Assembly (NCBI RefSeq): GCF_012295575.1
Contig: NZ_CP051180.1
Location: 1,860,001-1,924,000, forward strand
DNA: 64,000 nucleotides
DNA from: Ferrimonas lipolytica
GTDB lineage: Bacteria > Pseudomonadota > Gammaproteobacteria > Enterobacterales > Shewanellaceae
Direction of reading: 5' to 3'
This document shows positions 1-64,000 of this stretch, piece by piece. The position numbers and the translations under genes are program-made. The notes under the pieces were generated by a model, which worked only from the letters and a program-made list of their open reading frames with translations, was not told where the DNA came from and did no database searches. Position 1 is the stretch's first letter, and each line of letters starts with the position of its first letter.

Positions 1-600
1 TTGGCGAATCGGCTGCAATCGGCAGGCATCGACCTAGACGAGTCTCATTTTTACACCTCAGCCATGGCAACCGCAGATTTTCTGACTCACCAGGAGGGCC
101 GCCGAGCCTATGTGGTCGGTGAAGGTGCGTTAACCCACGAGCTCTATAAAAACGGCTTTACCATTACCGACATCAACCCCGAGTTCGTTATCGTCGGTGA
201 AACTCGCAGCTACAACTGGGACATGATCCACCGAGCTGCCAGTTTTATTGCCAACGGGGCACGCTTTATCGCCACCAATCCAGATACCTGTGGCCCAAAC
301 TTCAGCCCAGCCTGTGGCGCTCTGTGTGCACCAATTGAACGCATTACCGGTAAAAAGCCATTCTATGTAGGTAAGCCAAGTTCCTATATCATCCGCGCAG
401 CCCTTAACCATATCGATAGCCATTCAACCGATACCATTATCGTTGGCGATAACATGAGTACCGATATCCTTGCCGGTTTTCAGGCTGGACTAGAAACGGT
501 GTTGGTGCTTTCTGGGGTAAGTAAGCAAGACAGTATCGAGCAGTACCCATTTCGGCCAAATCACATCTTTGCTAATGCCGGCGAGATAGATATCGTCTAA
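1..600 (+). CDS. nagD: NagD-type HAD-IIA nucleotide phosphatase, 5' end outside the window
   Basis: C-terminal 199 residues of a HAD-superfamily subclass IIA phosphatase. E. coli NagD hydrolyses nucleoside monophosphates and is about 250 residues, so roughly the first 50, including the first DxD motif, lie left of the window. The frame is open to base 1, and the TTG there is probably internal. Visible motifs are VVGEGALTHELY, ATNPDTCGP, the lysine motif GKPSSYIIRAAL and the acidic motif GDNMSTDILAG. The resemblance to E. coli NagD is close throughout. In E. coli nagD is followed by asnB. Here asnB lies 2.6 kb downstream with two genes between. Confidence 0.93.
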   Translation: MANRLQSAGIDLDESHFYTSAMATADFLTHQEGRRAYVVGEGALTHELYKNGFTITDINPEFVIVGETRSYNWDMIHRAASFIANGARFIATNPDTCGPNFSPACGALCAPIERITGKKPFYVGKPSSYIIRAALNHIDSHSTDTIIVGDNMSTDILAGFQAGLETVLVLSGVSKQDSIEQYPFRPNHIFANAGEIDIV

Positions 601-611
601 TAACACTACCC

Positions 612-1259
612 TCAGCGATATTGACACAGGTAGAATTCAGCGTCCCCACTGGCGGCAACAGTTAGTGAGGAGTTCTCGGACCATCGTAAATAACTTAACT
701 TAGTGTGATTGCCAAACTGGTCATCAAGCTCACCGCTGAGCAACAACAGCTCAAATGGTCCGGTAACCGTCATTTCAGCACAGTGGAGGCGAACCAAGCA
801 TATTTGCTCCGCATACCCTCGTTGTTGATACAAGGTTTTAACTGACACACCTACTTCAGCCTGCTGCCACTGACCCTGATTAATGCTATCGCTATGTTGT
901 AATGGCCTGTCCGCACCATCGTATTGCCTTAATTTGACCCACAACGTGCAGCCCTGTTGCGAGAATGGCGTATGACAGCTGCCGTCAGGATTGAGCAAAT
1001 GATAACCTTGAGGATAATCACCGTGTTCATCACTAAACACGCCCTCAAGAACCAAGATCTCCTCCCCTTGTGGATGCTGATGCGCAGCAAAGTCTGAGTT
1101 TGGCTCATAACGAACGATCGACGAAACCACTCCACTCTCTGCACCGCCACGGTGGAACAGTCGTTTGCGCAATACCCCAACCGCAGGACTGGCCTGCCAA
1201 GCCATCAACGTCGTGTCTTGCCATGGTGAACTAGGACTATCGCTTTGTTCATGCTTCAT
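612..1259 (-). CDS. cupin protein with ChrR-like cupin domain
   Basis: A 215-residue soluble protein convergent with nagD. The central part (about residues 50-110: YEPNSDFAAHQHPQGEEIL, then VFSDEHGDYPQGYHLLNPDG) is a cupin metal-binding core like the C-terminal domain of ChrR anti-sigma factors, with His-x-His and Glu as likely metal ligands. The N-terminal zinc-binding anti-sigma domain of true ChrR is absent, and no ECF sigma gene is adjacent, so I do not call it an anti-sigma factor. A TTG one codon upstream could also start the frame; ATG at 1259 was preferred. The substrate is unknown. Confidence 0.7.
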   Translation of the reverse strand: MKHEQSDSPSSPWQDTTLMAWQASPAVGVLRKRLFHRGGAESGVVSSIVRYEPNSDFAAHQHPQGEEILVLEGVFSDEHGDYPQGYHLLNPDGSCHTPFSQQGCTLWVKLRQYDGADRPLQHSDSINQGQWQQAEVGVSVKTLYQQRGYAEQICLVRLHCAEMTVTGPFELLLLSGELDDQFGNHTKLSYLRWSENSSLTVAASGDAEFYLCQYR

Positions 1260-1396
1260 CAACTACTCCGAGAATTGATTGTCGGCGGTCGCAACAATTG
1301 CATACACCTTTTGCGTCGCTCTAGTCTTTACCTGCACACAATTGCTGGGCATGCTGGTTAATGATAACTATCTGATAACAATAGCGAGCTGACAAT

Positions 1397-2995
1397 ATGA
1401 TGCGCAACCTTATCGGCCTTACCGCCATAACTCTGCTTGCCGCTTGCAGCGGTACTTCGACTGTTGATTCCGTGACAACAGTGGCATTCGACGAAGATCG
1501 GATCCGAGCAGACATTAAAGAGCTGTCTTCTGATGAATACCTAGGCCGCATGCCAACCACCACGGGAGAAACCCTCACCTTGGCCTATCTCACTGCCCAA
1601 TTTAAGCAAATGGGCCTCAAACCGGCTAATGGCGACAGCTACCTGCAAGCAGTACCAATGCAACGTTTCACCACTACCGACGCGGCATTAACCCTTGGCC
1701 AACGTCATCTGGATTACCCGCAACAGATGGTATTGAACAGCTACAAGGATCAGCAACACGTAGCTATCGAAAATAGCGACATCGTTTTTGTCGGTTACGG
1801 CATTAATGCACCTGAATACCAATGGAACGACTACGCCAACCTTAATGTGCGCGGTAAAACCGTGGTGATGTTAGTCAACGATCCCGGCTTCGCAACTCAA
1901 GACCCAAACTCGTTTAAGGGCGGTACCATGACCTACTATGGTCGATGGGACTATAAATTTGCAGAAGCTGGCCGCCAAGGTGCAGCGGCAGCGTTGATTG
2001 TACACGATACCAAACCCGCCTCTTATCCTTGGAGCGTGGTGAAAAACAGCTGGACCGGCGCCAAATTGGATCTCGCCAATAGCCAAGATCCTCACCCACC
2101 GCTCGAGGGTTGGATAAGCCTTGAGGTAGCTAAATCATTGTTCACCGATGCTGGCCTCGACTTCGAGCAACTGTCCCAACAGGCAACAGTTAAGCCGACT
2201 CAGATAAGCCTTGGTCTCAGCGCCAGCGCCAACATTCACCAGACGATCGATACCGCCACCAGTTACAACGTTGCCGCTACCCTTCCCGGCAGCAGCAATC
2301 ATAGTGAACAGGTACTTTACACCGGCCATTGGGATCATATCGGTGCCCACGGCGATGATATCTATAACGGCGCCATGGACAACGCATCTGGTATTGCGGC
2401 AATGCTGGAGATTGCCCGTCAATTTAGCCGCGGTCCACAACCTCAACGCAGCGTTACCTTTCTCGCCGTAACCGGTGAAGAGCAAGGCCTATTAGGCAGT
2501 CGTTACTATGCCGCCAACCCGCTTTACCCATTGCAAGATACCGTTGGCCTATTCAACATCGACAGCACCAACGTGTTCGGCAAAACTAAAGACTATGCGG
2601 TCGTTGGTTTAGGCCATTCACAACTCGAACGTTACGTAGTAGCCGCAGCCACTGCCCAAGGTCGCTCTGTTACTGCCGAATCGAATCCTGCCGCCGGCAG
2701 CTACTTCCGCTCTGATCATTTCTCATTTGTACAAAAAGGCGTGCCAGCGATCTATGCAAAAGGCGGTTCCATTGCGTGGGATGAATCCACCGCAACCTAC
2801 CGTAAACAGATGCAACAAGAGATGAAGGGCTGCTATCACAATCCATGCGATACTTACCGTAGTAATTGGGATCTGTCCGGCACTCTGCAGGACATGCAAG
2901 TTTACTTTAACGCCGGTAACGCATTAGCAAACAGTAACGAACGTCCAGGGTTTCATCCATCCAGTGAGTTCCACCGATTACGACCAGCGCAATAG
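1397..2995 (+). CDS. M28-family zinc aminopeptidase, predicted lipoprotein with PA domain
   Basis: A 532-residue exported peptidase. The N-terminus is a lipoprotein signal ending in a lipobox (LLAAC, Cys about residue 17), so it is probably membrane-anchored. Residues about 130-250 resemble a protease-associated insert. The catalytic core follows, with the M28 zinc motifs YTGHWDHIG, GAMDNASGIAAMLEIAR, TGEEQGLLGS (catalytic Glu-Glu pair) and SDHFSFVQKGVPA. M28 enzymes remove N-terminal residues from peptides using two zinc ions. Two ATGs are adjacent at the start (1397 and 1400). It is transcribed alone and ends at a strong terminator. Confidence 0.88.
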   Translation: MMRNLIGLTAITLLAACSGTSTVDSVTTVAFDEDRIRADIKELSSDEYLGRMPTTTGETLTLAYLTAQFKQMGLKPANGDSYLQAVPMQRFTTTDAALTLGQRHLDYPQQMVLNSYKDQQHVAIENSDIVFVGYGINAPEYQWNDYANLNVRGKTVVMLVNDPGFATQDPNSFKGGTMTYYGRWDYKFAEAGRQGAAAALIVHDTKPASYPWSVVKNSWTGAKLDLANSQDPHPPLEGWISLEVAKSLFTDAGLDFEQLSQQATVKPTQISLGLSASANIHQTIDTATSYNVAATLPGSSNHSEQVLYTGHWDHIGAHGDDIYNGAMDNASGIAAMLEIARQFSRGPQPQRSVTFLAVTGEEQGLLGSRYYAANPLYPLQDTVGLFNIDSTNVFGKTKDYAVVGLGHSQLERYVVAAATAQGRSVTAESNPAAGSYFRSDHFSFVQKGVPAIYAKGGSIAWDESTATYRKQMQQEMKGCYHNPCDTYRSNWDLSGTLQDMQVYFNAGNALANSNERPGFHPSSEFHRLRPAQ

Positions 2996-3015
2996 ACCCA
3001 CAGACTCGGCTATAA

Positions 3016-3045
3016 CCAAACGGCGCATTTTGCGCCGTTTTTTAT
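3016..3045 (+). terminator. rho-independent terminator of the M28 peptidase gene
   Basis: AACGGCGCA and TGCGCCGTT pair around a short T-rich loop and are followed by a run of T. It starts about 20 bp after the peptidase stop. Confidence 0.85.
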
Positions 3046-3191
3046 AAATTTACTTATCCAATAAGTGAATGATGAAAAACGATAAACAGTGGCATCTGCG
3101 TACAACCTGATAACTTGGCTTCCTGTGGCTAGCATGGCACCTTGCTCTATAACAGTACATCGATAGCATAAGAAATGAAGGAGTCGTCCGA

Positions 3192-4856
3192 ATGTGTGGG
3201 ATTTTCGCCATTGTTGATATCAAGACAGATCCACAAGCGCTAAGGCACTCAGCCCTAAAATTGGCTCGGACATTACGCCACCGTGGACCCGATTGGTCCG
3301 GGATCTACGCCGACGATTACGCTATCTTAGCGCACGAACGTTTGGCTATCGTCGATGTTGAAACAGGTGCTCAGCCACTTATCAGCCCCGACGGTAATGT
3401 CGTACTTGCGGTAAACGGTGAGATCTATAATCACCGTGAACTGCGGGAGGAGCTCGCCGTTGGTTACCAATTTCAAACCGGCTCAGATTGCGAAGTTATC
3501 TTAGCCTTGTACCTGAAATACGGCACCGACTTCCTCGATAAACTCAATGGGATCTTCGCCTTCGTCCTGTGGGATGCCAACAAAGGCAAATACCTTGTTG
3601 GCCGTGACCATCTAGGGATCATCCCGCTTTACCAAGGCTTTGATGAACACGGTAACCGCTATTTCGCATCAGAGATGAAAGCACTGGTACCTGTATGCAA
3701 TCAGATCTCTGAGTTTTTACCGGGTCAATATTTCGATTCCCGCCGCAAGGAACCCACTCGTTATTATCTGCGCGACTGGGAAAGTTACCAAGCGGTAGCA
3801 ACCAACCCTGCGGACAAAGCCGAGCTGCAACAAGCGCTAGAAGATGCGGTTCATCGCCAACTTATGTGTGACGTGCCTTACGGCGTGCTTCTCTCCGGTG
3901 GCCTAGACTCATCCATTACATCAGCGCTGGCGAAAAAATTCTCTGAACACCGCGTTGAAGACGACGACAGCGGACCAGCCTGGTGGCCACAACTGCACAG
4001 CTTTGCCATTGGCTTAGAAGGGGCGCCAGATCTTAAGGCCGCCGCTGAAGTCGCTGATGCTCTTGGCACCGTCCACCACGAATTAACCTTCACAGTGCAG
4101 CAAGGGATCGATGCCCTACGCGATGTTATCTACCACCTTGAGACCTACGACGTAACCACAATTCGGGCGGCAACGCCAATGTACCTTATGGCACGTATGA
4201 TCAAGGCTATGGGCATTAAGATGGTGCTTTCTGGCGAAGGCAGCGACGAGATCTTTGGTGGTTACCTTTACTTCCACAAGGCCCCTAGCCCAGAAGCTTT
4301 GCACGAGGAAACCGTGCGTAAGTTGTCCAAGCTGCACCTATACGACTGCTTGCGTGCCAACAAGTCCATGGCAGCGTGGGGGGTTGAGGCTCGAGTGCCA
4401 TTCCTCGACAAAGAGTTTATCGACGTGGCGATGCGGTTAAACCCAGAAGCGAAGATGATTAAAGAGGGTCGCATTGAGAAGCAGATCCTGCGAGAAGCCT
4501 TCGCTCACTATTTGCCAGAATCGGTAGCATGGCGTCAAAAAGAGCAGTTTGGCGATGGCGTCGGCTACAGCTGGATTGACCAACTCAAGGCCTTTGCAGA
4601 TACCCAAGTGTCTGACGCTGAAATTGAAAATGCTCAGTTCAAGTTCCCGTATAACACCCCTGATACTAAAGAAGCCTACTTGTATCGAACACTGTTCGCC
4701 GAACAGTTCACGCTTGAAGATTGCGCTAAGTGCGTTCCCGGTGGCAAATCGGTAGCGTGTTCTACACCAGAAGCACTGGCATGGGATGAAAGTCTCAGCC
4801 AGATAACCGATCCGTCAGGTCGAGCGGTGCTATCCGTTCACGCTGACAGCTACTAA
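3192..4856 (+). CDS. asnB: asparagine synthetase B (glutamine-hydrolysing)
   Basis: 554 residues, the length of E. coli AsnB. It makes asparagine from aspartate, ATP and glutamine in the cytoplasm. The class II glutaminase domain starts MCGIFAI, so Cys2 is the exposed nucleophile after Met removal, and continues with RTLRHRGPDWSG and NGEIYNHRELR. The synthetase domain carries the ATP pyrophosphatase loop SGGLDSS at about residue 235 and GEGSDEIFGGY. The ATG is preceded by a good Shine-Dalgarno (AAGGAG). The pairing with upstream nagD recalls the E. coli nag-asnB order. Confidence 0.96.
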   Translation: MCGIFAIVDIKTDPQALRHSALKLARTLRHRGPDWSGIYADDYAILAHERLAIVDVETGAQPLISPDGNVVLAVNGEIYNHRELREELAVGYQFQTGSDCEVILALYLKYGTDFLDKLNGIFAFVLWDANKGKYLVGRDHLGIIPLYQGFDEHGNRYFASEMKALVPVCNQISEFLPGQYFDSRRKEPTRYYLRDWESYQAVATNPADKAELQQALEDAVHRQLMCDVPYGVLLSGGLDSSITSALAKKFSEHRVEDDDSGPAWWPQLHSFAIGLEGAPDLKAAAEVADALGTVHHELTFTVQQGIDALRDVIYHLETYDVTTIRAATPMYLMARMIKAMGIKMVLSGEGSDEIFGGYLYFHKAPSPEALHEETVRKLSKLHLYDCLRANKSMAAWGVEARVPFLDKEFIDVAMRLNPEAKMIKEGRIEKQILREAFAHYLPESVAWRQKEQFGDGVGYSWIDQLKAFADTQVSDAEIENAQFKFPYNTPDTKEAYLYRTLFAEQFTLEDCAKCVPGGKSVACSTPEALAWDESLSQITDPSGRAVLSVHADSY

Positions 4857-4862
4857 TTTGCC

Positions 4863-4893
4863 CACAGCGCCTTGGATTCGCCAAGGCGCTGTG
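4863..4893 (+). terminator. intergenic hairpin after asnB, possible terminator
   Basis: A perfect 13-bp stem, CACAGCGCCTTGG with CCAAGGCGCTGTG and a 5-nt loop, lies between asnB and the sulfhydrylase gene. It has no T-run, so intrinsic termination is uncertain. It could instead block exonucleases or be processed. Confidence 0.5.
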
Positions 4894-4928
4894 GCCCCCA
4901 AATAACGCTTTCCACGCAAGGAGCATAC

Positions 4929-6203
4929 ATGAAACTGGAATCACTGGCTCTGCACCACGGCTACACTTCAGAAGCAACCACAAAAGCCGCCGCAGTGCCA
5001 ATCTATCAAACCACCTCGTACACCTTTGATAACACCCAACACGGGGCTGACCTATTTAATCTGGCGGTTCCCGGTAATATCTACACCCGTATCATGAACC
5101 CGACTACCGATGTGCTTGAGCAGCGGGTAGCAGCTATGGAGGGAGGCATCGCCGGTTTGGCCTTAGCTTCAGGCATGGCTGCCATCACCTATGCGTTGCA
5201 AGCCATTTGTACTGTTGGCAGCAATATTGTATCCACCAGCCAACTCTATGGCGGCACCTACAACCTGTTTGCCCATTCACTGCCAAACCAAGGTATCGAA
5301 GTTAAGCTTATCGACGCTGACGACTTCGACGGCTTTGATGCTGCCATTGACGAAAATACCAAAGCGCTGTTCTGTGAATCGATCGGCAATCCAAAAGGCA
5401 ACGTGGTTGATATCGAACGCCTGGCTAAAATAGCCCATAAGCACGGCGTGCCATTGATTGTTGATAACACCGTTGCCAGCCCATTCTTATGTCGGCCAAT
5501 TGAGCACGGTGCTGATATCGTGGTGCATTCGTTAACCAAATACATTGGCGGACACGGGGTTGCTGTTGGTGGCATTATTGTCGATTCAGGCAAGTTCGAT
5601 TGGGTTGCCAATGCCACCCGCTTCCCAATGTTAAATACGCCAGATCCAAGCTACCACGGTGTGGTTTACACTGAAGCGCTTGGTGCCGCCGCCTATATCG
5701 GCCGCTGTCGGGTGGTGCCGCTGCGTAATACCGGTGCAGCAATCTCACCGCACAATGCGTTTTTGATCCTACAAGGTTTAGAAACCCTTGGTTTACGGAT
5801 GGAGCGTCATTGTGAAAATACCCAAAAGGTGGCTGAGTATCTCAGCGCTCACCCTAAAGTGGCTTGGGTAAATTATGCCGGCTTGGCCGATAGCCCGTTT
5901 AACCCAACCGCAGCAAAGATCTGTGGTGGTAAGGCATCTGGGATCTTAAGCTTTGGCATCAACGGCGACGCTAGCGCCGGTGGCCAGTTTATCGATGCGC
6001 TGCAAATGATTTTACGACTGGTCAATATCGGCGATGCCAAATCCCTCGCTTGCCATCCAGCATCGACTACCCATCGCCAATTAAGCCCAGAGGAACTCGC
6101 CTCTGCTGGTGTCAGTGAAGACTTGATCCGCTTATCGGTTGGTATTGAGAATGTTGAAGATATCATTGCCGACATCAGCCAAGCGCTTGAACAGGTTGGT
6201 TAG
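4929..6203 (+). CDS. O-acetylhomoserine sulfhydrylase, PLP-dependent (MetY type)
   Basis: A 424-residue Cys/Met-metabolism PLP enzyme. The length and sequence (YQTTSYTFDNTQHGADLF, IYTRIMNPTTDVLEQR) fit the O-acetylhomoserine aminocarboxypropyltransferase family better than CGS or CBL, which are shorter. These enzymes make homocysteine from O-acetylhomoserine and sulfide. The PLP lysine is K204 in SLTKYIGGHG. The start at 4929 was chosen because AAGGAG lies just upstream; the frame extends 19 codons further but without support. O-succinylhomoserine or methionine-lyase activity cannot be excluded from sequence alone. Confidence 0.88.
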   Translation: MKLESLALHHGYTSEATTKAAAVPIYQTTSYTFDNTQHGADLFNLAVPGNIYTRIMNPTTDVLEQRVAAMEGGIAGLALASGMAAITYALQAICTVGSNIVSTSQLYGGTYNLFAHSLPNQGIEVKLIDADDFDGFDAAIDENTKALFCESIGNPKGNVVDIERLAKIAHKHGVPLIVDNTVASPFLCRPIEHGADIVVHSLTKYIGGHGVAVGGIIVDSGKFDWVANATRFPMLNTPDPSYHGVVYTEALGAAAYIGRCRVVPLRNTGAAISPHNAFLILQGLETLGLRMERHCENTQKVAEYLSAHPKVAWVNYAGLADSPFNPTAAKICGGKASGILSFGINGDASAGGQFIDALQMILRLVNIGDAKSLACHPASTTHRQLSPEELASAGVSEDLIRLSVGIENVEDIIADISQALEQVG

Positions 6204-6222
6204 CTAGCTGGCCAATAGTGAT

Positions 6223-6257
6223 AAACAACGCAGCCGTTATTGGCTGCGTTGTTGTTT
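6223..6257 (+). terminator. rho-independent terminator after the sulfhydrylase gene
   Basis: ACAACGCAGCC and GGCTGCGTTGT form an 11-bp stem around a 6-nt loop, followed by TGTTT. Confidence 0.75.
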
Positions 6258-6382
6258 CTAGCAAGCACTGTTGGCAACCGCAGCAATGACACTTTGCTGA
6301 TTCAATACTGTGAATCCGTTGCGCCCGGTCAATAGCATCTATCCTTACCTTTAATACAACATCTTTCATTTCAAGGTAATAC

Positions 6383-7600
6383 ATGGAAACCCTTTTACTA
6401 CTTGGCCAAGTGTTGGCGTTCGTGTTGATGGCAACAATAGGTTGCATCATCCATCGCATCACTAAGCTCGACATTACCCTCTCCTGCTTGGGCAGTGGGG
6501 TTTTGGCGGCGCTAATCGTAACCCTGTTTGGTTTCGATCTGGGTTTGCGAGCCAACGACGTCAAAGACCAAGTATTTTACCTATTGCTGCCGGTGCTGGT
6601 GTTTCAGGCCGCGTGGCACCTAAAACCAGATCTACTAAAAAAGTGGCTTACTCCAGCAATGTTGCTGGCTACTGTTGGTGTATTAATCACCTGTTTACTT
6701 TGCGGTTTCGGCTTGTACTGGGGGATTGGCCATCCCGCCGCTTTCCCGCTATCCACCGCGTTGATCGGTGGCGCCATCCTGTCTGCAACGGATCCCATTG
6801 CCGTGGTTGCGACCTTAGTTCGGTTAAAAGCACCGGAAGATTTAGCTACCCTGTTTGAAACCGAAAGCTTACTTAATGACGGCACAGCCATTGTCTTATT
6901 TGGCATTGTAATGGCGGTCGCAACCGGAGAGATGTCGCAGCCGGCAATATTACCGGTACTACTCAAATTCTGCGTCGTATTCTTTGGTGGCATGGTGGTC
7001 GGGGCTATCTGTGGTTGGCTCGGCATGTGGACCATCCGCTTACTGCAAGGCCAACAACAAAGCATGTTAGTGCTGCTGTTATTGGCCTTTGGCAGCTTTT
7101 TTGTGGCGGAGCATTTTTTACACGTATCGGGGATTATGGCAACTGCTGTCAGTGCCTTGGTTTGTCAGATCCAACTGCACAAACACCCCCATCTGTACAA
7201 ACAGCTCAGCAGCGGTCTCGATTGGTTTGGGCTACTGTTTAATCTGCTTATCTTCTGCTTGATGGGCGTGGTGCTCACAGCCGATATGTTTACCGAACGC
7301 TATCTGGCAATTGGTATTGCCATTATTGCCGCCGTGGCAGCTCGGTTTGCCTCCGTCTACCTGTGTCAAACTGCACTATCGGCGGTTGGCAAGCCATTAC
7401 CTGCCGGTTGGCCGCTATTACTAAGTTGGGGCGGTTTACGGGGCGCCATTGCTATTGCTTTGGTGTTGTCGCTGCCAACAGAGATCCCGGGGTGGTGGAC
7501 AATTCAGTCAATGGTATTTGGGGTGGTGTTGTTTAGTCTGCTGGTACAAGGCACCAGCTTTGGGCCGTTATTGCGTAGGCAACAAGCGACCAAGCCGTAA
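6383..7600 (+). CDS. CPA1-family Na+/H+ antiporter (NhaP type)
   Basis: 405 residues, almost entirely hydrophobic, with about 12 predicted membrane segments. The membrane-embedded acidic motif FETESLLNDGTAIVLFGI (about residues 160-177) and SATDPIAVVATL are hallmarks of the NhaP/CPA1 exchangers, which extrude Na+ or K+ in exchange for protons. A conserved late motif, SWGGLRGAIAIALVLSLP, is also present. There is no long cytoplasmic C-terminal regulatory tail. A Shine-Dalgarno-like CAAGGTA precedes the ATG. It is monocistronic and convergent with the ybaK-deoR pair. Confidence 0.9.
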   Translation: METLLLLGQVLAFVLMATIGCIIHRITKLDITLSCLGSGVLAALIVTLFGFDLGLRANDVKDQVFYLLLPVLVFQAAWHLKPDLLKKWLTPAMLLATVGVLITCLLCGFGLYWGIGHPAAFPLSTALIGGAILSATDPIAVVATLVRLKAPEDLATLFETESLLNDGTAIVLFGIVMAVATGEMSQPAILPVLLKFCVVFFGGMVVGAICGWLGMWTIRLLQGQQQSMLVLLLLAFGSFFVAEHFLHVSGIMATAVSALVCQIQLHKHPHLYKQLSSGLDWFGLLFNLLIFCLMGVVLTADMFTERYLAIGIAIIAAVAARFASVYLCQTALSAVGKPLPAGWPLLLSWGGLRGAIAIALVLSLPTEIPGWWTIQSMVFGVVLFSLLVQGTSFGPLLRRQQATKP

Positions 7601-7637
7601 CCGCTAGTCTGTTAGTCCAACGGCGCTTGAGTAGGTG

Positions 7638-8108
7638 TTAGTCTCGGCCAATATCACTCAAGCGACCGTTGCTGAGTTTAAGCAGATCAGCTGGGGCTAG
7701 CTCGATCTCGAGGCCACGGCGCCCGGCCGAGACACAGATGGTAGCAAACTGCTCGGCGCTGCTATCCAAAACCAAGCTTAATCGCTTCTTCTGCCCTAAT
7801 GGGCTAATTCCACCAACAACGTAGCCAGTGGCTTTTTCAGCCACTGCTGGATTCGCCATGGTCAGCTTTTTTGCATTAACCGCTTTAGCCAACGCGCGCA
7901 GATCCAACTGGCCAGACACCGGAACCACAGCAACATATAAGGTGCCGCTATCATCGGTTGCAAGCAACGTTTTAAATACTTGTTGTAGCGGTTTACCAAG
8001 TGCTTCAGCTGCCTCCTCACCATAGGAAGCGACAGCAGGATCGTGTTGATACTGATGGATGCTAAATGCAATTTTCGCTCGTTTGGCCGCGGTAATTGCA
8101 GGGGTCAT
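7638..8108 (-). CDS. ybaK: Cys-tRNA(Pro)/Cys-tRNA(Cys) deacylase YbaK
   Basis: A 156-residue YbaK/EbsC-family protein. These trans-editing enzymes hydrolyse cysteine mischarged on tRNA-Pro. The family core is visible: QQVFKTLLATD with the conserved lysine near residue 46, VVPVSGQLDLRALAKAV, and GYVVGGISPLGQKKRL. The start ATG shares its A with the TAA stop of the upstream DeoR-type gene, so the two are probably translationally coupled. Confidence 0.93.
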   Translation of the reverse strand: MTPAITAAKRAKIAFSIHQYQHDPAVASYGEEAAEALGKPLQQVFKTLLATDDSGTLYVAVVPVSGQLDLRALAKAVNAKKLTMANPAVAEKATGYVVGGISPLGQKKRLSLVLDSSAEQFATICVSAGRRGLEIELAPADLLKLSNGRLSDIGRD

Positions 8109-8872
8109 TACGGCTGTACTTCAACCAGTTCAACGTCGAGCTGCAACAACAGCTCTTTGTAGTTTTGTGGCAAATGCTCATCGGTAATGATCATGTCAAA
8201 CTCATGGCTTTCCATGCCTAAAAAGGTACCGGTACGACCAAACTTGCTTGAGTCAGAAACCAGAATCGACTGTTTGGCAACGGCGGCCAACGCCTTCTTC
8301 ACCATCACCTTACCTTCGCTAGGAGACGAAACGCCGCGACGATCCCAACAGGTGGCCGAAACAAACGCCACATCCACGTTGAGACGGGAGATGAATGACG
8401 CTGCCATATCACCAATACAAGAGTGGTTACCACGATCGATGCGACCACCGGTGAGGTAGTACTCACAGGTGCCATGCTCTGCTAAATAATCGGCGATAAA
8501 CAGATCATTGGTGATCACCAAAATGTCTTCACGATGCGCAATGGCGCGGGCAATCTCTAAGGTAGTGGTACCAGCATCAAGATAGACTGTGGCTTGTGGT
8601 GCCACCATTGGCATACAAGCACGACCAAGAGCCAGCTTAATTTCAAGATTTTGCGTACTCTTGGTTTTATGGTTTTGCTCTTCACGAACGCTTTCAATCC
8701 GCTGTACACCACCAGCAACAGAGAATACCCGTCCCTTCTCTTCCAGTTTGGCAATGTCACGACGCACCGTCATATGGGATACCGCCAATTTGTCGGTCAG
8801 CTCGCCAATTGTGCAGATCTCCTTATCTTCAAGCATGCTCAAGATAATTCGCTGTCGTTCTGCTGGGATCAT
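8108..8872 (-). CDS. DeoR/GlpR-family transcriptional repressor
   Basis: 254 residues. The N-terminal winged helix-turn-helix (about 1-57: ILSMLEDKEICTIGELTDKL, then SHMTVRRDIAKLEE) is typical of the DeoR family. The C-terminal sugar-phosphate-sensing domain contains VYLDAGTTTLEIA and SDSSKFGRTG. Members repress sugar or polyol catabolic operons and release DNA on binding a phosphorylated sugar. No catabolic gene is adjacent, so the target is unknown. A strong Shine-Dalgarno (AAGGAG) precedes the ATG. It is first in a two-gene operon with ybaK. Confidence 0.88.
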   Translation of the reverse strand: MIPAERQRIILSMLEDKEICTIGELTDKLAVSHMTVRRDIAKLEEKGRVFSVAGGVQRIESVREEQNHKTKSTQNLEIKLALGRACMPMVAPQATVYLDAGTTTLEIARAIAHREDILVITNDLFIADYLAEHGTCEYYLTGGRIDRGNHSCIGDMAASFISRLNVDVAFVSATCWDRRGVSSPSEGKVMVKKALAAVAKQSILVSDSSKFGRTGTFLGMESHEFDMIITDEHLPQNYKELLLQLDVELVEVQP

Positions 8873-9035
8873 TTCGATCTCCTTATATAATGCGGTTTGT
8901 CAAAATGGAAAAGCCGGACAGATTACCAGAGCAACAATACTGATTACAGCAATTGTTGTCTGGCACTCTCACAAATTTAGCATGTTTCACAGAGGGTTAA
9001 TCACAGTTGTTAATGGTTTGGGCAAGAAATACAAA

Positions 9036-9066
9036 AAAGGCCAAAAGATTGCTCTTTTGGCCTTAG
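9036..9066 (-). terminator. rho-independent terminator of TonB receptor 1
   Basis: Read on the minus strand, AAGGCCAAAAG and CTTTTGGCCTT form an 11-bp stem with a 6-nt loop, followed by TTTTTG. It lies just past the stop at 9083. Confidence 0.85.
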
Positions 9067-9082
9067 GTAACAACAGTTAACT

Positions 9083-11932
9083 CTACATTGCGTAGCTGAA
9101 CGTTACGTAGTAGAAACGGCCAATGTTGTCGTAAGTGGCTGAGGTTGCCGAGGTGCCGCTAGTGTATTCAGGCAGATCCTTGTCAAACAAGTTATCAATA
9201 CCGAAGCCTAGCTCAACACCATTTTCGAACCCATATACCGCACGAACATCGTGAGTAGTATATGAAGCCCAGTGGTCACCATTTGAGTATTGGGTTGCAT
9301 AGTTGTCGTAGAACTGTTGAGTATTAGTTTCTACTTCATCAATGTAACGAATTTTCCAGTTGGCATTCCAGTTATTCCATGTGTAATCAACGGTGAAGAT
9401 ACCAGACCACTCAGGGTCACCGGCAACACCTTGGTACTCATCGAAATCGTCGTCATCCTGGAAGGCGTACTCATCGCGCTTGATCAGGTAAGTTGCAATC
9501 AAACCGGTACGCAAATCACCATCATACAAATCGACATCGTAAGCAAATTCAAAATCAATACCTTCAGCTTCTTGCTTAGCAACGTTGATCACCTGGTTAG
9601 TGATCTTAACGATCTCACCAGAATCATCACGCTCGACTAAGGCACAGTATTGGTTGTTAATGCCTGATGGGTCATCAATACAACGATCGATCATGGTCTG
9701 AGCACTAACACCAGAGATGGCGTCGGTAATTTCGATATTCCAGTAATCAATAGTGGCGCTAAAGCCATCTAAGAACTCAGGTTGGAATACAATACCTACG
9801 GTGTAGCTATCGGACTCTTCCGGATCGAGATCTTCGTTGCCTTTATTAACACCATCTAGGCTTGCGCTATCGTAATCTGAATCAAAATCAGCTGCGACAC
9901 CTAAGGCAGCACAGTTCGCTTGACGTAGCGCCAATTGCTCTGGCGCTAAGCCTTCCATTTCGCTCACTTTACAGCTGTCATCGGCACTAAAGAAGTTTTG
10001 AGTTTCGGCGCCGTAGAACTCACCTAAGTTAGGTGCACGAACCGCAGTTGCGTAGGTTGCTCGAACTCGAAGGTCATCGTAAACAACCCAGTCCAAACCA
10101 ACTTTCCAACTCGTTGCATCACCAACTGTACTGTAGTCAGCGTAACGAATCGCTGTATCAAAAGTCAGTGAGTCGATGCCGTACTGATCGTACAACAGTG
10201 GAATAGTAAACTCAGCGAAGATCTCTTTTACGTCGAAATCCGCTTTTTCATTTGGAAAGGCGTTGAAGAAGGTATCACCGGATGCTGATAGCTCATCTTC
10301 GGTGGTTTCCATCTTCTCTTTGCGGTATTCAATACCGGCAGCGAAGCCAACATCGCCCGCAGGCAACTCAAACAAAGCACCGTTAGCAATAGAGGTACCA
10401 AATACGTACTGCTCAACCGTAGCGGTACTAACAGAGTTAGTTGTCATGTAATCCGCTGCTTCGGCAGTTACTGCGCCATCAGCGAAAATATTAGCCGCAA
10501 CACAACCTTCTGCACGCGCATCTTCTGACGCACATACAATCTCACCGTCAATCTCAACGGCATCAATAGCGTTGAAGAAGTTGGAGTAGATTAGGTTGTT
10601 TTGGTTCTCACGCTCGAGTTCGGTTTCACCGTAAATACCATAGGCTTCGAAGTCCCACTCGTCCCATACCACACCTTCAAGGCTGGCTACGTAACGCTGA
10701 GTAGTACGCTCGTCTTCTTCAAGACGCTGACCCATGTCATTTAAGAAACGGTTGATGTAGAACGAATCACCGCTCTCATAGCCCGCATCCGTTAACACTT
10801 GTTTAAAGTCATCTTGAATAAAGGCGTTGTCGTAATCGAGAGTCAGATTACCGAAGAAGAATGCCGGTTGGCTTCGTGAAGTCGCATTAGTTTCTGACCA
10901 CTTAGCTTGGAAGCTTGCGGTTAAATCATCGGTGACATCGTAGTTGGTTTTGAAGTTAATCGTGGTGCGATCAAATTCAGGCTGCAGATCTTCGTACTGA
11001 TTCAGGTTGACGTAATCACAGTCTCCCCAACACTTGGTACCTTCGGTATTAGGCCCAGTATAAACCTCACGCATAGAGCCATCAGGGTTAAAGCTGTAGC
11101 TCTTATCTAAGCCATTCCAAGGGCCATAGATTACCGCTGCATTGTTGATGGCATAGTGACCACCTTCTACGTAACGCTTAACGTTCTCACCAGTTGGGTC
11201 GTTAACGGTCGTCCATGAGGTTGCAGTGGCATCCCGATCGGTAATCGCCAACGCACTTTGACTAGAATGCTCAATAGAGATACCTGCATTACCGGCGCCA
11301 TCAGCAAAATCTGAACCGTAGGATAGTGCAAAACGCTTGTTGTCGTAATCGCTGTCATCCGCTTCACCAGCGGTCGCACTCACGTTAAAACCAGTAATAT
11401 CTTTTTTGAGACGGAAGTTAACCACACCGGTTACTGCGTCAGCACCATAAATAGCTGAAGCACCACCAGTAATAATTTCTACCGATTCAACCCATTCGGT
11501 CGGAATGGTGTTTACATCAACTGTAGAATCACCCGCTTGAGATGATACGTGACGCTTACCATCAACCAGAACCAGTGTTCGGCTGGTCCCCATATTACGC
11601 AGGTCAAGAATGTTCAACCCGGCAGTACCGATGTATTCCGTTGAGCTAGACAGCGAAAAGGTACTGGCCAACGCCGGCAATTCGTTCAACGCTTCACCGA
11701 TATTCACCGCACCAGATGAGGTTAACTGTTCTGCAGTAATTACGGTTACCGGGCTCGCAGTTATTGTACCTTCACGAGCAATGCGAGAACCCGTTACAGA
11801 GATGCGTTCTACATCTCCTTGAACTTCTTCAGCAGCAACAGCGAAGTTCGTGGTTCCAAGTGCTACAGCAGTCAACGAAGAATAAATTAGTCCTCGACGT
11901 ACTGCCTTGGATATAGAGGATTCCATAGCCAT
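9083..11932 (-). CDS. TonB-dependent outer-membrane receptor 1
   Basis: A 949-residue receptor. It has an N-terminal signal peptide (after MAMESSISKAV) and a plug domain (about 40-170: VERISVTGSRI, PVTVITAEQL, LVLVDGKRH, GGASAIYGADAVTGVVNF), then a 22-strand-type barrel. Such receptors import scarce large substrates using TonB energy; the ligand cannot be read from sequence. The ATG at 11932 follows GGGAGATGATTG and matches the start of its paralogs. Unusually, the C-terminus ends SYAM rather than in the aromatic residue usual for barrel assembly, as seen in the three paralogs. It is the most divergent of the four. Confidence 0.92.
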   Translation of the reverse strand: MAMESSISKAVRRGLIYSSLTAVALGTTNFAVAAEEVQGDVERISVTGSRIAREGTITASPVTVITAEQLTSSGAVNIGEALNELPALASTFSLSSSTEYIGTAGLNILDLRNMGTSRTLVLVDGKRHVSSQAGDSTVDVNTIPTEWVESVEIITGGASAIYGADAVTGVVNFRLKKDITGFNVSATAGEADDSDYDNKRFALSYGSDFADGAGNAGISIEHSSQSALAITDRDATATSWTTVNDPTGENVKRYVEGGHYAINNAAVIYGPWNGLDKSYSFNPDGSMREVYTGPNTEGTKCWGDCDYVNLNQYEDLQPEFDRTTINFKTNYDVTDDLTASFQAKWSETNATSRSQPAFFFGNLTLDYDNAFIQDDFKQVLTDAGYESGDSFYINRFLNDMGQRLEEDERTTQRYVASLEGVVWDEWDFEAYGIYGETELERENQNNLIYSNFFNAIDAVEIDGEIVCASEDARAEGCVAANIFADGAVTAEAADYMTTNSVSTATVEQYVFGTSIANGALFELPAGDVGFAAGIEYRKEKMETTEDELSASGDTFFNAFPNEKADFDVKEIFAEFTIPLLYDQYGIDSLTFDTAIRYADYSTVGDATSWKVGLDWVVYDDLRVRATYATAVRAPNLGEFYGAETQNFFSADDSCKVSEMEGLAPEQLALRQANCAALGVAADFDSDYDSASLDGVNKGNEDLDPEESDSYTVGIVFQPEFLDGFSATIDYWNIEITDAISGVSAQTMIDRCIDDPSGINNQYCALVERDDSGEIVKITNQVINVAKQEAEGIDFEFAYDVDLYDGDLRTGLIATYLIKRDEYAFQDDDDFDEYQGVAGDPEWSGIFTVDYTWNNWNANWKIRYIDEVETNTQQFYDNYATQYSNGDHWASYTTHDVRAVYGFENGVELGFGIDNLFDKDLPEYTSGTSATSATYDNIGRFYYVTFSYAM

Positions 11933-12005
11933 CAATCATCTCCCTTATGTCGCCAATACACTGTCCGTTACCGGGTGTTTGGTGACTTATTTCTTTATGT
12001 ACGAA

Positions 12006-12023
12006 GAACGCAACCTTGCATTC
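12006..12023 (-). promoter_or_regulatory. conserved 18-nt start-site palindrome/5' stem-loop, receptor 1
   Basis: The minus strand reads GAATGCAAGGTTGCGTTC immediately after the predicted transcription start. In RNA, seven pairs (one G-U) close a 4-nt loop. Related blocks lie at the same place in the paralogs: 15965-15982, 19080-19097 and 22501-22518. Confidence 0.55.
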
Positions 12024-12031
12024 ACAATCGA

Positions 12032-12060
12032 ATAATCATCGCAACGTAAAGGAGTGTCAA
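12032..12060 (-). promoter_or_regulatory. sigma-70 promoter of TonB receptor 1
   Basis: Minus strand: TTGACA (12055-12060), a 17-nt spacer, then GATTAT (12032-12037). The predicted start is near 12025, giving a leader of about 90 nt. The same hexamers and spacing occur in front of the three paralogs. The rest of the 385-bp gap 11933-12317 shows no gene. Confidence 0.75.
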
Positions 12061-12317
12061 CAACGTAAATGTTTGAAAATATAGGTAAATGATACCAAGC
12101 TGTTAATGCAAACGATGGCAACTTTAACAATTAAAGGGCGCGAAGCTTAACGCTCGCCGAATGAAGTGCATTCAGACCTAATGGCGATTGTGACTGCAAT
12201 GTTAAAAAGTTGAATTCGAAACAATATTATTTTTACGCAAAGATGTCATAAATTGTAAATAGTCGCCATTGACTGCCCCTTATTAGGGAGTGCTGAAGCT
12301 TTCTTAACATTATCATT

Positions 12318-13202
12318 TTAGGTGTGTATCACTACCCCATGGCCGATAAGCCCTGACCGGCTTTGGACAATAGTTGGCTGTTGTATCTCTATTTCACCCG
12401 GTATCGCCGTTAGTAATTGTGTTAACTCGGTTGCTGATAGTGCCACACCAAGCTGTTGCTCGTTCCTAAGCCGAAACTGATGCAATGCATCACAATTAGT
12501 CAGCCAAAGATTTTTCGCCCCCTCGAGAGACTGCTTAGCAAGCTGGTTAAGCACTCGATCAACCCCTGTCAAAAGGTAACTAAAAAACGCAGCGCTTACT
12601 GCCGACTTTAACTTCGACAAACATTGATCAAGCTGTTGGCTGCGATACTGAAACTGCTGCTTGTTGTTATTGGAATCACCACGACGGTGCTCGAGTTGAT
12701 AAATGGTTTCTGCGAGCAACAATAATGGCCTCGTCAGCTCCACCTGTTCGAATCGCCTAATGTCCTCAATTTCTTGCTTAGCTTGTAGTGTAATCGTTGA
12801 CTGTTGGTGATGCATCAGAGCAACAAAACGACCGCCTTGTTTGAGCATGCGGACGGCTTCTGCCAAAGCCGCTTCAGTATTGCCATACTCCAGCCCAAAT
12901 TGAGAGATCACCAGATCAAACTGATTGGAAGCGAATGGTTGTTTCTCAGCTTCTACTCCCATCAAGGTCAACACGTTATCTATCGGTTTAACATCGGCGA
13001 GATCCGTCGCCGTCCAGCGCCATTGAGGACGATTAATTGCAACAATTGCATCCCCCTGCCCTGTCGCAATATCCAATGCGTGGACAGAATCGCCTAACAT
13101 AGCGGTATTGGTTTGCCAAAAATCGGCCATCGCCGCACGTAATTCAGCGTCTGCAATTACTGCACCGTCTGAGTTGCTCCAATAACTATCCCAGTGATCC
13201 AT
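12318..13202 (-). CDS. class I SAM-dependent methyltransferase
   Basis: 294 residues. The N-terminal half has a Rossmann methyltransferase core: motif I ALDIATGQGDA (about residues 43-53), an acidic residue after ATDLADV, and a motif IV-like region FDLVISQFGLEYG. The C-terminal half (about 150-294) is Gln/Leu-rich and matches nothing I recognise. ATG 13202 was preferred; an in-frame TTG at 13220 would add six residues. It lies in the same direction between two TonB receptor genes, but a terminator separates it from the upstream receptor. The substrate is unknown. Confidence 0.72.
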   Translation of the reverse strand: MDHWDSYWSNSDGAVIADAELRAAMADFWQTNTAMLGDSVHALDIATGQGDAIVAINRPQWRWTATDLADVKPIDNVLTLMGVEAEKQPFASNQFDLVISQFGLEYGNTEAALAEAVRMLKQGGRFVALMHHQQSTITLQAKQEIEDIRRFEQVELTRPLLLLAETIYQLEHRRGDSNNNKQQFQYRSQQLDQCLSKLKSAVSAAFFSYLLTGVDRVLNQLAKQSLEGAKNLWLTNCDALHQFRLRNEQQLGVALSATELTQLLTAIPGEIEIQQPTIVQSRSGLIGHGVVIHT

Positions 13203-13230
13203 CGCCTTCCCCAAAAACAATTCAGATAAA

Positions 13231-13251
13231 CAAAAGGGAGCCGAAGCTCCC
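13231..13251 (-). terminator. rho-independent terminator of TonB receptor 2
   Basis: Minus strand: GGGAGC, a TTCG tetraloop, GCTCCC, then TTTTG. It lies about 20 bp past the receptor stop and upstream of the methyltransferase gene. Confidence 0.8.
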
Positions 13252-13273
13252 TCATCATGTTTACTAACTCAAC

Positions 13274-15898
13274 TTAGAAACGCTGGGTGTAAGTAACCAA
13301 GTAAGTACGGCCATACAGGTTGTACAAGTCGGTGTTGTAGCTCAAGTTGCTGTCCAACTCTGGATCTTCATCAGTCAGGTTACGCACTGCCAAGCTTACG
13401 GTACCTTCCCAGTTGGTCTGGTAGTTGTAGGTAACGTCGAAGGTAGTATGTGAGTTGATCTTACCTGACTCTTCGTAAGTTACCGGATCGGTATCTTCTG
13501 ACTGGCTATCGATGTATTGGGTCAGGATAGAAGCCGAATGACTGCCCATTTCCCAATCAATAGTCCATGTGGCACGGTACTCAGGCAAACCGTTGCGACC
13601 AACCATATCGTTGGTTGGGCCATCGAAGTACTCTTCGTCTTCGTAGCTCAGTACCCAAGTGACATCTAGGTTAGTACCAAACTCACCAATTTCAGTTTCA
13701 AAACCGGTGTAGTTAAGGTTGATATCCACACCGTCGGTATCGAAACCATTACCGTTAACCAGTGGCGTTGTTGCTTCTAGTAGACGACCGTTTGGATCGT
13801 CACCAGCTCGCACGATTTCTGCACCGTTTGACAGGTTGCCGTAACCCACGTTCGCTTCTTCAGTCAGCAACGAGTCTAGCGAGATAAAGGTAATTACGTT
13901 GTCGATAGACAGGTTGTAGTACTCAACCTTGGCACTGAACTCGTCGGTAATGTTCCAGATAACACCTAGGTTGTAGAAGTCAGACTCTTCCGCATCTAAA
14001 TCTTCGTTAGCGGTACGGGTTACGTCGTACTGGCTTTCAGTACAGTCGTTAGCGCTAGTGCCTTGAAGTTCACAGTAGCGGTAATCGGTCGCGTAATCGG
14101 CACTGAACGAATCAGCAGCGTACAAATCAGACAGTGCTGGTGCACGGAAGCCTTGCCCCCAAGAGGCACGGATAACTACGTCTTCCAATGCTTGGTAACG
14201 TAAGCCAACCTTTGGCGCCACGTTGTCACCGAAATCGGAGTAATCATCGTAACGCAGTGCAAAGTTCAGCTCTAAATCGTCGGTTACTGGAACCACTGAT
14301 TCGGCAAAGATTGCCCACACATCACGGTCGCCGCCGGAGCCATTACCTGAAGAACCAATAACTTCGCCGTTGGCAGACTCTTGGTCTACTTCAGAGCTGT
14401 AGCTGTAATCTGCCCATTCAGTACCGACGTACCAACCGACCATGCCTGCTGGCAGTTCGATTGCTTCGAAGTTGATACCGAAGTTGATGCTGTGGAAGTC
14501 CATGAAGTCTTGAGCAAGAACGTCGTGGCTGATCGCTGCAACAACAGACTCGTCATTGCCTTCAGGGCCGAAATTAAACTCGCCTGACTCAACCAGCGCT
14601 TCGACAGTTGGGCGGTGAACGTAACCGCTACCGTAGTTGCTGTTTTCAGCACGGTTAAAGTGGTAGGTCAGATCCCAACCGAAATCATCGTGCTCACCCT
14701 CCAGTGCAAACTGGATATCGGTAGAGTAATCGATAGTAGTGGAATCGCGGGTGCCTACGTCGGTAAAGCGGTAGTAAACACGACCGGCGTTTTCATTGGT
14801 GGAAGAGCCAGTATTTACGCCGTCGACCCAGTTTTGGATCTCAATTTGATCGGCATCAACGTTAAACCAACCAGCAGCTGGTGCGTAACGACCAAAGGTT
14901 TCGTTACGGCTAAACAGCGCTTGGGTGTTAAAGGTAATTTCGTCGGTGATGAAGTATTCACCGTTGATATAACCAGCGGTGTATTCACGGGCTGCGTGAT
15001 CCGCGCCTTCAGCGGTGTAATCGTAACCACAGATGTAATCGCCGTCGCCGTAATCATATACGTGACCGCCGCCAACCATCTTATCGTTGTTACACGCTTC
15101 CATTGGGCTGAAGGCAAACGTGGTCATATCTAAGAAGTTACGAGCGTATGCGGATACACCAGTGGTGTCATTATAGAACTGCTCATCGAGGCCAGTTGAG
15201 CTACTAAACCAACGATCGCGCTGGTAAATGATGTCACGATCCTGGTGTTCAACCGAGAACGATACCGAACCTTTGTCGCCGGCAATACCGCCAACAACGT
15301 GAGCTTTCCACTCGTCACCACCGTCTTGCTCGGGCGAAGAACCAGTTGCAGAGATCTCAAGGCCTTCGTAGCCTCGCTTCATGATGATGTTAACTACACC
15401 AGCAACCGCATCAGAACCATATACCGCAGATGCACCATCAGTCAGAACTTCAATGCGATCAATCGCCGCTGTTGGAATGGTGTTTAAGTTAACCGCGCTG
15501 CCACCCATAGTTGGTGAACCAGGCATGCGCTTACCGTTGATCAATACCAAAGTACGATCGGCGCCGGCACCACGCAGGTTAATATTTGATTGGCTTTGCC
15601 AAGTACTACCAGAGCTTTCAGAGAAAGAGCCGAATGTATTTAAGTTACTTTGGCGAAGTACGTCTGCTGCAGATAAAGCACCGGTCTTCGCAAAGTCTTC
15701 GGTAGTAATTAACGTTACCGGCGAAGCGCCTTCCAGATCGGTACGTTTAATACGAGAACCGGTAACTTCAATACGTTCCACTTCTTCATTTTCTTCCGCC
15801 GCAACAGTAAAGCTTGTTGTCCCTAAGGCTACTGCTGTTAACGAAGAATAAATTAACCCTTGGCGTACCGCCTTGGATACTGAGGATTCCATAGCCAT
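13274..15898 (-). CDS. TonB-dependent outer-membrane receptor 2
   Basis: 874 residues. The signal peptide begins MAMESSVSKAVRQGLIYSS and is nearly identical to those of its neighbours. The plug (about 40-165) contains VERIEVTGSRIKRTDLEG, SPVTLITTEDF, LVLINGKRMPG and GASAVYGSDAVAGVVNI. The barrel ends in the expected aromatic residue (TYTQRF). The sequence, from AAGGGAGATGTTCA through the ATG and first codons, is shared with receptor 3. It resembles oar-like or peptide/carbohydrate receptors of Alteromonadales in general form, but the ligand is not predictable. A cytosolic partner gene is not evident. Confidence 0.93.
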   Translation of the reverse strand: MAMESSVSKAVRQGLIYSSLTAVALGTTSFTVAAEENEEVERIEVTGSRIKRTDLEGASPVTLITTEDFAKTGALSAADVLRQSNLNTFGSFSESSGSTWQSQSNINLRGAGADRTLVLINGKRMPGSPTMGGSAVNLNTIPTAAIDRIEVLTDGASAVYGSDAVAGVVNIIMKRGYEGLEISATGSSPEQDGGDEWKAHVVGGIAGDKGSVSFSVEHQDRDIIYQRDRWFSSSTGLDEQFYNDTTGVSAYARNFLDMTTFAFSPMEACNNDKMVGGGHVYDYGDGDYICGYDYTAEGADHAAREYTAGYINGEYFITDEITFNTQALFSRNETFGRYAPAAGWFNVDADQIEIQNWVDGVNTGSSTNENAGRVYYRFTDVGTRDSTTIDYSTDIQFALEGEHDDFGWDLTYHFNRAENSNYGSGYVHRPTVEALVESGEFNFGPEGNDESVVAAISHDVLAQDFMDFHSINFGINFEAIELPAGMVGWYVGTEWADYSYSSEVDQESANGEVIGSSGNGSGGDRDVWAIFAESVVPVTDDLELNFALRYDDYSDFGDNVAPKVGLRYQALEDVVIRASWGQGFRAPALSDLYAADSFSADYATDYRYCELQGTSANDCTESQYDVTRTANEDLDAEESDFYNLGVIWNITDEFSAKVEYYNLSIDNVITFISLDSLLTEEANVGYGNLSNGAEIVRAGDDPNGRLLEATTPLVNGNGFDTDGVDINLNYTGFETEIGEFGTNLDVTWVLSYEDEEYFDGPTNDMVGRNGLPEYRATWTIDWEMGSHSASILTQYIDSQSEDTDPVTYEESGKINSHTTFDVTYNYQTNWEGTVSLAVRNLTDEDPELDSNLSYNTDLYNLYGRTYLVTYTQRF

Positions 15899-15964
15899 TG
15901 AACATCTCCCTTATTTCATCGTCATTATTTGGATCAAAGGTGCGATGAATTATTTATTTAAATT

Positions 15965-16019
15965 GACTGCAACCATGCATTCACAACAAAATATTCATCA
16001 TAACAACATGTTGTGTCAA
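15965..16019 (-). promoter_or_regulatory. promoter and start-site block of TonB receptor 2
   Basis: Minus strand: TTGACA (16014-16019), 17 nt, GAATAT (15991-15996). The spacer contains the perfect 12-bp palindrome ACAACATGTTGT (16003-16014). Downstream is the conserved 18-nt block (15965-15982), here GAATGCATGGTTGCAGTC. Between this and the terminator at 16357 the 518-bp gap is AT-rich with no gene seen. Confidence 0.72.
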
Positions 16020-16356
16020 CTCACCCGAGGTTAACCCTTATAGGTAAATGTTAACTGCCAGTTAAATGAGATAATTAAAGGTGACAATTACAAATTGACC
16101 AATCACTTGGTAATACAACAGTAGAGCGCTACATCGTTTAAAAAAAAGAATGGTTACGCAAATGTTACAACCTAGACATTAAATTAACGTCCATTCTAAA
16201 AAAAATTTGAAAACAATTTGTTTTTCAGCCTAAAAGTGACTAATAAACCAGCGTAACAAAATTCGAATGGACAATAGAAACAGGTTGTTCACTCATTGAA
16301 AGTGCAGTGATAACAGAGGCTAAGGGGAGATAATAATTGAGGAAATTATTATCAAG

Positions 16357-16386
16357 AAAAGCCCGAGCAATATACTCGGGCTTTTT
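16357..16386 (-). terminator. terminator of TonB receptor 3
   Basis: AAAAGCCCGAG pairs with CTCGGGCTTTT around a 7-nt loop, 30 bp past the receptor stop. A nearly identical hairpin ends receptor 4, so the duplication included the 3' end. Confidence 0.85.
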
Positions 16387-16416
16387 CGTCAGTTAGATAT
16401 TTTGCCTAATGACAAC

Positions 16417-19014
16417 TTAGAACTTCAGGTTGAAGTTCGCATAGAAGTAACGGCCTAAAGTATCGTAAGTGTATGGGTCAGTATTTGAATCGTTGTAACC
16501 GGTGTAGTACGGCGGCTCTTCATCCAAGAGGTTGTTTACGCCTAAACGAACCGTAGTGTGATCAGTAAATGCGTAAGAACCAGATAGGTCGTGGTAGATG
16601 ATGGAGCCTGTCGTCGCCGAATTACACGCAGATGGGTCATCAACACAGCTGGAACTATCCATATCGCCAATGTAACGCGCTTGGTAGTTTACATCCCACT
16701 TGTCGCCAGATGCAGTTACACCCAAGTTTGACTTCCACTCTGCGTAACTACCGATGTTACCGGTAATCAAGCCAGCGTAATCTGTGGTTTCACCAGCGAC
16801 TTCAACCTTGTACTCATCCAGGTAGGTTGTATCTGACGTTATACGCCAGTCAACGTTCGCCATTTCAAAGGTGTAGGTTAAGTTCAAGTCGAAACCGGAA
16901 GTTTCTTCAGAACCAATGTTCTGTAAGCCGTTATCAAACGCAATACGTTTAGAGTTATCGATGTTGATGTTCGACGACTGACAAACCGCATTATCGGTGT
17001 TGATTGGATTGCCTGCACTATCCATACATAAATCTACAATATACTGAGCATCAATCTCAGCAATCGCGTTATCGATTTCGATTTTGTAGTAATCCAACGT
17101 TGCCGAGAAGCCTTCTAACATCTCAGGTTCGATAACCATACCTACGGTAATGGTGTTAGCTTCTTCTGGCGTCAGAGCGTCGTTACCACCAACTGTTACT
17201 TCGGCTTGGTCTTGGGCAATATCGTGTTCGATATACTCAAACGATGTTGCTGCACCACCATATAGCTCGTCCACGCTTGGGGCACGGAATGCGGTAGAGG
17301 ACACACCACGGAACATCAATTGATCGTTAACACGCCAAGTAGCACCCAATTTCCACGTGTAATCAGAACCAAAGGTGTTGTAATCGAAGTAACGCGCCGC
17401 AGCAGTCATCTCAACGCTTTCGGCAAACGGCTTATCTTCCAGTAATGGGATAACAAATTCCGCGTATAGCTCGGTAACGTCGAATTCCCCCTGAGTTGAC
17501 TCAGTAGCTGGGTCGTTGGCGAGACCTTGAGCCGTTAATGAATCAGGGATAAACCACGCTTCCTCTTCGCGGTATTCAATACCGCCTGCCATGGAAACCA
17601 TACCGGCTGGTACTTCAAACAGATCTCCGGAAACCGAAACGGAGAACATTTTCATTTCGCTGCCACCGGAGTTTTGCTCGGTGTAAACGTATTCGTCTAG
17701 GTTAGCCCACGCTTCTTGGTCTAGTGGGTTGAAGCTTTGATTGTCGATATCTTCCTGAATCGACCCCATGTTAACCAAGTTGTCAAGGCGATCTACCGAG
17801 TCGTTCCGTCCATAGTTAAGGGCAGCATCCCAAGTCCAGCCATTTTCAAACTCGCCTTCCAAGGCAAGAACTACACGCACCGTATCAACAACCTGATCAA
17901 AGTCTCGGGTACCAACATCAGTTAAACGGCGACCGTAAGAGAGTGCTTCACCTTCGGTAAATGGATTAGAGGCTCCCGTATCCATCCAATCAGCGTACTC
18001 AAAATCAAACCATACCGGTTGCGGTGCCATTGATTGCTCAGAGGTCCGTTTGGTATAGGTAGTTTCGATGCTGCCAGTGGTGGTTTCGGTTAACTCATAA
18101 GTACCGACCGCGGTTAGGTTGATACGCTCCATTGGCGTGTAGAGGTAACTTGTAAGGGAATAGTTATAGAAGTCATCATCGCTAAAATCACGCCACGAGT
18201 TATCATCGTCACCTTTGTACTTGCCATCTGCAGTCCAGATGGTGCCGCCTGGAGCATACGATGAGCCGCCACAGTACAAGTTATTATCGCTATCTTCAGA
18301 AATTGGGCAGTCTGAGAAACTACGGTCGCCCTGGCTGGCTTCGCCGCGGTCAGTGTATTGAACACCAACAACAATGTTACCACGGTCAAAACTGCCACCC
18401 ATGGTCAAATCAATAGAGGTCTCTTCTGCATCCCCTTCACCGGAGGTACCGGTTTGAGCGTTCAATTCAAAACCTTCGAAATCACGCTTCAAGATGATGT
18501 TTACTACACCAGATACCGCATCAGAGCCATATACTGCGGAGGCACCATCTTTAAGGATCTCAATACGTTCAATCATCGACACTGGAATGGTGTTTAAATC
18601 TACGGTTGACGCCGCACCGGTACCCGATGCGATCATTCTACGGCTGTTAACCATTACCAATGTACGTTGTGAACCTAACCCACGTAGGTCGATGGTCGCG
18701 TTACCCTGAGAACCGTTGTTCAGACCAGGGTTGGTCATTGCACCACCTGTCGACGTTAGATCTTGCAGCACACTGTCGATGGACGTAACCCCCATCGCTT
18801 TAAGGCTACTCGCATCAATAACGGTTACTGGACTAGCTGACTCCATGTCAGAGCGCTTAATTCGAGAACCAGTTACTGCGATACGCTCAACATTATCCGC
18901 ACCATCTACTTCGGCCGCTAGAGCGGAAGTTGTTGTCCCTAAGGCTACTGCAGTTAAAGAAGAAAAAATTAACCCTTGGCGTACTGCCTTGGACACTGAC
19001 GATTCCATAGCCAT
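16417..19014 (-). CDS. TonB-dependent outer-membrane receptor 3 (duplicate of receptor 4)
   Basis: 865 residues, exactly the length of receptor 4 and identical to it over long blocks of both plug and barrel. Motifs include VERIAVTGSRIKRSDMESAS, TIDLRGLGSQRTLVMVNS, EILKDGASAVYGSDAVSG and C-terminal NFNLKF. A small difference is NSRRM in the plug, where most relatives have NGRRM or DGKR. The signal peptide matches that of receptor 2 rather than receptor 4, which suggests recombination or retention of an ancestral leader. The ligand is unknown. Confidence 0.93.
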   Translation of the reverse strand: MAMESSVSKAVRQGLIFSSLTAVALGTTTSALAAEVDGADNVERIAVTGSRIKRSDMESASPVTVIDASSLKAMGVTSIDSVLQDLTSTGGAMTNPGLNNGSQGNATIDLRGLGSQRTLVMVNSRRMIASGTGAASTVDLNTIPVSMIERIEILKDGASAVYGSDAVSGVVNIILKRDFEGFELNAQTGTSGEGDAEETSIDLTMGGSFDRGNIVVGVQYTDRGEASQGDRSFSDCPISEDSDNNLYCGGSSYAPGGTIWTADGKYKGDDDNSWRDFSDDDFYNYSLTSYLYTPMERINLTAVGTYELTETTTGSIETTYTKRTSEQSMAPQPVWFDFEYADWMDTGASNPFTEGEALSYGRRLTDVGTRDFDQVVDTVRVVLALEGEFENGWTWDAALNYGRNDSVDRLDNLVNMGSIQEDIDNQSFNPLDQEAWANLDEYVYTEQNSGGSEMKMFSVSVSGDLFEVPAGMVSMAGGIEYREEEAWFIPDSLTAQGLANDPATESTQGEFDVTELYAEFVIPLLEDKPFAESVEMTAAARYFDYNTFGSDYTWKLGATWRVNDQLMFRGVSSTAFRAPSVDELYGGAATSFEYIEHDIAQDQAEVTVGGNDALTPEEANTITVGMVIEPEMLEGFSATLDYYKIEIDNAIAEIDAQYIVDLCMDSAGNPINTDNAVCQSSNINIDNSKRIAFDNGLQNIGSEETSGFDLNLTYTFEMANVDWRITSDTTYLDEYKVEVAGETTDYAGLITGNIGSYAEWKSNLGVTASGDKWDVNYQARYIGDMDSSSCVDDPSACNSATTGSIIYHDLSGSYAFTDHTTVRLGVNNLLDEEPPYYTGYNDSNTDPYTYDTLGRYFYANFNLKF

Positions 19015-19079
19015 TGAACATCTCCCTTATCACTATTTTATTTTTTTAGTAAATACGTAATGAATCATTTCCCATCACA

Positions 19080-19134
19080 CAATGAAACCTCGTATTCACA
19101 ACAAAATATTCCGCATAACAATATAATGTGTCAA
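19080..19134 (-). promoter_or_regulatory. promoter and start-site block of TonB receptor 3
   Basis: Minus strand: TTGACA (19129-19134), 17 nt, GAATAT (19106-19111). The spacer holds a near-palindrome ACAATATAATGT in plus-strand reading (19118-19129). The 18-nt block at 19080-19097 keeps the sequence GAATACGAGGTT, but its pairing potential is weaker than in the paralogs. Confidence 0.7.
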
Positions 19135-19705
19135 CCCTTACATTTGTTAATAGCTAGTGTGAAATGTTACAGCGCGGAAATTGCCGATAATAAAATAAAT
19201 TAAATTAAAAAGCACAAACATTGCAGATAGCCAGCGGCAACAACCGGTATACACAAACAGCGCAAATGTTAATCCCGTGTAACCATTGGGATTTGTAAAT
19301 AAGTGTATGTTTTGTAAATTATCGATAAAAGATTTTTTATGCACATAGAAAACCACTTTTCGCCAAGAAACCCATCGAAACGATCAGTTGTAGCTAGTCG
19401 CAATGAATAACAATCAGTGAAATGTGAATGACAATTCAGCCGCAAAGCTAGCTACACAACGTTCCATCGACTGATTTATGTTTATTGCCGATAAAGGCAC
19501 GTTGCTGGCAGGTTAAAGCTGGACAAAAGCAAAGTTGCATCTGAACAATTATTGCACCATTTCACATAACGCTTCATTGCTGGTATTTCCCATAAGGTTG
19601 GTTGGTTATTGCGCCACTACTAGTGGCTACCGCCCTTCTAATGCTTATTGCCATATGGATGAGCTACTAAAATTAATATGAGTAAATTTAATTTTGTTAT
19701 AACCA
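19135..19705. other. long gap between TonB receptors 3 and 4, no gene seen
   Basis: AT-rich intergenic DNA upstream of the receptor 3 promoter. A short open frame at 19147-19356 lacks a ribosome-binding site and family resemblance and is not called. It may hold distal regulatory sites. Confidence 0.6.
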
Positions 19706-19740
19706 TAAAAAAGCCCGAGCAAATGCTCGGGCTTTTTTTA
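19706..19740 (-). terminator. terminator of TonB receptor 4
   Basis: AAAAGCCCGAGC pairs with GCTCGGGCTTTT, with A/T runs on both sides, so it could act in either direction. It is about 90 bp past the receptor stop. Confidence 0.85.
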
Positions 19741-19830
19741 AGTTTAATAGCTAAATCAATCTATTATTTAACTGCATTTAGCAGCATAAAAAACTGACTC
19801 ATTGATACTATTAAAATCTACTTCGAATTA

Positions 19831-22428
19831 TTAGAACTTCATGTTGAAGCTAGCGTAGAAGTAGCGACCTAAGGTGTCGTAGGTGTACGGATCAGTGTTG
19901 GAATCGTTGTAGCCAGAGTAGTACGGTGGCTCTTCATCCAATAAGTTGTTTACACCAACACGAACGGTTGTGCTATCAGTAACGGCGTAAGCACCGGACA
20001 GATCATGGTAGATGATCGTTCCTGTGGTAGGCGAGTTACAGCTAGATGGGTCATCAGCACAGCTAGCGCTGTCTAAGTCGCCAATGTAACGTGCTTGATA
20101 GTTTACGTCCCACTTGTCGCCAGAGGCACTAACGCCCAAGTTCGATTTCCACTCAGCGTAACTACCGATGTTCTGGGTAATCAGGCCGGCGTAATCGACG
20201 GTCTCGCCAGCAACTTCAACCTTGTATTCGCTCAAGTAGGTTGTGTCTAACGTTACGCGCCAGTCGATGTTCGACGTTTCAAAGGTGTAGGTAAAGTTAA
20301 TATCTACACCAGAGGTTTCTTCAGAACCGATGTTCTGCAAACCGTTGTCGAAGGCGATGCGGTTAGAGTTATCGAAGCTGATGTTCGACGACTGACATAC
20401 TGCATTATCAGTATTGATTGCGTTACCCGCATTATCCATACACAGGTCGACAATGTACTGAGAGTCAATCTCAGCAATCGCGTTGTCGATCTCGATGCTG
20501 TAGTAATCTACGGTTGCAGAGAAACCTTCCAAAAACTCTGGCTCAATAACCACACCTACGGTGATGGTTCTGGCTTCTTCTGGAGTTAGTTCTTCATTGC
20601 CACCAACGGTTACTTCAGCTTGATCTTGAGCGATGTCGTGTTCTACGTATTCAAACGAAGTCGCTGCGCCGCCGTATAACTCGTCAACACTTGGGGCACG
20701 GAATGCGGTAGATGATACACCACGGAACATCAACTCAGAGTTAACGCGCCAAGTTGCACCCAACTTCCAAGTGTAATCAGAATCAAAGGTGCTGTAGTCG
20801 AAGTAACGAGCCGCAGCCGTCATTTCAATGCTTTCTGCAAATGGCTTGTCTTGCAACAGCGGTACTACGAACTCTGCATACAGTTCAGTAACGTCAAAGC
20901 CACCGCTGGTTGATTCGGTCGCAGGATCGTTAGCTAGACCTTGAGCGGTCAAAGAGTCAGGCGTGAACCATGCGTCCTCTTCACGGTATTCAACACCAGC
21001 AGCCATCGACACATAGCCTGCAGGAACTTCAAACAGTTCTCCGGCAACAGAAGCAGCAAATACCTTCATCTCACTGCCACCAGAGTTTTGCTCGGTGTAA
21101 ACGTATTCGCTTAAGTCCGCCCAGCTTTCTTGAGCCAGTGGGTTAAATTTCATGGTGTCGATATCTTCTTGAATCGAACCCATGTTAACCAAGTTGTCGA
21201 GGCTGTCAGTTGAATCGTTACGGCCGTAGTTAAGCGACGCGTCCCAAGTCCAGCCACTTTCGAACTCACCTTCCAGTGCCAATACAACGCGAACCGTGTC
21301 AACTACCTGAGAGAAATCACGAGTACCAACGTCGGTCAAACGACGACCGTAAGACAGCTCGTCACCAGCTTCAAATGGGTGATCGGCACCGGTATCCATC
21401 CAATCGGCGTACTCAAAATCAAACCATACTGGCTGCGGAGCCATCGTTTGGTCAGAGGTACGTTTGGTGTAAGTAGTCTCAATGCTACCGATGGTGGTAT
21501 CGGTTAACTCATAAGTACCTACCGCAGTCAGGTTAATACGCTCCATTGGCGTATACAGGTAGCTATCGGTGGAGTAGTTGTAGTAGTCGTCGTCACCAAA
21601 CTCACGCCAAGAGTTGTCATCATCCCCTTTGTAGGTGCCATCTTCAGCCCAGATGGTGCCACCTGGGGTGTAAGAAGAACCACCGCAGCTCAGGTTGTTG
21701 TTATCGTCTTCAACGATCGGACAATCAGAGTAGCTGCGATCGCCTTGGCTGGCTTCACCACGGTCGGTGTACTGAACACCAATAACGATGTTGCCGCGAT
21801 CGAAACTGCCACCTAGGGTTAAATCAATGGAAGTTTCTTCAGCATCACTTTCGCCAGACATGCCTGTTTGTGCATTTAATTCAAAGCCTTCGAAATCACG
21901 CTTCAAAATAATGTTAACCACACCAGATACGGCGTCAGAGCCGTAAACCGCTGAAGCACCATCTTTGAGGATCTCAATACGCTCAACCATGGACACAGGA
22001 ATGGTATTCAAATCGACCGTTGATGCTGCGCCGGTACCAGATGCAATCATACGACGGCCATTTACCAGTACCAAAGTACGCTGCGCACCTAAACCACGCA
22101 GATCGATAGTCGCATTACCCTGAGAGCCGTTGTTTAGGCCTGGGTTGGTCATCGCGCCACCAGCAGAAGTCAGATCTTGCAGCACGCTATCAATGGAAGT
22201 TACGCCCATTGATTTTAAGCTGTCAGCATCAATAACGGTTACTGGACTGGCTGATTCCATATCGGAACGTTTGATACGAGAGCCCGTTACAGCGATGCGC
22301 TCAACGTTATCTGCACCATTATTCTCTTGAGCAGTTGCGAAGCCTGCTGTTCCCAATGCCACAGCGGTAATCGAAGAGAAGATCAAACCTCGACGTACTG
22401 CTTTGGATACTACTGATTCCGTAGTCAT
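19831..22428 (-). CDS. TonB-dependent outer-membrane receptor 4 (duplicate of receptor 3)
   Basis: 865 residues. After a divergent signal peptide (MTTESVVSKAVRRGLIFSSI) it tracks receptor 3 almost residue by residue. The plug has VERIAVTGSRIKRSDMESAS and LVLVNGRRMIASG; the C-terminus is SFNMKF. Substitutions are scattered rather than clustered, and both copies are intact, so both are probably functional. Extracellular loops of the pair differ little, which suggests the same or related ligands with different expression. The start at 22428 follows AAGGGAGATAAAACT. Confidence 0.93.
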   Translation of the reverse strand: MTTESVVSKAVRRGLIFSSITAVALGTAGFATAQENNGADNVERIAVTGSRIKRSDMESASPVTVIDADSLKSMGVTSIDSVLQDLTSAGGAMTNPGLNNGSQGNATIDLRGLGAQRTLVLVNGRRMIASGTGAASTVDLNTIPVSMVERIEILKDGASAVYGSDAVSGVVNIILKRDFEGFELNAQTGMSGESDAEETSIDLTLGGSFDRGNIVIGVQYTDRGEASQGDRSYSDCPIVEDDNNNLSCGGSSYTPGGTIWAEDGTYKGDDDNSWREFGDDDYYNYSTDSYLYTPMERINLTAVGTYELTDTTIGSIETTYTKRTSDQTMAPQPVWFDFEYADWMDTGADHPFEAGDELSYGRRLTDVGTRDFSQVVDTVRVVLALEGEFESGWTWDASLNYGRNDSTDSLDNLVNMGSIQEDIDTMKFNPLAQESWADLSEYVYTEQNSGGSEMKVFAASVAGELFEVPAGYVSMAAGVEYREEDAWFTPDSLTAQGLANDPATESTSGGFDVTELYAEFVVPLLQDKPFAESIEMTAAARYFDYSTFDSDYTWKLGATWRVNSELMFRGVSSTAFRAPSVDELYGGAATSFEYVEHDIAQDQAEVTVGGNEELTPEEARTITVGVVIEPEFLEGFSATVDYYSIEIDNAIAEIDSQYIVDLCMDNAGNAINTDNAVCQSSNISFDNSNRIAFDNGLQNIGSEETSGVDINFTYTFETSNIDWRVTLDTTYLSEYKVEVAGETVDYAGLITQNIGSYAEWKSNLGVSASGDKWDVNYQARYIGDLDSASCADDPSSCNSPTTGTIIYHDLSGAYAVTDSTTVRVGVNNLLDEEPPYYSGYNDSNTDPYTYDTLGRYFYASFNMKF

Positions 22429-22500
22429 AGTTTTATCTCCCTTGTTTCATCTTTCAGGTTGTTCACACAAACATTAAATGAATTAATTTTTATAATTTAT

Positions 22501-22555
22501 GAATACAATCCCGCATCCATTACCCAATAATCTTCACAATATATTGTTGTGTCAA
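22501..22555 (-). promoter_or_regulatory. promoter and start-site block of TonB receptor 4
   Basis: Minus strand: TTGACA (22550-22555), 17 nt, GATTAT (22527-22532). The spacer contains the perfect palindrome ACAATATATTGT (22536-22547). The 18-nt block (22501-22518) reads GGATGCGGGATTGTATTC in RNA sense and can form seven pairs if three G-U pairs are allowed. Confidence 0.72.
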
Positions 22556-23385
22556 CACAAGTAATGTTGGTTGAATTAACCAGTTGTTAATTGAGCGTTA
22601 GCTTTCTTGTGGGGTAAATTCGCCAAATTGGTGGAAATTGAACTTAGATCCCACTATGGCGGGGTTTAGGCTGCAGTCAGGTTTGTAAGGCATTTGTTTC
22701 GATTTTCATTCGGATTATTCAGACAAACCAAAAAAAATAAAATTATTAATAACATCATTAATAATAGTTCTTGCGCTAGCGACTGAAATCCACATGTGGC
22801 GACACTTTCACCTAGGTTGCGGATTGCTAGCGGTACAATAAAGCCGCAAAAGAGTAATAAATATTAATAAAATAGAAAATTGAAATGACTAAAGCATAAT
22901 CACATACAAATAATAACAAGATGAAATAGAGATATGATTTGAGCTTACAACAACACCATGTTGTTAATTACTCGCCCTATTTGGCAACGCAAATTGTCAG
23001 AATACTATTTCTGGCGGAAACTCAGGCACTCATTCATGCATGCTGCATAATTAGTCAAAAAATGCACTACTCAATAGTCTTAGTTGGCACTTTTCATCTA
23101 AATTCGAATACAAGGATGCAACCAAGATATTGCCGTTCTAATACTGTAAATGCGCGACTAGACAGCCCCAATACAAAAACAATGGCACACTGCCGTTTGA
23201 GCCCATAGCCGTCGCGAAACAACCTCCGCAAACGACAATAGTGGTATCACTTAAGACAAACTTAGGCAGCTAAGCCGACGCAACGCAGCTAAAGCGCTTT
23301 ACTCTTGCCTAGTTTGGCTCTGCTAAAACAGAGGCGACGAATTACCTGCTAGGCATATACCACAAGTGTTGTGACGCTATTGAAA
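22556..23385. other. gene-poor AT-rich stretch, nothing recognised
   Basis: About 830 bp upstream of receptor 4. An open frame at 22939-23208 has no Shine-Dalgarno, an unlikely composition and no family resemblance. I see no RNA gene or mobile-element protein. Confidence 0.55.
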
Positions 23386-23653
23386 GGCTGTGTCGTAGTT
23401 AGTTGTTGAGTCAAGTCTTCGGCTGTACCGATTGTGTTTGCTAGAGGCTATGTCGCGGCTGCGGCGACACATTCTTATATGCATTAGGGCGGAGCTTCGC
23501 CCCCTTTGTCTTAGGCCACAGTCCAAAACGCGTCGCTGGACTGCTCCAATGCGGCAGAAACTCAACGGCGGTAGTACTTCCCCTTGCATTAAAACTCGCC
23601 TAGCCAGTGCTTTAACAGCATTGGAAAGAACAACACTGAGTTGGTACACAGCC
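23386..23653 (+). repeat. dispersed MITE-like element, copy A
   Basis: 268 bp starting GGCTGTGTCG and ending GGTACACAGCC, giving 8-bp inverted ends GGCTGTGT/ACACAGCC. The flanks TATTGAAA and TATTGCAA match at 7 of 8 positions, consistent with an 8-bp target duplication. Internal landmarks shared by copies are TTCGGCT, TATGTCGCGG, TATGCATTAGGG, GGAGCTTCGCC and AACAGCATTGGAAAGAACAA. It carries no conserved open frame. Confidence 0.85.
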
Positions 23654-23739
23654 TATTGCAACGGCCAACCTTATTATTGTAGTAACACGTTGAGGCAGGA
23701 TAATTTACAAGGGGCTATAGAACGAATAGAAGCGATATG

Positions 23740-23765
23740 AGTGCCCCCACGGATGTGGGCGCACT
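23740..23765 (-). terminator. hairpin after the DUF5062 gene, possible terminator
   Basis: AGTGCCCCCAC and GTGGGCGCACT pair (one C-C mismatch) around GGAT, 13 bp past the stop. There is no clear T-run. Confidence 0.4.
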
Positions 23766-23778
23766 TGAGGCAGGACTA

Positions 23779-24039
23779 CTACTTGAGTAGCGGATGATCA
23801 GCTGGCAATTTACCGGCTATCCACTTAACCAGTCGATGACGAAAATTCTGGGCACTCTCTTGAACCGCAGGCAGTGGCGCGATCAATTTATCATTAACCA
23901 ACAATCGGTAAATCGCTTCAACCTTATTGTCAGCAGAGTCCGTGGGGCTGAATGAGCTATAACCAGCCTTAACCGCATACGCTTGCCCAATCTGCATTGC
24001 AGTCTTAAGTAATTCTTTCTCGTTCTTGAGCTTCTTCAT
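23779..24039 (-). CDS. small conserved protein, DUF5062 family
   Basis: 86 residues from ATG 24039. The sequence (MKKLKNEKELLKTAMQIG at the start, then YRLLVNDKLIAPLP and KLPADHPLLK at the end) fits the DUF5062 family of small cytoplasmic proteins found in Vibrio and Shewanella relatives; no function is known. A GTG eight codons upstream was rejected because GGGGAAG lies directly in front of the ATG. It stands alone, divergent from pyrB. Confidence 0.72.
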   Translation of the reverse strand: MKKLKNEKELLKTAMQIGQAYAVKAGYSSFSPTDSADNKVEAIYRLLVNDKLIAPLPAVQESAQNFRHRLVKWIAGKLPADHPLLK

Positions 24040-24265
24040 CACTTCCCCGTCTTGATAGACCACTTGTACTTCAAGGTAGTTTATAAACTATGCGCGTCCA
24101 CCTTAACTGAAATAACCACAGCATCGCCATGACCAATGCCACATTCGTTAGCAAATTAGACATTCAGATCAGTATCTTAATTTAACCTAGCTGTGGTATA
24201 TTCGCGCTCCGGCTGTGCTTGGCCTGCAAGCATATTCGGTAGATGCCGAAATCGAAGGATTTAGC

Positions 24266-25189
24266 ATGACAAACCCTCTGTTTCAAAAAGACATCATCTC
24301 CATTGCCGACCTGTCCCGGTCCGAACTTGAGTTGATCGTCACCACGGCCCAATCCATTAAAAAAAAACCACGGCCAACCCTACTGTCTGGCAAAGTCATC
24401 GCCAGTTGTTTTTTCGAAGCCTCCACTCGCACTCGACTCTCATTTGAGACCGCAGTCTATCGACTTGGCGGCAGCGTCATCGGTTTTGATTCCGGCGGTA
24501 ACACATCATTGGCGCAAAAAGGGGAAACCCTTGCCGACTCCGTTAATGTAATTGGTTCCTACAGCGATGCATTTGTAATGCGTCATCCGCAAGATGGTGC
24601 CGCTCGTCTTGCCAGCATACACGCCAACGTACCAGTGATTAATGGTGGTGATGGCGCTAACCAGCACCCAACCCAAACATTGCTCGACCTGTTCTCAATT
24701 TATGAAACGCAAGGCACCCTTGAAGGCTTAAAGATCGCCATGGTTGGTGATTTAAAGTATGGCCGCACTGTGCATTCGTTGACTCAGGCGCTAGCGCTGT
24801 TTGGCTGTGAGTTTTTCTTCGTTGCCCCGGAAGCACTGCAGATGCCGGCGTACCTATGCGAAGAGTTAGATTCAGCTGGTGTTAGCTATCAGTTCAGTAA
24901 CGAACTAGAGGCAGTATTGCCACAGCTGGATGTGCTCTACATGACTCGAGTGCAAAAAGAGCGCTTTGACCCAACCGAATATCAGCACATGAAATCTCAG
25001 TTTGTGTTGAGTGCAACCATGCTCCATGACGTAAAGCCGAACTTCAGAATTCTGCACCCTCTGCCTCGCGTCGATGAGATAACCACTGACGTTGATGCAA
25101 CCCCATACGCTTATTATTTCCAGCAAGCGGAAAATGGTGTCTATGCCCGTCAGGCGTTATTGGCGCTGGTATTAACTGAGGATCTGTAA
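24266..25189 (+). CDS. pyrB: aspartate carbamoyltransferase catalytic subunit
   Basis: 307 residues. It catalyses the committed step of pyrimidine synthesis, joining carbamoyl phosphate to aspartate. The carbamoyl-phosphate motif [13 protein letters not shown] is at about residues 49-61, followed by [22 protein letters not shown] and the aspartate-site motif [10 protein letters not shown]. The start at 24266 aligns with E. coli PyrB and has AAGGA seven bases upstream; 17 extra in-frame codons upstream were discarded. It forms an operon with pyrI, which begins one base after the pyrB stop. I saw no clear UTP-sensing leader peptide or attenuator. Confidence 0.96.
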
Positions 25190-25190
25190 G

Positions 25191-25646
25191 ATGAACAAAC
25201 TCCAAGTTGAAGCAATTGAACACGGTACCGTTATCGATCACATCCCAGCGGGGATGGGGGTACGTATTCTAAAGTTCTTCCAGCTGACCGATAACGGCGA
25301 ACGCATTACCGTGGGGTTAAACCTACGTACCAGCGATGGTGGCAGCAAAGACCTTATTAAGGTCGAAAACACCACCTTCTCTAAAGAGCAGGCTGACCAA
25401 TTGGCTTTATTTGCCAGCAGCGCCACCATGAATCTGATCAACAACTTTGAGGTTGTTGACAAGTACCAAGTGCAACTGCCGCAATCGATTGATCGTATAC
25501 TGCAATGCCCAAACAGCAACTGCATTACCCAGCATCAACCGGCTCAAACTCGATTTTACGTAAACCACAGCAACTGCACGCCCACGTTGAAGTGCCAATA
25601 TTGCGAAAAGAGTTTTAGCGTCGGGCTATTTAAAGAGCTTAATTAA
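25191..25646 (+). CDS. pyrI: aspartate carbamoyltransferase regulatory subunit
   Basis: 151 residues. PyrI dimers bridge PyrB trimers and bind CTP (inhibitor) and ATP (activator). The N-terminal nucleotide-binding domain begins MNKLQVEAIEHGTVIDHIPAG. The C-terminal zinc domain has the four cysteines in CPNSNC and CQYC. Presence of pyrI shows the enzyme is the allosteric E. coli-type holoenzyme. Confidence 0.96.
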   Translation: MNKLQVEAIEHGTVIDHIPAGMGVRILKFFQLTDNGERITVGLNLRTSDGGSKDLIKVENTTFSKEQADQLALFASSATMNLINNFEVVDKYQVQLPQSIDRILQCPNSNCITQHQPAQTRFYVNHSNCTPTLKCQYCEKSFSVGLFKELN

Positions 25647-25726
25647 TAAAGGCTGCCCAGGCTTGTTCTGGGCCGCACTTCTCATCCAGTAAAAATACCG
25701 CAACAATTTCCCCACCTATTAAGTTT

Positions 25727-26018
25727 GGCGGTGTACCAACTAAGTGTTGTTCTTTCCAATGCTGTTAAAGCACCGGCTCGACGAGTGTTGATACAAAGGG
25801 AAAGCACTACCGCCGTTGATCTTCTGCCGCATCGGAGCAGTCCAGCGACGCGTTTTGGACTGTGGCCTAAGGCAAAGGGGGATTCCAAAGGGGGCGAAAT
25901 TCGCCCCTAATGCATATAAGAATGTGCCGCCGTCACCGCGACATAACCCCTTAAGAGTACTGCAATCGGTGCAGCCGAAGGCTTGATATAAACCTCAACA
26001 CTTAACTGTGACACAGCC
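25727..26018 (-). repeat. dispersed MITE-like element, copy B
   Basis: 292 bp, inverted relative to copy A. Its plus-strand left end is GGCGGTGTACCAAC (one mismatch in the terminal repeat) and its right end is GACACAGCC. It is full length and includes the internal segment missing in copies D and E. Flanking duplication is not clear. It lies 80 bp after pyrI and about 100 bp before the next gene. Confidence 0.85.
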
Positions 26019-26115
26019 TATTTCATTGGCAAGCCGATACCACTCAACCGCTTTATCAACTACATTAACGCTGACTGCCCCACGGCCGTCACCCCATCTT
26101 TGTTATAGGTTAGGT

Positions 26116-26502
26116 ATGAAACACCAGCAGTGTCAGCACTACTTGTTAGCTAAGCCCGAAACGACTGAGTCTAATCCGTTTGGCCCAGAGGTAGCGGTGT
26201 TTAAAGTGGCCAATAAAATGTTCGCTACTCTATCTTGTAAACGAGACAAACAGCACTGGTGGATGAACCTCAAGTGCGACCCCGATGAAGCACTGGCATT
26301 ACGAGATATTTTTACCGCCGTTATCCCTGGCTATCATATGAACAAGAAGCATTGGAATAGCATTATTCTCGACGGCTCAATTCCTACAGGGGAGATCCAA
26401 CGCATGATCGATAACTCTTACCTGTTAGTGGTTCACTCGCTGCCCAAGCAAGCGCAAACGGCACTGCTATTACAACTCAAGCATCACTGTTCAACTGGGT
26501 AA
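26116..26502 (+). CDS. MmcQ/YjbR-family DNA-binding-like protein
   Basis: 128 residues from ATG 26116. VFKVANKMFATLS, WMNLKCDPDEALALRD, HMNKKHWNSIILDGSIP and EIQRMIDNSYLLVVHSLPK are the conserved segments of the YjbR (CyaY-like fold) family; its cellular role is not established. The frame stays open upstream into repeat copy B (GTG at 26008), but those residues look non-coding, so the internal ATG was chosen. Confidence 0.85.
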   Translation: MKHQQCQHYLLAKPETTESNPFGPEVAVFKVANKMFATLSCKRDKQHWWMNLKCDPDEALALRDIFTAVIPGYHMNKKHWNSIILDGSIPTGEIQRMIDNSYLLVVHSLPKQAQTALLLQLKHHCSTG

Positions 26503-26705
26503 CGACAATAATCTCTTGCCTCATGCAATCTGCGCATAGTTTTAGCAAATGAATACTATTTGCAAGCGAGTCACTACGCTATCCCATTGATTATCAATCA
26601 ACCACTATGCATTTTATACATAATGCCAATGCGTTCAAATCAATATCCTGTAAAACCGTCCTACGCTAAAGTAGCAGCCAATTGCTACTCAACAGGATAA
26701 ACGCC

Positions 26706-27686
26706 ATGTTTAACGCTCTGGTTTTAAACCAAGAAGGTAAAGCGACGATCGCTGCCGTTACCCAAATCGACGAATCACAGTTGCCTCAAGGCGATGTGTT
26801 GGTTGCGGTGGACCGCTCCTCTTTGAACTACAAAGATGGCTTAGCCGTTACCGGTAAGGGCAAGATCATTCGTAACTTCCCAATGGTGCCAGGCATCGAT
26901 TTCGCCGGTACCGTAATTGAGTCCGCCGACGAACGCTTTACTGCGGGCCAACAGGTTATCCTAACCGGTTGGGGCGTTGGTGAGCGTCACTGGGGCGGCA
27001 TGGCAGAAAAGGCTCGAGTTAAAGCCGATTGGTTGGTGCCAATGCCGCAACAATGCGATGCCGATAAAGCGATGGCGATTGGCACCGCAGGTTTAACTGC
27101 CATGTTATGTGTGCAAGCGCTGATCGACGGTGGAGTAACCACAGATAGTGGTGAGGTTTTGGTAACCGGCGCCTCTGGTGGTGTGGGTTCTGTTGCCGTC
27201 ACTGTGCTATCTAAGCTGGGCTACAATGTGGCAGCACTAACCGGACGTGTGGATCAAAACGGTGAGTTGTTGAAGCAATTAGGTGCAACCACCGTCCTTG
27301 AACGCAGCGAACTGGAAGCGGACGGCCGTCCACTAGAAAAAGGACGTTGGGCCGGTGTAGTCGATACCGTAGGGAATACCGTGTTAGCCAATGCATTGGC
27401 GCAAACTGATTACAATGGTGTAGTTGCAGCTTGCGGCTTGGCCGGTGGCTTTGCGCTCCCAACAACGGTAATGCCGTTTATTTTGCGTAATGTGCGCCTG
27501 CAAGGGATCGACTCAGTAATGTGTCCGGTTGCCGTGCGCCAACAAGCGTGGGACAAGCTGATCGAGTTGCTGCCAGAGTCATTCTACACTCAGGCTACCG
27601 AAACCATCGATCTTGCCCAGGTACCGCAGTACGCTGAAGCGATCACCAACGGCCAAGTTACAGGTCGCGTTATCGTTAAAATGTAA
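26706..27686 (+). CDS. acuI: acrylyl-CoA reductase / YhdH-family quinone oxidoreductase
   Basis: A 326-residue zinc-free medium-chain dehydrogenase. Features are LNYKDGLAVTGKGKI, the substrate-domain motif PGIDFAGTV, the NADPH-binding glycine motif VTGASGGVGSVAV (about 152-164) and C-terminal GRVIVKM. AcuI/YhdH enzymes reduce acrylyl-CoA to propionyl-CoA with NADPH and protect against acrylate, for instance from DMSP breakdown in marine bacteria. No DMSP lyase gene is in the window. The ATG at 26706 is preceded by AGGATA. It is convergent with the LysR gene. Confidence 0.87.
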   Translation: MFNALVLNQEGKATIAAVTQIDESQLPQGDVLVAVDRSSLNYKDGLAVTGKGKIIRNFPMVPGIDFAGTVIESADERFTAGQQVILTGWGVGERHWGGMAEKARVKADWLVPMPQQCDADKAMAIGTAGLTAMLCVQALIDGGVTTDSGEVLVTGASGGVGSVAVTVLSKLGYNVAALTGRVDQNGELLKQLGATTVLERSELEADGRPLEKGRWAGVVDTVGNTVLANALAQTDYNGVVAACGLAGGFALPTTVMPFILRNVRLQGIDSVMCPVAVRQQAWDKLIELLPESFYTQATETIDLAQVPQYAEAITNGQVTGRVIVKM

Positions 27687-27743
27687 ATTGCTCCGCAACG
27701 ACTCCCACAGCCCAAGCGCTTAATGGCACTTGGGCTTTTATTT

Positions 27744-28034
27744 GGCTGTGTCAAAGTTAGCTGTTGAGATTTATCTCAAGCCTTCGGCTTTACCGGTTGT
27801 GGCGTTTGAAAGGGTTATGTCGCGGTGGCGACGGCACATTCTTGTATGCATTGGGGGGGAGCTTCGCCCCCGTTGGAATCCCCCTTGCCTTAGGTCGCAG
27901 CCTAAAACGCTTCGCGGGACCACTCCAATCCGGCAGAACATCAGCGGCGGCAGTGCTTAACCCGTTGTATCAAAACTCGCCTTGCCGGCGCTTTAACAGC
28001 ATTGGAAAGAACAACACTTAGTTGGTACACAGCC
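27744..28034 (+). repeat. dispersed MITE-like element, copy C
   Basis: 291 bp, full length, from GGCTGTGTCA to TACACAGCC. The flanks CTTTTATTT and TTTTTATTT match at 8 of 9 positions. It fills the space between the convergent acuI and LysR genes and ends 3 bp before the LysR stop codon. Confidence 0.87.
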
Positions 28035-28037
28035 TTT

Positions 28038-28964
28038 TTATTTTAATTCGCCGCTAAGCAAGCTTTGGGTCGCCAGGGTTATCTGTTCGCGCAGCCAGCG
28101 TTGGCCCGGATCGTACTCGGTGCGTGAGTGCCAGAACAGCTGGTAGTCGATGCGAGGCATGGTAAACGGCAATGTCTTTACAACCAATTGGTGCTGTTGT
28201 GCCACCATTTCCGCCATACCAGAAGGCATAATTAGCATCACGGCTTGCAGCGGCAATACCGCCAAGGTGCTGTCTAGGTTCGGACTGCGGATCAACGGTG
28301 GTAACACCCCGTAATCCATCATCGCATCATCAAGCAGTGCCTTAACGCCATCACTCACGGCGATAATCGCGTGCTGATATTGGGAAAAATGACACTCGGT
28401 AAGGTCCTCTTGCGCCAATGGATGATCCGCTGCCACCAGACAACGCACTCCCACCTGCCCTAGCTCTTGTCGGTTCAGTGGTGCTGGTGCGTTAGTATCG
28501 CGGCATATCGCCACATCAACCCCTTTGATACTAAGCTGAGCTAACAATTCCTGCTGCTGTACTGGGGTGATCTCAAGTCGCAATTGCGGTGCCTGCTGAT
28601 AAAGCCGTTTTAAGATCAGTGGAATACAGGCCTGCATGGCAAAATCAGTAACGGCAATGGTAAAACGTTGCTGACAGCTCTGCGGTGAAAACGTTTTCGG
28701 TGAAAATAGGTTGCTCAACTGCGCAATCGGCTGTTGCAGTTGCCGTTCGCATTCAAGTGCAAACTCGGTTGGCTCCAAACGTTGCCCAACCCGATTAAAC
28801 AACGGATCGTCGAGCATCTGCCGTAAGCGCGATAAGATCCTACTGGTGGCTGACTGGCTAAGGTGTAAACGTTGCGCCGCCTTAGTGACGCTGCGCTCTT
28901 CCAACAGTACTTGCAACGCGATCAACAAGCTCAAATCACGGCGATATAACTCTTCCAATTCCAT
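28038..28964 (-). CDS. LysR-family transcriptional regulator
   Basis: 308 residues. The N-terminal helix-turn-helix (about 10-70) contains LQVLLEERSVTKAAQRLHLS and SATSRILSRLRQMLDDPLF. The C-terminal effector domain is of periplasmic-binding-protein type. No divergent partner gene is close, since the upstream neighbour is repeat copy D and then a crotonase gene on the same strand, so the target is not evident. acuI, convergent across copy C, is a possible but unproven target. Confidence 0.88.
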   Translation of the reverse strand: MELEELYRRDLSLLIALQVLLEERSVTKAAQRLHLSQSATSRILSRLRQMLDDPLFNRVGQRLEPTEFALECERQLQQPIAQLSNLFSPKTFSPQSCQQRFTIAVTDFAMQACIPLILKRLYQQAPQLRLEITPVQQQELLAQLSIKGVDVAICRDTNAPAPLNRQELGQVGVRCLVAADHPLAQEDLTECHFSQYQHAIIAVSDGVKALLDDAMMDYGVLPPLIRSPNLDSTLAVLPLQAVMLIMPSGMAEMVAQQHQLVVKTLPFTMPRIDYQLFWHSRTEYDPGQRWLREQITLATQSLLSGELK

Positions 28965-29120
28965 CCAGTATCGATCCGCTTAGCTATGCCGTTTAAAGTA
29001 ATATCCGCTTAGTTTACTGAACAGCTAGCAAACCCACTAGTTGTAAACCGATAAAACTGAATGGTTACGAGTAGAGCAACGGCGAATGCTTCATAAATCG
29101 AATCAAGCCCTCAAAATAAC

Positions 29121-29341
29121 GGCTGTGTCACAGTTAAGTATTGAGGTTTATATCAAGCCTTCGGCTGTGCCGATTGCGGTGCTTTAGGGGAGGATGTCGC
29201 GGTGGTGAGAGCACACTCTTGTATGCATTAGGGGGGAGCTTCGCTCACTTTTGAATACCCCTTGCCTTAGGTCGTCGTCCAAAACGCTTCGCTGGACCGC
29301 TCCAATGCGGCAGAAGAACAACACTTAGTTGATACACAGCC
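29121..29341 (+). repeat. dispersed MITE-like element, copy D, internally deleted
   Basis: 221 bp, from GGCTGTGTCA to GATACACAGCC. About 70 bp present in copies A-C is missing between GGCAGA and AGAACAACAC, with AGA microhomology at the joint. AAAATAA occurs on both sides, one base away on the left, as a likely target duplication. Confidence 0.85.
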
Positions 29342-29425
29342 AAAATAATGCGCTAACAGGGAGCTTTCTCAGTAACATGTGTTGGCAAATGGCAGTGTGG
29401 TGCTGCATGGGGTAAGCCCAACAAC

Positions 29426-29457
29426 TGCCCAATAGCGAAAGAGTTTGCTATTGGGCA
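29426..29457 (-). terminator. hairpin after the crotonase gene
   Basis: TGCCCAATAGC and GCTATTGGGCA form an 11-bp stem with a 10-nt loop about 90 bp past the crotonase stop. The absence of a T-run makes the assignment uncertain. Confidence 0.4.
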
Positions 29458-29543
29458 ATTATGTAGCTCAAACAGGGTGGTTATTATCAATGGTTAGCTC
29501 GGATTTACTCTGCTGAAGTAGCACTCCAACTTTAGCCTCACCG

Positions 29544-30323
29544 TTACTTCCCTTTGAATCGCGCTGCACGTCGTTCCATAAACGACGCCACACCTTCGGC
29601 AGCGTCTTCTGAGTTCATTACCGTTGGCATCTCATCAAACACAGCGTTGAGTGCAGCTTGCTCCCCATCAAAGCGCGCCACTTTAGAAGAGCGCAGCGAT
29701 GCTTGAACACCTAGAGGAGCGGCGTTGGCAATCTTTGCTGCCAACTGCGCCGCCTTTTGTGGCAACTCTTCCCGTTCGCACAGTTCGTGCACCATACCCC
29801 ACTGGTGTGCTTGTGCACCACTCCACTCGTCACCAGTCAGCAGGTGGCGCTGGGCATTGCCCCAACCAATCACCTTAGGCAAACGAATTGTACCGCCACC
29901 ACAAGGGTAGATCCCGCGTTTCACCTCCAATTGCGCGAAGCGAGTGGTCGCAGTAGAGAAGTGATAATCACAGTTTAACGACAGCTCTACCCCACTGGTA
30001 TAACAAAGGCCATGAGTGGCGATGAGCAGTGGCTTTGACAATCTAGGTCCAGTAACACCGAACGGGTCGAGCTCACCCTCAGCCGGCTGAGGAATGCCGC
30101 CAGCGGCAAACACCGGTGCCCACTGATCCAGTTCAATCCCAGCAGTAAAGTGCTTACCGGACGCTAGAATCACCCCTACCCGCAAATCGTCGTCATGCTC
30201 AAGCTCATACATCGCTTTAGCCAAACCATGGTAACTGGCGATATCTAACGCGTTGTATTTCTCAGGCCGATTAAAGGTAAACGTTAAGATATGATCTTTT
30301 TTCTCTACAACAAATGCGCTCAT
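29544..30323 (-). CDS. enoyl-CoA hydratase/isomerase family protein (crotonase fold)
   Basis: 259 residues, the usual crotonase length. The CoA/oxyanion-hole motifs are FNRPEKYNALD, SGKHFTAGIELDQW (about 55-68) and GLCYTSGVELSLNCDYHF. The second catalytic region, RFAQLEVKRGIYPCGGG, keeps a glutamate. The usual GGG before the catalytic glutamate is TSG here, so the reaction (hydratase, isomerase or other) is not certain. It lies 170 bp downstream of an acyl-CoA dehydrogenase gene on the same strand and may be co-expressed for fatty acyl-CoA oxidation. Confidence 0.87.
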   Translation of the reverse strand: MSAFVVEKKDHILTFTFNRPEKYNALDIASYHGLAKAMYELEHDDDLRVGVILASGKHFTAGIELDQWAPVFAAGGIPQPAEGELDPFGVTGPRLSKPLLIATHGLCYTSGVELSLNCDYHFSTATTRFAQLEVKRGIYPCGGGTIRLPKVIGWGNAQRHLLTGDEWSGAQAHQWGMVHELCEREELPQKAAQLAAKIANAAPLGVQASLRSSKVARFDGEQAALNAVFDEMPTVMNSEDAAEGVASFMERRAARFKGK

Positions 30324-30496
30324 GCTGCACTCCTTGATACCAAGTATATTAACTAGTTACTTCCTGCCAACTGCTCACATCAATGAGCCAGCATTTGCAG
30401 GATCACACTGGACTAGCTGAAACCAACGGACAAGGCTAAACCGATAGAGGGTGCGCTTAGCCCCTGACCCGCCAACCAATATGGGTGTACCAAGTA

Positions 30497-32287
30497 TTAA
30501 AACCAATCAGGTTGCATCGCCGAGCAACTGTCATCAAAGTCGGTGAGTAACCGTGCTTGATGCTCAATCTCTGGCAATTCCCACTGGATAAAGTACTGCG
30601 CCGCTTGCAGTTTACCGGCGACAAACGCCTGATCGTCCGCTAGCTCACTGGATCCATAACAGACCAACGCCCGCTCGGCCATCTTTAACCAGATCCAACT
30701 TACAACCAGTTTGCCCATCATATCGAGGAACAGCGCCGAGTTTGCCAGCGCTTGTTCAACCTTGCCCTGCTTTAATGCACCGCCGAGGGTTTCTATGGTG
30801 CTACTCACGGTCAGTAGGTGAGCGGCAAAGGTGTGCAGTTGTGGTTTGAGTCGAGGCTGTACCTCAATCAAAGCCACCGTTTGTTGAAACTCCGCCATGA
30901 GCAATTGCAGCCCTTTACTGCCGTTTTGCCACAATTTGCGCCCAAGCAGATCAAGCGATTGAATGCCGAAGGTTCCTTCGTGAATAGGATTAAGGCGATT
31001 ATCGCGATACAGCTGTTCGAGATTGTACTCACGGGTGTAGCCCGCTCCCGCTAAGACTTGAATGGCCAGATCATTGGCACGTGGGCCATAGTGACTCGGA
31101 AATGACTTAACGATTGGCGTTAACAGCTCCAATAATTCAGCCGCATCGCCATCGTTACCTGCCTCAGCCTTATCAACCAATTGAGCGGCGTACAAGCTCA
31201 ATGCCATCGATCCTTCAGAATACGCTTTCTGTGCCAATAACATCCGCTTCACATCACTGTGCTCAATGATATTAACCGGTTTAGAGTGACTGCTTTTCTC
31301 AGTCGCCTTACGGCCTTGTGGTCGATTCTTAGCGTAATCGAGTGACTCAAGGTAGCCACGATAACCGAGGGCAGATGCGCCTATGCCAACCCAGATCCGC
31401 GCTTCATTCATCATCTGAAACATAGCCCGCAGTCCTTTGTTGGCTTCGCCTATCAGATAACCAGAACAGTTGCCGTTTTCACCAAAATTAAGTGCGGTTG
31501 AGGTGGTGCCACGGTAACCCATTTTATGGAGTAAGCCGGTTAGTTGAACGTCGTTGCGAGCCCCTAAGCTGCCGTCATCGTTAACGTGAAATTTAGGCAC
31601 AATAAATAACGAAATGCCTTTGCTGCCAACTGGCGCGCCTTCGATTCGTGCCAATACCAGATGGACGATGTTCTCCGTGATATCTTGATCACCACCCGAG
31701 ATGTAGATTTTGTTGCCACTAATAAGATAGCTGCCGTCATGCTGGAGAATCGCTTTGGTGGTTAAATCCCCAAGAGAGGAACCGACATCTGGCTCGGTCA
31801 ACGCCATGGTGCCAGAGAAACGCCCAGTTAACATAGGCTCTAAATAGCGCTGGCGTTGCTCTTGTGTACCAGAATGTTCAATTACATTGGCCGCAGCACC
31901 GGTAAGGAAGGGGTAGGCCGCGGTTGAGATATTGGCTGCCGCGAACTGAGCACCAATCGCGGCATTAATGGTATACGGCAGCTGCATGCCGCCCACCTCG
32001 TAACTCTTGCCCGCGCTCAGGAAGCCCGCTTCAGCGTAATGCTTCCATGCAGTTTTTACGGCATCAGGAGTGGTGACCGTTTTACCATCAAAGGTTGGTT
32101 CGTTTTCATCTGCAAGTTTGTAGTGGTTGGCATAATGTTCGGCTGCAATGCGGTGGGCAGTGTTAATAACCTCATCAAAAATGGTGCGGTCGTGATCTGC
32201 AAATCGGTCTAGCTGCAACAGCTGCTCCGAATCCAGCAGGTCATATAACAAGAATTCCAATTCTCTTTGGTTGATAAATTCACTCAT
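30497..32287 (-). CDS. acyl-CoA dehydrogenase, long form
   Basis: 596 residues from the chosen ATG. It belongs to the longer acyl-CoA dehydrogenase subfamily that has an extra C-terminal domain. The flavin-binding motif MALTEPDVGSSLGDL is at about 145-160, and NKIYISGGDQDITENIVHLV follows. The likely catalytic glutamate is in NPIHEGTFGIQSLDLLGRK, near residue 425. These enzymes oxidise acyl-CoA to enoyl-CoA and pass electrons to ETF. An in-frame start at 32368 would add 27 residues unlike the family, so MSEFINQRELEF was taken as the N-terminus. It is divergent from a GlxA-type regulator. Confidence 0.88.
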   Translation of the reverse strand: MSEFINQRELEFLLYDLLDSEQLLQLDRFADHDRTIFDEVINTAHRIAAEHYANHYKLADENEPTFDGKTVTTPDAVKTAWKHYAEAGFLSAGKSYEVGGMQLPYTINAAIGAQFAAANISTAAYPFLTGAAANVIEHSGTQEQRQRYLEPMLTGRFSGTMALTEPDVGSSLGDLTTKAILQHDGSYLISGNKIYISGGDQDITENIVHLVLARIEGAPVGSKGISLFIVPKFHVNDDGSLGARNDVQLTGLLHKMGYRGTTSTALNFGENGNCSGYLIGEANKGLRAMFQMMNEARIWVGIGASALGYRGYLESLDYAKNRPQGRKATEKSSHSKPVNIIEHSDVKRMLLAQKAYSEGSMALSLYAAQLVDKAEAGNDGDAAELLELLTPIVKSFPSHYGPRANDLAIQVLAGAGYTREYNLEQLYRDNRLNPIHEGTFGIQSLDLLGRKLWQNGSKGLQLLMAEFQQTVALIEVQPRLKPQLHTFAAHLLTVSSTIETLGGALKQGKVEQALANSALFLDMMGKLVVSWIWLKMAERALVCYGSSELADDQAFVAGKLQAAQYFIQWELPEIEHQARLLTDFDDSCSAMQPDWF

Positions 32288-32391
32288 CTGCCATTTTTCC
32301 TTAAACCCTATTTGTTTTAAGTATCTGGCTTTTCTTTCATAACCACGATTGTCATTATGGACACTCATGGTGTTAAAAGTGACATACGGAT

Positions 32392-33378
32392 ATGTTTAAG
32401 ATTGTCATCGTCGGTTTTGATAAGGCGTTAGCAACAGCCATTGCTGGCATTGCTGATATCTTGTCGTTAACCGGTGTAAGCTGGAATCGAATCCAGCAAC
32501 AGAGCCCTACCCCACGTTTTGATGTAAAAATTGCCAGTAAAGATGGTGCCGCCATTGAGTGCATAAATGGCTTACAACTTAACGCCCACATCAGCTTTGC
32601 CGAAATAGATCGCCCCAGCGCGATTGTTATTCCCACTATTGGTGGCCACATCCCTGAGGTTCTGGCAGAAAACCCAGAAGTAATTAAGTTAATTCGCCAT
32701 GCGGAGCAACAGGGCTGGATCATCGCGGCCAACTGTACTGGCAACTTTCTGTTAGCCGAAGCCGGTGTCTTAGATGGTCGGGTCGCCACCACCCATTGGG
32801 GTTACGAAGCGCAATTTAAGCAGCGTTACCCCAAGGTTGATCTGCGCACCGAGTTGATGCTAACTCGCGACGACAACCTATTTTGCGCCGGTGGTGGTCA
32901 AGCGTGGTTTGATTTGGCGCTGCATATGATTGAACAGGTATATGGCTACGATATGGCACTGGAAACCGCTAAAGCGTTCGTACTCGATTACCACCGCGAC
33001 AGCCAACAAAGCTATTCGCTGCTGAAGCTAGCAAAACCGCACAAGGATCCACTGGTTAAACAGGTGCAGCTCTATCTAGAGAAACACTTCGATCAACCTC
33101 TGCCACTAGAACAATTAGCAACACGCTTTAATATCTCCAAACGGACTCTAATTCGGCGCTTTAATCAAGCCCTTGATATTGCCCCTAACAGCTACATTCA
33201 ATCACTGCGCATTGAAGCCGCGCGTAAGCGCTTAGAACAAACTAATCAGACCGTCGAACAGGTAATGAATGGCGTCGGTTATGAGGACACCAGTTCGTTT
33301 CGACGCTTGTTTCGCAGCGTGACCGGCCTAACCCCAACCGAATACCGGCGCCGCTTCGGACGTAAGTTCGGCGCTTAA
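32392..33378 (+). CDS. GlxA-type AraC-family regulator (DJ-1/PfpI sensor domain)
   Basis: 328 residues. The N-terminal DJ-1/PfpI-like domain (about 1-200) has a cysteine at the nucleophile elbow (AANCTGNFLLAEAG). The C-terminal AraC helix-turn-helix pair (about 220-325) contains LATRFNISKRTLIRRFNQAL and GYEDTSSFRRLFRSVTGLTP. Such proteins activate or repress catabolic genes. The start lies about 100 bp from the divergent acyl-CoA dehydrogenase, the most likely target by position. Confidence 0.9.
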   Translation: MFKIVIVGFDKALATAIAGIADILSLTGVSWNRIQQQSPTPRFDVKIASKDGAAIECINGLQLNAHISFAEIDRPSAIVIPTIGGHIPEVLAENPEVIKLIRHAEQQGWIIAANCTGNFLLAEAGVLDGRVATTHWGYEAQFKQRYPKVDLRTELMLTRDDNLFCAGGGQAWFDLALHMIEQVYGYDMALETAKAFVLDYHRDSQQSYSLLKLAKPHKDPLVKQVQLYLEKHFDQPLPLEQLATRFNISKRTLIRRFNQALDIAPNSYIQSLRIEAARKRLEQTNQTVEQVMNGVGYEDTSSFRRLFRSVTGLTPTEYRRRFGRKFGA

Positions 33379-33547
33379 GAAATAATATTCGAGCCAAAAT
33401 CACAACTAACTCTATAACGTGAATGAGTAAGCGCACCGCGCTACAGTGCGCCTGCTAACGTTTGTTGCCCCTGCAGGTGAACATGTTTACTTTTATAAAA
33501 TTTTAGGTTCAAAAAAGTTGTGAATTCCATTTATTTGTGACGTTCCC

Positions 33548-33561
33548 CTGAGAACTCTCAG
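33548..33561. promoter_or_regulatory. inverted repeat upstream of the ferredoxin-YdhV operon
   Basis: CTGAGAACTCTCAG, a 6-bp inverted repeat with a 2-bp centre, 60 bp before the ferredoxin start. It is a candidate operator; no regulator is assigned. Confidence 0.3.
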
Positions 33562-33620
33562 TGCTTGCTGATGATTAATAAATACATCGATTCCGTTGTA
33601 ATAAGAGCGAAGTAATCATC

Positions 33621-34265
33621 ATGGTAACTCGACGTAAGTTTCTAAAGGGTGGCGCAGCCGTTTCGGTTGGCAGCGTCTATTACGGGTCACTCACCTCTCT
33701 TCTCACTGGCGTACCTAGCCAAGCTATCGCGGCAGAGCACATCACCATCCGTGAACACGGCTTAATGGTTGCTGATCCACGGGTTTGTGTTGGCTGTCGA
33801 CGCTGTGAAATCGGCTGTAGCTGGAGCCACGAACAAGGCGACGTTAGTCCAACCTACGCCCGTGTAAAAATCGAAGCCAACATGTTGTATGGACCAAGTG
33901 GCGTCCATGATACTTACCACAACCGCCAAGGTCAGATGGGCGACCGTACCATCGTTCCCGCCACCTGCCGCCAATGTGACACCTGCATGGATGCTTGTAA
34001 TCAAGACGCCATCAGTGTGAATGAAAAGACCGGCGCCAAAATTGTTGATCCAGACAAATGTATCGGCTGTGGCGTTTGCGTAAAGAACTGTCCGCAGGAC
34101 GTTATCGTAGTTGACCATCAGCGTCACCTCGCCCTCAAGTGTGACCTCTGTGATGGTGCGCCAAACTGTGCCCAGATGTGTCCAACCGGTGCCATCCGCT
34201 TCTACACCTGGGAACAGGCAGACGAAGCCCTTGCCAACTACGAAAACTTTATGCAATCGGTCTAA
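33621..34265 (+). CDS. Tat-exported 4Fe-4S ferredoxin, YdhY-like
   Basis: 214 residues. The N-terminus has a twin-arginine signal (TRRKFLKGG, then a hydrophobic segment ending near SQAIA), so export to the periplasm is predicted. Four cysteine clusters follow: CVGCRRCEIGC, CRQCDTCMDAC, CIGCGVCVKNC and CDLCDGAPNCAQMC, enough for four 4Fe-4S clusters as in DmsB/NrfC-type electron-transfer subunits. It lies 16 bp before the YdhV-like oxidoreductase, as ydhY precedes ydhV in E. coli, and is its likely redox partner. How a folded periplasmic ferredoxin meets an enzyme without an obvious signal is unresolved. Confidence 0.88.
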   Translation: MVTRRKFLKGGAAVSVGSVYYGSLTSLLTGVPSQAIAAEHITIREHGLMVADPRVCVGCRRCEIGCSWSHEQGDVSPTYARVKIEANMLYGPSGVHDTYHNRQGQMGDRTIVPATCRQCDTCMDACNQDAISVNEKTGAKIVDPDKCIGCGVCVKNCPQDVIVVDHQRHLALKCDLCDGAPNCAQMCPTGAIRFYTWEQADEALANYENFMQSV

Positions 34266-34281
34266 TTAGGAAATCCAGATT

Positions 34282-36495
34282 ATGAACAACAATCAACCTG
34301 GCGGCTGGGCCGGTAAAATCCTGCATATCGATCTAACCAACTACCGTTCGTGGACTGAATCAACCGAGCAATACCACCAGTTTATTGGTGGCATGGGCAT
34401 TGGTTACAAGGTGCTGTGGGACGCTCACAAAGATGGTGCCAAAGCTACCGACGCTTCAACCCCAGTGGTACTTTCCGCAGGCCCATTAAGTGGTTCTGGT
34501 GCTATCTGTACCGGCCGTACCACCATCACCTCACTTAACCCGGTAGTGAAAGGTCATTTGATCACCGACGGTCACTTTGGCGGTCACTTCTCCCCGGCAC
34601 TCAAGTACGCTGGCTACGACGCTGTTGTAGTTGTGGGTCAGTCAAAAGTACCAGTATGGGTACGTATCGAAGACGACGTAGTTACCTTTGAAAACGGCAA
34701 CGACGTTTGGGGCAAAGGGATGTTTGATACCTTCAAACACCTCAATGAAAAAGCCGGCGCCAACGCCCAGATTGCTGCCATTGGCCCTGCTGGTGAAAAC
34801 CGAGTACCGCAGTCCACCATCCAAACCCAAGGTGGCCACAGTGCCGGCGGCCATGGCGCGGTATTTGGCTCGAAGAAACTGAAAGCCATCGCTGTTGTCG
34901 GCACCGGTGCTGTAAAAGTTGCCGCCAGCAACGAAGAGATGCGCCAGCTCGACGACCACATTCTTGGCATCATCGGCGCCAACAACAATGGCGTAGTGCC
35001 AAACCAGCCACAATCGTGGGCAGAACACCACAGCAAAGGCAGCCGTTGGCGCGGTGGTCCAGGGGTTACTTGGGGCACCTCTGACAACCCAATCGAAGTG
35101 GGTGAAACGCCTTGGAATGACAAGCAAAAAGTCGGCTTCCGTACCTCCATGGCAGAAATGTATTTCGGCCGCGAAGAAGCCAACAAGCACATGAAACGCG
35201 CTGGTGGTTGTCACTCTTGCCCAATCCGTTGCTTCTGTGAAATGAAGAACCCACGGATGAAGAAGAAGTACAAGCTACCAACCGAGCACATCACCAACGT
35301 TTGTCTCGGTTTCCTTGACCCATGGTATGCCATGGGCAAGCCGAAGCATTCCGAGAAGCGTACCGATATCCAAACCGTTGGTGGTTACCACATGGATGAT
35401 ATGGGCGTGTGGAGTGCATACGGCCAGCTGTCTCACCTGATGCGTGAATTTAGCAAGCGCGACTTCTGGAAACAGTTATTGCCTGCGGCTGAATACCAAG
35501 CCATCGACTGGCAAGCTTGGAAGGATCAGGATGCATCGGTACTGGGCGACTTCTACCAGCGGCTGGCGCTGGGTGCCAATTACCAAGGATCCAACTACCT
35601 GGGCCGCTTCCTTGGTGCCGGTTTGCATAACTTCATTAATGAGAAAGGTCAGGTACTTGATATTCAAGCGGTGCTAGACGGTCGTGATGCGGCAGTAATG
35701 CCACTTGTGTACGCGCTGGAAAGCGATGGTTCGCACAAGGGACACGAGTACAACGTCTTTACCGATAGTCACATCAAGGTATTCAACCGCTCTATGGTTG
35801 GCGGTGTGCATCACGCCAGTGAGTCTGCTGGCCAAGTTGGCGCCCTACTTAATACCGTATTTAACCGAGACCCTCAGTGTCACTCTCACATCAACTTGAT
35901 CAACAGTGGTTTACCGCACGCGAAGATCCAAGAGGTTGCAGCCAGCCATTGGGGTGAAGGTGCCTTTGATAAGGTCAAGCACTACACTGCAGTTAACCCA
36001 GCTAAGGCTAAGTTTGCTAAATGGTGTTTGGTTAAAAACGTACTGCACGATTCACTCACCGTATGTAACTGGGTGTTCCCGCTGCTGGTATCGCCAGATA
36101 AGAACCGCAGCTACTTAGGTGACAGCTCTATCGAAGCGCAGATGTTCACCGCGGTTACCGGAATCAGCACCAGTGAGCAAGAGTTGGATCATCAAGCGGA
36201 ATCGGTATTGCAGCTGCACCGTGCCCTAACCATCCTGCAGATGAACAACATGGATCAGCGTGCTAGCCACGATGTGCTTGCGGATTGGGTTTACGATATG
36301 GATCCAACCAAGCAATTTGGCGATGAAGGCACCATTAAGATGGACCGTGCCGACATGGTTGAAGCGCTGGATCTGTTCTACGTCGAAATGGGCTGGGATA
36401 AGAAAACTGGCGCTCCTACCCGCGCTACCCTTACCAAGTTTGGTTTAGGCTTCGTCGCTGACGAATTGGCCAAACGCAACTTGTTACCGGCGTAA
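34282..36495 (+). CDS. ydhV: aldehyde ferredoxin oxidoreductase-family enzyme, YdhV-like
   Basis: 737 residues. The N-terminal tungsto/molybdo-pterin domain (GGWAGKILHIDLTN, FIGGMGIGYKVLW, TITSLNPVVKGHLITDGHFG) and the middle motif GGCHSCPIRCFC match E. coli YdhV closely, as does the C-terminal KRNLLPA. AOR-family proteins hold a bis-pterin W or Mo cofactor and one 4Fe-4S cluster and oxidise aldehydes or related substrates; the physiological substrate of YdhV is not known to me. There is no signal peptide. It is the second gene of a compact three-gene operon. About 35 residues longer than E. coli YdhV. Confidence 0.9.
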   Translation: MNNNQPGGWAGKILHIDLTNYRSWTESTEQYHQFIGGMGIGYKVLWDAHKDGAKATDASTPVVLSAGPLSGSGAICTGRTTITSLNPVVKGHLITDGHFGGHFSPALKYAGYDAVVVVGQSKVPVWVRIEDDVVTFENGNDVWGKGMFDTFKHLNEKAGANAQIAAIGPAGENRVPQSTIQTQGGHSAGGHGAVFGSKKLKAIAVVGTGAVKVAASNEEMRQLDDHILGIIGANNNGVVPNQPQSWAEHHSKGSRWRGGPGVTWGTSDNPIEVGETPWNDKQKVGFRTSMAEMYFGREEANKHMKRAGGCHSCPIRCFCEMKNPRMKKKYKLPTEHITNVCLGFLDPWYAMGKPKHSEKRTDIQTVGGYHMDDMGVWSAYGQLSHLMREFSKRDFWKQLLPAAEYQAIDWQAWKDQDASVLGDFYQRLALGANYQGSNYLGRFLGAGLHNFINEKGQVLDIQAVLDGRDAAVMPLVYALESDGSHKGHEYNVFTDSHIKVFNRSMVGGVHHASESAGQVGALLNTVFNRDPQCHSHINLINSGLPHAKIQEVAASHWGEGAFDKVKHYTAVNPAKAKFAKWCLVKNVLHDSLTVCNWVFPLLVSPDKNRSYLGDSSIEAQMFTAVTGISTSEQELDHQAESVLQLHRALTILQMNNMDQRASHDVLADWVYDMDPTKQFGDEGTIKMDRADMVEALDLFYVEMGWDKKTGAPTRATLTKFGLGFVADELAKRNLLPA

Positions 36496-36497
36496 CG

Positions 36498-37004
36498 ATG
36501 AAGGCGATTGTTGAATACGTTCGCCTGTTGAGCAGCCGTGGTCGCGTGATCACGGCTGAGCAAGCCGCCGCCATCGCTGGGGTTGAGTTGGAGCAAGATA
36601 TTCAGGCACAACACCAAGCATTGGTTGCTGAGCCTGAATTTCACGACGTAGTGTTATGTTGTGAACAAGATCAGCACTTCCTGTACTCAAATCAAGTAAT
36701 GGCTGACAGTTATGCAGCTCAGTGTGTCGCAATTGAGTGTGGCGAACCGTTGCGAGCGATGACAACGGAGGTCTCGCGGTTTAGCGGCCTAGGCGAGTTG
36801 TTGCCAGCCACCACCTTTAGCCATCCGCCCTACAAGTTGACATCTGAACAGCTTGAGCAACAACGCTTACTGCTGTGCGAACAACCCAACATCGGCTATG
36901 TCGAAGGCAACGATGGTGACGGTTACTTATACGACAGCAACCACATTAGCGCCAGCTATGCCCAAGTGTTAGCGGATTATGATGAGTTTGAGCACTGTTG
37001 CTAA
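36498..37004 (+). CDS. unknown protein encoded with the YdhV-like enzyme
   Basis: 168 residues, starting 2 bp after the ydhV stop, so almost certainly co-translated. I do not recognise a family. The first 50 residues (SSRGRVITAEQAAAIAGVEL) look like a small helical, possibly winged-helix, module; the rest is acidic with a C-terminal Cys-Cys. In E. coli the gene after ydhV is ydhW, also uncharacterised; positional equivalence is plausible but not shown. A maturation or assembly factor for the oxidoreductase would fit the context. Confidence 0.65.
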   Translation: MKAIVEYVRLLSSRGRVITAEQAAAIAGVELEQDIQAQHQALVAEPEFHDVVLCCEQDQHFLYSNQVMADSYAAQCVAIECGEPLRAMTTEVSRFSGLGELLPATTFSHPPYKLTSEQLEQQRLLLCEQPNIGYVEGNDGDGYLYDSNHISASYAQVLADYDEFEHCC

Positions 37005-37009
37005 ATAAA

Positions 37010-37047
37010 CCAAAAGGCAACCAACACTGGTGTTGATTGCCTTTTTT
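37010..37047 (+). terminator. rho-independent terminator of the ferredoxin-ydhV operon
   Basis: AAAAGGCAA and TTGCCTTTTTT enclose a second short stem, CAAC...GTTG. It sits just after the stop at 37004 and ends in a T-run. Confidence 0.8.
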
Positions 37048-37088
37048 CGTTTCATGCTATCACCAAGCAGCAACTTAGCTGGGACCGT

Positions 37089-37250
37089 TTAGCTACTAGA
37101 CTCGAGCTTGCTGTGCATATCTTGCTTAACTATCTCCAACGCCGCTATTGCCACTTCGGGGCTAACTTCATTGGTTTCCAACAAATAGATCAAATCAACC
37201 GCCAGCTTAATGTGTTCAGGGGCTTGTTCTAGTTGTGATGCTTGTGACAT
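37089..37250 (-). CDS. ybaM: small DUF2496 protein, YbaM-like
   Basis: 53 residues, found by reading the minus strand: starts MSQASQLEQAPEHIKLAVDL and continues IYLLETNEVSPEVAIAALEI. This matches E. coli YbaM, the short DUF2496 family, in length and pattern (PxxxKLAVDLI, LLE, LxIVKxD). GGAGTTACTT stands directly before the ATG. The function is unknown. It stands between the ydhV operon (convergent) and a small membrane protein gene upstream on the same strand. Confidence 0.85.
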   Translation of the reverse strand: MSQASQLEQAPEHIKLAVDLIYLLETNEVSPEVAIAALEIVKQDMHSKLESSS

Positions 37251-37290
37251 AAGTAACTCCAGCACTCAAGCTTGTGAATTGGGCTAAGGC

Positions 37291-37569
37291 TTAACTGACC
37301 GCAATCAGCTGCGTACTCAACCACCACATCGGCACCGCACAGATGGTGGTAAGCACAAACCCAGGGTAGAGAAATCGCGATGCCTCTTTGGACTCATCGC
37401 GGTAGCACCAGCAGTAAACCAGCGCGGTGGGGAAAAACAGTAAAATTCCCAAACCAAACAGATAATGCTTGTGCCCTAGGGCAATCATTGCACTCCACAG
37501 CACGCCGACAAACAACAGCGAGGCCGAAACCGCCAACGCTAAGATTGCTCCCACTACACCCCACTCCAT
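37291..37569 (-). CDS. small membrane protein, unknown
   Basis: 92 residues from ATG 37569, which has AGGAG six bases upstream. Twelve further in-frame codons upstream were discarded. Three hydrophobic segments are visible (about 3-22, 31-48 and 68-88), separated by short polar loops (GHKHYLF, CYRDESKEASRFLY). No family is recognised. It is upstream of, and in the same direction as, the YbaM-like gene, 40 bp away. Confidence 0.65.
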   Translation of the reverse strand: MEWGVVGAILALAVSASLLFVGVLWSAMIALGHKHYLFGLGILLFFPTALVYCWCYRDESKEASRFLYPGFVLTTICAVPMWWLSTQLIAVS

Positions 37570-37749
37570 GGCGACTCCTGTTTTGCCATTATCTTTGCTC
37601 GGCAAAGCATACCGATTTATCTGCCCCGAATCCGCTCTAATGTGTCCGTTTTATGCAGATAAAATCGGTACCGCTAGGCTGTAATCACTGCATCACCGTT
37701 TTGACGATGATATATTTAACCCATCTGAGGTTTATCATTATTAGAAGTT

Positions 37750-38091
37750 ATGGCACATATCCCATCGAACTACTCATCACTAGAGCAAGGCTATCGCGAC
37801 AAGGCACTAAAACTGTTTCCATGGGTTTGCGGCCGCTGCGCCCGTGAGTTCCAATACTCCGCCCTTCGTGAGTTAACCGTGCATCACATCGATCACGACC
37901 ACAGCAACAACCCAAGTGACGGTTCTAACTGGGAGTTATTGTGTTTGTTCTGTCACGATAATGAGCACGAGAAGTACACCCAAGCCGCGGCTTACGGCAG
38001 TACTGTTCAAGCCGGCGAAGATCTAAAGCGTGAAGTCGCCACCAGCAACCCATTTGCCGATCTCAAGGCGATGATGGCAGCGAAGAAGTAG
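37750..38091 (+). CDS. yajD: HNH nuclease YajD
   Basis: 113 residues, matching E. coli YajD closely along its whole length. Zinc-binding CGRC and CLFCHDNEH flank the HNH core ELTVHHIDHDHSNNP; the C-terminus is NPFADLKAMMAAKK. HNH proteins are metal-dependent nucleases; the physiological target of YajD is unknown. No toxin, phage or restriction genes are adjacent, so it looks like a housekeeping gene. Confidence 0.94.
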   Translation: MAHIPSNYSSLEQGYRDKALKLFPWVCGRCAREFQYSALRELTVHHIDHDHSNNPSDGSNWELLCLFCHDNEHEKYTQAAAYGSTVQAGEDLKREVATSNPFADLKAMMAAKK

Positions 38092-38438
38092 CGATGATGC
38101 GCGCCGGTCCAGCGATCGGCGCGGCTTATTAACGTTCAAATATTGCTGTCTATACAGCACCGGTTCGCCCACCGCCAGCAATTCCCCTAGACACCATTAA
38201 CAACCGCAAAAACGTTAACCGGTTTTATATAAGATGGCATGAGCACGGTTTTTGAGCCTCGCCACAAAGGATATAATTTCCCTAAATCCCAGCCCCTACT
38301 TTGCTATTACGATCAACGTAACTGTGATCTCTTACTTTCATAATCGACATCTCTTTCACGCCTTTACTGTATGATCGAACGACTTTTTTAAGGCTGTGTT
38401 GGCCTACCCACTTTTAACGGATTTTTGATTTATACATT
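38092..38438. other. intergenic gap, nothing recognised
   Basis: 347 bp between yajD and the barrel-protein gene. I find no gene, repeat copy or strong hairpin. GGCTGTGTT at 38392 resembles the dispersed-element end, but no element body follows. Confidence 0.5.
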
Positions 38439-39623
38439 ATGGAATTTTCTTTCCTCTCGCGCCGCCTTGCCCATACGCTGGTGCTAACCGCAGTTGCCTT
38501 GCCTGCAGCCGCTGAACAATTCACCACGACCACAACGACTGAAGACAAGATCTTGCCGTGGGAATGGGCTGACACCATGGCCAAAGATACCCTTAATTGG
38601 CTCGGTGCCGATGGGGAATTTGATCCCAGCAAAGGGGTCGATTGGGGGTTAGTTCCTGGCCCTATTTATTCGCCAGAAAAGCAGTTTGGTATCGGCATCT
38701 CCGCGGTTGGGTTATTCGTCGCCGATGAAACCATGATGGATTACGCGCCTAGCTCTATTACCGTAAAAGGCTACGGTACTACCAATGGTTCTATCGGCAC
38801 TGAAATGGAACTGCGCAGCCACTACAAACACGATAGCGAGCGTCTTTATATTGATGCGGAGATCATGGATGCGCCTGATCTGTACTACGGTGTTGGGATT
38901 AGAGCTGGTCGCGACGATAACAATGAAATCGAATTTGATCGCACTACCTATCGTATTGCCCCGCAATACTTGTGGCGGGTTGCCACCAGCACCTACGCCG
39001 GCATCGGCTTTGATTTTCGCCGCAGCGAGAGTAACGCACTCGATCCAAAAGTACCCGATTTGAAGACCGGCTTTGGTGACAGCAGCCAAAACCTCGGCCT
39101 AACTGCCCATGTCATCCATGACAGTCGTGATTTTGCCCTTAACGCATCCCGTGGCCGCCTGATTGAGTTCAACCTCAGCGGCTACAGCGATAATCTGGCC
39201 TCGGATGAATCCTTCCAAAAACTTGCAATGACTTACTCTGAGTATAAGCCAGTGGGTAACGCAACCTTTGCTTGGCAAGTACAAACCGAATTAAGCCATG
39301 GTGATGTGCCGTGGGATCAACTAGCTCACCTTGGTGGCAGCCGTAAACTGCGCGGTTACGAAGAGGGTCGTTACCGTGATGAGCAACTGTTGATGGCACA
39401 AGCGGAATGGCGTCAACCAATCTATGGCCGTCACGGTGCCGTTGCGTGGGCCGGTGTTGGTACTTTGTCCGAAGATATCGATGAATTGGGCAAAGAAAAG
39501 TGGTTGCACAGCGTTGGTGTGGGTTACCGTTTTGCCATCAAACCTAAGGTAAACCTGCGCTTGGACCTTGGCTTCGGCAACGGTGATAAGGGCGCTTATT
39601 TTAGCGTTAACGAGGTGTTTTAA
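38439..39623 (+). CDS. Omp85-superfamily outer-membrane barrel, no POTRA domain
   Basis: 394 residues. A signal peptide ends about residue 25 (ALPAAAEQ). A linker of about 60 residues follows, then a barrel of the BamA/TamA surface-antigen type. The diagnostic motif is LGGSRKLRGYEEGRYRD (about 300-316), which includes the RGY loop, and the C-terminus ends NEVF with the aromatic residue needed for insertion. POTRA domains, present in BamA and TamA, are absent, so a partner-assembly role is doubtful. Small POTRA-less Omp85 proteins are known but mostly uncharacterised. Confidence 0.82.
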   Translation: MEFSFLSRRLAHTLVLTAVALPAAAEQFTTTTTTEDKILPWEWADTMAKDTLNWLGADGEFDPSKGVDWGLVPGPIYSPEKQFGIGISAVGLFVADETMMDYAPSSITVKGYGTTNGSIGTEMELRSHYKHDSERLYIDAEIMDAPDLYYGVGIRAGRDDNNEIEFDRTTYRIAPQYLWRVATSTYAGIGFDFRRSESNALDPKVPDLKTGFGDSSQNLGLTAHVIHDSRDFALNASRGRLIEFNLSGYSDNLASDESFQKLAMTYSEYKPVGNATFAWQVQTELSHGDVPWDQLAHLGGSRKLRGYEEGRYRDEQLLMAQAEWRQPIYGRHGAVAWAGVGTLSEDIDELGKEKWLHSVGVGYRFAIKPKVNLRLDLGFGNGDKGAYFSVNEVF

Positions 39624-39700
39624 ACTCAGCTAAGACTGAGTGTTTGCCGATTAATTGACCTGAGCGTACTATGGATATCACTACCACAGCGGAGGTGTGT

Positions 39701-40072
39701 ATGCTTCAGGTCAAGTTAGATCACTGCGCCGGCATTGTGATTATCGATTCCGATCGGCACATAGAGCAAGCGCAATTACGCCAAGCGCTGTTGCAGATCC
39801 GTCCCTACCTCTATCGCCACCAGCACCTTCAAGGGGTGTTGTGGAGCTGTCATCACTTGCCCCATTGGCGCCAGTGGCAGGATATTAAGGCAACACTTGA
39901 GTTCATCGCCCAACTTAATCATCACACCAATAACTTTGCCGTCGTTACCAATTCCGCTTTTGGCGATCTCGTTGCCAAACTGAGTTTATTGTGGAAGCAA
40001 CCGACGGTGCGCCATTTTGCCTTAGTAGAGCAACAACAAGCACAACGTTGGTTGATGACCACATCCAGTTAA
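39701..40072 (+). CDS. STAS/SpoIIAA-like domain protein
   Basis: 123 residues from ATG 39701, chosen because GGAGGTG lies five bases upstream. LQGVLWSCHHLPHWRQWQDI, FAVVTNSAFGDLV and VRHFAL fit the SpoIIAA-like (STAS/SEC14-like) fold of small bacterial proteins of unknown role. There is no phosphorylatable serine arrangement typical of anti-sigma antagonists. It is convergent with the HExxH protein gene, 5 bp apart. Confidence 0.65.
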   Translation: MLQVKLDHCAGIVIIDSDRHIEQAQLRQALLQIRPYLYRHQHLQGVLWSCHHLPHWRQWQDIKATLEFIAQLNHHTNNFAVVTNSAFGDLVAKLSLLWKQPTVRHFALVEQQQAQRWLMTTSS

Positions 40073-40077
40073 TGCTG

Positions 40078-40911
40078 CTAGCGACCTAAAGTGGATTGTT
40101 GCGCTCGCAACTGATAATTAAACTGATCAAGTAGCGGCGTTGGGCGCTTAGCATCGATCATCTGTAGCAGATCAATCTTTAGCTGTTGATCTGACCAATA
40201 TTGACTGGCGTAACTGCCCATAGCTGGCATGTCCAGTTGCCAATTAAACAGCTCCCCAATCACCCAATTCGAGAACTGAAAAGCTTCGTATTCGTTTGCT
40301 AACGTAAAAAAGTCGGCGAATGACTTAGGCGCTAACTGTTGCTGGGCGATAAAAGCCGCATGATAACCTTGCGCCAACAGACTGTCTTGCTTAAAACCAA
40401 GTTGAAATTGGTAGGAGTGGCGCGTCTCGTGGATCAATAACGCCAGGCTAACGGCATTGGGCTGTTGGCTTAGTTTGCCCCTATTTAGGTAGACAGTGCC
40501 ACTGCTGGGATTGGCAACATCAAAGTCAAAAAAGGCGAGTTTGTCGGGGTAGCTGCTGTCATCAATTAACAGCGTTGGCGGCTCTATGCCCATCTGTTCA
40601 CATTGCAATTCAAACACTTTAGCGAGGATCGGTTGTTGCTCGTCAAAGCTTAATTGATCCCACTGCGACAACGCTTGCGCTAGCGTTTCGTCATCGATAA
40701 TCGCGTCAGCTAGTGTCTGTGCCTGCTGTTTGGTTTCTAACCACGCACTGCGCAGAAAAGGGGTGGCCTGCGGCTGCAACACAAACGCCATGGGGGCTTG
40801 CTGCTGTAATGATTGATTGGCAAAAAACGGGTCTAGCCCCGACTTAGCCCAAGTAGGCAATGATACCGTCGCTGCCATTAGTACCATCGCTACCGATAAA
40901 CCGTTATTCAA
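40078..40911 (-). CDS. exported protein with HExxH metalloprotease motif
   Basis: 277 residues. The N-terminal signal peptide ends at about residue 22 (SLPTWAKS). LALLIHETRHSYQFQLG contains HExxH (HETRH), the zinc-ligand/catalytic signature of zincins, and NEYEAFQF about 45 residues later could supply a glutamate third ligand. No family is recognised, so this is a predicted periplasmic or secreted peptidase of unknown target. The last 70 residues are Gln-rich. Confidence 0.6.
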   Translation of the reverse strand: MNNGLSVAMVLMAATVSLPTWAKSGLDPFFANQSLQQQAPMAFVLQPQATPFLRSAWLETKQQAQTLADAIIDDETLAQALSQWDQLSFDEQQPILAKVFELQCEQMGIEPPTLLIDDSSYPDKLAFFDFDVANPSSGTVYLNRGKLSQQPNAVSLALLIHETRHSYQFQLGFKQDSLLAQGYHAAFIAQQQLAPKSFADFFTLANEYEAFQFSNWVIGELFNWQLDMPAMGSYASQYWSDQQLKIDLLQMIDAKRPTPLLDQFNYQLRAQQSTLGR

Positions 40912-40977
40912 TTTACTCTGCTCACTGTCTATAAAACTGCAAGGATCTTACTTGCACTACATCTGCACTGCTGAGGG

Positions 40978-41373
40978 CTAGGCTTGCAATACCAGTACAA
41001 TATTCAAGATTGCCAGCACTATGGTAACAATCCAAGTTAACAAGGTACCAACCATCCGTCCAAAGTGGAGGCCACCAGCCGTTGCGATTAACCCCCAAGG
41101 ATGTAGGACCCGAGCAACAACCCAGGCGATAGCGACACTGCACAACAACCACTGCGGCGCTTGATAAAGTTCGGCCACCGCCAGCATTGGCAAAATGAAT
41201 ACCGCATACTCAATCAAGTTAGCGTGACTGCGAGTGCGAGCAAGCAACTCCTGATCCTGACCGGTGCCAATGGCTACCTTACATTTGCGACGAGCGGTGA
41301 CCGAGAGCAACGCCAAACTCAGTGCAATTAGCGCGGTAATGGATACTGTGATGGCAGTAATTGGTAACGACAT
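40978..41373 (-). CDS. MAPEG-family membrane protein
   Basis: 131 residues with four hydrophobic segments. RSHANLIEYAVFILPMLAV and VARVLHPWGL are the conserved MAPEG (membrane-associated eicosanoid/glutathione metabolism) segments; E. coli YecN is a bacterial member. Bacterial MAPEG proteins may have glutathione transferase or peroxidase activity, but this is not established here. ATG 41373 is preceded by AAGGAAGG. It lies upstream of, and in the same direction as, the HExxH gene. Confidence 0.85.
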   Translation of the reverse strand: MSLPITAITVSITALIALSLALLSVTARRKCKVAIGTGQDQELLARTRSHANLIEYAVFILPMLAVAELYQAPQWLLCSVAIAWVVARVLHPWGLIATAGGLHFGRMVGTLLTWIVTIVLAILNIVLVLQA

Positions 41374-41520
41374 GAAAAGCCTTCCTTAATTATCTTGCGC
41401 CTACTATGACACAAGCCCATTACACTAAAAACCACTGGAGCGATCTCGGTCACAGTTGTTGATTGCCGCAACAACGTCGTTCACTGATATAATGGTGACA
41501 AATACCCTGAGGAGTTGCCC

Positions 41521-41880
41521 ATGAGCACCGATACCGTAAAAACCTTTTACAGCCAAAACAGCCAACAACGTTTCGATGCTACTGTTGACGGTGCTAAAGC
41601 CAACCAAGCACTGTGGACACTAGCTGATGACGAAGGTTGTGTCGTGCTTGAGTCTGATCAAGAGCGTTGCTTACTGATGTGGCACGAAGAGGAATTCGCT
41701 CAGAGCTGGGCAACAGGTGAGTACTCATCTTGCAAAGCGCTGAAGATCGAAATGAATGACTTCCTAGAGAAGTGGGTACCTGGCATGACCAACGACGGTT
41801 TTGACCTAGCCATTGCGCCTAGCCTCGCAGGTGAAGGCATTGTGCTGAGCCCTGAAGAGTTCGCAGACGACCTTGCTTAA
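41521..41880 (+). CDS. DUF2750 family protein
   Basis: 119 residues from ATG 41521, with GAGGAG upstream. LWTLADDEGCVVLESDQERC, MWHEEEFAQSWATGEY and MNDFLEKWVPGMTNDGFDL match the DUF2750 family, whose function is unknown. It is monocistronic and ends at a clear terminator. Confidence 0.78.
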   Translation: MSTDTVKTFYSQNSQQRFDATVDGAKANQALWTLADDEGCVVLESDQERCLLMWHEEEFAQSWATGEYSSCKALKIEMNDFLEKWVPGMTNDGFDLAIAPSLAGEGIVLSPEEFADDLA

Positions 41881-41904
41881 TAACTAAAGCTGCGTCGCTA
41901 CTAT

Positions 41905-41930
41905 TAACCGCGTTTCGACGCGGTTTTTTG
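41905..41930 (+). terminator. rho-independent terminator of the DUF2750 gene
   Basis: AACCGCGT and ACGCGGTT stem with a TTCG-type loop, followed by TTTTT. Confidence 0.85.
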
Positions 41931-42065
41931 TTATCTAGCCCTCCTAAAACGAGATGGAACCCAACAGTCTTCCTCCCTGACACATCTACAGCACCAAAAC
42001 AAACCGCTTGTTATCATCGAAAAAAGTGAGCAGACTCAATTGTCTATAATTTTTAGGGTGGCATC

Positions 42066-42998
42066 ATGGCGGGTTTGATCCCAGAGCTTCAGGCTTGGCA
42101 GCAACAGGGGCAATATTTTAGTTGGCGCAACCATCAAATATTCTTTGGTGAGCAAGGCCAAGGCCCAGCACTGGTTCTTATTCATGGTTTCCCGTCCGCC
42201 AGTTGGGATTGGCAATACCTACTGCCGATGCTAAGCCAACACTATCGAGTTATCTATCTGGATATGCTTGGCTTTGGCTTCAGTGACAAACCACTGCAAC
42301 CTTACCTAATCGCACATCAAGCCGACGTAATCGAAGCCTTATGTCAGCATCTGAATGTCGAACAGATGCACATTTTGGCTCATGATTATGGCGATACGGT
42401 CGCGCAAGAGTTGTTAGCCCGACAGTTAAATAAACAGCACACTATCAGTTGCCTTTCCTGCGCACTATTAAACGGCGGCTTGTTTCCTGAATCTCATCGG
42501 CCGCTATTGGTGCAGAAGCTGTTAGGTAGCTCATTAGGGCCGATCTTTGGCCGCTTTTTCCGCCAGCAAACCCTAACCAAAAATCTAACCCGGATTTGGG
42601 GCGACAAACAACCGACGCCGTTGGAGCTGCTTGGAATATGGCAGCTATTGCGCTTTAACAATGGTGAACGCGCTCTGCCCTATATCATTCGCTATATGGA
42701 GGAGCGCAAGCAACATCGCGAACGCTGGTTATTCGCGATTGCGGAAACCACCATTCCGTTTGTTCTGATTGATGGTGTTGATGACCCAATATCAGGTCAG
42801 TCACTGGTGAATCGCTTCAAGACGCTGATCCCAGAAAAAACCGTCTGTGAACTGCAAGGCGTTGGCCACTACCCACAACTGGAAGCGCCGCAGCAGGTAC
42901 TCACCCACCTACTGCCATTTCTTCAGCACGCGCAGTCTTACATCGAGCAAGCTGATTGCAACTACACTACCGGACTAGACAAACAAAAGGCTGTATAG
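42066..42998 (+). CDS. alpha/beta hydrolase, MEST-like, 3' end altered by repeat insertion
   Basis: 310 residues. LIHGFPSASWDWQYL, YLDMLGFGFSDKP, ILAHDYGDTVAQELLAR, GGLFPESHRPLLVQKLL and GHYPQLEAP closely resemble the vertebrate MEST/PEG1 hydrolase and bacterial relatives. The nucleophile position is Asp in HDYGD, as in epoxide hydrolases and haloalkane dehalogenases, with His in the GHYP motif. The substrate is unknown. The last codons (Lys-Ala-Val-stop) lie in element copy E. Without the insertion the frame would read Lys-Val-Val-Cys-Val-Met-Val-Ala-stop. Confidence 0.86.
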   Translation: MAGLIPELQAWQQQGQYFSWRNHQIFFGEQGQGPALVLIHGFPSASWDWQYLLPMLSQHYRVIYLDMLGFGFSDKPLQPYLIAHQADVIEALCQHLNVEQMHILAHDYGDTVAQELLARQLNKQHTISCLSCALLNGGLFPESHRPLLVQKLLGSSLGPIFGRFFRQQTLTKNLTRIWGDKQPTPLELLGIWQLLRFNNGERALPYIIRYMEERKQHRERWLFAIAETTIPFVLIDGVDDPISGQSLVNRFKTLIPEKTVCELQGVGHYPQLEAPQQVLTHLLPFLQHAQSYIEQADCNYTTGLDKQKAV

Positions 42999-43183
42999 CA
43001 ACTAAGTGTTGTTCTTTCTAATAGAGTTAAAGCACTGGCGAGTCGGGTTACAAAGGGGGCGAAGCTCCCCCCTAATGCATACAAGACTGTGCCGTCGCCA
43101 CCGCGACATAGTCCCCTAAAAGCACCAAAATCGGTGAAGCCGAAGGCTTAAGATAAACTTCAACAGCTAACTACGACACAGCC
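42989..43183 (-). repeat. dispersed MITE-like element, copy E, with perfect target duplication
   Basis: 195 bp; plus-strand ends are GGCTGTATAG and GACACAGCC. It is flanked on both sides by AAACAAAA, a perfect 8-bp duplication, which shows insertion. About 95 bp of the internal segment in copies A-C is absent. It overlaps the last 10 bases of the MEST-like hydrolase gene. It shares subfamily-specific bases with copy F. Confidence 0.92.
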
Positions 43184-43221
43184 AAACAAAAGGTCGTTTG
43201 CGTCATGGTTGCATAACCCCT

Positions 43222-43473
43222 TCACCTGCTGGTTACCTTACCACCAATCATTTTAAACGCTGGCGTACCACGCACCAGAGTATCGCGAGCAAATTGGCCG
43301 CCGCAGCCGGGGCAGACACCAGCTTCAATCGTAAAGTCTTTTGCTATGCGCTCCTTGAAGCACTTCACTAAGGCACCAGTGCCACCTTTGCGATAATGGT
43401 ATAGCTGCGTTTTACACTTGGCACAGAAGACCCCAACCGTCTTACTTGGCCCTTTCTTATTTGGTTTGGCCAT
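43222..43473 (-). CDS. zinc-ribbon protein, unknown
   Basis: 83 residues, basic. Two Cys pairs, CAKC (about 17-20) and CPGC (about 54-57), could bind one zinc ion; GGQFARDTLVRGTPAFKMIGGK follows. I do not recognise a named family. The start overlaps the last 17 bases of the response-regulator gene in another frame, and GGAGCAAACC precedes the ATG, so it is probably co-transcribed with the two-component genes. Confidence 0.65.
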   Translation of the reverse strand: MAKPNKKGPSKTVGVFCAKCKTQLYHYRKGGTGALVKCFKERIAKDFTIEAGVCPGCGGQFARDTLVRGTPAFKMIGGKVTSR

Positions 43474-44083
43474 GGTTTGCTCCTACTGCTTGGTGTCGTC
43501 CTAATAACAACGCCAACTCGGCGGCGTTGTTAACCCCCATTTTGTCGAATAAGCTTTTACGGTGGATCTCAACCGTACGCTGAGCAATGAACAGCTGCGC
43601 AGCAATCGCCTTGTTGGTATGGCCGTTAATCACCAGCATCATAAGTTCGCGTTCACGCTCGGTTAACGACGTCAGTTTTGCCGCTAACTGATTCACCTCT
43701 AACGTTTCTTGCTGCCGCCGTCCGGACAACTCAAGTCCTTGTTGAATTAACGCCAGTAGCTGGTCGCCATTTACCGGTTTCTCTAAAAAGTCCATTGCCC
43801 CGGCCTGTAGTGCTTGCACCGCTTTGGGCACCGTTGCATAGCCGGTGAGAAAGATCACAGAAAGCAAACAACCGCGTTGATTCAGTTGCGCTTGAAGCTC
43901 AATGCCATCCATCTTGGGCATGTTGATATCCAATATCGCTACCCCTGTCGCTTCGGCATCGATCGCTTCAAGAAATGCCACGGCAGACTCAAACAGCAAT
44001 GCTTCAATGCCTACGCCACTGAGCATCCATGCCAACGACTCACGTACATCGGCTTCATCGTCTACCACATATACAGTGGTCAT
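43457..44083 (-). CDS. response regulator, FixJ/TtrR type
   Basis: 208 residues. The receiver domain (1-120) has the phospho-acceptor Asp in AILDINMPKMDG, the acidic pair in VVDDEADV, Thr in FLTGYA and Lys in EKPV. A LuxR-type helix-turn-helix follows (LTEREREL, GHTNKAIAAQLFIAQRTVEIH). The start overlaps the stop of the kinase gene by one base. Together they resemble TtrSR and related pairs controlling anaerobic respiratory reductases. Target genes are not adjacent in the same operon. Confidence 0.9.
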   Translation of the reverse strand: MTTVYVVDDEADVRESLAWMLSGVGIEALLFESAVAFLEAIDAEATGVAILDINMPKMDGIELQAQLNQRGCLLSVIFLTGYATVPKAVQALQAGAMDFLEKPVNGDQLLALIQQGLELSGRRQQETLEVNQLAAKLTSLTERERELMMLVINGHTNKAIAAQLFIAQRTVEIHRKSLFDKMGVNNAAELALLLGRHQAVGANHGQTK

Positions 44084-45876
44084 TATTGCTCCTCTTTGGG
44101 TAGGCGAAACTCTATCTTCAAACCCGGATACAGGTTTGCTGCACTGATCTGCCCTTGGTGTTGTTCAATAATACGTTTGCAGATCATCATGCCCAAGCCT
44201 AAACCCTGCGCTTTGCTGGTTTCAAACGGCATAAATAATCGCTCCAGTGCCGCTTCGCTCAAGCCGCAACCACGGTCGCTAACTTGCACCACCAACCAAC
44301 ACGCTTGTGAGCTTAAGGTAACGGTGACCACTTTATCAGCAGCGGCGTTCTCATCCATGGCATCGATACCATTACGTAACAGGTTCACTAATACCTGTTG
44401 CAACAACACCGCATCGCCTTTAATCATCACATCATCGGCGCACTGATTGTTGAATTGGACGCGACATTGATGACGCTTAACATCCGCCTCCATCAATACC
44501 AGCGCTTCCTCAATCTGTTGCCGCATATTGATATGATTAACGGTACTAGGGCGAGCACAAAAGCCTCGAAAACGCTGAATTATTCCCTGAGCCTTTTCCG
44601 TTTGGGCATTGATCCGCTGTAAACCAAGCTGAAGCTGTTCCTTGTCGAACTGCGCTGACGCCATCCGGTATTGGCACCCTTGGGTGAGATAACGAATACT
44701 GGCCAGCGGTTGACTGAGCTCGTGGGACAAACCCGACGCCATCTCACCGGTAAGTAGCACCCGTTGAGCTTTATAGAAGGCGTTCTGTTGCTCGACTAAA
44801 TGAGCTTGGGTTTGATTGTGCTGCAACACCTCATCTCTCAGTTCGGTGGTCCGCCGTGCCACCAAAAGCTTAACTCGGTAGTGATGCAAATAACCGAGCA
44901 CCAACACCACTAGTAACAACAGTCCATAGGGTGCTAGTCGCTTAGCAAGCACCTGCCAATCAGGCGCAAATGGCCACAGCTGAATCGACTTAAGCAGGCC
45001 ATACACTTCACTATCATCAACCGGCATGGTCCAACTATTGTAGCGACCAGTTTTCGCTGCAACACTCTCGGGAGTCAGTTCCAACAACTGTTTCGCTACC
45101 GCCGTAGCGACAACACTATCGACGTGATTGAGCTTGGACAACATAAAATAGGGGTACAAACGCGAACTGACCGCACACGGAAAGTCCGCATAAGGTTGCG
45201 CTAAGGCCACTTTAAACTCACCTGGATTAACAACGCCGTTGGCCACCGATAACTCAAGGTGGCAAGACGGCAATATGGCGACATCGGCCTCACCGCTGCG
45301 GAGCCGATCAAACAAGCTATTTTGAGGGAAGCCGACAAACTGCAATGACCCAAACAGTTGCTCTGGGCTATCGCCGCCATCTACCACTTCTCGTTGAAAA
45401 GCCATGTAGCCACCAAAGCCCTTCTTACTGGCCGATACCACCCGCATTTGGCCCAGTTGTTGCGTTGAACCAAGCTGCAAATCACTGCTCACTATCAAGC
45501 TCGAACCAATCGCCCGCTCCGGTGTTCGGCCGCTATTCGGGCGCACCGTCAACAACTGACTTACGCCATAGCGCTCCTTGTATTGCACCGTGCGCACCGC
45601 GTTATTGATCATAAAGTCGATAGCACCTTGTTCCATCAAGGCATCCATCTGCTTGGGTTGTACTGCCTCGAGTTGAAAATGGTAGCTCGGTAGCTTTTGG
45701 TTGAGATAATCCAGCGTCGGTTGCCAACGCTGTTGTACCTCTATCCGATCATTAAACGCCAGCACCCCGATATGGATCGACTCCTTAGCATCGACGCTCA
45801 ATGGCAAGGCCAACAGCAGCGTTGTACACAGGTGGAGTAATGTTAGGCGGTGGTGCCACATTAGTGTCATTGTCAC
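44083..45876 (-). CDS. sensor histidine kinase with PhnD-like periplasmic sensor, TtrS type
   Basis: 597 residues. After a signal peptide (ending near SVDAKES) comes a PhnD/substrate-binding-like domain (about 33-270: IHIGVLAFNDRIEVQQRW, QGAIDFMINNAV, FPQNSLFDRLRSGEADVAIL), then a membrane segment (about 312-332, LLLLVVLVLGYLHHY), a short coiled region and the kinase core. Motifs are the H-box ASGLSHELSQPLASIRYL, the N-box LLRNGIDAMDE, DRGCGLS, and LGLGMMICKRII. TtrS senses tetrathionate with this architecture; related kinases sense other electron acceptors, so the ligand is open. Divergent neighbours are ApbE and a flavin lipoprotein further upstream. Confidence 0.9.
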   Translation of the reverse strand: MTMTLMWHHRLTLLHLCTTLLLALPLSVDAKESIHIGVLAFNDRIEVQQRWQPTLDYLNQKLPSYHFQLEAVQPKQMDALMEQGAIDFMINNAVRTVQYKERYGVSQLLTVRPNSGRTPERAIGSSLIVSSDLQLGSTQQLGQMRVVSASKKGFGGYMAFQREVVDGGDSPEQLFGSLQFVGFPQNSLFDRLRSGEADVAILPSCHLELSVANGVVNPGEFKVALAQPYADFPCAVSSRLYPYFMLSKLNHVDSVVATAVAKQLLELTPESVAAKTGRYNSWTMPVDDSEVYGLLKSIQLWPFAPDWQVLAKRLAPYGLLLLVVLVLGYLHHYRVKLLVARRTTELRDEVLQHNQTQAHLVEQQNAFYKAQRVLLTGEMASGLSHELSQPLASIRYLTQGCQYRMASAQFDKEQLQLGLQRINAQTEKAQGIIQRFRGFCARPSTVNHINMRQQIEEALVLMEADVKRHQCRVQFNNQCADDVMIKGDAVLLQQVLVNLLRNGIDAMDENAAADKVVTVTLSSQACWLVVQVSDRGCGLSEAALERLFMPFETSKAQGLGLGMMICKRIIEQHQGQISAANLYPGLKIEFRLPKEEQ

Positions 45877-46389
45877 GTTGCTCTTCTCATTTTATTGCGG
45901 CGCATCTTAGTTAACTCAAAAGGTACTGACCGTTAGCTTATGTAGAGCAAGCCCTGAGCTGAGCCCTAGCCGGCGACAACGACACTAACCCTCCGCTGGT
46001 TGCACCTACCACAATGTGACGCCACTCACGTTAGGGCTGGCTATGCGGAAAACCACTATATCGAACCTGAACCGGCTTTGGTTAAATCAATTTATACCAA
46101 CGCACGTGGTCAAATTTAGCTACCGTAGCGATAGGCAGGCAACGATGGGAGTAAAGGTCGTGATCATCAGCTGCAACCACTGACGCTGTAGTGTGCTGCA
46201 CTATCATGGCCAAAGTATTGTAATAGAGTAGCTAGTACTTCAATTAATATTTAACGTTTAAAGCTATTATTCCGACAAATATTATTTGGCTGGTAATAAT
46301 TTATGGTGCGCCAAGAAAAATTAATAGCTAAGGCACATTAGTTAACCATCACAAAATAGCCCTACTGTTAAGGGCCATTCACTCAAACA
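45877..46389. other. intergenic gap upstream of the sensor kinase, nothing recognised
   Basis: 513 bp between the kinase start and the ApbE stop. No gene, repeat copy or clear terminator seen. It must hold the kinase-operon promoter, which I could not pick out with confidence. Confidence 0.5.
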
Positions 46390-47580
46390 CTATTTGGACA
46401 CGAAGTCAGTCGAATTGTAATTTAATCGATATTTATCAAATTTTGCTGTTGTTTTTTTGTTTCCATGCTTATCCAAATACCATACTGCTTCAACATACTG
46501 TAAATCCTCTGCCATCTTTATCGCCTTATCTAGCGGCATCAAAAACAGTGTTGTCGATAATACATCGGCATAGATATGGTTATCATTAAGGACAACCGTG
46601 GTGGATATTCCGGTGGTTTTCGGAAATAGCGTCTTCGGGTTAATGATGTGATGATAGTCTACGTTATCTACTGTGAAGTATTTTAGGTAGTTACCACTGG
46701 ACACCACAGCAATATCTTCCGCAGCGACAATCTCATGAAATTGATTATCAAACTGGTTACATTTGGCTGGTTCGAAGTTTGCCTTCTTGCAGATCGGATC
46801 TTCAATTGCAGTGGTAAAAAGTCGCTTTTCTGGATGTTGCCCAAAGTGACGAATATTGCCACCGGCATTGATCACAAACGAAGCGACTCCAGCATCGACT
46901 AACTGTTGGTACACCTGCTCCGCCATCCAGCCTTTAGCGATACCACCAAGGTCCAGACTCATCCCTTCAGCCATGGAGACAGTGCCAACGGTCTTATTTA
47001 GCTTTATATTGCTGATATCAGAGTATTTAATTGCATCTATCAGTTCCTTGTCAGTCGGAATCAAACAGTCGTCATTGGCCATTTTTAGCGCAGTACACTG
47101 GTTGCGATAGCGTCGCCACACCTGCACAACGGGACCGATGGCAATGTTAAAATAGCCATCCGACAGCTGATGCCATTCAATCCCAGCGGCTATAATCTCC
47201 GCTAACTCCGGCTCAATTTTATGCACTTCGGTTGGGGCATTATTTATCGCCTTTATGTTAACAATATTGTCATAAGTATCATAATCTGAGCCCAGTTTAT
47301 GGAGCCGCTCGATGGTGTTCACACTGTCACAAAGTACCGATTCTGCTTGCGCTGAGCCAGCATCATAGATAGCAACGGTAATAGAGGTACCGAAGTACTT
47401 TAACGTAGTCATAGTAATAACACCGCCACTCGAATAAATTTGAGCATTGTCATTACATCGGTATTTGTGATTTTGTCTAGTCACTAAATTAGCATCGGCA
47501 TCTTGCGTTGAATGCGCGTTAGAAGCGAAACAATAAAGTAGCGACAAGATAATTATTGGCCATGCGTTCTTGCTTTTCAT
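46390..47580 (-). CDS. apbE: FAD:protein FMN transferase, ApbE family
   Basis: 396 residues from ATG 47580, chosen because it begins a signal peptide (MKSKNAWPIIILSLLYCF). A GTG 13 codons upstream is less likely. Core motifs are SLDLGGIAKGWMAE, VINAGGNIRHFG, HHIINPKTLFP and ADVLSTTLFLM. ApbE covalently attaches FMN to Thr (or Ser) of exported proteins using FAD and Mg2+. Unusual inserts with Cys residues (NQCTALKMANDDCL; ICKKANFEPAKCNQ) suggest periplasmic disulfides. It is divergent from the FMN-binding lipoprotein gene, its probable substrate. It lacks the lipobox common in bacterial ApbE. Confidence 0.88.
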   Translation of the reverse strand: MKSKNAWPIIILSLLYCFASNAHSTQDADANLVTRQNHKYRCNDNAQIYSSGGVITMTTLKYFGTSITVAIYDAGSAQAESVLCDSVNTIERLHKLGSDYDTYDNIVNIKAINNAPTEVHKIEPELAEIIAAGIEWHQLSDGYFNIAIGPVVQVWRRYRNQCTALKMANDDCLIPTDKELIDAIKYSDISNIKLNKTVGTVSMAEGMSLDLGGIAKGWMAEQVYQQLVDAGVASFVINAGGNIRHFGQHPEKRLFTTAIEDPICKKANFEPAKCNQFDNQFHEIVAAEDIAVVSSGNYLKYFTVDNVDYHHIINPKTLFPKTTGISTTVVLNDNHIYADVLSTTLFLMPLDKAIKMAEDLQYVEAVWYLDKHGNKKTTAKFDKYRLNYNSTDFVSK

Positions 47581-47787
47581 TTTCGATACCAAACAAATAG
47601 TAGGAAATAATCTTAACACATCTTGATTGATTCTTTTCTATAGCTAACAGGTGATCACGATCGCAAAAAATAACTCAAAGTGAAAAATATTCGCTGCGTT
47701 GGCGGTTATTATAATATTTGCTATTGAACAAATAACAATAGTGCTTATTATCAGCTCAACTTCATTTAGACATCAAAGGATAGAACC

Positions 47788-49119
47788 TTGGAAAACACTT
47801 ATCGCCTCAAGCAAACATTTATTTGCACTGCTATCGCTTTGGCTATCAGCGGCTGTGCCAGTACCGCGCCTAAAGGCAAGTATGTCGATGGTAGCCACGA
47901 AGTCTCAGCTAAAGGTAAGAAAAGCCAAATCGTGCTAGCCGTTGACGTTGAAAACGGCAACATTAAGGAGATTTCAACCAAATCCCACAATGAAACCGAG
48001 TCGCTCTACCTTAACGCTGAGCGGCTGCTGCCAAAGATCGTAGCCAACAATGGTCATGAAGAGATTGATGCAGTCTCCGGTGCCACCTACTCCTCTAACG
48101 GGATCCTCCAAGCCATTAACGACCTACCTCGTGCTGATGGTAGCCAACCTGAGTTTCAAAGCGTTGGCTCAACCCAAACCACGCAAGAGGCATTCAAGCT
48201 GAAATGGTCTGTCCAACCTCAACTTGGTCTGGTGGCCGGTGATTACTACTATCAGGAAGAGCGCTTCCGCCAAGGCCACATGGGATCGATGACGGTGGTA
48301 CTTGATAGCAACAATCCAAACGACATCATCTTGGCGGAATTTAACGAAGATGGCCGCCCGAACTACTACACCCGTTTGTATCAGGATGTGCCTAAGCGCA
48401 TGTCTGAGTATAACTTCTCCATGGGCAAAAAAAAGGGAACCGCGTGGATACAGTCTGCGGTCACGATGGAGCAGTTGATGATGGCCGAAGACAAGTTAAT
48501 CTTTGAGGAGAACCCTAACTGGGATCCGAAGCTTGCCAACAAGCTAAAGCAGCCAAATCGGTTGAAATACGCTGGTCTGGATATCGTTGCTGGCGCATCT
48601 AACTCTATTCAACAATCGTTGGTGCCGTTGAGTGCCAAGATCCACCATCAGATCCAAACTGAAGGCAGCCAGCTTAAATTCTACCAGCATGCTGAAAAAT
48701 TGGTCGACAGCAATGGTAAATGGATTGGTCAAACCGCACTGCTGCGTTTCGTGGTAGACAGCAACAGCAAGAAGATTGTCGATGTCTACTACGACGAGAT
48801 CTTTGCTGATGAGAAGAAGCAGATTACTGATGCGTCGTTAAAGAATTTTTATCGCCAATCTAAATACCAGTCGGTCATGTACGAAGAGCCTGCACGTATC
48901 GGCTTTAACGTAATGATGGATGCACTCGAGCAACACATCGTTAGTGGCGGTTCCATGTTTGATATCGATGATTTACCAGCAACTGGCGACAGCGGCAGTT
49001 ACGCTGCAACGGGCTTTACCAAGCTCTCATCTTCATGGGCTAACTACTTAAAGCAAGCCGATATCCTCTATCAACAGATGCAAGCTGACGGCGTTATCGA
49101 AACCCACAGCAAAGGCTAA
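47788..49119 (+). CDS. FMN-binding lipoprotein with repeated flavin domains
   Basis: 443 residues starting at TTG, which has AAAGGA seven bases upstream. The signal peptide ends in a lipobox (AISGC, Cys near residue 23). Domain 1 (about 30-115) has the flavinylation motif DAVSGATYSSNGIL, with Thr as expected FMN acceptor. Domain 2 (about 130-290) has IVAGASNSIQQSL, where Ser replaces Thr. A third region (about 300-440), SYAATGFTKLSSSW, may be a degenerate copy. The architecture recalls PplA-type extracellular electron-transfer lipoproteins. ApbE is encoded divergently 207 bp away. No haem motifs. Confidence 0.82.
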   Translation: MENTYRLKQTFICTAIALAISGCASTAPKGKYVDGSHEVSAKGKKSQIVLAVDVENGNIKEISTKSHNETESLYLNAERLLPKIVANNGHEEIDAVSGATYSSNGILQAINDLPRADGSQPEFQSVGSTQTTQEAFKLKWSVQPQLGLVAGDYYYQEERFRQGHMGSMTVVLDSNNPNDIILAEFNEDGRPNYYTRLYQDVPKRMSEYNFSMGKKKGTAWIQSAVTMEQLMMAEDKLIFEENPNWDPKLANKLKQPNRLKYAGLDIVAGASNSIQQSLVPLSAKIHHQIQTEGSQLKFYQHAEKLVDSNGKWIGQTALLRFVVDSNSKKIVDVYYDEIFADEKKQITDASLKNFYRQSKYQSVMYEEPARIGFNVMMDALEQHIVSGGSMFDIDDLPATGDSGSYAATGFTKLSSSWANYLKQADILYQQMQADGVIETHSKG

Positions 49120-49278
49120 TACTAACCTCGCAGTTCACCTCCCCCGTCATTGGATTCCAGTGACGGGGTGGTTATTTTATCGCACCGCTATTTCATCACT
49201 GCTAACGTACAATTATCCTTTGACTATCAAATTACTTACCTTTAATGTAATTTGAAAATCAAAACATATTATGAAGTT

Positions 49279-50016
49279 ATGGAATTCGATACCCTTTTCT
49301 ACGTGGCACTGCAATCCAGTCTCATTCTTGGTTTAGTTCACGGCATAAATCCCTGTGGCCACTCTTGGCTGGTTTTGGCACCTTTTGTTGCTGGTAACTC
49401 AAATGGCAAGCGTGTGTTTAACCTTACTGCTGCCTTCATTACTGGTACTACCCTAGGCTGCTTAGCCATTGGTTTAGCGCTTGGGCTGTTATCTGCTGGG
49501 TTGCCAAAGCAAGTACTGCACATCACAGATGTTGTCACCGCAATCATCATCATTGGGTTAGGGGCCATATTACTGTGGCGACCACACCTCCTGCACTCTC
49601 ATGACCATGACCATGACCATGACCATTCTCATCATCATGACGGCCACCGCTGTCAACATGATCACCACCATCATTGCCACCAACCGCAGCAATCCAAGGG
49701 TGGAATGAAACAAGCAACACTGTGGGGACTGGCGTCCATCGGCTTCGTAAACATGATTGTTCCTTGTCCAACCGTAGCGATGATGTACTCCTATTCGTTA
49801 ACCTCCGCTAACGCAGCTAATTCGGTCGCGGTCTTCGCGATCTATGCTGTCGGTACTGGAATCAGCATGGCTGCGGTAATCTACGCCATCTTCCGCGCCA
49901 CGACTGCAATGAGAAAACTGCAAAAATCTTGGGTTGAACCAGCTATTATGCGCAGTGTTGGGGTTCTGACAATCGTCTTTGGTGTGTACACTCTCTATGC
50001 CAGTTATTTGGCATAA
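49279..50016 (+). CDS. His-rich metal transporter, NicO/UreH-like superfamily
   Basis: About 245 residues with six hydrophobic segments. The first holds HGINPCGHSWLVLAPF and the fourth SIGFVNMIVPCPTVAMMYSY, the paired Pro/Cys helices of the NicO/UreH/sulfite-exporter-like group. Between them lies a cytosolic loop (about 110-140) of almost only His and Asp, as in the nickel/cobalt exporter RcnA. Export of a divalent metal is the likely role. The start is uncertain: ATG 49279 has no good Shine-Dalgarno, and TTG 49252 would add nine residues. The MarR gene 20 bp downstream is probably its regulator. Confidence 0.75.
   Translation: MEFDTLFYVALQSSLILGLVHGINPCGHSWLVLAPFVAGNSNGKRVFNLTAAFITGTTLGCLAIGLALGLLSAGLPKQVLHITDVVTAIIIIGLGAILLWRPHLLHSHDHDHDHDHSHHHDGHRCQHDHHHHCHQPQQSKGGMKQATLWGLASIGFVNMIVPCPTVAMMYSYSLTSANAANSVAVFAIYAVGTGISMAAVIYAIFRATTAMRKLQKSWVEPAIMRSVGVLTIVFGVYTLYASYLA
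49600..49623 (+). repeat. CATGAC hexanucleotide tandem repeat inside the His-rich loop
   Basis: Four perfect copies of CATGAC encode alternating His-Asp. Slippage would change the number of His-Asp pairs without changing frame. Confidence 0.8.
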
Positions 50017-50036
50017 GGCCACATTTTGAGAGAACC

Positions 50037-50453
50037 ATGCCCCACGTTAACCAACTGAATCACGCCATCATCGAATTTTACGAGAAACTCTCCTCTTGGG
50101 AGCACTCGGTTGTCAAAGAGAGTGGAATCCCGCTCGCTCACGTGCATGCCGTTGAGCTCCTTGGTGCGCATGGTGCGATGCGAATGAAAGAGCTGGCAAC
50201 GAAGATGTCGATCACCACCGGAACCATGACAGTACAGATAGATAAAATGGTTAAGTCAGGCCTGGTTGAGCGTCGACCGCACCAAACCGATCGACGTTCA
50301 ATTTTAGTGGAGCTTACTGCCAGTGGCGAGGCGCTCTATCAAGATCATGACGAGCTGCACCATGGTTTAACCCAGCAGTTGATGTCGGCCTTAACGGACG
50401 AACAACAACACGCCTTGCTCGACTGCCTCAATAAAATGAATCGCGAATTCTAA
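50037..50453 (+). CDS. MarR-family transcriptional regulator
   Basis: 138 residues. The winged helix-turn-helix is visible: MRMKELATKMSITTGTMTVQ, IDKMVKSGLVERRPHQTDRR and SILVELTASG. It starts 20 bp after the metal transporter stop and likely shares its transcript, so local autoregulation or metal-responsive control is a reasonable guess. His residues near the ends (HVHAVE, DHDELHHG) could bind metal but this is not shown. Confidence 0.88.
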   Translation: MPHVNQLNHAIIEFYEKLSSWEHSVVKESGIPLAHVHAVELLGAHGAMRMKELATKMSITTGTMTVQIDKMVKSGLVERRPHQTDRRSILVELTASGEALYQDHDELHHGLTQQLMSALTDEQQHALLDCLNKMNREF

Positions 50454-50465
50454 CTCGCGTTACTC

Positions 50466-50510
50466 TGTTGCTTGATTAACCGTTGTTGCAACGGTGAGCG
50501 TCAAGCAACA
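50466..50510. other. nested double hairpin between the MarR and UPF0016 genes
   Basis: An outer perfect 10-bp stem, TGTTGCTTGA with TCAAGCAACA, encloses an inner stem ACCGTTG with CAACGGT (3-nt loop). It could be the MarR terminator (no T-run) or a leader structure of the next gene. Confidence 0.5.
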
Positions 50511-50555
50511 GCAATACTCTTTTCCGCACAATAGCTATATAGATCCAACAATCCA

Positions 50556-51146
50556 ATGATTACTGAATTTTCCTTTGCCAGTTCTGCCATGGTCACTTTT
50601 GGTGTCATCGCGTTAGCCGAAATCGGCGATAAAAGCCAACTAGTGTGTATGACCTTAGCCGCTAAACACCGCTCTCGCCCAGTACTAATCGGGGCTATTA
50701 GCGCATTCTTGCTATTGAATGCGTTAGCGGTTTCCCTCGGTGCATTGTTAGCAGATTGGATCCCAACCCAATGGATCACCGCAGCCGCAGCGATACTGTT
50801 TGCTCTGTTTGGCTTACAAGCGTTATTTGGCAGCCACGAAGAGGATGAAGATGTTGATGTCGATACCCGGTACAAAAGCCGCGGCATCATCTTAACCACC
50901 TTTTCGATGATCTTCCTTGCCGAATTAGGCGATAAAACCCAATTGTCTGTGGCTGCTATGGCAACCACCCATCCAACCTTTGCGGTATGGCTCGGTTCAT
51001 CGCTGGCGCTGGCTTTTACTACCATACTTGGCGTGCTAGCCGGTAAACATTTGCTGGCGAAGCTCGATACGGCACGACTAAATCGAGCTAGTGGCCTATT
51101 TTTTCTGGTGCTTGCTGCCACGCTGATATTTCAACTGCTCTCATAG
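50556..51146 (+). CDS. GDT1/TMEM165 family (UPF0016) cation transporter
   Basis: 196 residues, six membrane segments in two repeats, each with the family signature ExGDK(S/T): ALAEIGDKSQL near residue 22 and FLAELGDKTQLS near residue 130. Between the repeats is a short acidic loop (HEEDEDVDVD). Bacterial members export Mn2+ (MneA of Vibrio); eukaryotic ones move Ca2+/Mn2+. A yybP-ykoY Mn2+ riboswitch was looked for upstream and not found. Confidence 0.9.
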   Translation: MITEFSFASSAMVTFGVIALAEIGDKSQLVCMTLAAKHRSRPVLIGAISAFLLLNALAVSLGALLADWIPTQWITAAAAILFALFGLQALFGSHEEDEDVDVDTRYKSRGIILTTFSMIFLAELGDKTQLSVAAMATTHPTFAVWLGSSLALAFTTILGVLAGKHLLAKLDTARLNRASGLFFLVLAATLIFQLLS

Positions 51147-51183
51147 TATTTTCTGCCGAGCAGCGACATAAATTGAAGATACA

Positions 51184-51210
51184 AAAAGGGCTCCCGAAGG
51201 AGCCCTTTTG
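51184..51210. terminator. bidirectional rho-independent terminator
   Basis: AAGGGCTCC, a CGAA loop and GGAGCCCTT, with A-run before and T-run after. It serves the UPF0016 gene on plus and the lactate oxidase gene on minus. Confidence 0.88.
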
Positions 51211-51229
51211 TTATCCATAACACTATCGC

Positions 51230-54070
51230 TTAGCTGTTCGCTTTCGCTTTGGACTGGTTATCCAGCAAGGTCAGGATGTTCTTGTATGGGATGCCGGAGT
51301 GAGTGGTTAGACCGATCTCACAGGTTGCAGAAACGGAGTAACCGCTGGTGCAACCTTTGTCCTTGGTTTCCTCTTTCAAGTGACGCAGGCCATGGGCGTT
51401 CAGCTCTGGGAAGTTCATACCGCGGTTACCCGCCATACCACAACAACCCACCTTCTCTGGCACTACCACATCGGTAGCACAAAGTTCTGCCAACCCAACC
51501 AAATCACCAACAATACCGGTCTTACGACAGGTACAGGTTGGGTGAATGGCGATCTTCTCTTCCTTCTTGGTGATATCCAGCTTGTCTACCATGTGGGCCA
51601 AAGCAAACTCTTCTGGTCCCATCATCTTCAAGCGTTTGTCACAGGCACGCTGCATACGCTCAAGACAGGCAGTGGTTTCAACCAGAATTGGGTATTCACC
51701 GTTGTTGGATACTTCCAACAACCAAGCAGACAGTTCGTCAGACTTACGATCGGCTTGCTCGTCGTGACCGTAAGATTCCCACGGCTGACCACAACACATG
51801 CCCTGTGGTTTGATGCCTGAAACCATTTCGATGTTGGCTTTTTCAAACAACGACTTGATGGTTTCTGGAATGGAGCGCTGATCGTCGTTAGACGGAGCAG
51901 TACCCAGCATACGGTTCAAACATGCAGGGAAGTAAACCGCTTTGCTATCACCACTGGTCTTCATCTCTGGTAACGCTTTACCGCGCTTAGGCATGCCTTC
52001 AGTCCACTGTGGAATTGGGGCGCCAGTCTTGCGCAGCAGCTTGGTTACGCCACTCATGCCTTTCTCACCGATAACAACACGAGCGATGTCGGTTGCACCA
52101 AGGGCAAAGCGAGCTACGCCTTCCAAAGAGTCAAACTTGTCAGCAGTAAAGTTAGAGATCTTCTTATCCATCTCGGTTGCGCTTGCTGCACGCAATGCCT
52201 TGATGTACTTACCGGTATCGATGCCCATTGGACAGGCAACTTTACACAGGCCGTCAGCAGCACAGGTATCCATGGCGAAGTATTGGAAGTTCTTCTTAAG
52301 TTCAGCCAGTACTTCAGGTTCTTGACCGTTGGTTTCCAGCGTCTTCATTACGCGAGATACCGCGGTACGTTGACGTGGAGACAAAGTCAGAGAGTGAGAT
52401 ACACAGTGTTGCTCACAGAAGCCACACTCGATGCACTTGTCCACGATTTCGTGAACTTCTGGCAGCGGCTTAAAGCCTTTTGAGTGACACTTAGGATCGT
52501 TGTTGATGATTACGCCAGGGTTCAGGATGGTACTTGGATCCAGAACGGTCTTAACGCGCTTCATCATGTTGTAGATGTCGGTGCCCCACTCGCGCTCTAC
52601 AAAGGCAGCCATACCGAAACCGGTACCGTGCTCAGCCTTCAAAGAACCGTCGTACTTGCCTGCAACCAGCTCAACTACCGCATCCATAAAGCCATCAAAA
52701 CGCTCAATTTCTGCTTGGGTAGAGAAATCTTGGGCGAAGATCACGTGGTAGTTACCTTCCAGCGCGTGGCCGTAGATAACCGCATCGTTGTAACCGTGTT
52801 CGAAAGACAGGTTCTGCAGATCGATGGTGGCGTCAGCTAACACATCGATTGGGAACGCGATATCTTCAATAATACAAGAAGTACCAGCAGGACGCATAGA
52901 GCCAGCTAATGGGAATACCGCCTTACGGATAGCCCACATATTGGTGATTTCAGCCGCATCTTGGGTGAACTCAACCGGTACGTATAAGCCGTGCTTCGCC
53001 ATGATGGCAGACATCTTGGCGATGTTAGCGTCGACTTCCTCTTGGCTAGAGCCAAAGGTTTCGAACAATACTGCAGTTACGTCTTTGTGGACATCAGCCA
53101 AAAATTCAGGAGTCTGGTACTTAGACGCCGCCACAGCTTTCAAAGCGAAGTTATCCAGCAACTCTGCCGCACCTGTCTCTTTGAAGGCATCGTTACGCAG
53201 TTCTACAACTGCATCACACGCGCCACGCAGCGAGTCAAAGTAAACCATTGCTGAAGCAGAGTGAGATGCCTTCGGCACAGACTTGATGGTCATTTCTGAC
53301 AAGAAACCTAAGGTACCTTCAGAACCCACCATCAACTTCAAGATGATGTCGATTGGGTCGCTGTGGTCAACGAAGGAGTTCATACCGTAGCCGGTCACGT
53401 TCTTAATGGAGTACTTACGCTTGATGCGAGCAACCATCTCTTCGTTAGCGTTGATCTCATCGCGGATCGCTTCGATGCCAGCAATGATCTCAGGGTACTT
53501 GGTGCGGAACTCATTTTTAGACAGCTCGGAAGCCGTGTCTAATACAAAGCCGTCGGCCATAATGATGCGAGCAGACTCGATCATTTGGTACGCGTTGGAG
53601 TGAGTACCACAGTTCATGCCAGACGCGTTGTTGGCCACAATACCGCCAGCCATTGCTGAAGCAATAGTTGCTGGATCTGGGCCGAACTTCCAACCCAGTG
53701 GATTAAGCACTTGGTTGATTTTGGAGCCAATAACACCAGTTTGAACGCGAACACGCTCACCGCCATCTAATACTTCTAGCTCATTCCAGTCGCCGCCAGC
53801 AACCATAAGCACAGAATCAGAGATAGCCTGACCACACAGTGCAGTACCAGCTGCACGGAAGGTCACTGGGGTTTTAGTTGCGAAACACTCTGCCATTGCT
53901 GCAGATACTTCACCTTCAGTTTTCGGGTGAGCCACAATCTGTGGACGTTTCTGGTAGAAAGATGCGTCAGTACCCCACGCCACACGGCGCAGATGGTCGG
54001 TATGAACGCGGTCCTGGGCAAGAATGTCGCCCATTTTGTGAGCTAGTTCACTTATGTTACTTGTGAGCAT
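51230..54070 (-). CDS. FAD/4Fe-4S D-lactate dehydrogenase, Dld-II type
   Basis: 946 residues. The N-terminal FAD-binding domain (about 40-260: FRAAGTALCGQAISDSVL, GWKFGPDPATIASAMAGG, VGSEGTLGFLSEMT) is followed by an FAD-oxidase C-terminal domain (about 270-520, with GHALEGNYHV and KAEHGTGFGMA). Next come two ferredoxin clusters, CIECGFCEQHC and CAADGLCKVAC, then CCG domains (GMCCGQPWESYG, VGCCGMAGN). This fits the Dld-II enzyme of Shewanella, which oxidises D-lactate and feeds quinones. LldP is encoded just upstream. The ligand is inferred from that context; glycolate-type substrates are an alternative. Confidence 0.88.
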   Translation of the reverse strand: MLTSNISELAHKMGDILAQDRVHTDHLRRVAWGTDASFYQKRPQIVAHPKTEGEVSAAMAECFATKTPVTFRAAGTALCGQAISDSVLMVAGGDWNELEVLDGGERVRVQTGVIGSKINQVLNPLGWKFGPDPATIASAMAGGIVANNASGMNCGTHSNAYQMIESARIIMADGFVLDTASELSKNEFRTKYPEIIAGIEAIRDEINANEEMVARIKRKYSIKNVTGYGMNSFVDHSDPIDIILKLMVGSEGTLGFLSEMTIKSVPKASHSASAMVYFDSLRGACDAVVELRNDAFKETGAAELLDNFALKAVAASKYQTPEFLADVHKDVTAVLFETFGSSQEEVDANIAKMSAIMAKHGLYVPVEFTQDAAEITNMWAIRKAVFPLAGSMRPAGTSCIIEDIAFPIDVLADATIDLQNLSFEHGYNDAVIYGHALEGNYHVIFAQDFSTQAEIERFDGFMDAVVELVAGKYDGSLKAEHGTGFGMAAFVEREWGTDIYNMMKRVKTVLDPSTILNPGVIINNDPKCHSKGFKPLPEVHEIVDKCIECGFCEQHCVSHSLTLSPRQRTAVSRVMKTLETNGQEPEVLAELKKNFQYFAMDTCAADGLCKVACPMGIDTGKYIKALRAASATEMDKKISNFTADKFDSLEGVARFALGATDIARVVIGEKGMSGVTKLLRKTGAPIPQWTEGMPKRGKALPEMKTSGDSKAVYFPACLNRMLGTAPSNDDQRSIPETIKSLFEKANIEMVSGIKPQGMCCGQPWESYGHDEQADRKSDELSAWLLEVSNNGEYPILVETTACLERMQRACDKRLKMMGPEEFALAHMVDKLDITKKEEKIAIHPTCTCRKTGIVGDLVGLAELCATDVVVPEKVGCCGMAGNRGMNFPELNAHGLRHLKEETKDKGCTSGYSVSATCEIGLTTHSGIPYKNILTLLDNQSKAKANS

Positions 54071-54100
54071 GTGATCTGTTCCCTAAGGTCTAAAACGACA

Positions 54101-54152
54101 AATCGAGCCATAGGCTCGATTATTCAGTTCATAGCTAGGTTATTAATAACCT
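54101..54152 (-). promoter_or_regulatory. leader hairpin and 16-bp palindrome upstream of the lactate oxidase
   Basis: AATCGAGCC-ATA-GGCTCGATT (54101-54121) forms a 9-bp stem in the putative 5' leader. Beyond it, AGGTTATTAATAACCT (54137-54152) is a perfect palindrome and a good candidate operator. Half of it, ATTAATAAC, recurs at 56157-56165 upstream of lldP. Confidence 0.5.
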
Positions 54153-54320
54153 TAAATAAATAATGCGAACTAGCGCCTATGTTGCGATGAAAAAATGTTG
54201 ATTGTGTGTTTCGCTAACCACATCACTTTTTCTTGAAACTGCAATTCAGTGCTAATCACGCTTATCTCATTCTCTTTGAACCCCATCACGATTCATCGTT
54301 GCTTGGAGCAAAGAGGAAAA

Positions 54321-54350
54321 CAGAAGTCAGACCTATGCGCCTGACTTCTG
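54321..54350 (-). terminator. rho-independent terminator of lldP
   Basis: CAGAAGTCAG and CTGACTTCTG pair around a 10-nt loop, followed on the minus strand by TTTTCC, 20 bp after the lldP stop. So lldP and the lactate oxidase are at least partly separate units. Confidence 0.75.
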
Positions 54351-54370
54351 CGCTTACTTAAGTGGGGTTT

Positions 54371-56017
54371 TTAGTAACCGCCCCAAAAGAAAGCGATGGT
54401 GCCAGCAACCATGGCGTAAGCCAGAGCAACAGGCAGAGTCTTACGAATAATCTCAGACTCACGGCCAGCCATGCCAACAACGGTAGCCGCAGCAACAACG
54501 TTCATTACACACATCATGTTACCGGCGTTAGCACCGATACCTTGCAGTGCAAGAATCAAGGCATGGTTTGCACCGATGTTGTCAGCAACAGAGAACTGCA
54601 GGCCAGAGAACATCATGTTAGAGAAGGTCGCAGAACCGGATAGGAAGGCTCCGAAGATACCAACAACTGGAGCGGTCCATTCCCATACTGAACCCATGGT
54701 CGAAGCCAACAGTTCAGCCAATGCTTTTGGCATAGACAGCAAACCAGATGCGTTTTCACCTGAGTTCAGGAAGATCTTCACCATCGGTACAGAAGCACCC
54801 AAGGAGATGATGGTTGGAACCATAGACTTACAAGAATCAGTGAATGCGCCTTTGAATGCAGCAGGTTTCATCTTGAAGATGAAGAAACCCAAGATACATA
54901 CGGCAACGAAGAAAGCACCAGGAGCATAGAAAGTTGCGAAACCCGCTTTCAGGTTGGTTCCAAGCAGGCCAGTCCAGCTCATGTTGAAGCTAACTAGGAA
55001 AGACTTCAGTGGCGCAACGGTACGAGACAGTACCAGCAACGCAGCCATAACCAAGTAAGGAGTCCACGCAGCCAGCTGAGAGAACTTCGCTTCGCTTTGC
55101 TCTGCTTCTTCTTTCTTTTCTACGCCTTCGAAATCAAACCAAGGGGTCTCAGGCAGCAAGAAGCCTTTCTTGGCAGCAGGGATTACTACAGCCATACCAA
55201 CCAGAGCACCAATCACAGATGGGAACTCAGGACCAGCGAAGTAGTTAATCAACCAAGCAGGAACGGTGAACGCTAGACCAGCGAACAAAGCAAACTTCCA
55301 AATGGCCAAACCTTCTGCGAACGATTTGTTGCGACCGAAGAAACCAGTTAGAACTGCAACCAATGCTACTGGGATCAGAGAACCGGTAATCAAATCGATG
55401 GTAATCATGTGCATTGCGATTAACTGAGCGTAATCAGCGAAGGTTGCACCAGCGCCCATTGCAGCGATCTGCTCTGCAGCCATGTGGCCAGCGGATGAGG
55501 TCAGACCCTGATCCATACCAAACAGAACTGGTAGACCAATTGCGCCGAAAGATACCGAGGTCGAATCAGCAATCAGAGCAACTACAGCAGCAGCCAGTGG
55601 TGGCACACCCAGCAATACCAATAGCGGAGCACCGATTGCGGCAGGGGTACCGAAACCAGCTGAACCTTCAATGAAGGAACCGAACAACCAACAGATAATG
55701 ATTACCTGAACACGGGCATCCGCAGAGATGTTGGTGAAACCAGCGCGAATGGTATCCATAGCGCCAGAAGCAGCTAGGGTCTTCAACAAGAAGATTGCAC
55801 CAAAAATAATGGTCAGCGGAGTAATGGCCGCCAACATCCCTTCAACCACAGAGGCGGCAAGGATGGTGGTGTCCATCTGCCATACAAATACTGCAGCCAG
55901 TGCAGTCAGTACAGCGGAGATTGGCATGGCACGAGATGCAGGCATACGCATCAGTACCAAGAACACTAGCACCGAAATAATCGGCGTTAATGTAGCAATG
56001 GTTTGAATAAAGGTCAC
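54371..56017 (-). CDS. lldP: L-lactate permease family transporter
   Basis: 548 residues from GTG 56017, chosen because GAGGA lies seven bases upstream and the result begins like relatives; the frame extends 23 codons further without support. About 12-14 membrane segments. [20 protein letters not shown] is the LldP signature (about 108-127), and [15 protein letters not shown] follows near the C-terminus. It imports lactate (also glycolate in relatives) with protons, supplying the oxidase encoded downstream. Confidence 0.92.
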
Positions 56018-56730
56018 AATTGGATCCTCAAAAAAATGTCGAATTTGCGTCAGCAGCTTCGAGCTACTTGCCCTCATCGAAGACAAGTAGATCGATGTCG
56101 CACATTTTAGTTTGTTGAGGATGGGTTACTGTGACAGTTATCACCAACACGATCGCATTAATAACTTTCATGTTCTTGGCTTGCTTTATGCCAACATGCT
56201 GCAAAAACATTCAACAATTAGCCAACTCAACCCCCATTAGCAGCGATTATTTTCATGACAAAACAGTCAGCTCATCAACGATGTACAAACATTGACCATT
56301 TCAATGAAATTATCACTAACTCGCTACCGTTTTTATTGCTCATTTTTGCGACTTGATGCGAATAATTTCAGAAAATCGTGGACCAACTTTTCAACCTAAC
56401 TCGACATTCACTGCCTAAGTGTTTCGTAGGTCACACTCTATTTGCACGTTATTGCCACCCAAATTGGTGCTCGCTTTTACGTCAATCCGAGCAAAAGGCA
56501 TCGTTCTCATAACAAAACAAAACCAACTTGTTTACATGGTTTATGGGATTGATTACTACGGATTACGGAAGTAACACCTGCTGATGGATTAAAATTACCG
56601 TGCTATAAAAGTAATTGAATATGCAATTTCATTTTTGCGCTGAGGAGCTTCTAATTGAGTCGCGAAATTGTCCAAGGGGATTGCTGTTTCGTTTGGACCA
56701 TCGTGATTGCTACGTTGCCGCATGCTACAA
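56018..56730. other. long intergenic region upstream of lldP
   Basis: About 700 bp between lldP and the guaA terminator, without a convincing gene. It should contain the lldP promoter. ATTAATAAC at 56157-56165 matches half of the palindrome in front of the lactate oxidase gene. An open frame at 56615-56854 is not supported. Confidence 0.5.
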
Positions 56731-56767
56731 CGAAAATCGGCCACAACACTGTTGTGGCCGATTTTCG
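56731..56767 (-). terminator. perfect 17-bp hairpin terminator after guaA
   Basis: CGAAAATCGGCCACAAC and its exact complement flank a 3-nt loop, 42 bp after the guaA stop. The AAAA/TTTT arms can act as the T-run, so it may work in both directions. Confidence 0.85.
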
Positions 56768-56808
56768 AAAGTCAAACGGGTTGTTAGCTGCGAGCTAACT
56801 CGACCAGT

Positions 56809-58383
56809 TTATTCCCACTCGATGGTTGCCGGCGGCTTACCGGAAATATCGTAAACCACGCGCGATATCCCTTCGATTTCATTGATGATGCGATTGGAAA
56901 CCTTACCTAAAAAATCATACGGCAGGTGGGCCCAGTGCGCCGTCATAAAGTCGATGGTTTCTACCGCGCGAAGGGAAACAACCCAATCGTACTTACGGCC
57001 ATCACCCATGACGCCAACGGACTTTACTGGCAGGAACACGGTAAACGCTTGAGAAACCTTGTTGTACAAATCAGCTTTATGCAGTTCATCAATGAAGATC
57101 GCATCGGCACGACGTAATAAGTCGCAGTACTCTTTCTTCACTTCACCCAGAACACGTACGCCTAAACCAGGCCCAGGGAATGGATGACGGTACAGCATGT
57201 TGTACGGTAAACCGAGCTCTAGGCCAATCTTGCGTACTTCATCTTTAAACAACTCGGTTAGTGGCTCAACCAAGCCCAGTTCCATATCTTCTGGCAGGCC
57301 ACCAACGTTGTGGTGTGACTTGATCACATGCGCTTTACCGGTCGCCGCACCAGCGGACTCGATCACATCAGGATAGATGGTGCCCTGTGCTAACCATTTT
57401 ACTTCTTGAATGCGGCTAGCCTGCTCATCAAACAACTCGATAAAGGTGTGGCCAATCGCTTTGCGCTTTAGTTCAGGATCATTGATGCCCTTCAGGGCAT
57501 CCAAGAAACGCTGCTCAGCATCAACTCGAACGATGTTAAGTCCAAAATGGTCGCCAAACATCTCCATCACCTGATCGCCTTCGTTTAAACGCAGCAAGCC
57601 GTTATCGACAAAGACACAGGTAAGTTGCGAGCCAATGGCGCGATGCAGCAGCATTGCCACAACGGAAGAATCCACACCACCGGATAGCCCAAGGATTACC
57701 TTGTCGCTACCCACTTTCTGTTTGATACGCACAATAGCGTCATCGATGATAGCACTGGAGGTCCATTTAGCTTCACAGCCACAGATATCCAATACGAAGT
57801 GCTCTAGCATGCGTTTGCCTTGCTTAGAGTGAGTTACTTCAGGGTGGAACTGTACGCCGTAGAAGTGACGAGACTCATCCGCCATGGCAGCGTATGGGCA
57901 GGTTTCGGTCTCAGCTATTTTGCTAAAGCCCGCGGGGATCTCAGTCACCTTGTCACCGTGGCTCATCCACACGTCAAGCAATGCGTTGCCGTCTTCACTT
58001 ACCGCATCTTCGATGTTTTTAAACAGCTTGGTTGCTGCCAACACCTTAACCTGGGCATAGCCAAATTCACGATGATCAGAACCAGAAACCTTACCGCCTA
58101 ACTGCTCGGCCATGGTCTGCATGCCGTAACAGACACCCAACACTGGAACACCGGCATCAAATACGTATTCAGGAGCGCGTGGCGAGTTCGCTTCAGTTAC
58201 CGACTCTGGGCCACCGGAAAGCACGATGCCGGTTGGGTTAAAGTCACGGATCTGCTGTTCAGATACGTCCCATCCCCACAGTTCGCAATAGACGCCGATT
58301 TCGCGAACACGGCGAGCGACTAACTGAGTGTACTGGGAACCAAAATCTAGGATCAGGATACGGTGGTCATGGATATTGCTCAT
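56809..58383 (-). CDS. guaA: GMP synthase (glutamine-hydrolysing)
   Basis: 524 residues. It converts XMP to GMP with glutamine and ATP. The class I amidotransferase domain has the nucleophile Cys in [15 protein letters not shown] (about 86) with His and Glu in [11 protein letters not shown]. The ATP-pyrophosphatase loop [13 protein letters not shown] is near residue 235. The C-terminal dimerisation domain ends PPATIEWE, as in E. coli. It is downstream of guaB with an intervening terminator hairpin. Confidence 0.97.
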
Positions 58384-58416
58384 GAGCTTTGTTTCTCTTT
58401 TTATAAGTGTTGTAAA

Positions 58417-58439
58417 AAGGGCAGACTCCGTCTGCCCTT
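58417..58439 (-). terminator. terminator hairpin between guaB and guaA
   Basis: Minus strand: AAGGGCAGAC, GGA loop, GTCTGCCCTT, then TTTT. It lies 8 bp after guaB and 34 bp before the guaA start, so guaA expression would depend on read-through or its own promoter. Confidence 0.75.
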
Positions 58440-58447
58440 CATCCCGA

Positions 58448-59911
58448 TTAACCCATACGGTAGTTCGGTGCTTCTTTAGTAATGGTTACGTCGTGAACGT
58501 GAGATTCTTTAATGCCAGCGCCGGAGATCCGAACAAATTCAGCTTTAGTACGCAGGGCTTCGATGGTGCCGCAACCGGTCAAACCCATGCATGAACGTAA
58601 GCCGCCCATCTGCTGGTGAATGATCTCTTTCAACTTACCTTTGTAAGGGATGCGACCTTCGATACCTTCTGGCACCATTTTGTCGGCAGCATTGTCGCTC
58701 TGGAAGTAACGATCCGATGAGCCTTGGCTCATGGCACCTAAAGAGCCCATACCACGGTAGGACTTAAAGGCACGGCCTTGATACAGCTCAGTTTCACCTG
58801 GTGCTTCTTCCGTACCCGCAAACAAACCACCAGCCATAACACAGGATGCTCCTGCAGCCAGCGCTTTGGCGATATCACCGGAGAAACGAATACCACCATC
58901 GGCGATAACTGGAATACCGTGCTTGTCACATACTGCGGCAGCATCAGCAACTGCGGTGATCTGTGGTACACCCACACCGGTAACGATACGAGTGGTACAG
59001 ATTGAACCTGGGCCAATCCCCACTTTCACGGCATCAACGCCAGCGTCAATCAACGCTTGCGCGCCTTCTGCTGTAGCTACGTTGCCACCAACGATTTGCA
59101 CCTCAGGGAATGCGGCTCGGGTTTCGCGAATGCGCTGTAATACACCTTCGGAATGGCCATGGGAGGAATCCAGCAGGATGATATCAACACCGGCTTCAAC
59201 CAAGGCGGCAACACGCTCTTCGTTACCAGCACCTGCACCAACGGCTGCGCCAACACGAAGGCGGCCCAGCTCATCCTTACATGCATGTGGTTTCTGCTCC
59301 GCTTTCTGGAAGTCCTTAACGGTGATCATGCCCTTAAGCTTGAATGCCCCATCCACTACCAATACCTTTTCGATACGGTGCTTGTGCATCAGTGCTTGTG
59401 CGTCAGTAAGAGCTGCACCCTCTTGCACGGTGATCAGCTGATCTTTCGGAGTCATCAGTTCTGGCACCGTGAGATCTGGATTAGTTACAAAACGAACGTC
59501 ACGGCCGGTAACGATACCAACCAGCTCGCCGCTTTCGGTTACCACAGGGAAGCCAGCGAAACCGCATTTATGAGTCAGCTCGCGCAGCTCCATCATGGTA
59601 GTTTCTGGGGTTACGGTTACTGGGTCTTGAACCACACCAGCTTCGTATTTCTTCACTTTACGAACTTCGTTAGCTTGCTGCTCGATGCTCATGTTTTTGT
59701 GAATAAACCCTAGGCCACCTTCTTGTGCCATCGCAATAGCCAAACGCGCTTCAGTCACAGTATCCATCGCAGCGGACAACAGTGGCAAATTAAGCGAGAT
59801 TGTTTTGGTCAGTTTGGTGCCAAGAACGGCAGTATTAGGAAGAACGGTAGAGTGGGCTGGGCATAACAAAACGTCGTCAAACGTCAGTGCCTCTTGTTTA
59901 ATTCTTAGCAT
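58448..59911 (-). CDS. guaB: inosine-5'-monophosphate dehydrogenase
   Basis: 487 residues. It oxidises IMP to XMP with NAD+, the first committed step to GMP. The barrel contains the catalytic loop [20 protein letters not shown] with the nucleophilic cysteine near residue 305. A CBS pair is inserted at about 90-205 ([36 protein letters not shown]). It is divergent from xseA with 124 bp between, as in many gammaproteobacteria. Confidence 0.97.
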
Positions 59912-60035
59912 TGCAACATTCCACCTGAGTAGGGTTTTGGGTTTGAAATATTGCTGGCGGAGTATAGCGATCTGATCTTGTCAGAACAATGATAAATTGT
60001 TACTTATGTTCGATTAATTTCAAAATTGGGTTCAA

Positions 60036-61373
60036 TTGTTTCTCGTGTCGAACAATATCCTTACCGTTTCCGGCCTTAGTCGCCAAATTAAACAGCTATT
60101 AGAAGGCAATTTAGGTCGCGTTTGGCTTAGCGGCGAAATTTCCAATTTAGCGACCCCTGCGTCCGGCCACATCTACTTTACTCTCAAAGATGATCGGAGC
60201 CAGATCCGTTGTGCGATGTTTCGCAGTCGTGCCGGTCGAGTTACCTTTGCTCCTGCTAACGGCCAGCAAGTACTGGTTCGTGCCAACCTAACCATGTATG
60301 AACCCCGTGGCGATATTCAGCTGGTAGTTGAGTCCATGCAACCCGCCGGTGACGGCCTACTTCAGCAACAGTTCGATGCGCTAAAGATGCGCCTTGCCGC
60401 TGAGGGCTTGTTCGCCACTGCCGCCAAACAACCATTGCCTAAGGCGTTACGTCGACTTGGGGTTATCACCTCAGCCAGCGGCGCAGCGATTCAAGATGTG
60501 TTGAGCGTGCTGCAGCGACGAGATCCAATGTTGCAAGTGGTTATCTACCCAACCTTGGTACAGGGCCGTGACGCCACTGCAAGCATCTGTCAGGCGCTTT
60601 ATACCGCCAACCAACGCAACGAGGTTGATTGCTTGCTACTAACCCGTGGTGGTGGCTCTATGGAGGATCTGTGGTGCTTCAACGAAGAAGCCGTTGCCCG
60701 CGCTGTGTTTGCATCGACACTGCCGGTTATTAGCGCCGTCGGCCACGAAGTGGATACCACCATCTGCGATTTTGTTGCTGATGTGCGCGCACCAACCCCA
60801 TCAGCGGCAGCGGAACTGCTCAGCCAAGACCGTAGCCACCTGTTACGGCAGACAGAACAACTGCAACAGCGATTATTACGCGCTACCCGTGGCCAACTTA
60901 CCCATCAACAACACCGGCTTGCCCTACTCGCTTCTCGGTTGGACGCGGCTCACCCGAAGAACCAGCTACAAACCCATTATCAACGCTTGGATGAGCTGAG
61001 CGCTCGTTTGCACCGTGGTATCGAAAAACAGCTGCAACTGGGCAGATTCAAGCAGCAACAGCTGTCGCAACGATTAATGAGCCAGCATCCACAACGCCGC
61101 ATTACCTCTGGCCAACAGCAATTAACGCAACTCCAACGCCGACTGGTGCAGGGACAACAACAGTTGCTGCAAAGGAATAAGCTGCAGTTAGCAAAGCTCG
61201 TCGCCACCTTAGAAGGTGTATCACCATTGGCGGTATTGAGTCGCGGCTACGCCATCCCAACCAACGCCAAGGGCAGCAACATTGTCGATAGTGCTCAGGT
61301 CGAGGTAGGCGAAACGATTAAGCTGCGATTACACCGTGGCAACCTAGCTGCCAAGGTAACCTCAACCTCATAA
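60036..61373 (+). CDS. xseA: exonuclease VII large subunit
   Basis: 445 residues. ExoVII digests single-stranded DNA from both ends together with XseB. The N-terminal OB-fold (about 8-100: [20 protein letters not shown]) is followed by the nuclease core with [15 protein letters not shown] and [20 protein letters not shown], then a long Gln-rich coiled-coil arm (about 270-390). The start is ambiguous: TTG 60036 gives 445 residues, while GTG 60045 (Met-Ser-Asn-Asn) would fit relatives about as well. Neither has a clear Shine-Dalgarno. Confidence 0.94.
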
Positions 61374-61380
61374 ACAGAAA

Positions 61381-62529
61381 TCAGCCAGCGATAATTTGAT
61401 TACCACCGAGTTCAGAAGCTTGAACTAAGGCTTGAGTAGCTCGTTCATGCATGCCACTCAAGTGGTCGTCGCCACCACTCCAGAGGCTCACTCCAATTGA
61501 GAGCTCAATGTCGATAGTAGCCCCGCTGGGCAGCATAAACGGACTGCTATCGATGCGCTGCTTAAGATGGTTGACCCACTCCAATCCAGCTTGAGCGGAT
61601 TCCGCTGCAAAAAACAGTGCAAACTCATCCTGTTTCATCCGGGTCACTAGCGCTTGCTCACCAGCATAGCCACGAAGGAGCTTGGCCAAAAACTGTAACA
61701 CCAAATCACCAACCGGCCGGCCGTATTGTTGATTAACGAGCTTAAACCGGTCGATATCGATTACCACTACCGTTGCCACACGATTCCGATTGAGGCAATG
61801 AAGTAGATCGCTGGCACCTTGTTCATCAAAACGGCGTCGGTTACCTAAGCGCGTCAGCGGATCAGTAAAGGCCATATCACGATAGCGGCCAATAGTGTTT
61901 TGATCACGGCCAACATCGTGGATGGTGGTACACAGCACGCGCCGGCCGAACCAGTCGACAACAAAATCATGGATCCGTGTTTGTAGTTTATTACCCATGC
62001 AGCTCCAACTGACAGACACTGGTTCAGAAACCAAGTAACCATCACTCATCAACTGCTGGTAGTTGCTGAGGGCTGCCGGCCAATGTTCTTCGCCAATCAA
62101 AGGGCGGATCGAGTCCATCTTCAACAACTGCTTTATCGAGCTGAGCTGAAATAGATCGACGTATGCTTGGTTAGCAAACAGTGGTTTGAAGTTATCATGA
62201 ACCAAAATAGGGCGAGGATTTTCTAGCAACAGTTGGCCGAAGTTTGGCTCTAACGCTGGTCGTAATTGAGTCAGCCAACTTTGATGTTGCTCAAGCCATT
62301 TCGATTCCACCATCCACGGCAAACCTTGGTCACTAACAAACAGTTGATTACTAACGTCAGAGACCGTCCGAAGTTTCGATTTCACCTGTGGATCAGACAG
62401 AAAAGACCTACCCGACTCATTACAAGCAAACACCTCGCCATCAAGATGAACGATGGCTGCATCGGTTAAATAATTAAGCCAGTGAAATTCTGTAGCTACG
62501 GGCTGTGCCGTTAGCGGAGTTATCGACAT
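61381..62529 (-). CDS. GGDEF-family protein with degenerate active site
   Basis: 382 residues. Two PAS-like regions (about 15-70 and 100-200) precede a GGDEF domain (about 215-380: DPLTRLGNRRRFDEQ, VVVIDIDRFKLVNQQYG). The signature loop is KQDEF in VTRMKQDEFALFF instead of (G/S)GDEF, so both catalytic glycines are replaced. Diguanylate cyclase activity is unlikely unless this variant is tolerated; a GTP- or signal-binding regulatory role is more probable. No EAL domain, no membrane segment. It is convergent with xseA, 7 bp apart. Confidence 0.85.
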   Translation of the reverse strand: MSITPLTAQPVATEFHWLNYLTDAAIVHLDGEVFACNESGRSFLSDPQVKSKLRTVSDVSNQLFVSDQGLPWMVESKWLEQHQSWLTQLRPALEPNFGQLLLENPRPILVHDNFKPLFANQAYVDLFQLSSIKQLLKMDSIRPLIGEEHWPAALSNYQQLMSDGYLVSEPVSVSWSCMGNKLQTRIHDFVVDWFGRRVLCTTIHDVGRDQNTIGRYRDMAFTDPLTRLGNRRRFDEQGASDLLHCLNRNRVATVVVIDIDRFKLVNQQYGRPVGDLVLQFLAKLLRGYAGEQALVTRMKQDEFALFFAAESAQAGLEWVNHLKQRIDSSPFMLPSGATIDIELSIGVSLWSGGDDHLSGMHERATQALVQASELGGNQIIAG

Positions 62530-62634
62530 TGATTAGGGGGCTCTTAAAGATTCTGATCTGGAGTCTATCTTTGCAAGATTTACAATTTGTTATCAACCGT
62601 CACAGCCAAATTAACTATCTCGATGCAAAAAAAC

Positions 62635-62916
62635 GGCTGAGTAACGACTAAGTGCTGTTCTTCCCAATGTTGTTAAAGTACCGGCAAGATGAGTGTTAAT
62701 ACAAGGGTAAAGCACTACCGCCGTTGATCTCCTGCCGCACTGGAGCAGTTCAGCGAAGTGTTTGGGACTGCGACCTAATGCAAGGGGGGGCAAAGGGGCG
62801 AAGCTCCCCCCTAATGCATACAAGAATGTGCCGCCGCGACATAGTCTCTTAAAAACACCGAAATCGGTGAAGCCGAAGGCTTAAGATAAACTTCAACAGC
62901 TAACGACGACACAGCC
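62635..62916 (-). repeat. dispersed MITE-like element, copy F
   Basis: 282 bp; plus-strand ends GGCTGAGTAACG (one mismatch in the terminal repeat) and GACACAGCC. Its interior is nearly full length. In sense orientation it shares TTGAAGTTTATCTTAAGCC and nearby bases with copy E, so these two form a subfamily. Flanks are A-rich but without an exact duplication. It lies between the GGDEF gene and der. Confidence 0.85.
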
Positions 62917-62947
62917 CCAAAATAAGCTGTGACTTTGAAGTCGCCAA

Positions 62948-62978
62948 AAAAAACGGCCTCTAAAAGAGGCCGTTTTCT
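62948..62978 (-). terminator. rho-independent terminator of der
   Basis: AAAACGGCCTCT and AGAGGCCGTTTT pair around a 3-nt loop, followed on the minus strand by a long T-run, 10 bp after the der stop. Confidence 0.88.
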
Positions 62979-62988
62979 GTTGCAGCAG

Positions 62989-64000
62989 TTAGGCGCCGCG
63001 CTTCTTGATGTGATTCAACACCTGCCGGCGTTTACGCTGCTCAGCGGCGTTCATCTTAACGCGCTTACCCTCAAACGGGTTACTGCCTTCGGAGAAGACG
63101 ATACGGATTGGTGTCCCCATAACCTCCAACGAACGACGGAAGTAATTCATCAGGTAGCGTTTGTAGGAATCAGGAAGATCTTTAACCTGGTTTCCGTGCA
63201 CGATGATCCGCGGCGGATTGTAACCACCGGCGTGAGCGTACTTCAATTTAACACGACGACCGCGCACCATTGGTGGCTGGTGATCATCCTGCGCCATCTG
63301 CATGATACGCGTTAGCATCGCAGTCGAGGTTCGTTTGGTTGCACTGTCGTACGCTTCTTGAACCGATTCGAACAGATGTCCTACACCAGTACCATGCAAG
63401 GCAGAGATAAAGTGCAAACGAGCGAAATCTACAAAGCCCAAACGGCGATCCAGTTCGTTCTTAATCTGATCTTTATAGTCGGTAGTCAGGCCGTCCCACT
63501 TATTGACAGCAAGCACAACGGCACGGCCAGCATTGAGCGCAAAGCCGAGCAGCGACAGATCTTGATCTGCAATACCGGTGCGGGCATCAACAACCAGCAA
63601 TACTACGTTTGCATCTTCAACCGCTTGCAGTGTTTTAATAACCGAAAACTTCTCGACCGCTTCATGCATGTTTTTACGACGACGCACCCCAGCGGTATCG
63701 ATCAAGACGTATTCACGGCCGTCACGTTCCATCGGAATGTAGATAGAGTCACGAGTAGTGCCAGGCATGTCGTAGACCACCACTCGATCTTCACCGAGAA
63801 TACGGTTAGTTAGGGTCGACTTACCAACGTTTGGCTTGCCAATAATAGCCAACTTAATCGGTTGGTTACGCAGACGCTCTGATTCCTCAGCCGCAGTCTC
63901 TGCGCTCATGTTAGCCGCTTCCTCTTTAGCCAACTGCTCCGCTTCCAACGCCGCCCAATAGGCGTCATTTTCACTTAGCTCTTCTTCTGGCTCTTGCCCA
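62989..64000 (-). CDS. der: ribosome-assembly GTPase Der (EngA), N-terminal part outside the window
   Basis: About 337 residues are in the window and the frame remains open at base 64000, so the first GTPase domain is missing. Present are the acidic linker ([20 protein letters not shown]), the second GTPase domain with P-loop [10 protein letters not shown], Thr in PGTTRDS, DTAGV and NKWD, and the C-terminal KH-like domain ([20 protein letters not shown]). Der has tandem GTPase domains and is needed for 50S subunit maturation. Confidence 0.96.

Follow-up and report, generated by a model that had tools for sequence, protein, structure and literature searches.

A MITE family of Ferrimonas lipolytica concentrated in terminator T-tracts, with a probable IS1595-type parent

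What is the short repeat that occurs six times in the window (the whole 64-kb stretch of DNA analysed here), and what decides where its copies come to lie? An earlier note had claimed six copies and taken them for a MITE without a common reading frame. All six were found, and they are listed here with their neighbouring features.

23386..23653, + strand: MITE copy A, 268 bp; flanking 8-mers TATTGAAA / TATTGCAA, 7/8 match
25727..26018, - strand: MITE copy B, 292 bp; its target duplication is no longer recognisable (2/8)
27709..27736, + strand: intrinsic terminator hairpin, -17.9 kcal/mol, behind the upstream ORF 26682-27686 and abutting the copy C insertion
27736..27743, + strand: left target copy of copy C, TTTTATTT, which is the T-tract of the hairpin at 27709..27736
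27744..28034, + strand: MITE copy C, 291 bp
28035-28042: right target copy of copy C, TTTTTATT, 6/8 against the left copy
29121..29341, + strand: MITE copy D, 221 bp, with an internal deletion towards its right end; flanks AAAATAAC / AAAATAAT, 7/8 match
42981..42988, no strand assigned: left target copy of copy E, AAACAAAA; the right copy at 43184-43191 is identical (8/8)
42989..43183, - strand: MITE copy E, 195 bp, centrally deleted; ORF 42066-42998 ends inside it, overlapping its first 10 bp
62635..62916, - strand: MITE copy F, 282 bp; without a clear target duplication (4/8)

The repeat in the window and in the genome

Chance is excluded as the source of this likeness, since the copies share long ungapped stretches, among them 200 nt with 82% identity and 155 nt with 84%. 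The orientations and much of the finer description given before also held: the 8-bp inverted ends are perfect in A, C and D and carry one mismatch in B, E and F, the internal deletions in D and E differ (D retains model positions 1-203, E retains 1-139 plus 232-291), and E and F form one subfamily, E being 93% identical to F and 80% to B over 87 bp. The extent of the ends had been underestimated, however: they are nearly perfect over 8 bp, but truly reach about 24 bp and are imperfect (GGCTGTGT...TTAGCTGTTG; left versus right consensus, 16/25).

Across the 1.664 Mb sampled of the 4.13-Mb chromosome, the genome-wide count that the note had called for came to 149 copies or fragments, or about 370 by extrapolation; a profile built from 35 copies gave 165 hits in this DNA and none in the same DNA reversed. 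With a genome mean of 1.79 copies per 20 kb (80 stretches), about six are expected in 64 kb, so the number in the window is ordinary. Both ends are present in 104/149 copies, which span 105-318 bp, far under the 1 kb of the IS described below. Ninety-five of the 149 are full copies, defined as those with sufficient flank whose two ends each fall within 3 positions of the model, and only one of these 95 has both flanks inside an ORF of at least 100 aa; residence within a coding gene, which the note had named as grounds for giving up the MITE reading, is thus not what is found. Copies average 9.5% divergence from the consensus (63 of the 95 full copies, those of 270-300 bp) and many bear deletions. 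Copy C has no match in 57/59 other genomes searched, nor in collections of plasmid and phage DNA. A numerous family occurs in just one of 13 congeners (G010).

The parent element

Where does such an element come from? The sole PF12762 match in the genome sits in a broken element of 1029 bp that has ends like those of the MITE and a 7/8 duplication, and reading through its transposase gene meets 9 stops. A second IS1595-type relic, deleted to 439 bp, lies at 3351056-3351494. No intact IS1595 copy was found in this genome, either in a check of 2 candidates, both scored, or in another of 9 candidates, 5 of them scored. F. futtsuensis does have intact copies (NF033547, 185 bits against a cut-off of 75), and the left end of the MITE matches their end at 22/24 positions and that of the relic at 20-21/24. 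An IS1595 transposase is linked in this way to MITE-type ends, as a derivative of this family should show. A full-length IS matching over at least 20 bp, as the note had sought, exists for the left end; the right end matches IS ends at only 16-17/24, and beyond 24 bp the MITE interior has no significant homology to the IS (p 0.13-0.61). The earlier guess of an IS1595-like source is supported by the ends and the 8-bp duplication of the element that holds the genome's single PF12762 match. Taken with the ends, the duplications, the copy number and the absence of an Rfam match or covariation, the sequences support a MITE with an IS1595-type parent. With its copies diverged by about 9.5% and neither of the two IS1595-type elements found in the genome intact, the family looks inactive now. 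Three things had escaped the earlier reading: that terminator T-tracts are the target, that a broken parent exists, and how old the family is.

The insertion target

An 8-bp AT-rich target duplication had been suggested, and alignment of the flanks of the 95 full copies bears this out. Their flanking 8-mers have an identity of 0.787 compared with 0.408 after shuffling, 28/95 duplications are perfect where shuffling gives a mean of 0.64, lengths of 7 and 9 fall off relative to 8, and the left 8-mers are 87% A+T. The match is at least 6/8 in 72/95. In the window itself A, C, D and E carry such duplications, whereas B and F show none.

MITE insertions concentrate in the T-tract that abuts intrinsic-terminator hairpins. 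At 55/95 sites 4 or more T follow a hairpin of -8 kcal/mol or better, compared with 104/760 and 164/760 matched intergenic controls (14-22%). The alignment and composition tests used the 72 sites whose duplication matches at 6/8 or better. There the end of the hairpin and the duplicated 8-mer line up to within about 3 bp, the frequency of hairpin ends peaking at offsets 0 to 2 (0.44-0.47) against mostly 0-0.10 elsewhere. Insertions also favour gaps between convergent genes (47/91 versus 148/778 controls; the count covers those 91 of 95 full copies that lie between two predicted genes). The orientation of the element relative to the terminator has no clear preference (25 same, 17 opposite), and hairpins facing the wrong way, followed by at least 4 A, are somewhat raised (14/95 versus 63/760 and 61/760). 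The pattern is not universal: 22/72 sites have no hairpin of -6 kcal/mol or better, and the full-length IS relic is not at a strong hairpin (-4.1).

Do these terminators exist without the element? Orthologous sites were compared for one gene, the one upstream of copy C. In congener G010 a similar terminator follows this gene and the element is missing (L188); in congener G012 the two convergent genes are still present, again with a terminator but free of the element (L191). Empty sites, whose consistent absence the note had said would count against mobility, are thus present in two congeners. In G010's own MITE family 11/18 loci are at a hairpin and 9/18 have at least 4 T behind it; these are the 18 of 30 loci with a recognisable end, most on one side only, assessed by a slide profile with no composition-matched control.

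Fifty-one IS1595 loci were examined, of which 18 gave ends and duplications and 10/18 had a hairpin of -8 or better: seven from Telluria/Massilia, two from F. futtsuensis, and L157. One relic appears twice in this set, as L031 and L162, and the four loci L129-L132 represent contig ends, probably of two F. futtsuensis insertions; in that species both flanks long enough to test were at a hairpin (n=2). The related IS of Telluria/Massilia were at terminator-type sites in 7/7 cases, compared with 44/205 control sites. Of the less closely related IS1595 elements, 11 had clear ends and a duplication of 7/8 or 8/8, and L157 alone combined a hairpin (-10.0) with a T-rich 8-mer. On plasmids, 121 records matched and 16 were fetched among the 40 matches listed; one was left out, a predicted resistance gene fragment adjoining its element, and of the 15 analysed, six had clean ends with 8/8 duplications and nine had no trustworthy ends. 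None of these six had a hairpin with a T-tract, L239 having a -14.5 hairpin beside a T-poor 8-mer. A terminator preference as a general rule of IS1595 elements was rejected on these counts (0/6 plasmid elements, 1/11 distant elements overall).

Competing explanations and their meaning

Might the elements simply share the usual IS1595 preference for AT-rich 8-mers bordered by GC-rich sequence, terminators being the commonest such places and selection having purged the rest? GC-rich sequence does border the duplicated 8-mer on either side at these sites, and ISEc69, an IS1595 element, makes 8-bp AT-rich duplications inside genes, with terminator preference unmentioned in the portion of its description consulted (PMC7835479). 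The near-absence of full copies from within ORFs also indicates strong purging or avoidance, and selection against harmful insertions could add to the target pattern. Moreover, composition (PWM)-matched controls already reach 34-37% at -8 kcal/mol, so that much of the signal could be a preference for this base composition. At -12 kcal/mol or better, however, hairpins are found at 38/72 sites (53%) compared with 14-18% of PWM-matched and 21% of 3'-UTR AT-matched controls, and the hairpin end keeps to within about 3 bp of the 8-mer. We regard this explanation as possible and rather doubtful.

Two further explanations concern the repeat itself. Its GC-rich hairpin core, and some middle columns better conserved than their neighbours, might be expected of a structured non-coding RNA or a regulatory element kept by selection. 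Against this, the Rfam comparison that the note had proposed gave no match at gathering score in the window, a common RNA fold was rejected for lack of covariation (among 30 copies, 0/52 predicted pairs had changes in both partners), agreement with the consensus has drifted down to 90.5% on average and deletions are many, and the distribution among the other genomes searched is narrow; such a function is very improbable. It is hardest to believe that the MITE creates the adjacent terminators, the hairpins being part of the insertion or resulting from it. Some bacterial repeats do carry terminator-like sequences (SPRITE, in the part of PMC10969869 consulted), but the hairpins here fall beyond the duplicated 8-mer and vary in sequence between sites, and the one behind the gene upstream of copy C has counterparts without an element in the two congeners.

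We favour, with a probability of roughly 85%, an IS1595-type MITE that was mobilised in trans, preferentially hit terminator T-tracts and then decayed. As read from the sequence, an IS1595-family DDE transposase would bind the approximately 24-bp ends and move the gene-less MITE in trans, insertion duplicating 8 bp of an AT-rich target. The preferred target would be the T-tract directly after an intrinsic terminator hairpin, most often between convergent genes, and the duplicated 8 bp would be the T-tract itself, leaving the hairpin its Ts after insertion; the terminator of the host gene would then be expected to survive, with little harm from the insertion. Continued termination at so low a cost may lie behind the success of the element, possibly as a safe-haven strategy. 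Expansion to a few hundred copies in one Ferrimonas lineage would have been followed by decay of the transposase genes and drift of the copies. Candidate cues for the transposase are the hairpin, the GC-to-AT step in base composition and active termination.

How does this compare with known systems? With the IS1595 family (DDE, PF12762 / NF033547) the MITE shares ends and the 8-bp AT-rich duplication, F. futtsuensis having an intact IS with matching ends and the genome of the MITE itself a relic; it differs in having no transposase gene and in a T-tract preference that is absent from the six distant plasmid elements. Correia, Chunjie, ERIC and QMITE are likewise short, with inverted ends and many intergenic and truncated copies, and insertion into terminator T-tracts is unreported for them in the part of PMC10969869 consulted; what sets the Ferrimonas MITE apart is an IS1595 parent that is broken but can be identified. 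Certain IS elements are reported to target REP palindromes (PMC1525189); they too are DNA transposons aimed at stem-loop intergenic DNA, although their target is a repeat family, whereas here it is terminators of differing sequence. Group IIC introns, also mobile, use intrinsic terminator motifs as their insertion sites (PMC4424553 and PMC7923331, in the parts consulted). They are retroelements using intron RNA and a reverse transcriptase, unlike a DNA element with inverted ends and 8-bp duplications, and serve only as a working likeness; membership was rejected because there is no Rfam match in the window and 105-318 bp is too short for a reverse transcriptase gene. Among the titles, opening lines of abstracts and passages covered by the literature search there is no report of a DDE element aimed at terminator T-tracts, which falls short of a proof of novelty.

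A more tentative proposal, to which we give slightly less than even odds, is that one clade of IS1595 transposases recognises terminators, by way of the hairpin, the T-tract or the terminating polymerase, and that the 8-bp duplication regenerates the T-tract, which would offer a safe haven like that of group IIC introns by a different chemistry and would have let the MITE spread to hundreds of copies at little cost. The intact F. futtsuensis transposase with its matching ends makes this question open to direct experiment. If a DDE transposase does read terminators, the family would be a testable case of a mobile element repairing what it hits, and would explain how one MITE could fill hundreds of sites in a compact genome.

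Copy number, form and target duplication of the repeat

The six repeats that the earlier note had described in the window are genuine and placed as stated. A profile made from 35 copies gave 165 matches, chaining to 149 copies or fragments, in a 1.664-Mb sample (80 evenly spaced stretches and the window itself, bases 1860001-1924000 of the 4,133,133-bp F. lipolytica chromosome), and 0 matches against the reversed DNA of the same sample. Scaling from this sample gives around 370 copies, a figure that counts fragments and array units. Independently of the profile, the right-end pattern was found 248 times genome-wide against 4 times for a backward control. Both ends are kept in 104 of the 149 copies (span 105-318 bp, mode near 290), and the ends consist of GGCTGTGT followed by weaker similarity out to ~24 bp.

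This MITE, a short repeat without a transposase gene, is a transposable element. The 8-mers flanking 95 full copies show 79% agreement compared with 41% in shuffled pairs, 28 of the 95 copies carry perfect 8-bp duplications where 0.64 would be expected, and the signal is specific to length 8. Left 8-mers are 87% A+T, and the AT-rich 8-bp target duplication suspected in the earlier note is thus borne out by the flanks. Other repeated arrangements were observed as follows:

Chromosome 909390-910299 (L233): head-to-tail MITE copies, two of whose junctions consist of an 8-mer, all enclosed by one outer 8-bp duplication, TTTTTGTT
Chromosome 1003357-1004754 (L232): tandem array of ~8 units, each about 175-190 bp long and consisting of MITE core with the ends missing, adjoining a 694-aa ORF; it seems to be a minisatellite derived from the MITE
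Window 9083-22428, minus strand: four long ORFs of 950, 874, 865 and 865 aa with repeated stretches in common, spaced 3.1-4.0 kb, a tandem gene family

A probable IS1595-type parent

The guess of an IS1595-like source gained support from the sole PF12762 (IS1595) match in this genome, at 3637657-3637941, which sits within a 1029-bp element whose two ends differ from the MITE end pattern at 2 and 1 positions and whose target duplication is 7/8. Its transposase, read through, contains 6 TGA, 1 TAG and 2 TAA codons. There is also a second relic, without a remaining duplication (3/8), possibly a snapshot of an IS turning non-autonomous by internal deletion:

Chromosome 3351056-3351494 (L231): second IS1595 relic, 439 bp, middle of the gene missing

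Intact 1023-bp copies encoding a 315-aa transposase of family NF033547 occur in F. futtsuensis, and the congener G008 carries this IS with flanks identical to those in named F. futtsuensis contigs. Over 24 bases, the transposase-side end of the F. futtsuensis IS agrees with the left end of the MITE at 22. Because no significant similarity between MITE and F. futtsuensis IS extends beyond 24 bp, the MITE interior is either of other origin or diverged past recognition. The MITE was probably mobilised in trans by an IS1595 transposase. Since both IS1595 copies found in this genome are broken, the family looks inactive there. Mean identity to the consensus is 90.5% for the 63 near-full copies (closest pair 96.4%); the two sides of the 72 duplications agree at 90% on average, a value biased upward by the 6-of-8 cut.

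Terminator T-tracts as insertion sites

Reading of the flanks revealed a frequent layout in which a GC-rich hairpin is followed by a T-rich 8-mer, the element and the same 8-mer again. In 55 of the 95 full copies, an 8-mer containing 4 or more T directly follows a hairpin whose energy is -8 kcal/mol or better, compared with 104/760 AT-matched and 164/760 A-or-T-run-matched intergenic controls; the wrong-way form, hairpin then at least 4 A, occurs in 14/95 against 63/760 and 61/760. When empty sites were rebuilt by joining flanks (72 sites), the hairpin ended where the duplicated 8-mer begins (offsets 0 to 2) in 44-47% of them, compared with mostly 0-10% at other offsets in the same loci. Insertions also favour convergent gene pairs (47/91, versus 148/778 gaps), and 55 (8%) of the 666 terminator-like sites in the sample hold an element within the T-tract.

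Could base composition alone produce these hairpins? It accounts for part of the excess, not all, because the observed 61% (44/72) at -8 kcal/mol and 53% (38/72) at -12 exceed both the 34-37% and 14-18% of controls with the sites' composition profile and the 31% and 21% of controls up to 100 bp past a stop codon.

The order of events was addressed by empty-site comparison for one insertion, copy C (window 27744-28034, plus strand, behind ORF 26682-27686), across 13 congeners. The element is absent from all 13 loci, so that empty counterparts of this site, whose lack the earlier note would have counted against a mobile element, do exist. In the congener G010, the upstream gene ends with a terminator of similar stem and T-tract, although the downstream gene, within the stretch compared, is not the window's LysR-like gene. 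G012 retains the convergent pair, and the terminator between its two genes (-20.7) has a different stem; this is a syntenic empty site. A strong hairpin with T-tract lies within 130 bases behind the gene in 5 of the 13 congeners and is lacking in 8. As some congeners carry a terminator there without the element, the data fit a terminator predating the element at this single site.

Extent and possible benefit of the preference

In G010, a related MITE family of its own has at least 45 matches (40 of 79 candidates scored), the same end type and a common core; 12 of 30 loci (L201-L230) lack a recognisable end. Among the other 18, 11 adjoin a hairpin of -8 or better, with offsets again near 0, and 9 combine a hairpin with at least 4 T in the 8-mer behind. 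Two F. futtsuensis IS copies meet a contig edge on their left side; the left flanks of the other two, which could be tested, each close with a hairpin (-15.3 and -16.7), and CTTTTTTG comes next. Related IS from Telluria antibiotica and Massilia pinisoli adjoin hairpins of -12.8 or stronger in 7/7 cases, whereas hairpins of -12 occur at 44/205 AT-rich control positions taken from these loci with their genes. None of six IS1595 elements carried on plasmids of Azotobacter, Octadecabacter, Acidovorax, Alteromonas, Aeromonas and Shewanella, each with a clean 8/8 duplication, is at a hairpin-T-tract site, and among five other distant loci (L135, L146, L157, L161, L163) a hairpin of -8 or better was found at L157 alone. 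Excerpts of PMC7835479 describe AT-rich ISEc69 insertions within genes of E. coli. The terminator preference looks confined to part of the IS1595 family.

Because the T-tract itself gets duplicated, the hairpin would still have an 8-bp T-tract behind it after insertion; termination would be preserved and insertion at a terminator may be nearly harmless. Group IIC introns, according to excerpts of PMC4424553 and PMC7923331, use the same kind of site through unrelated chemistry. It is this target preference of the MITE that deserves attention.
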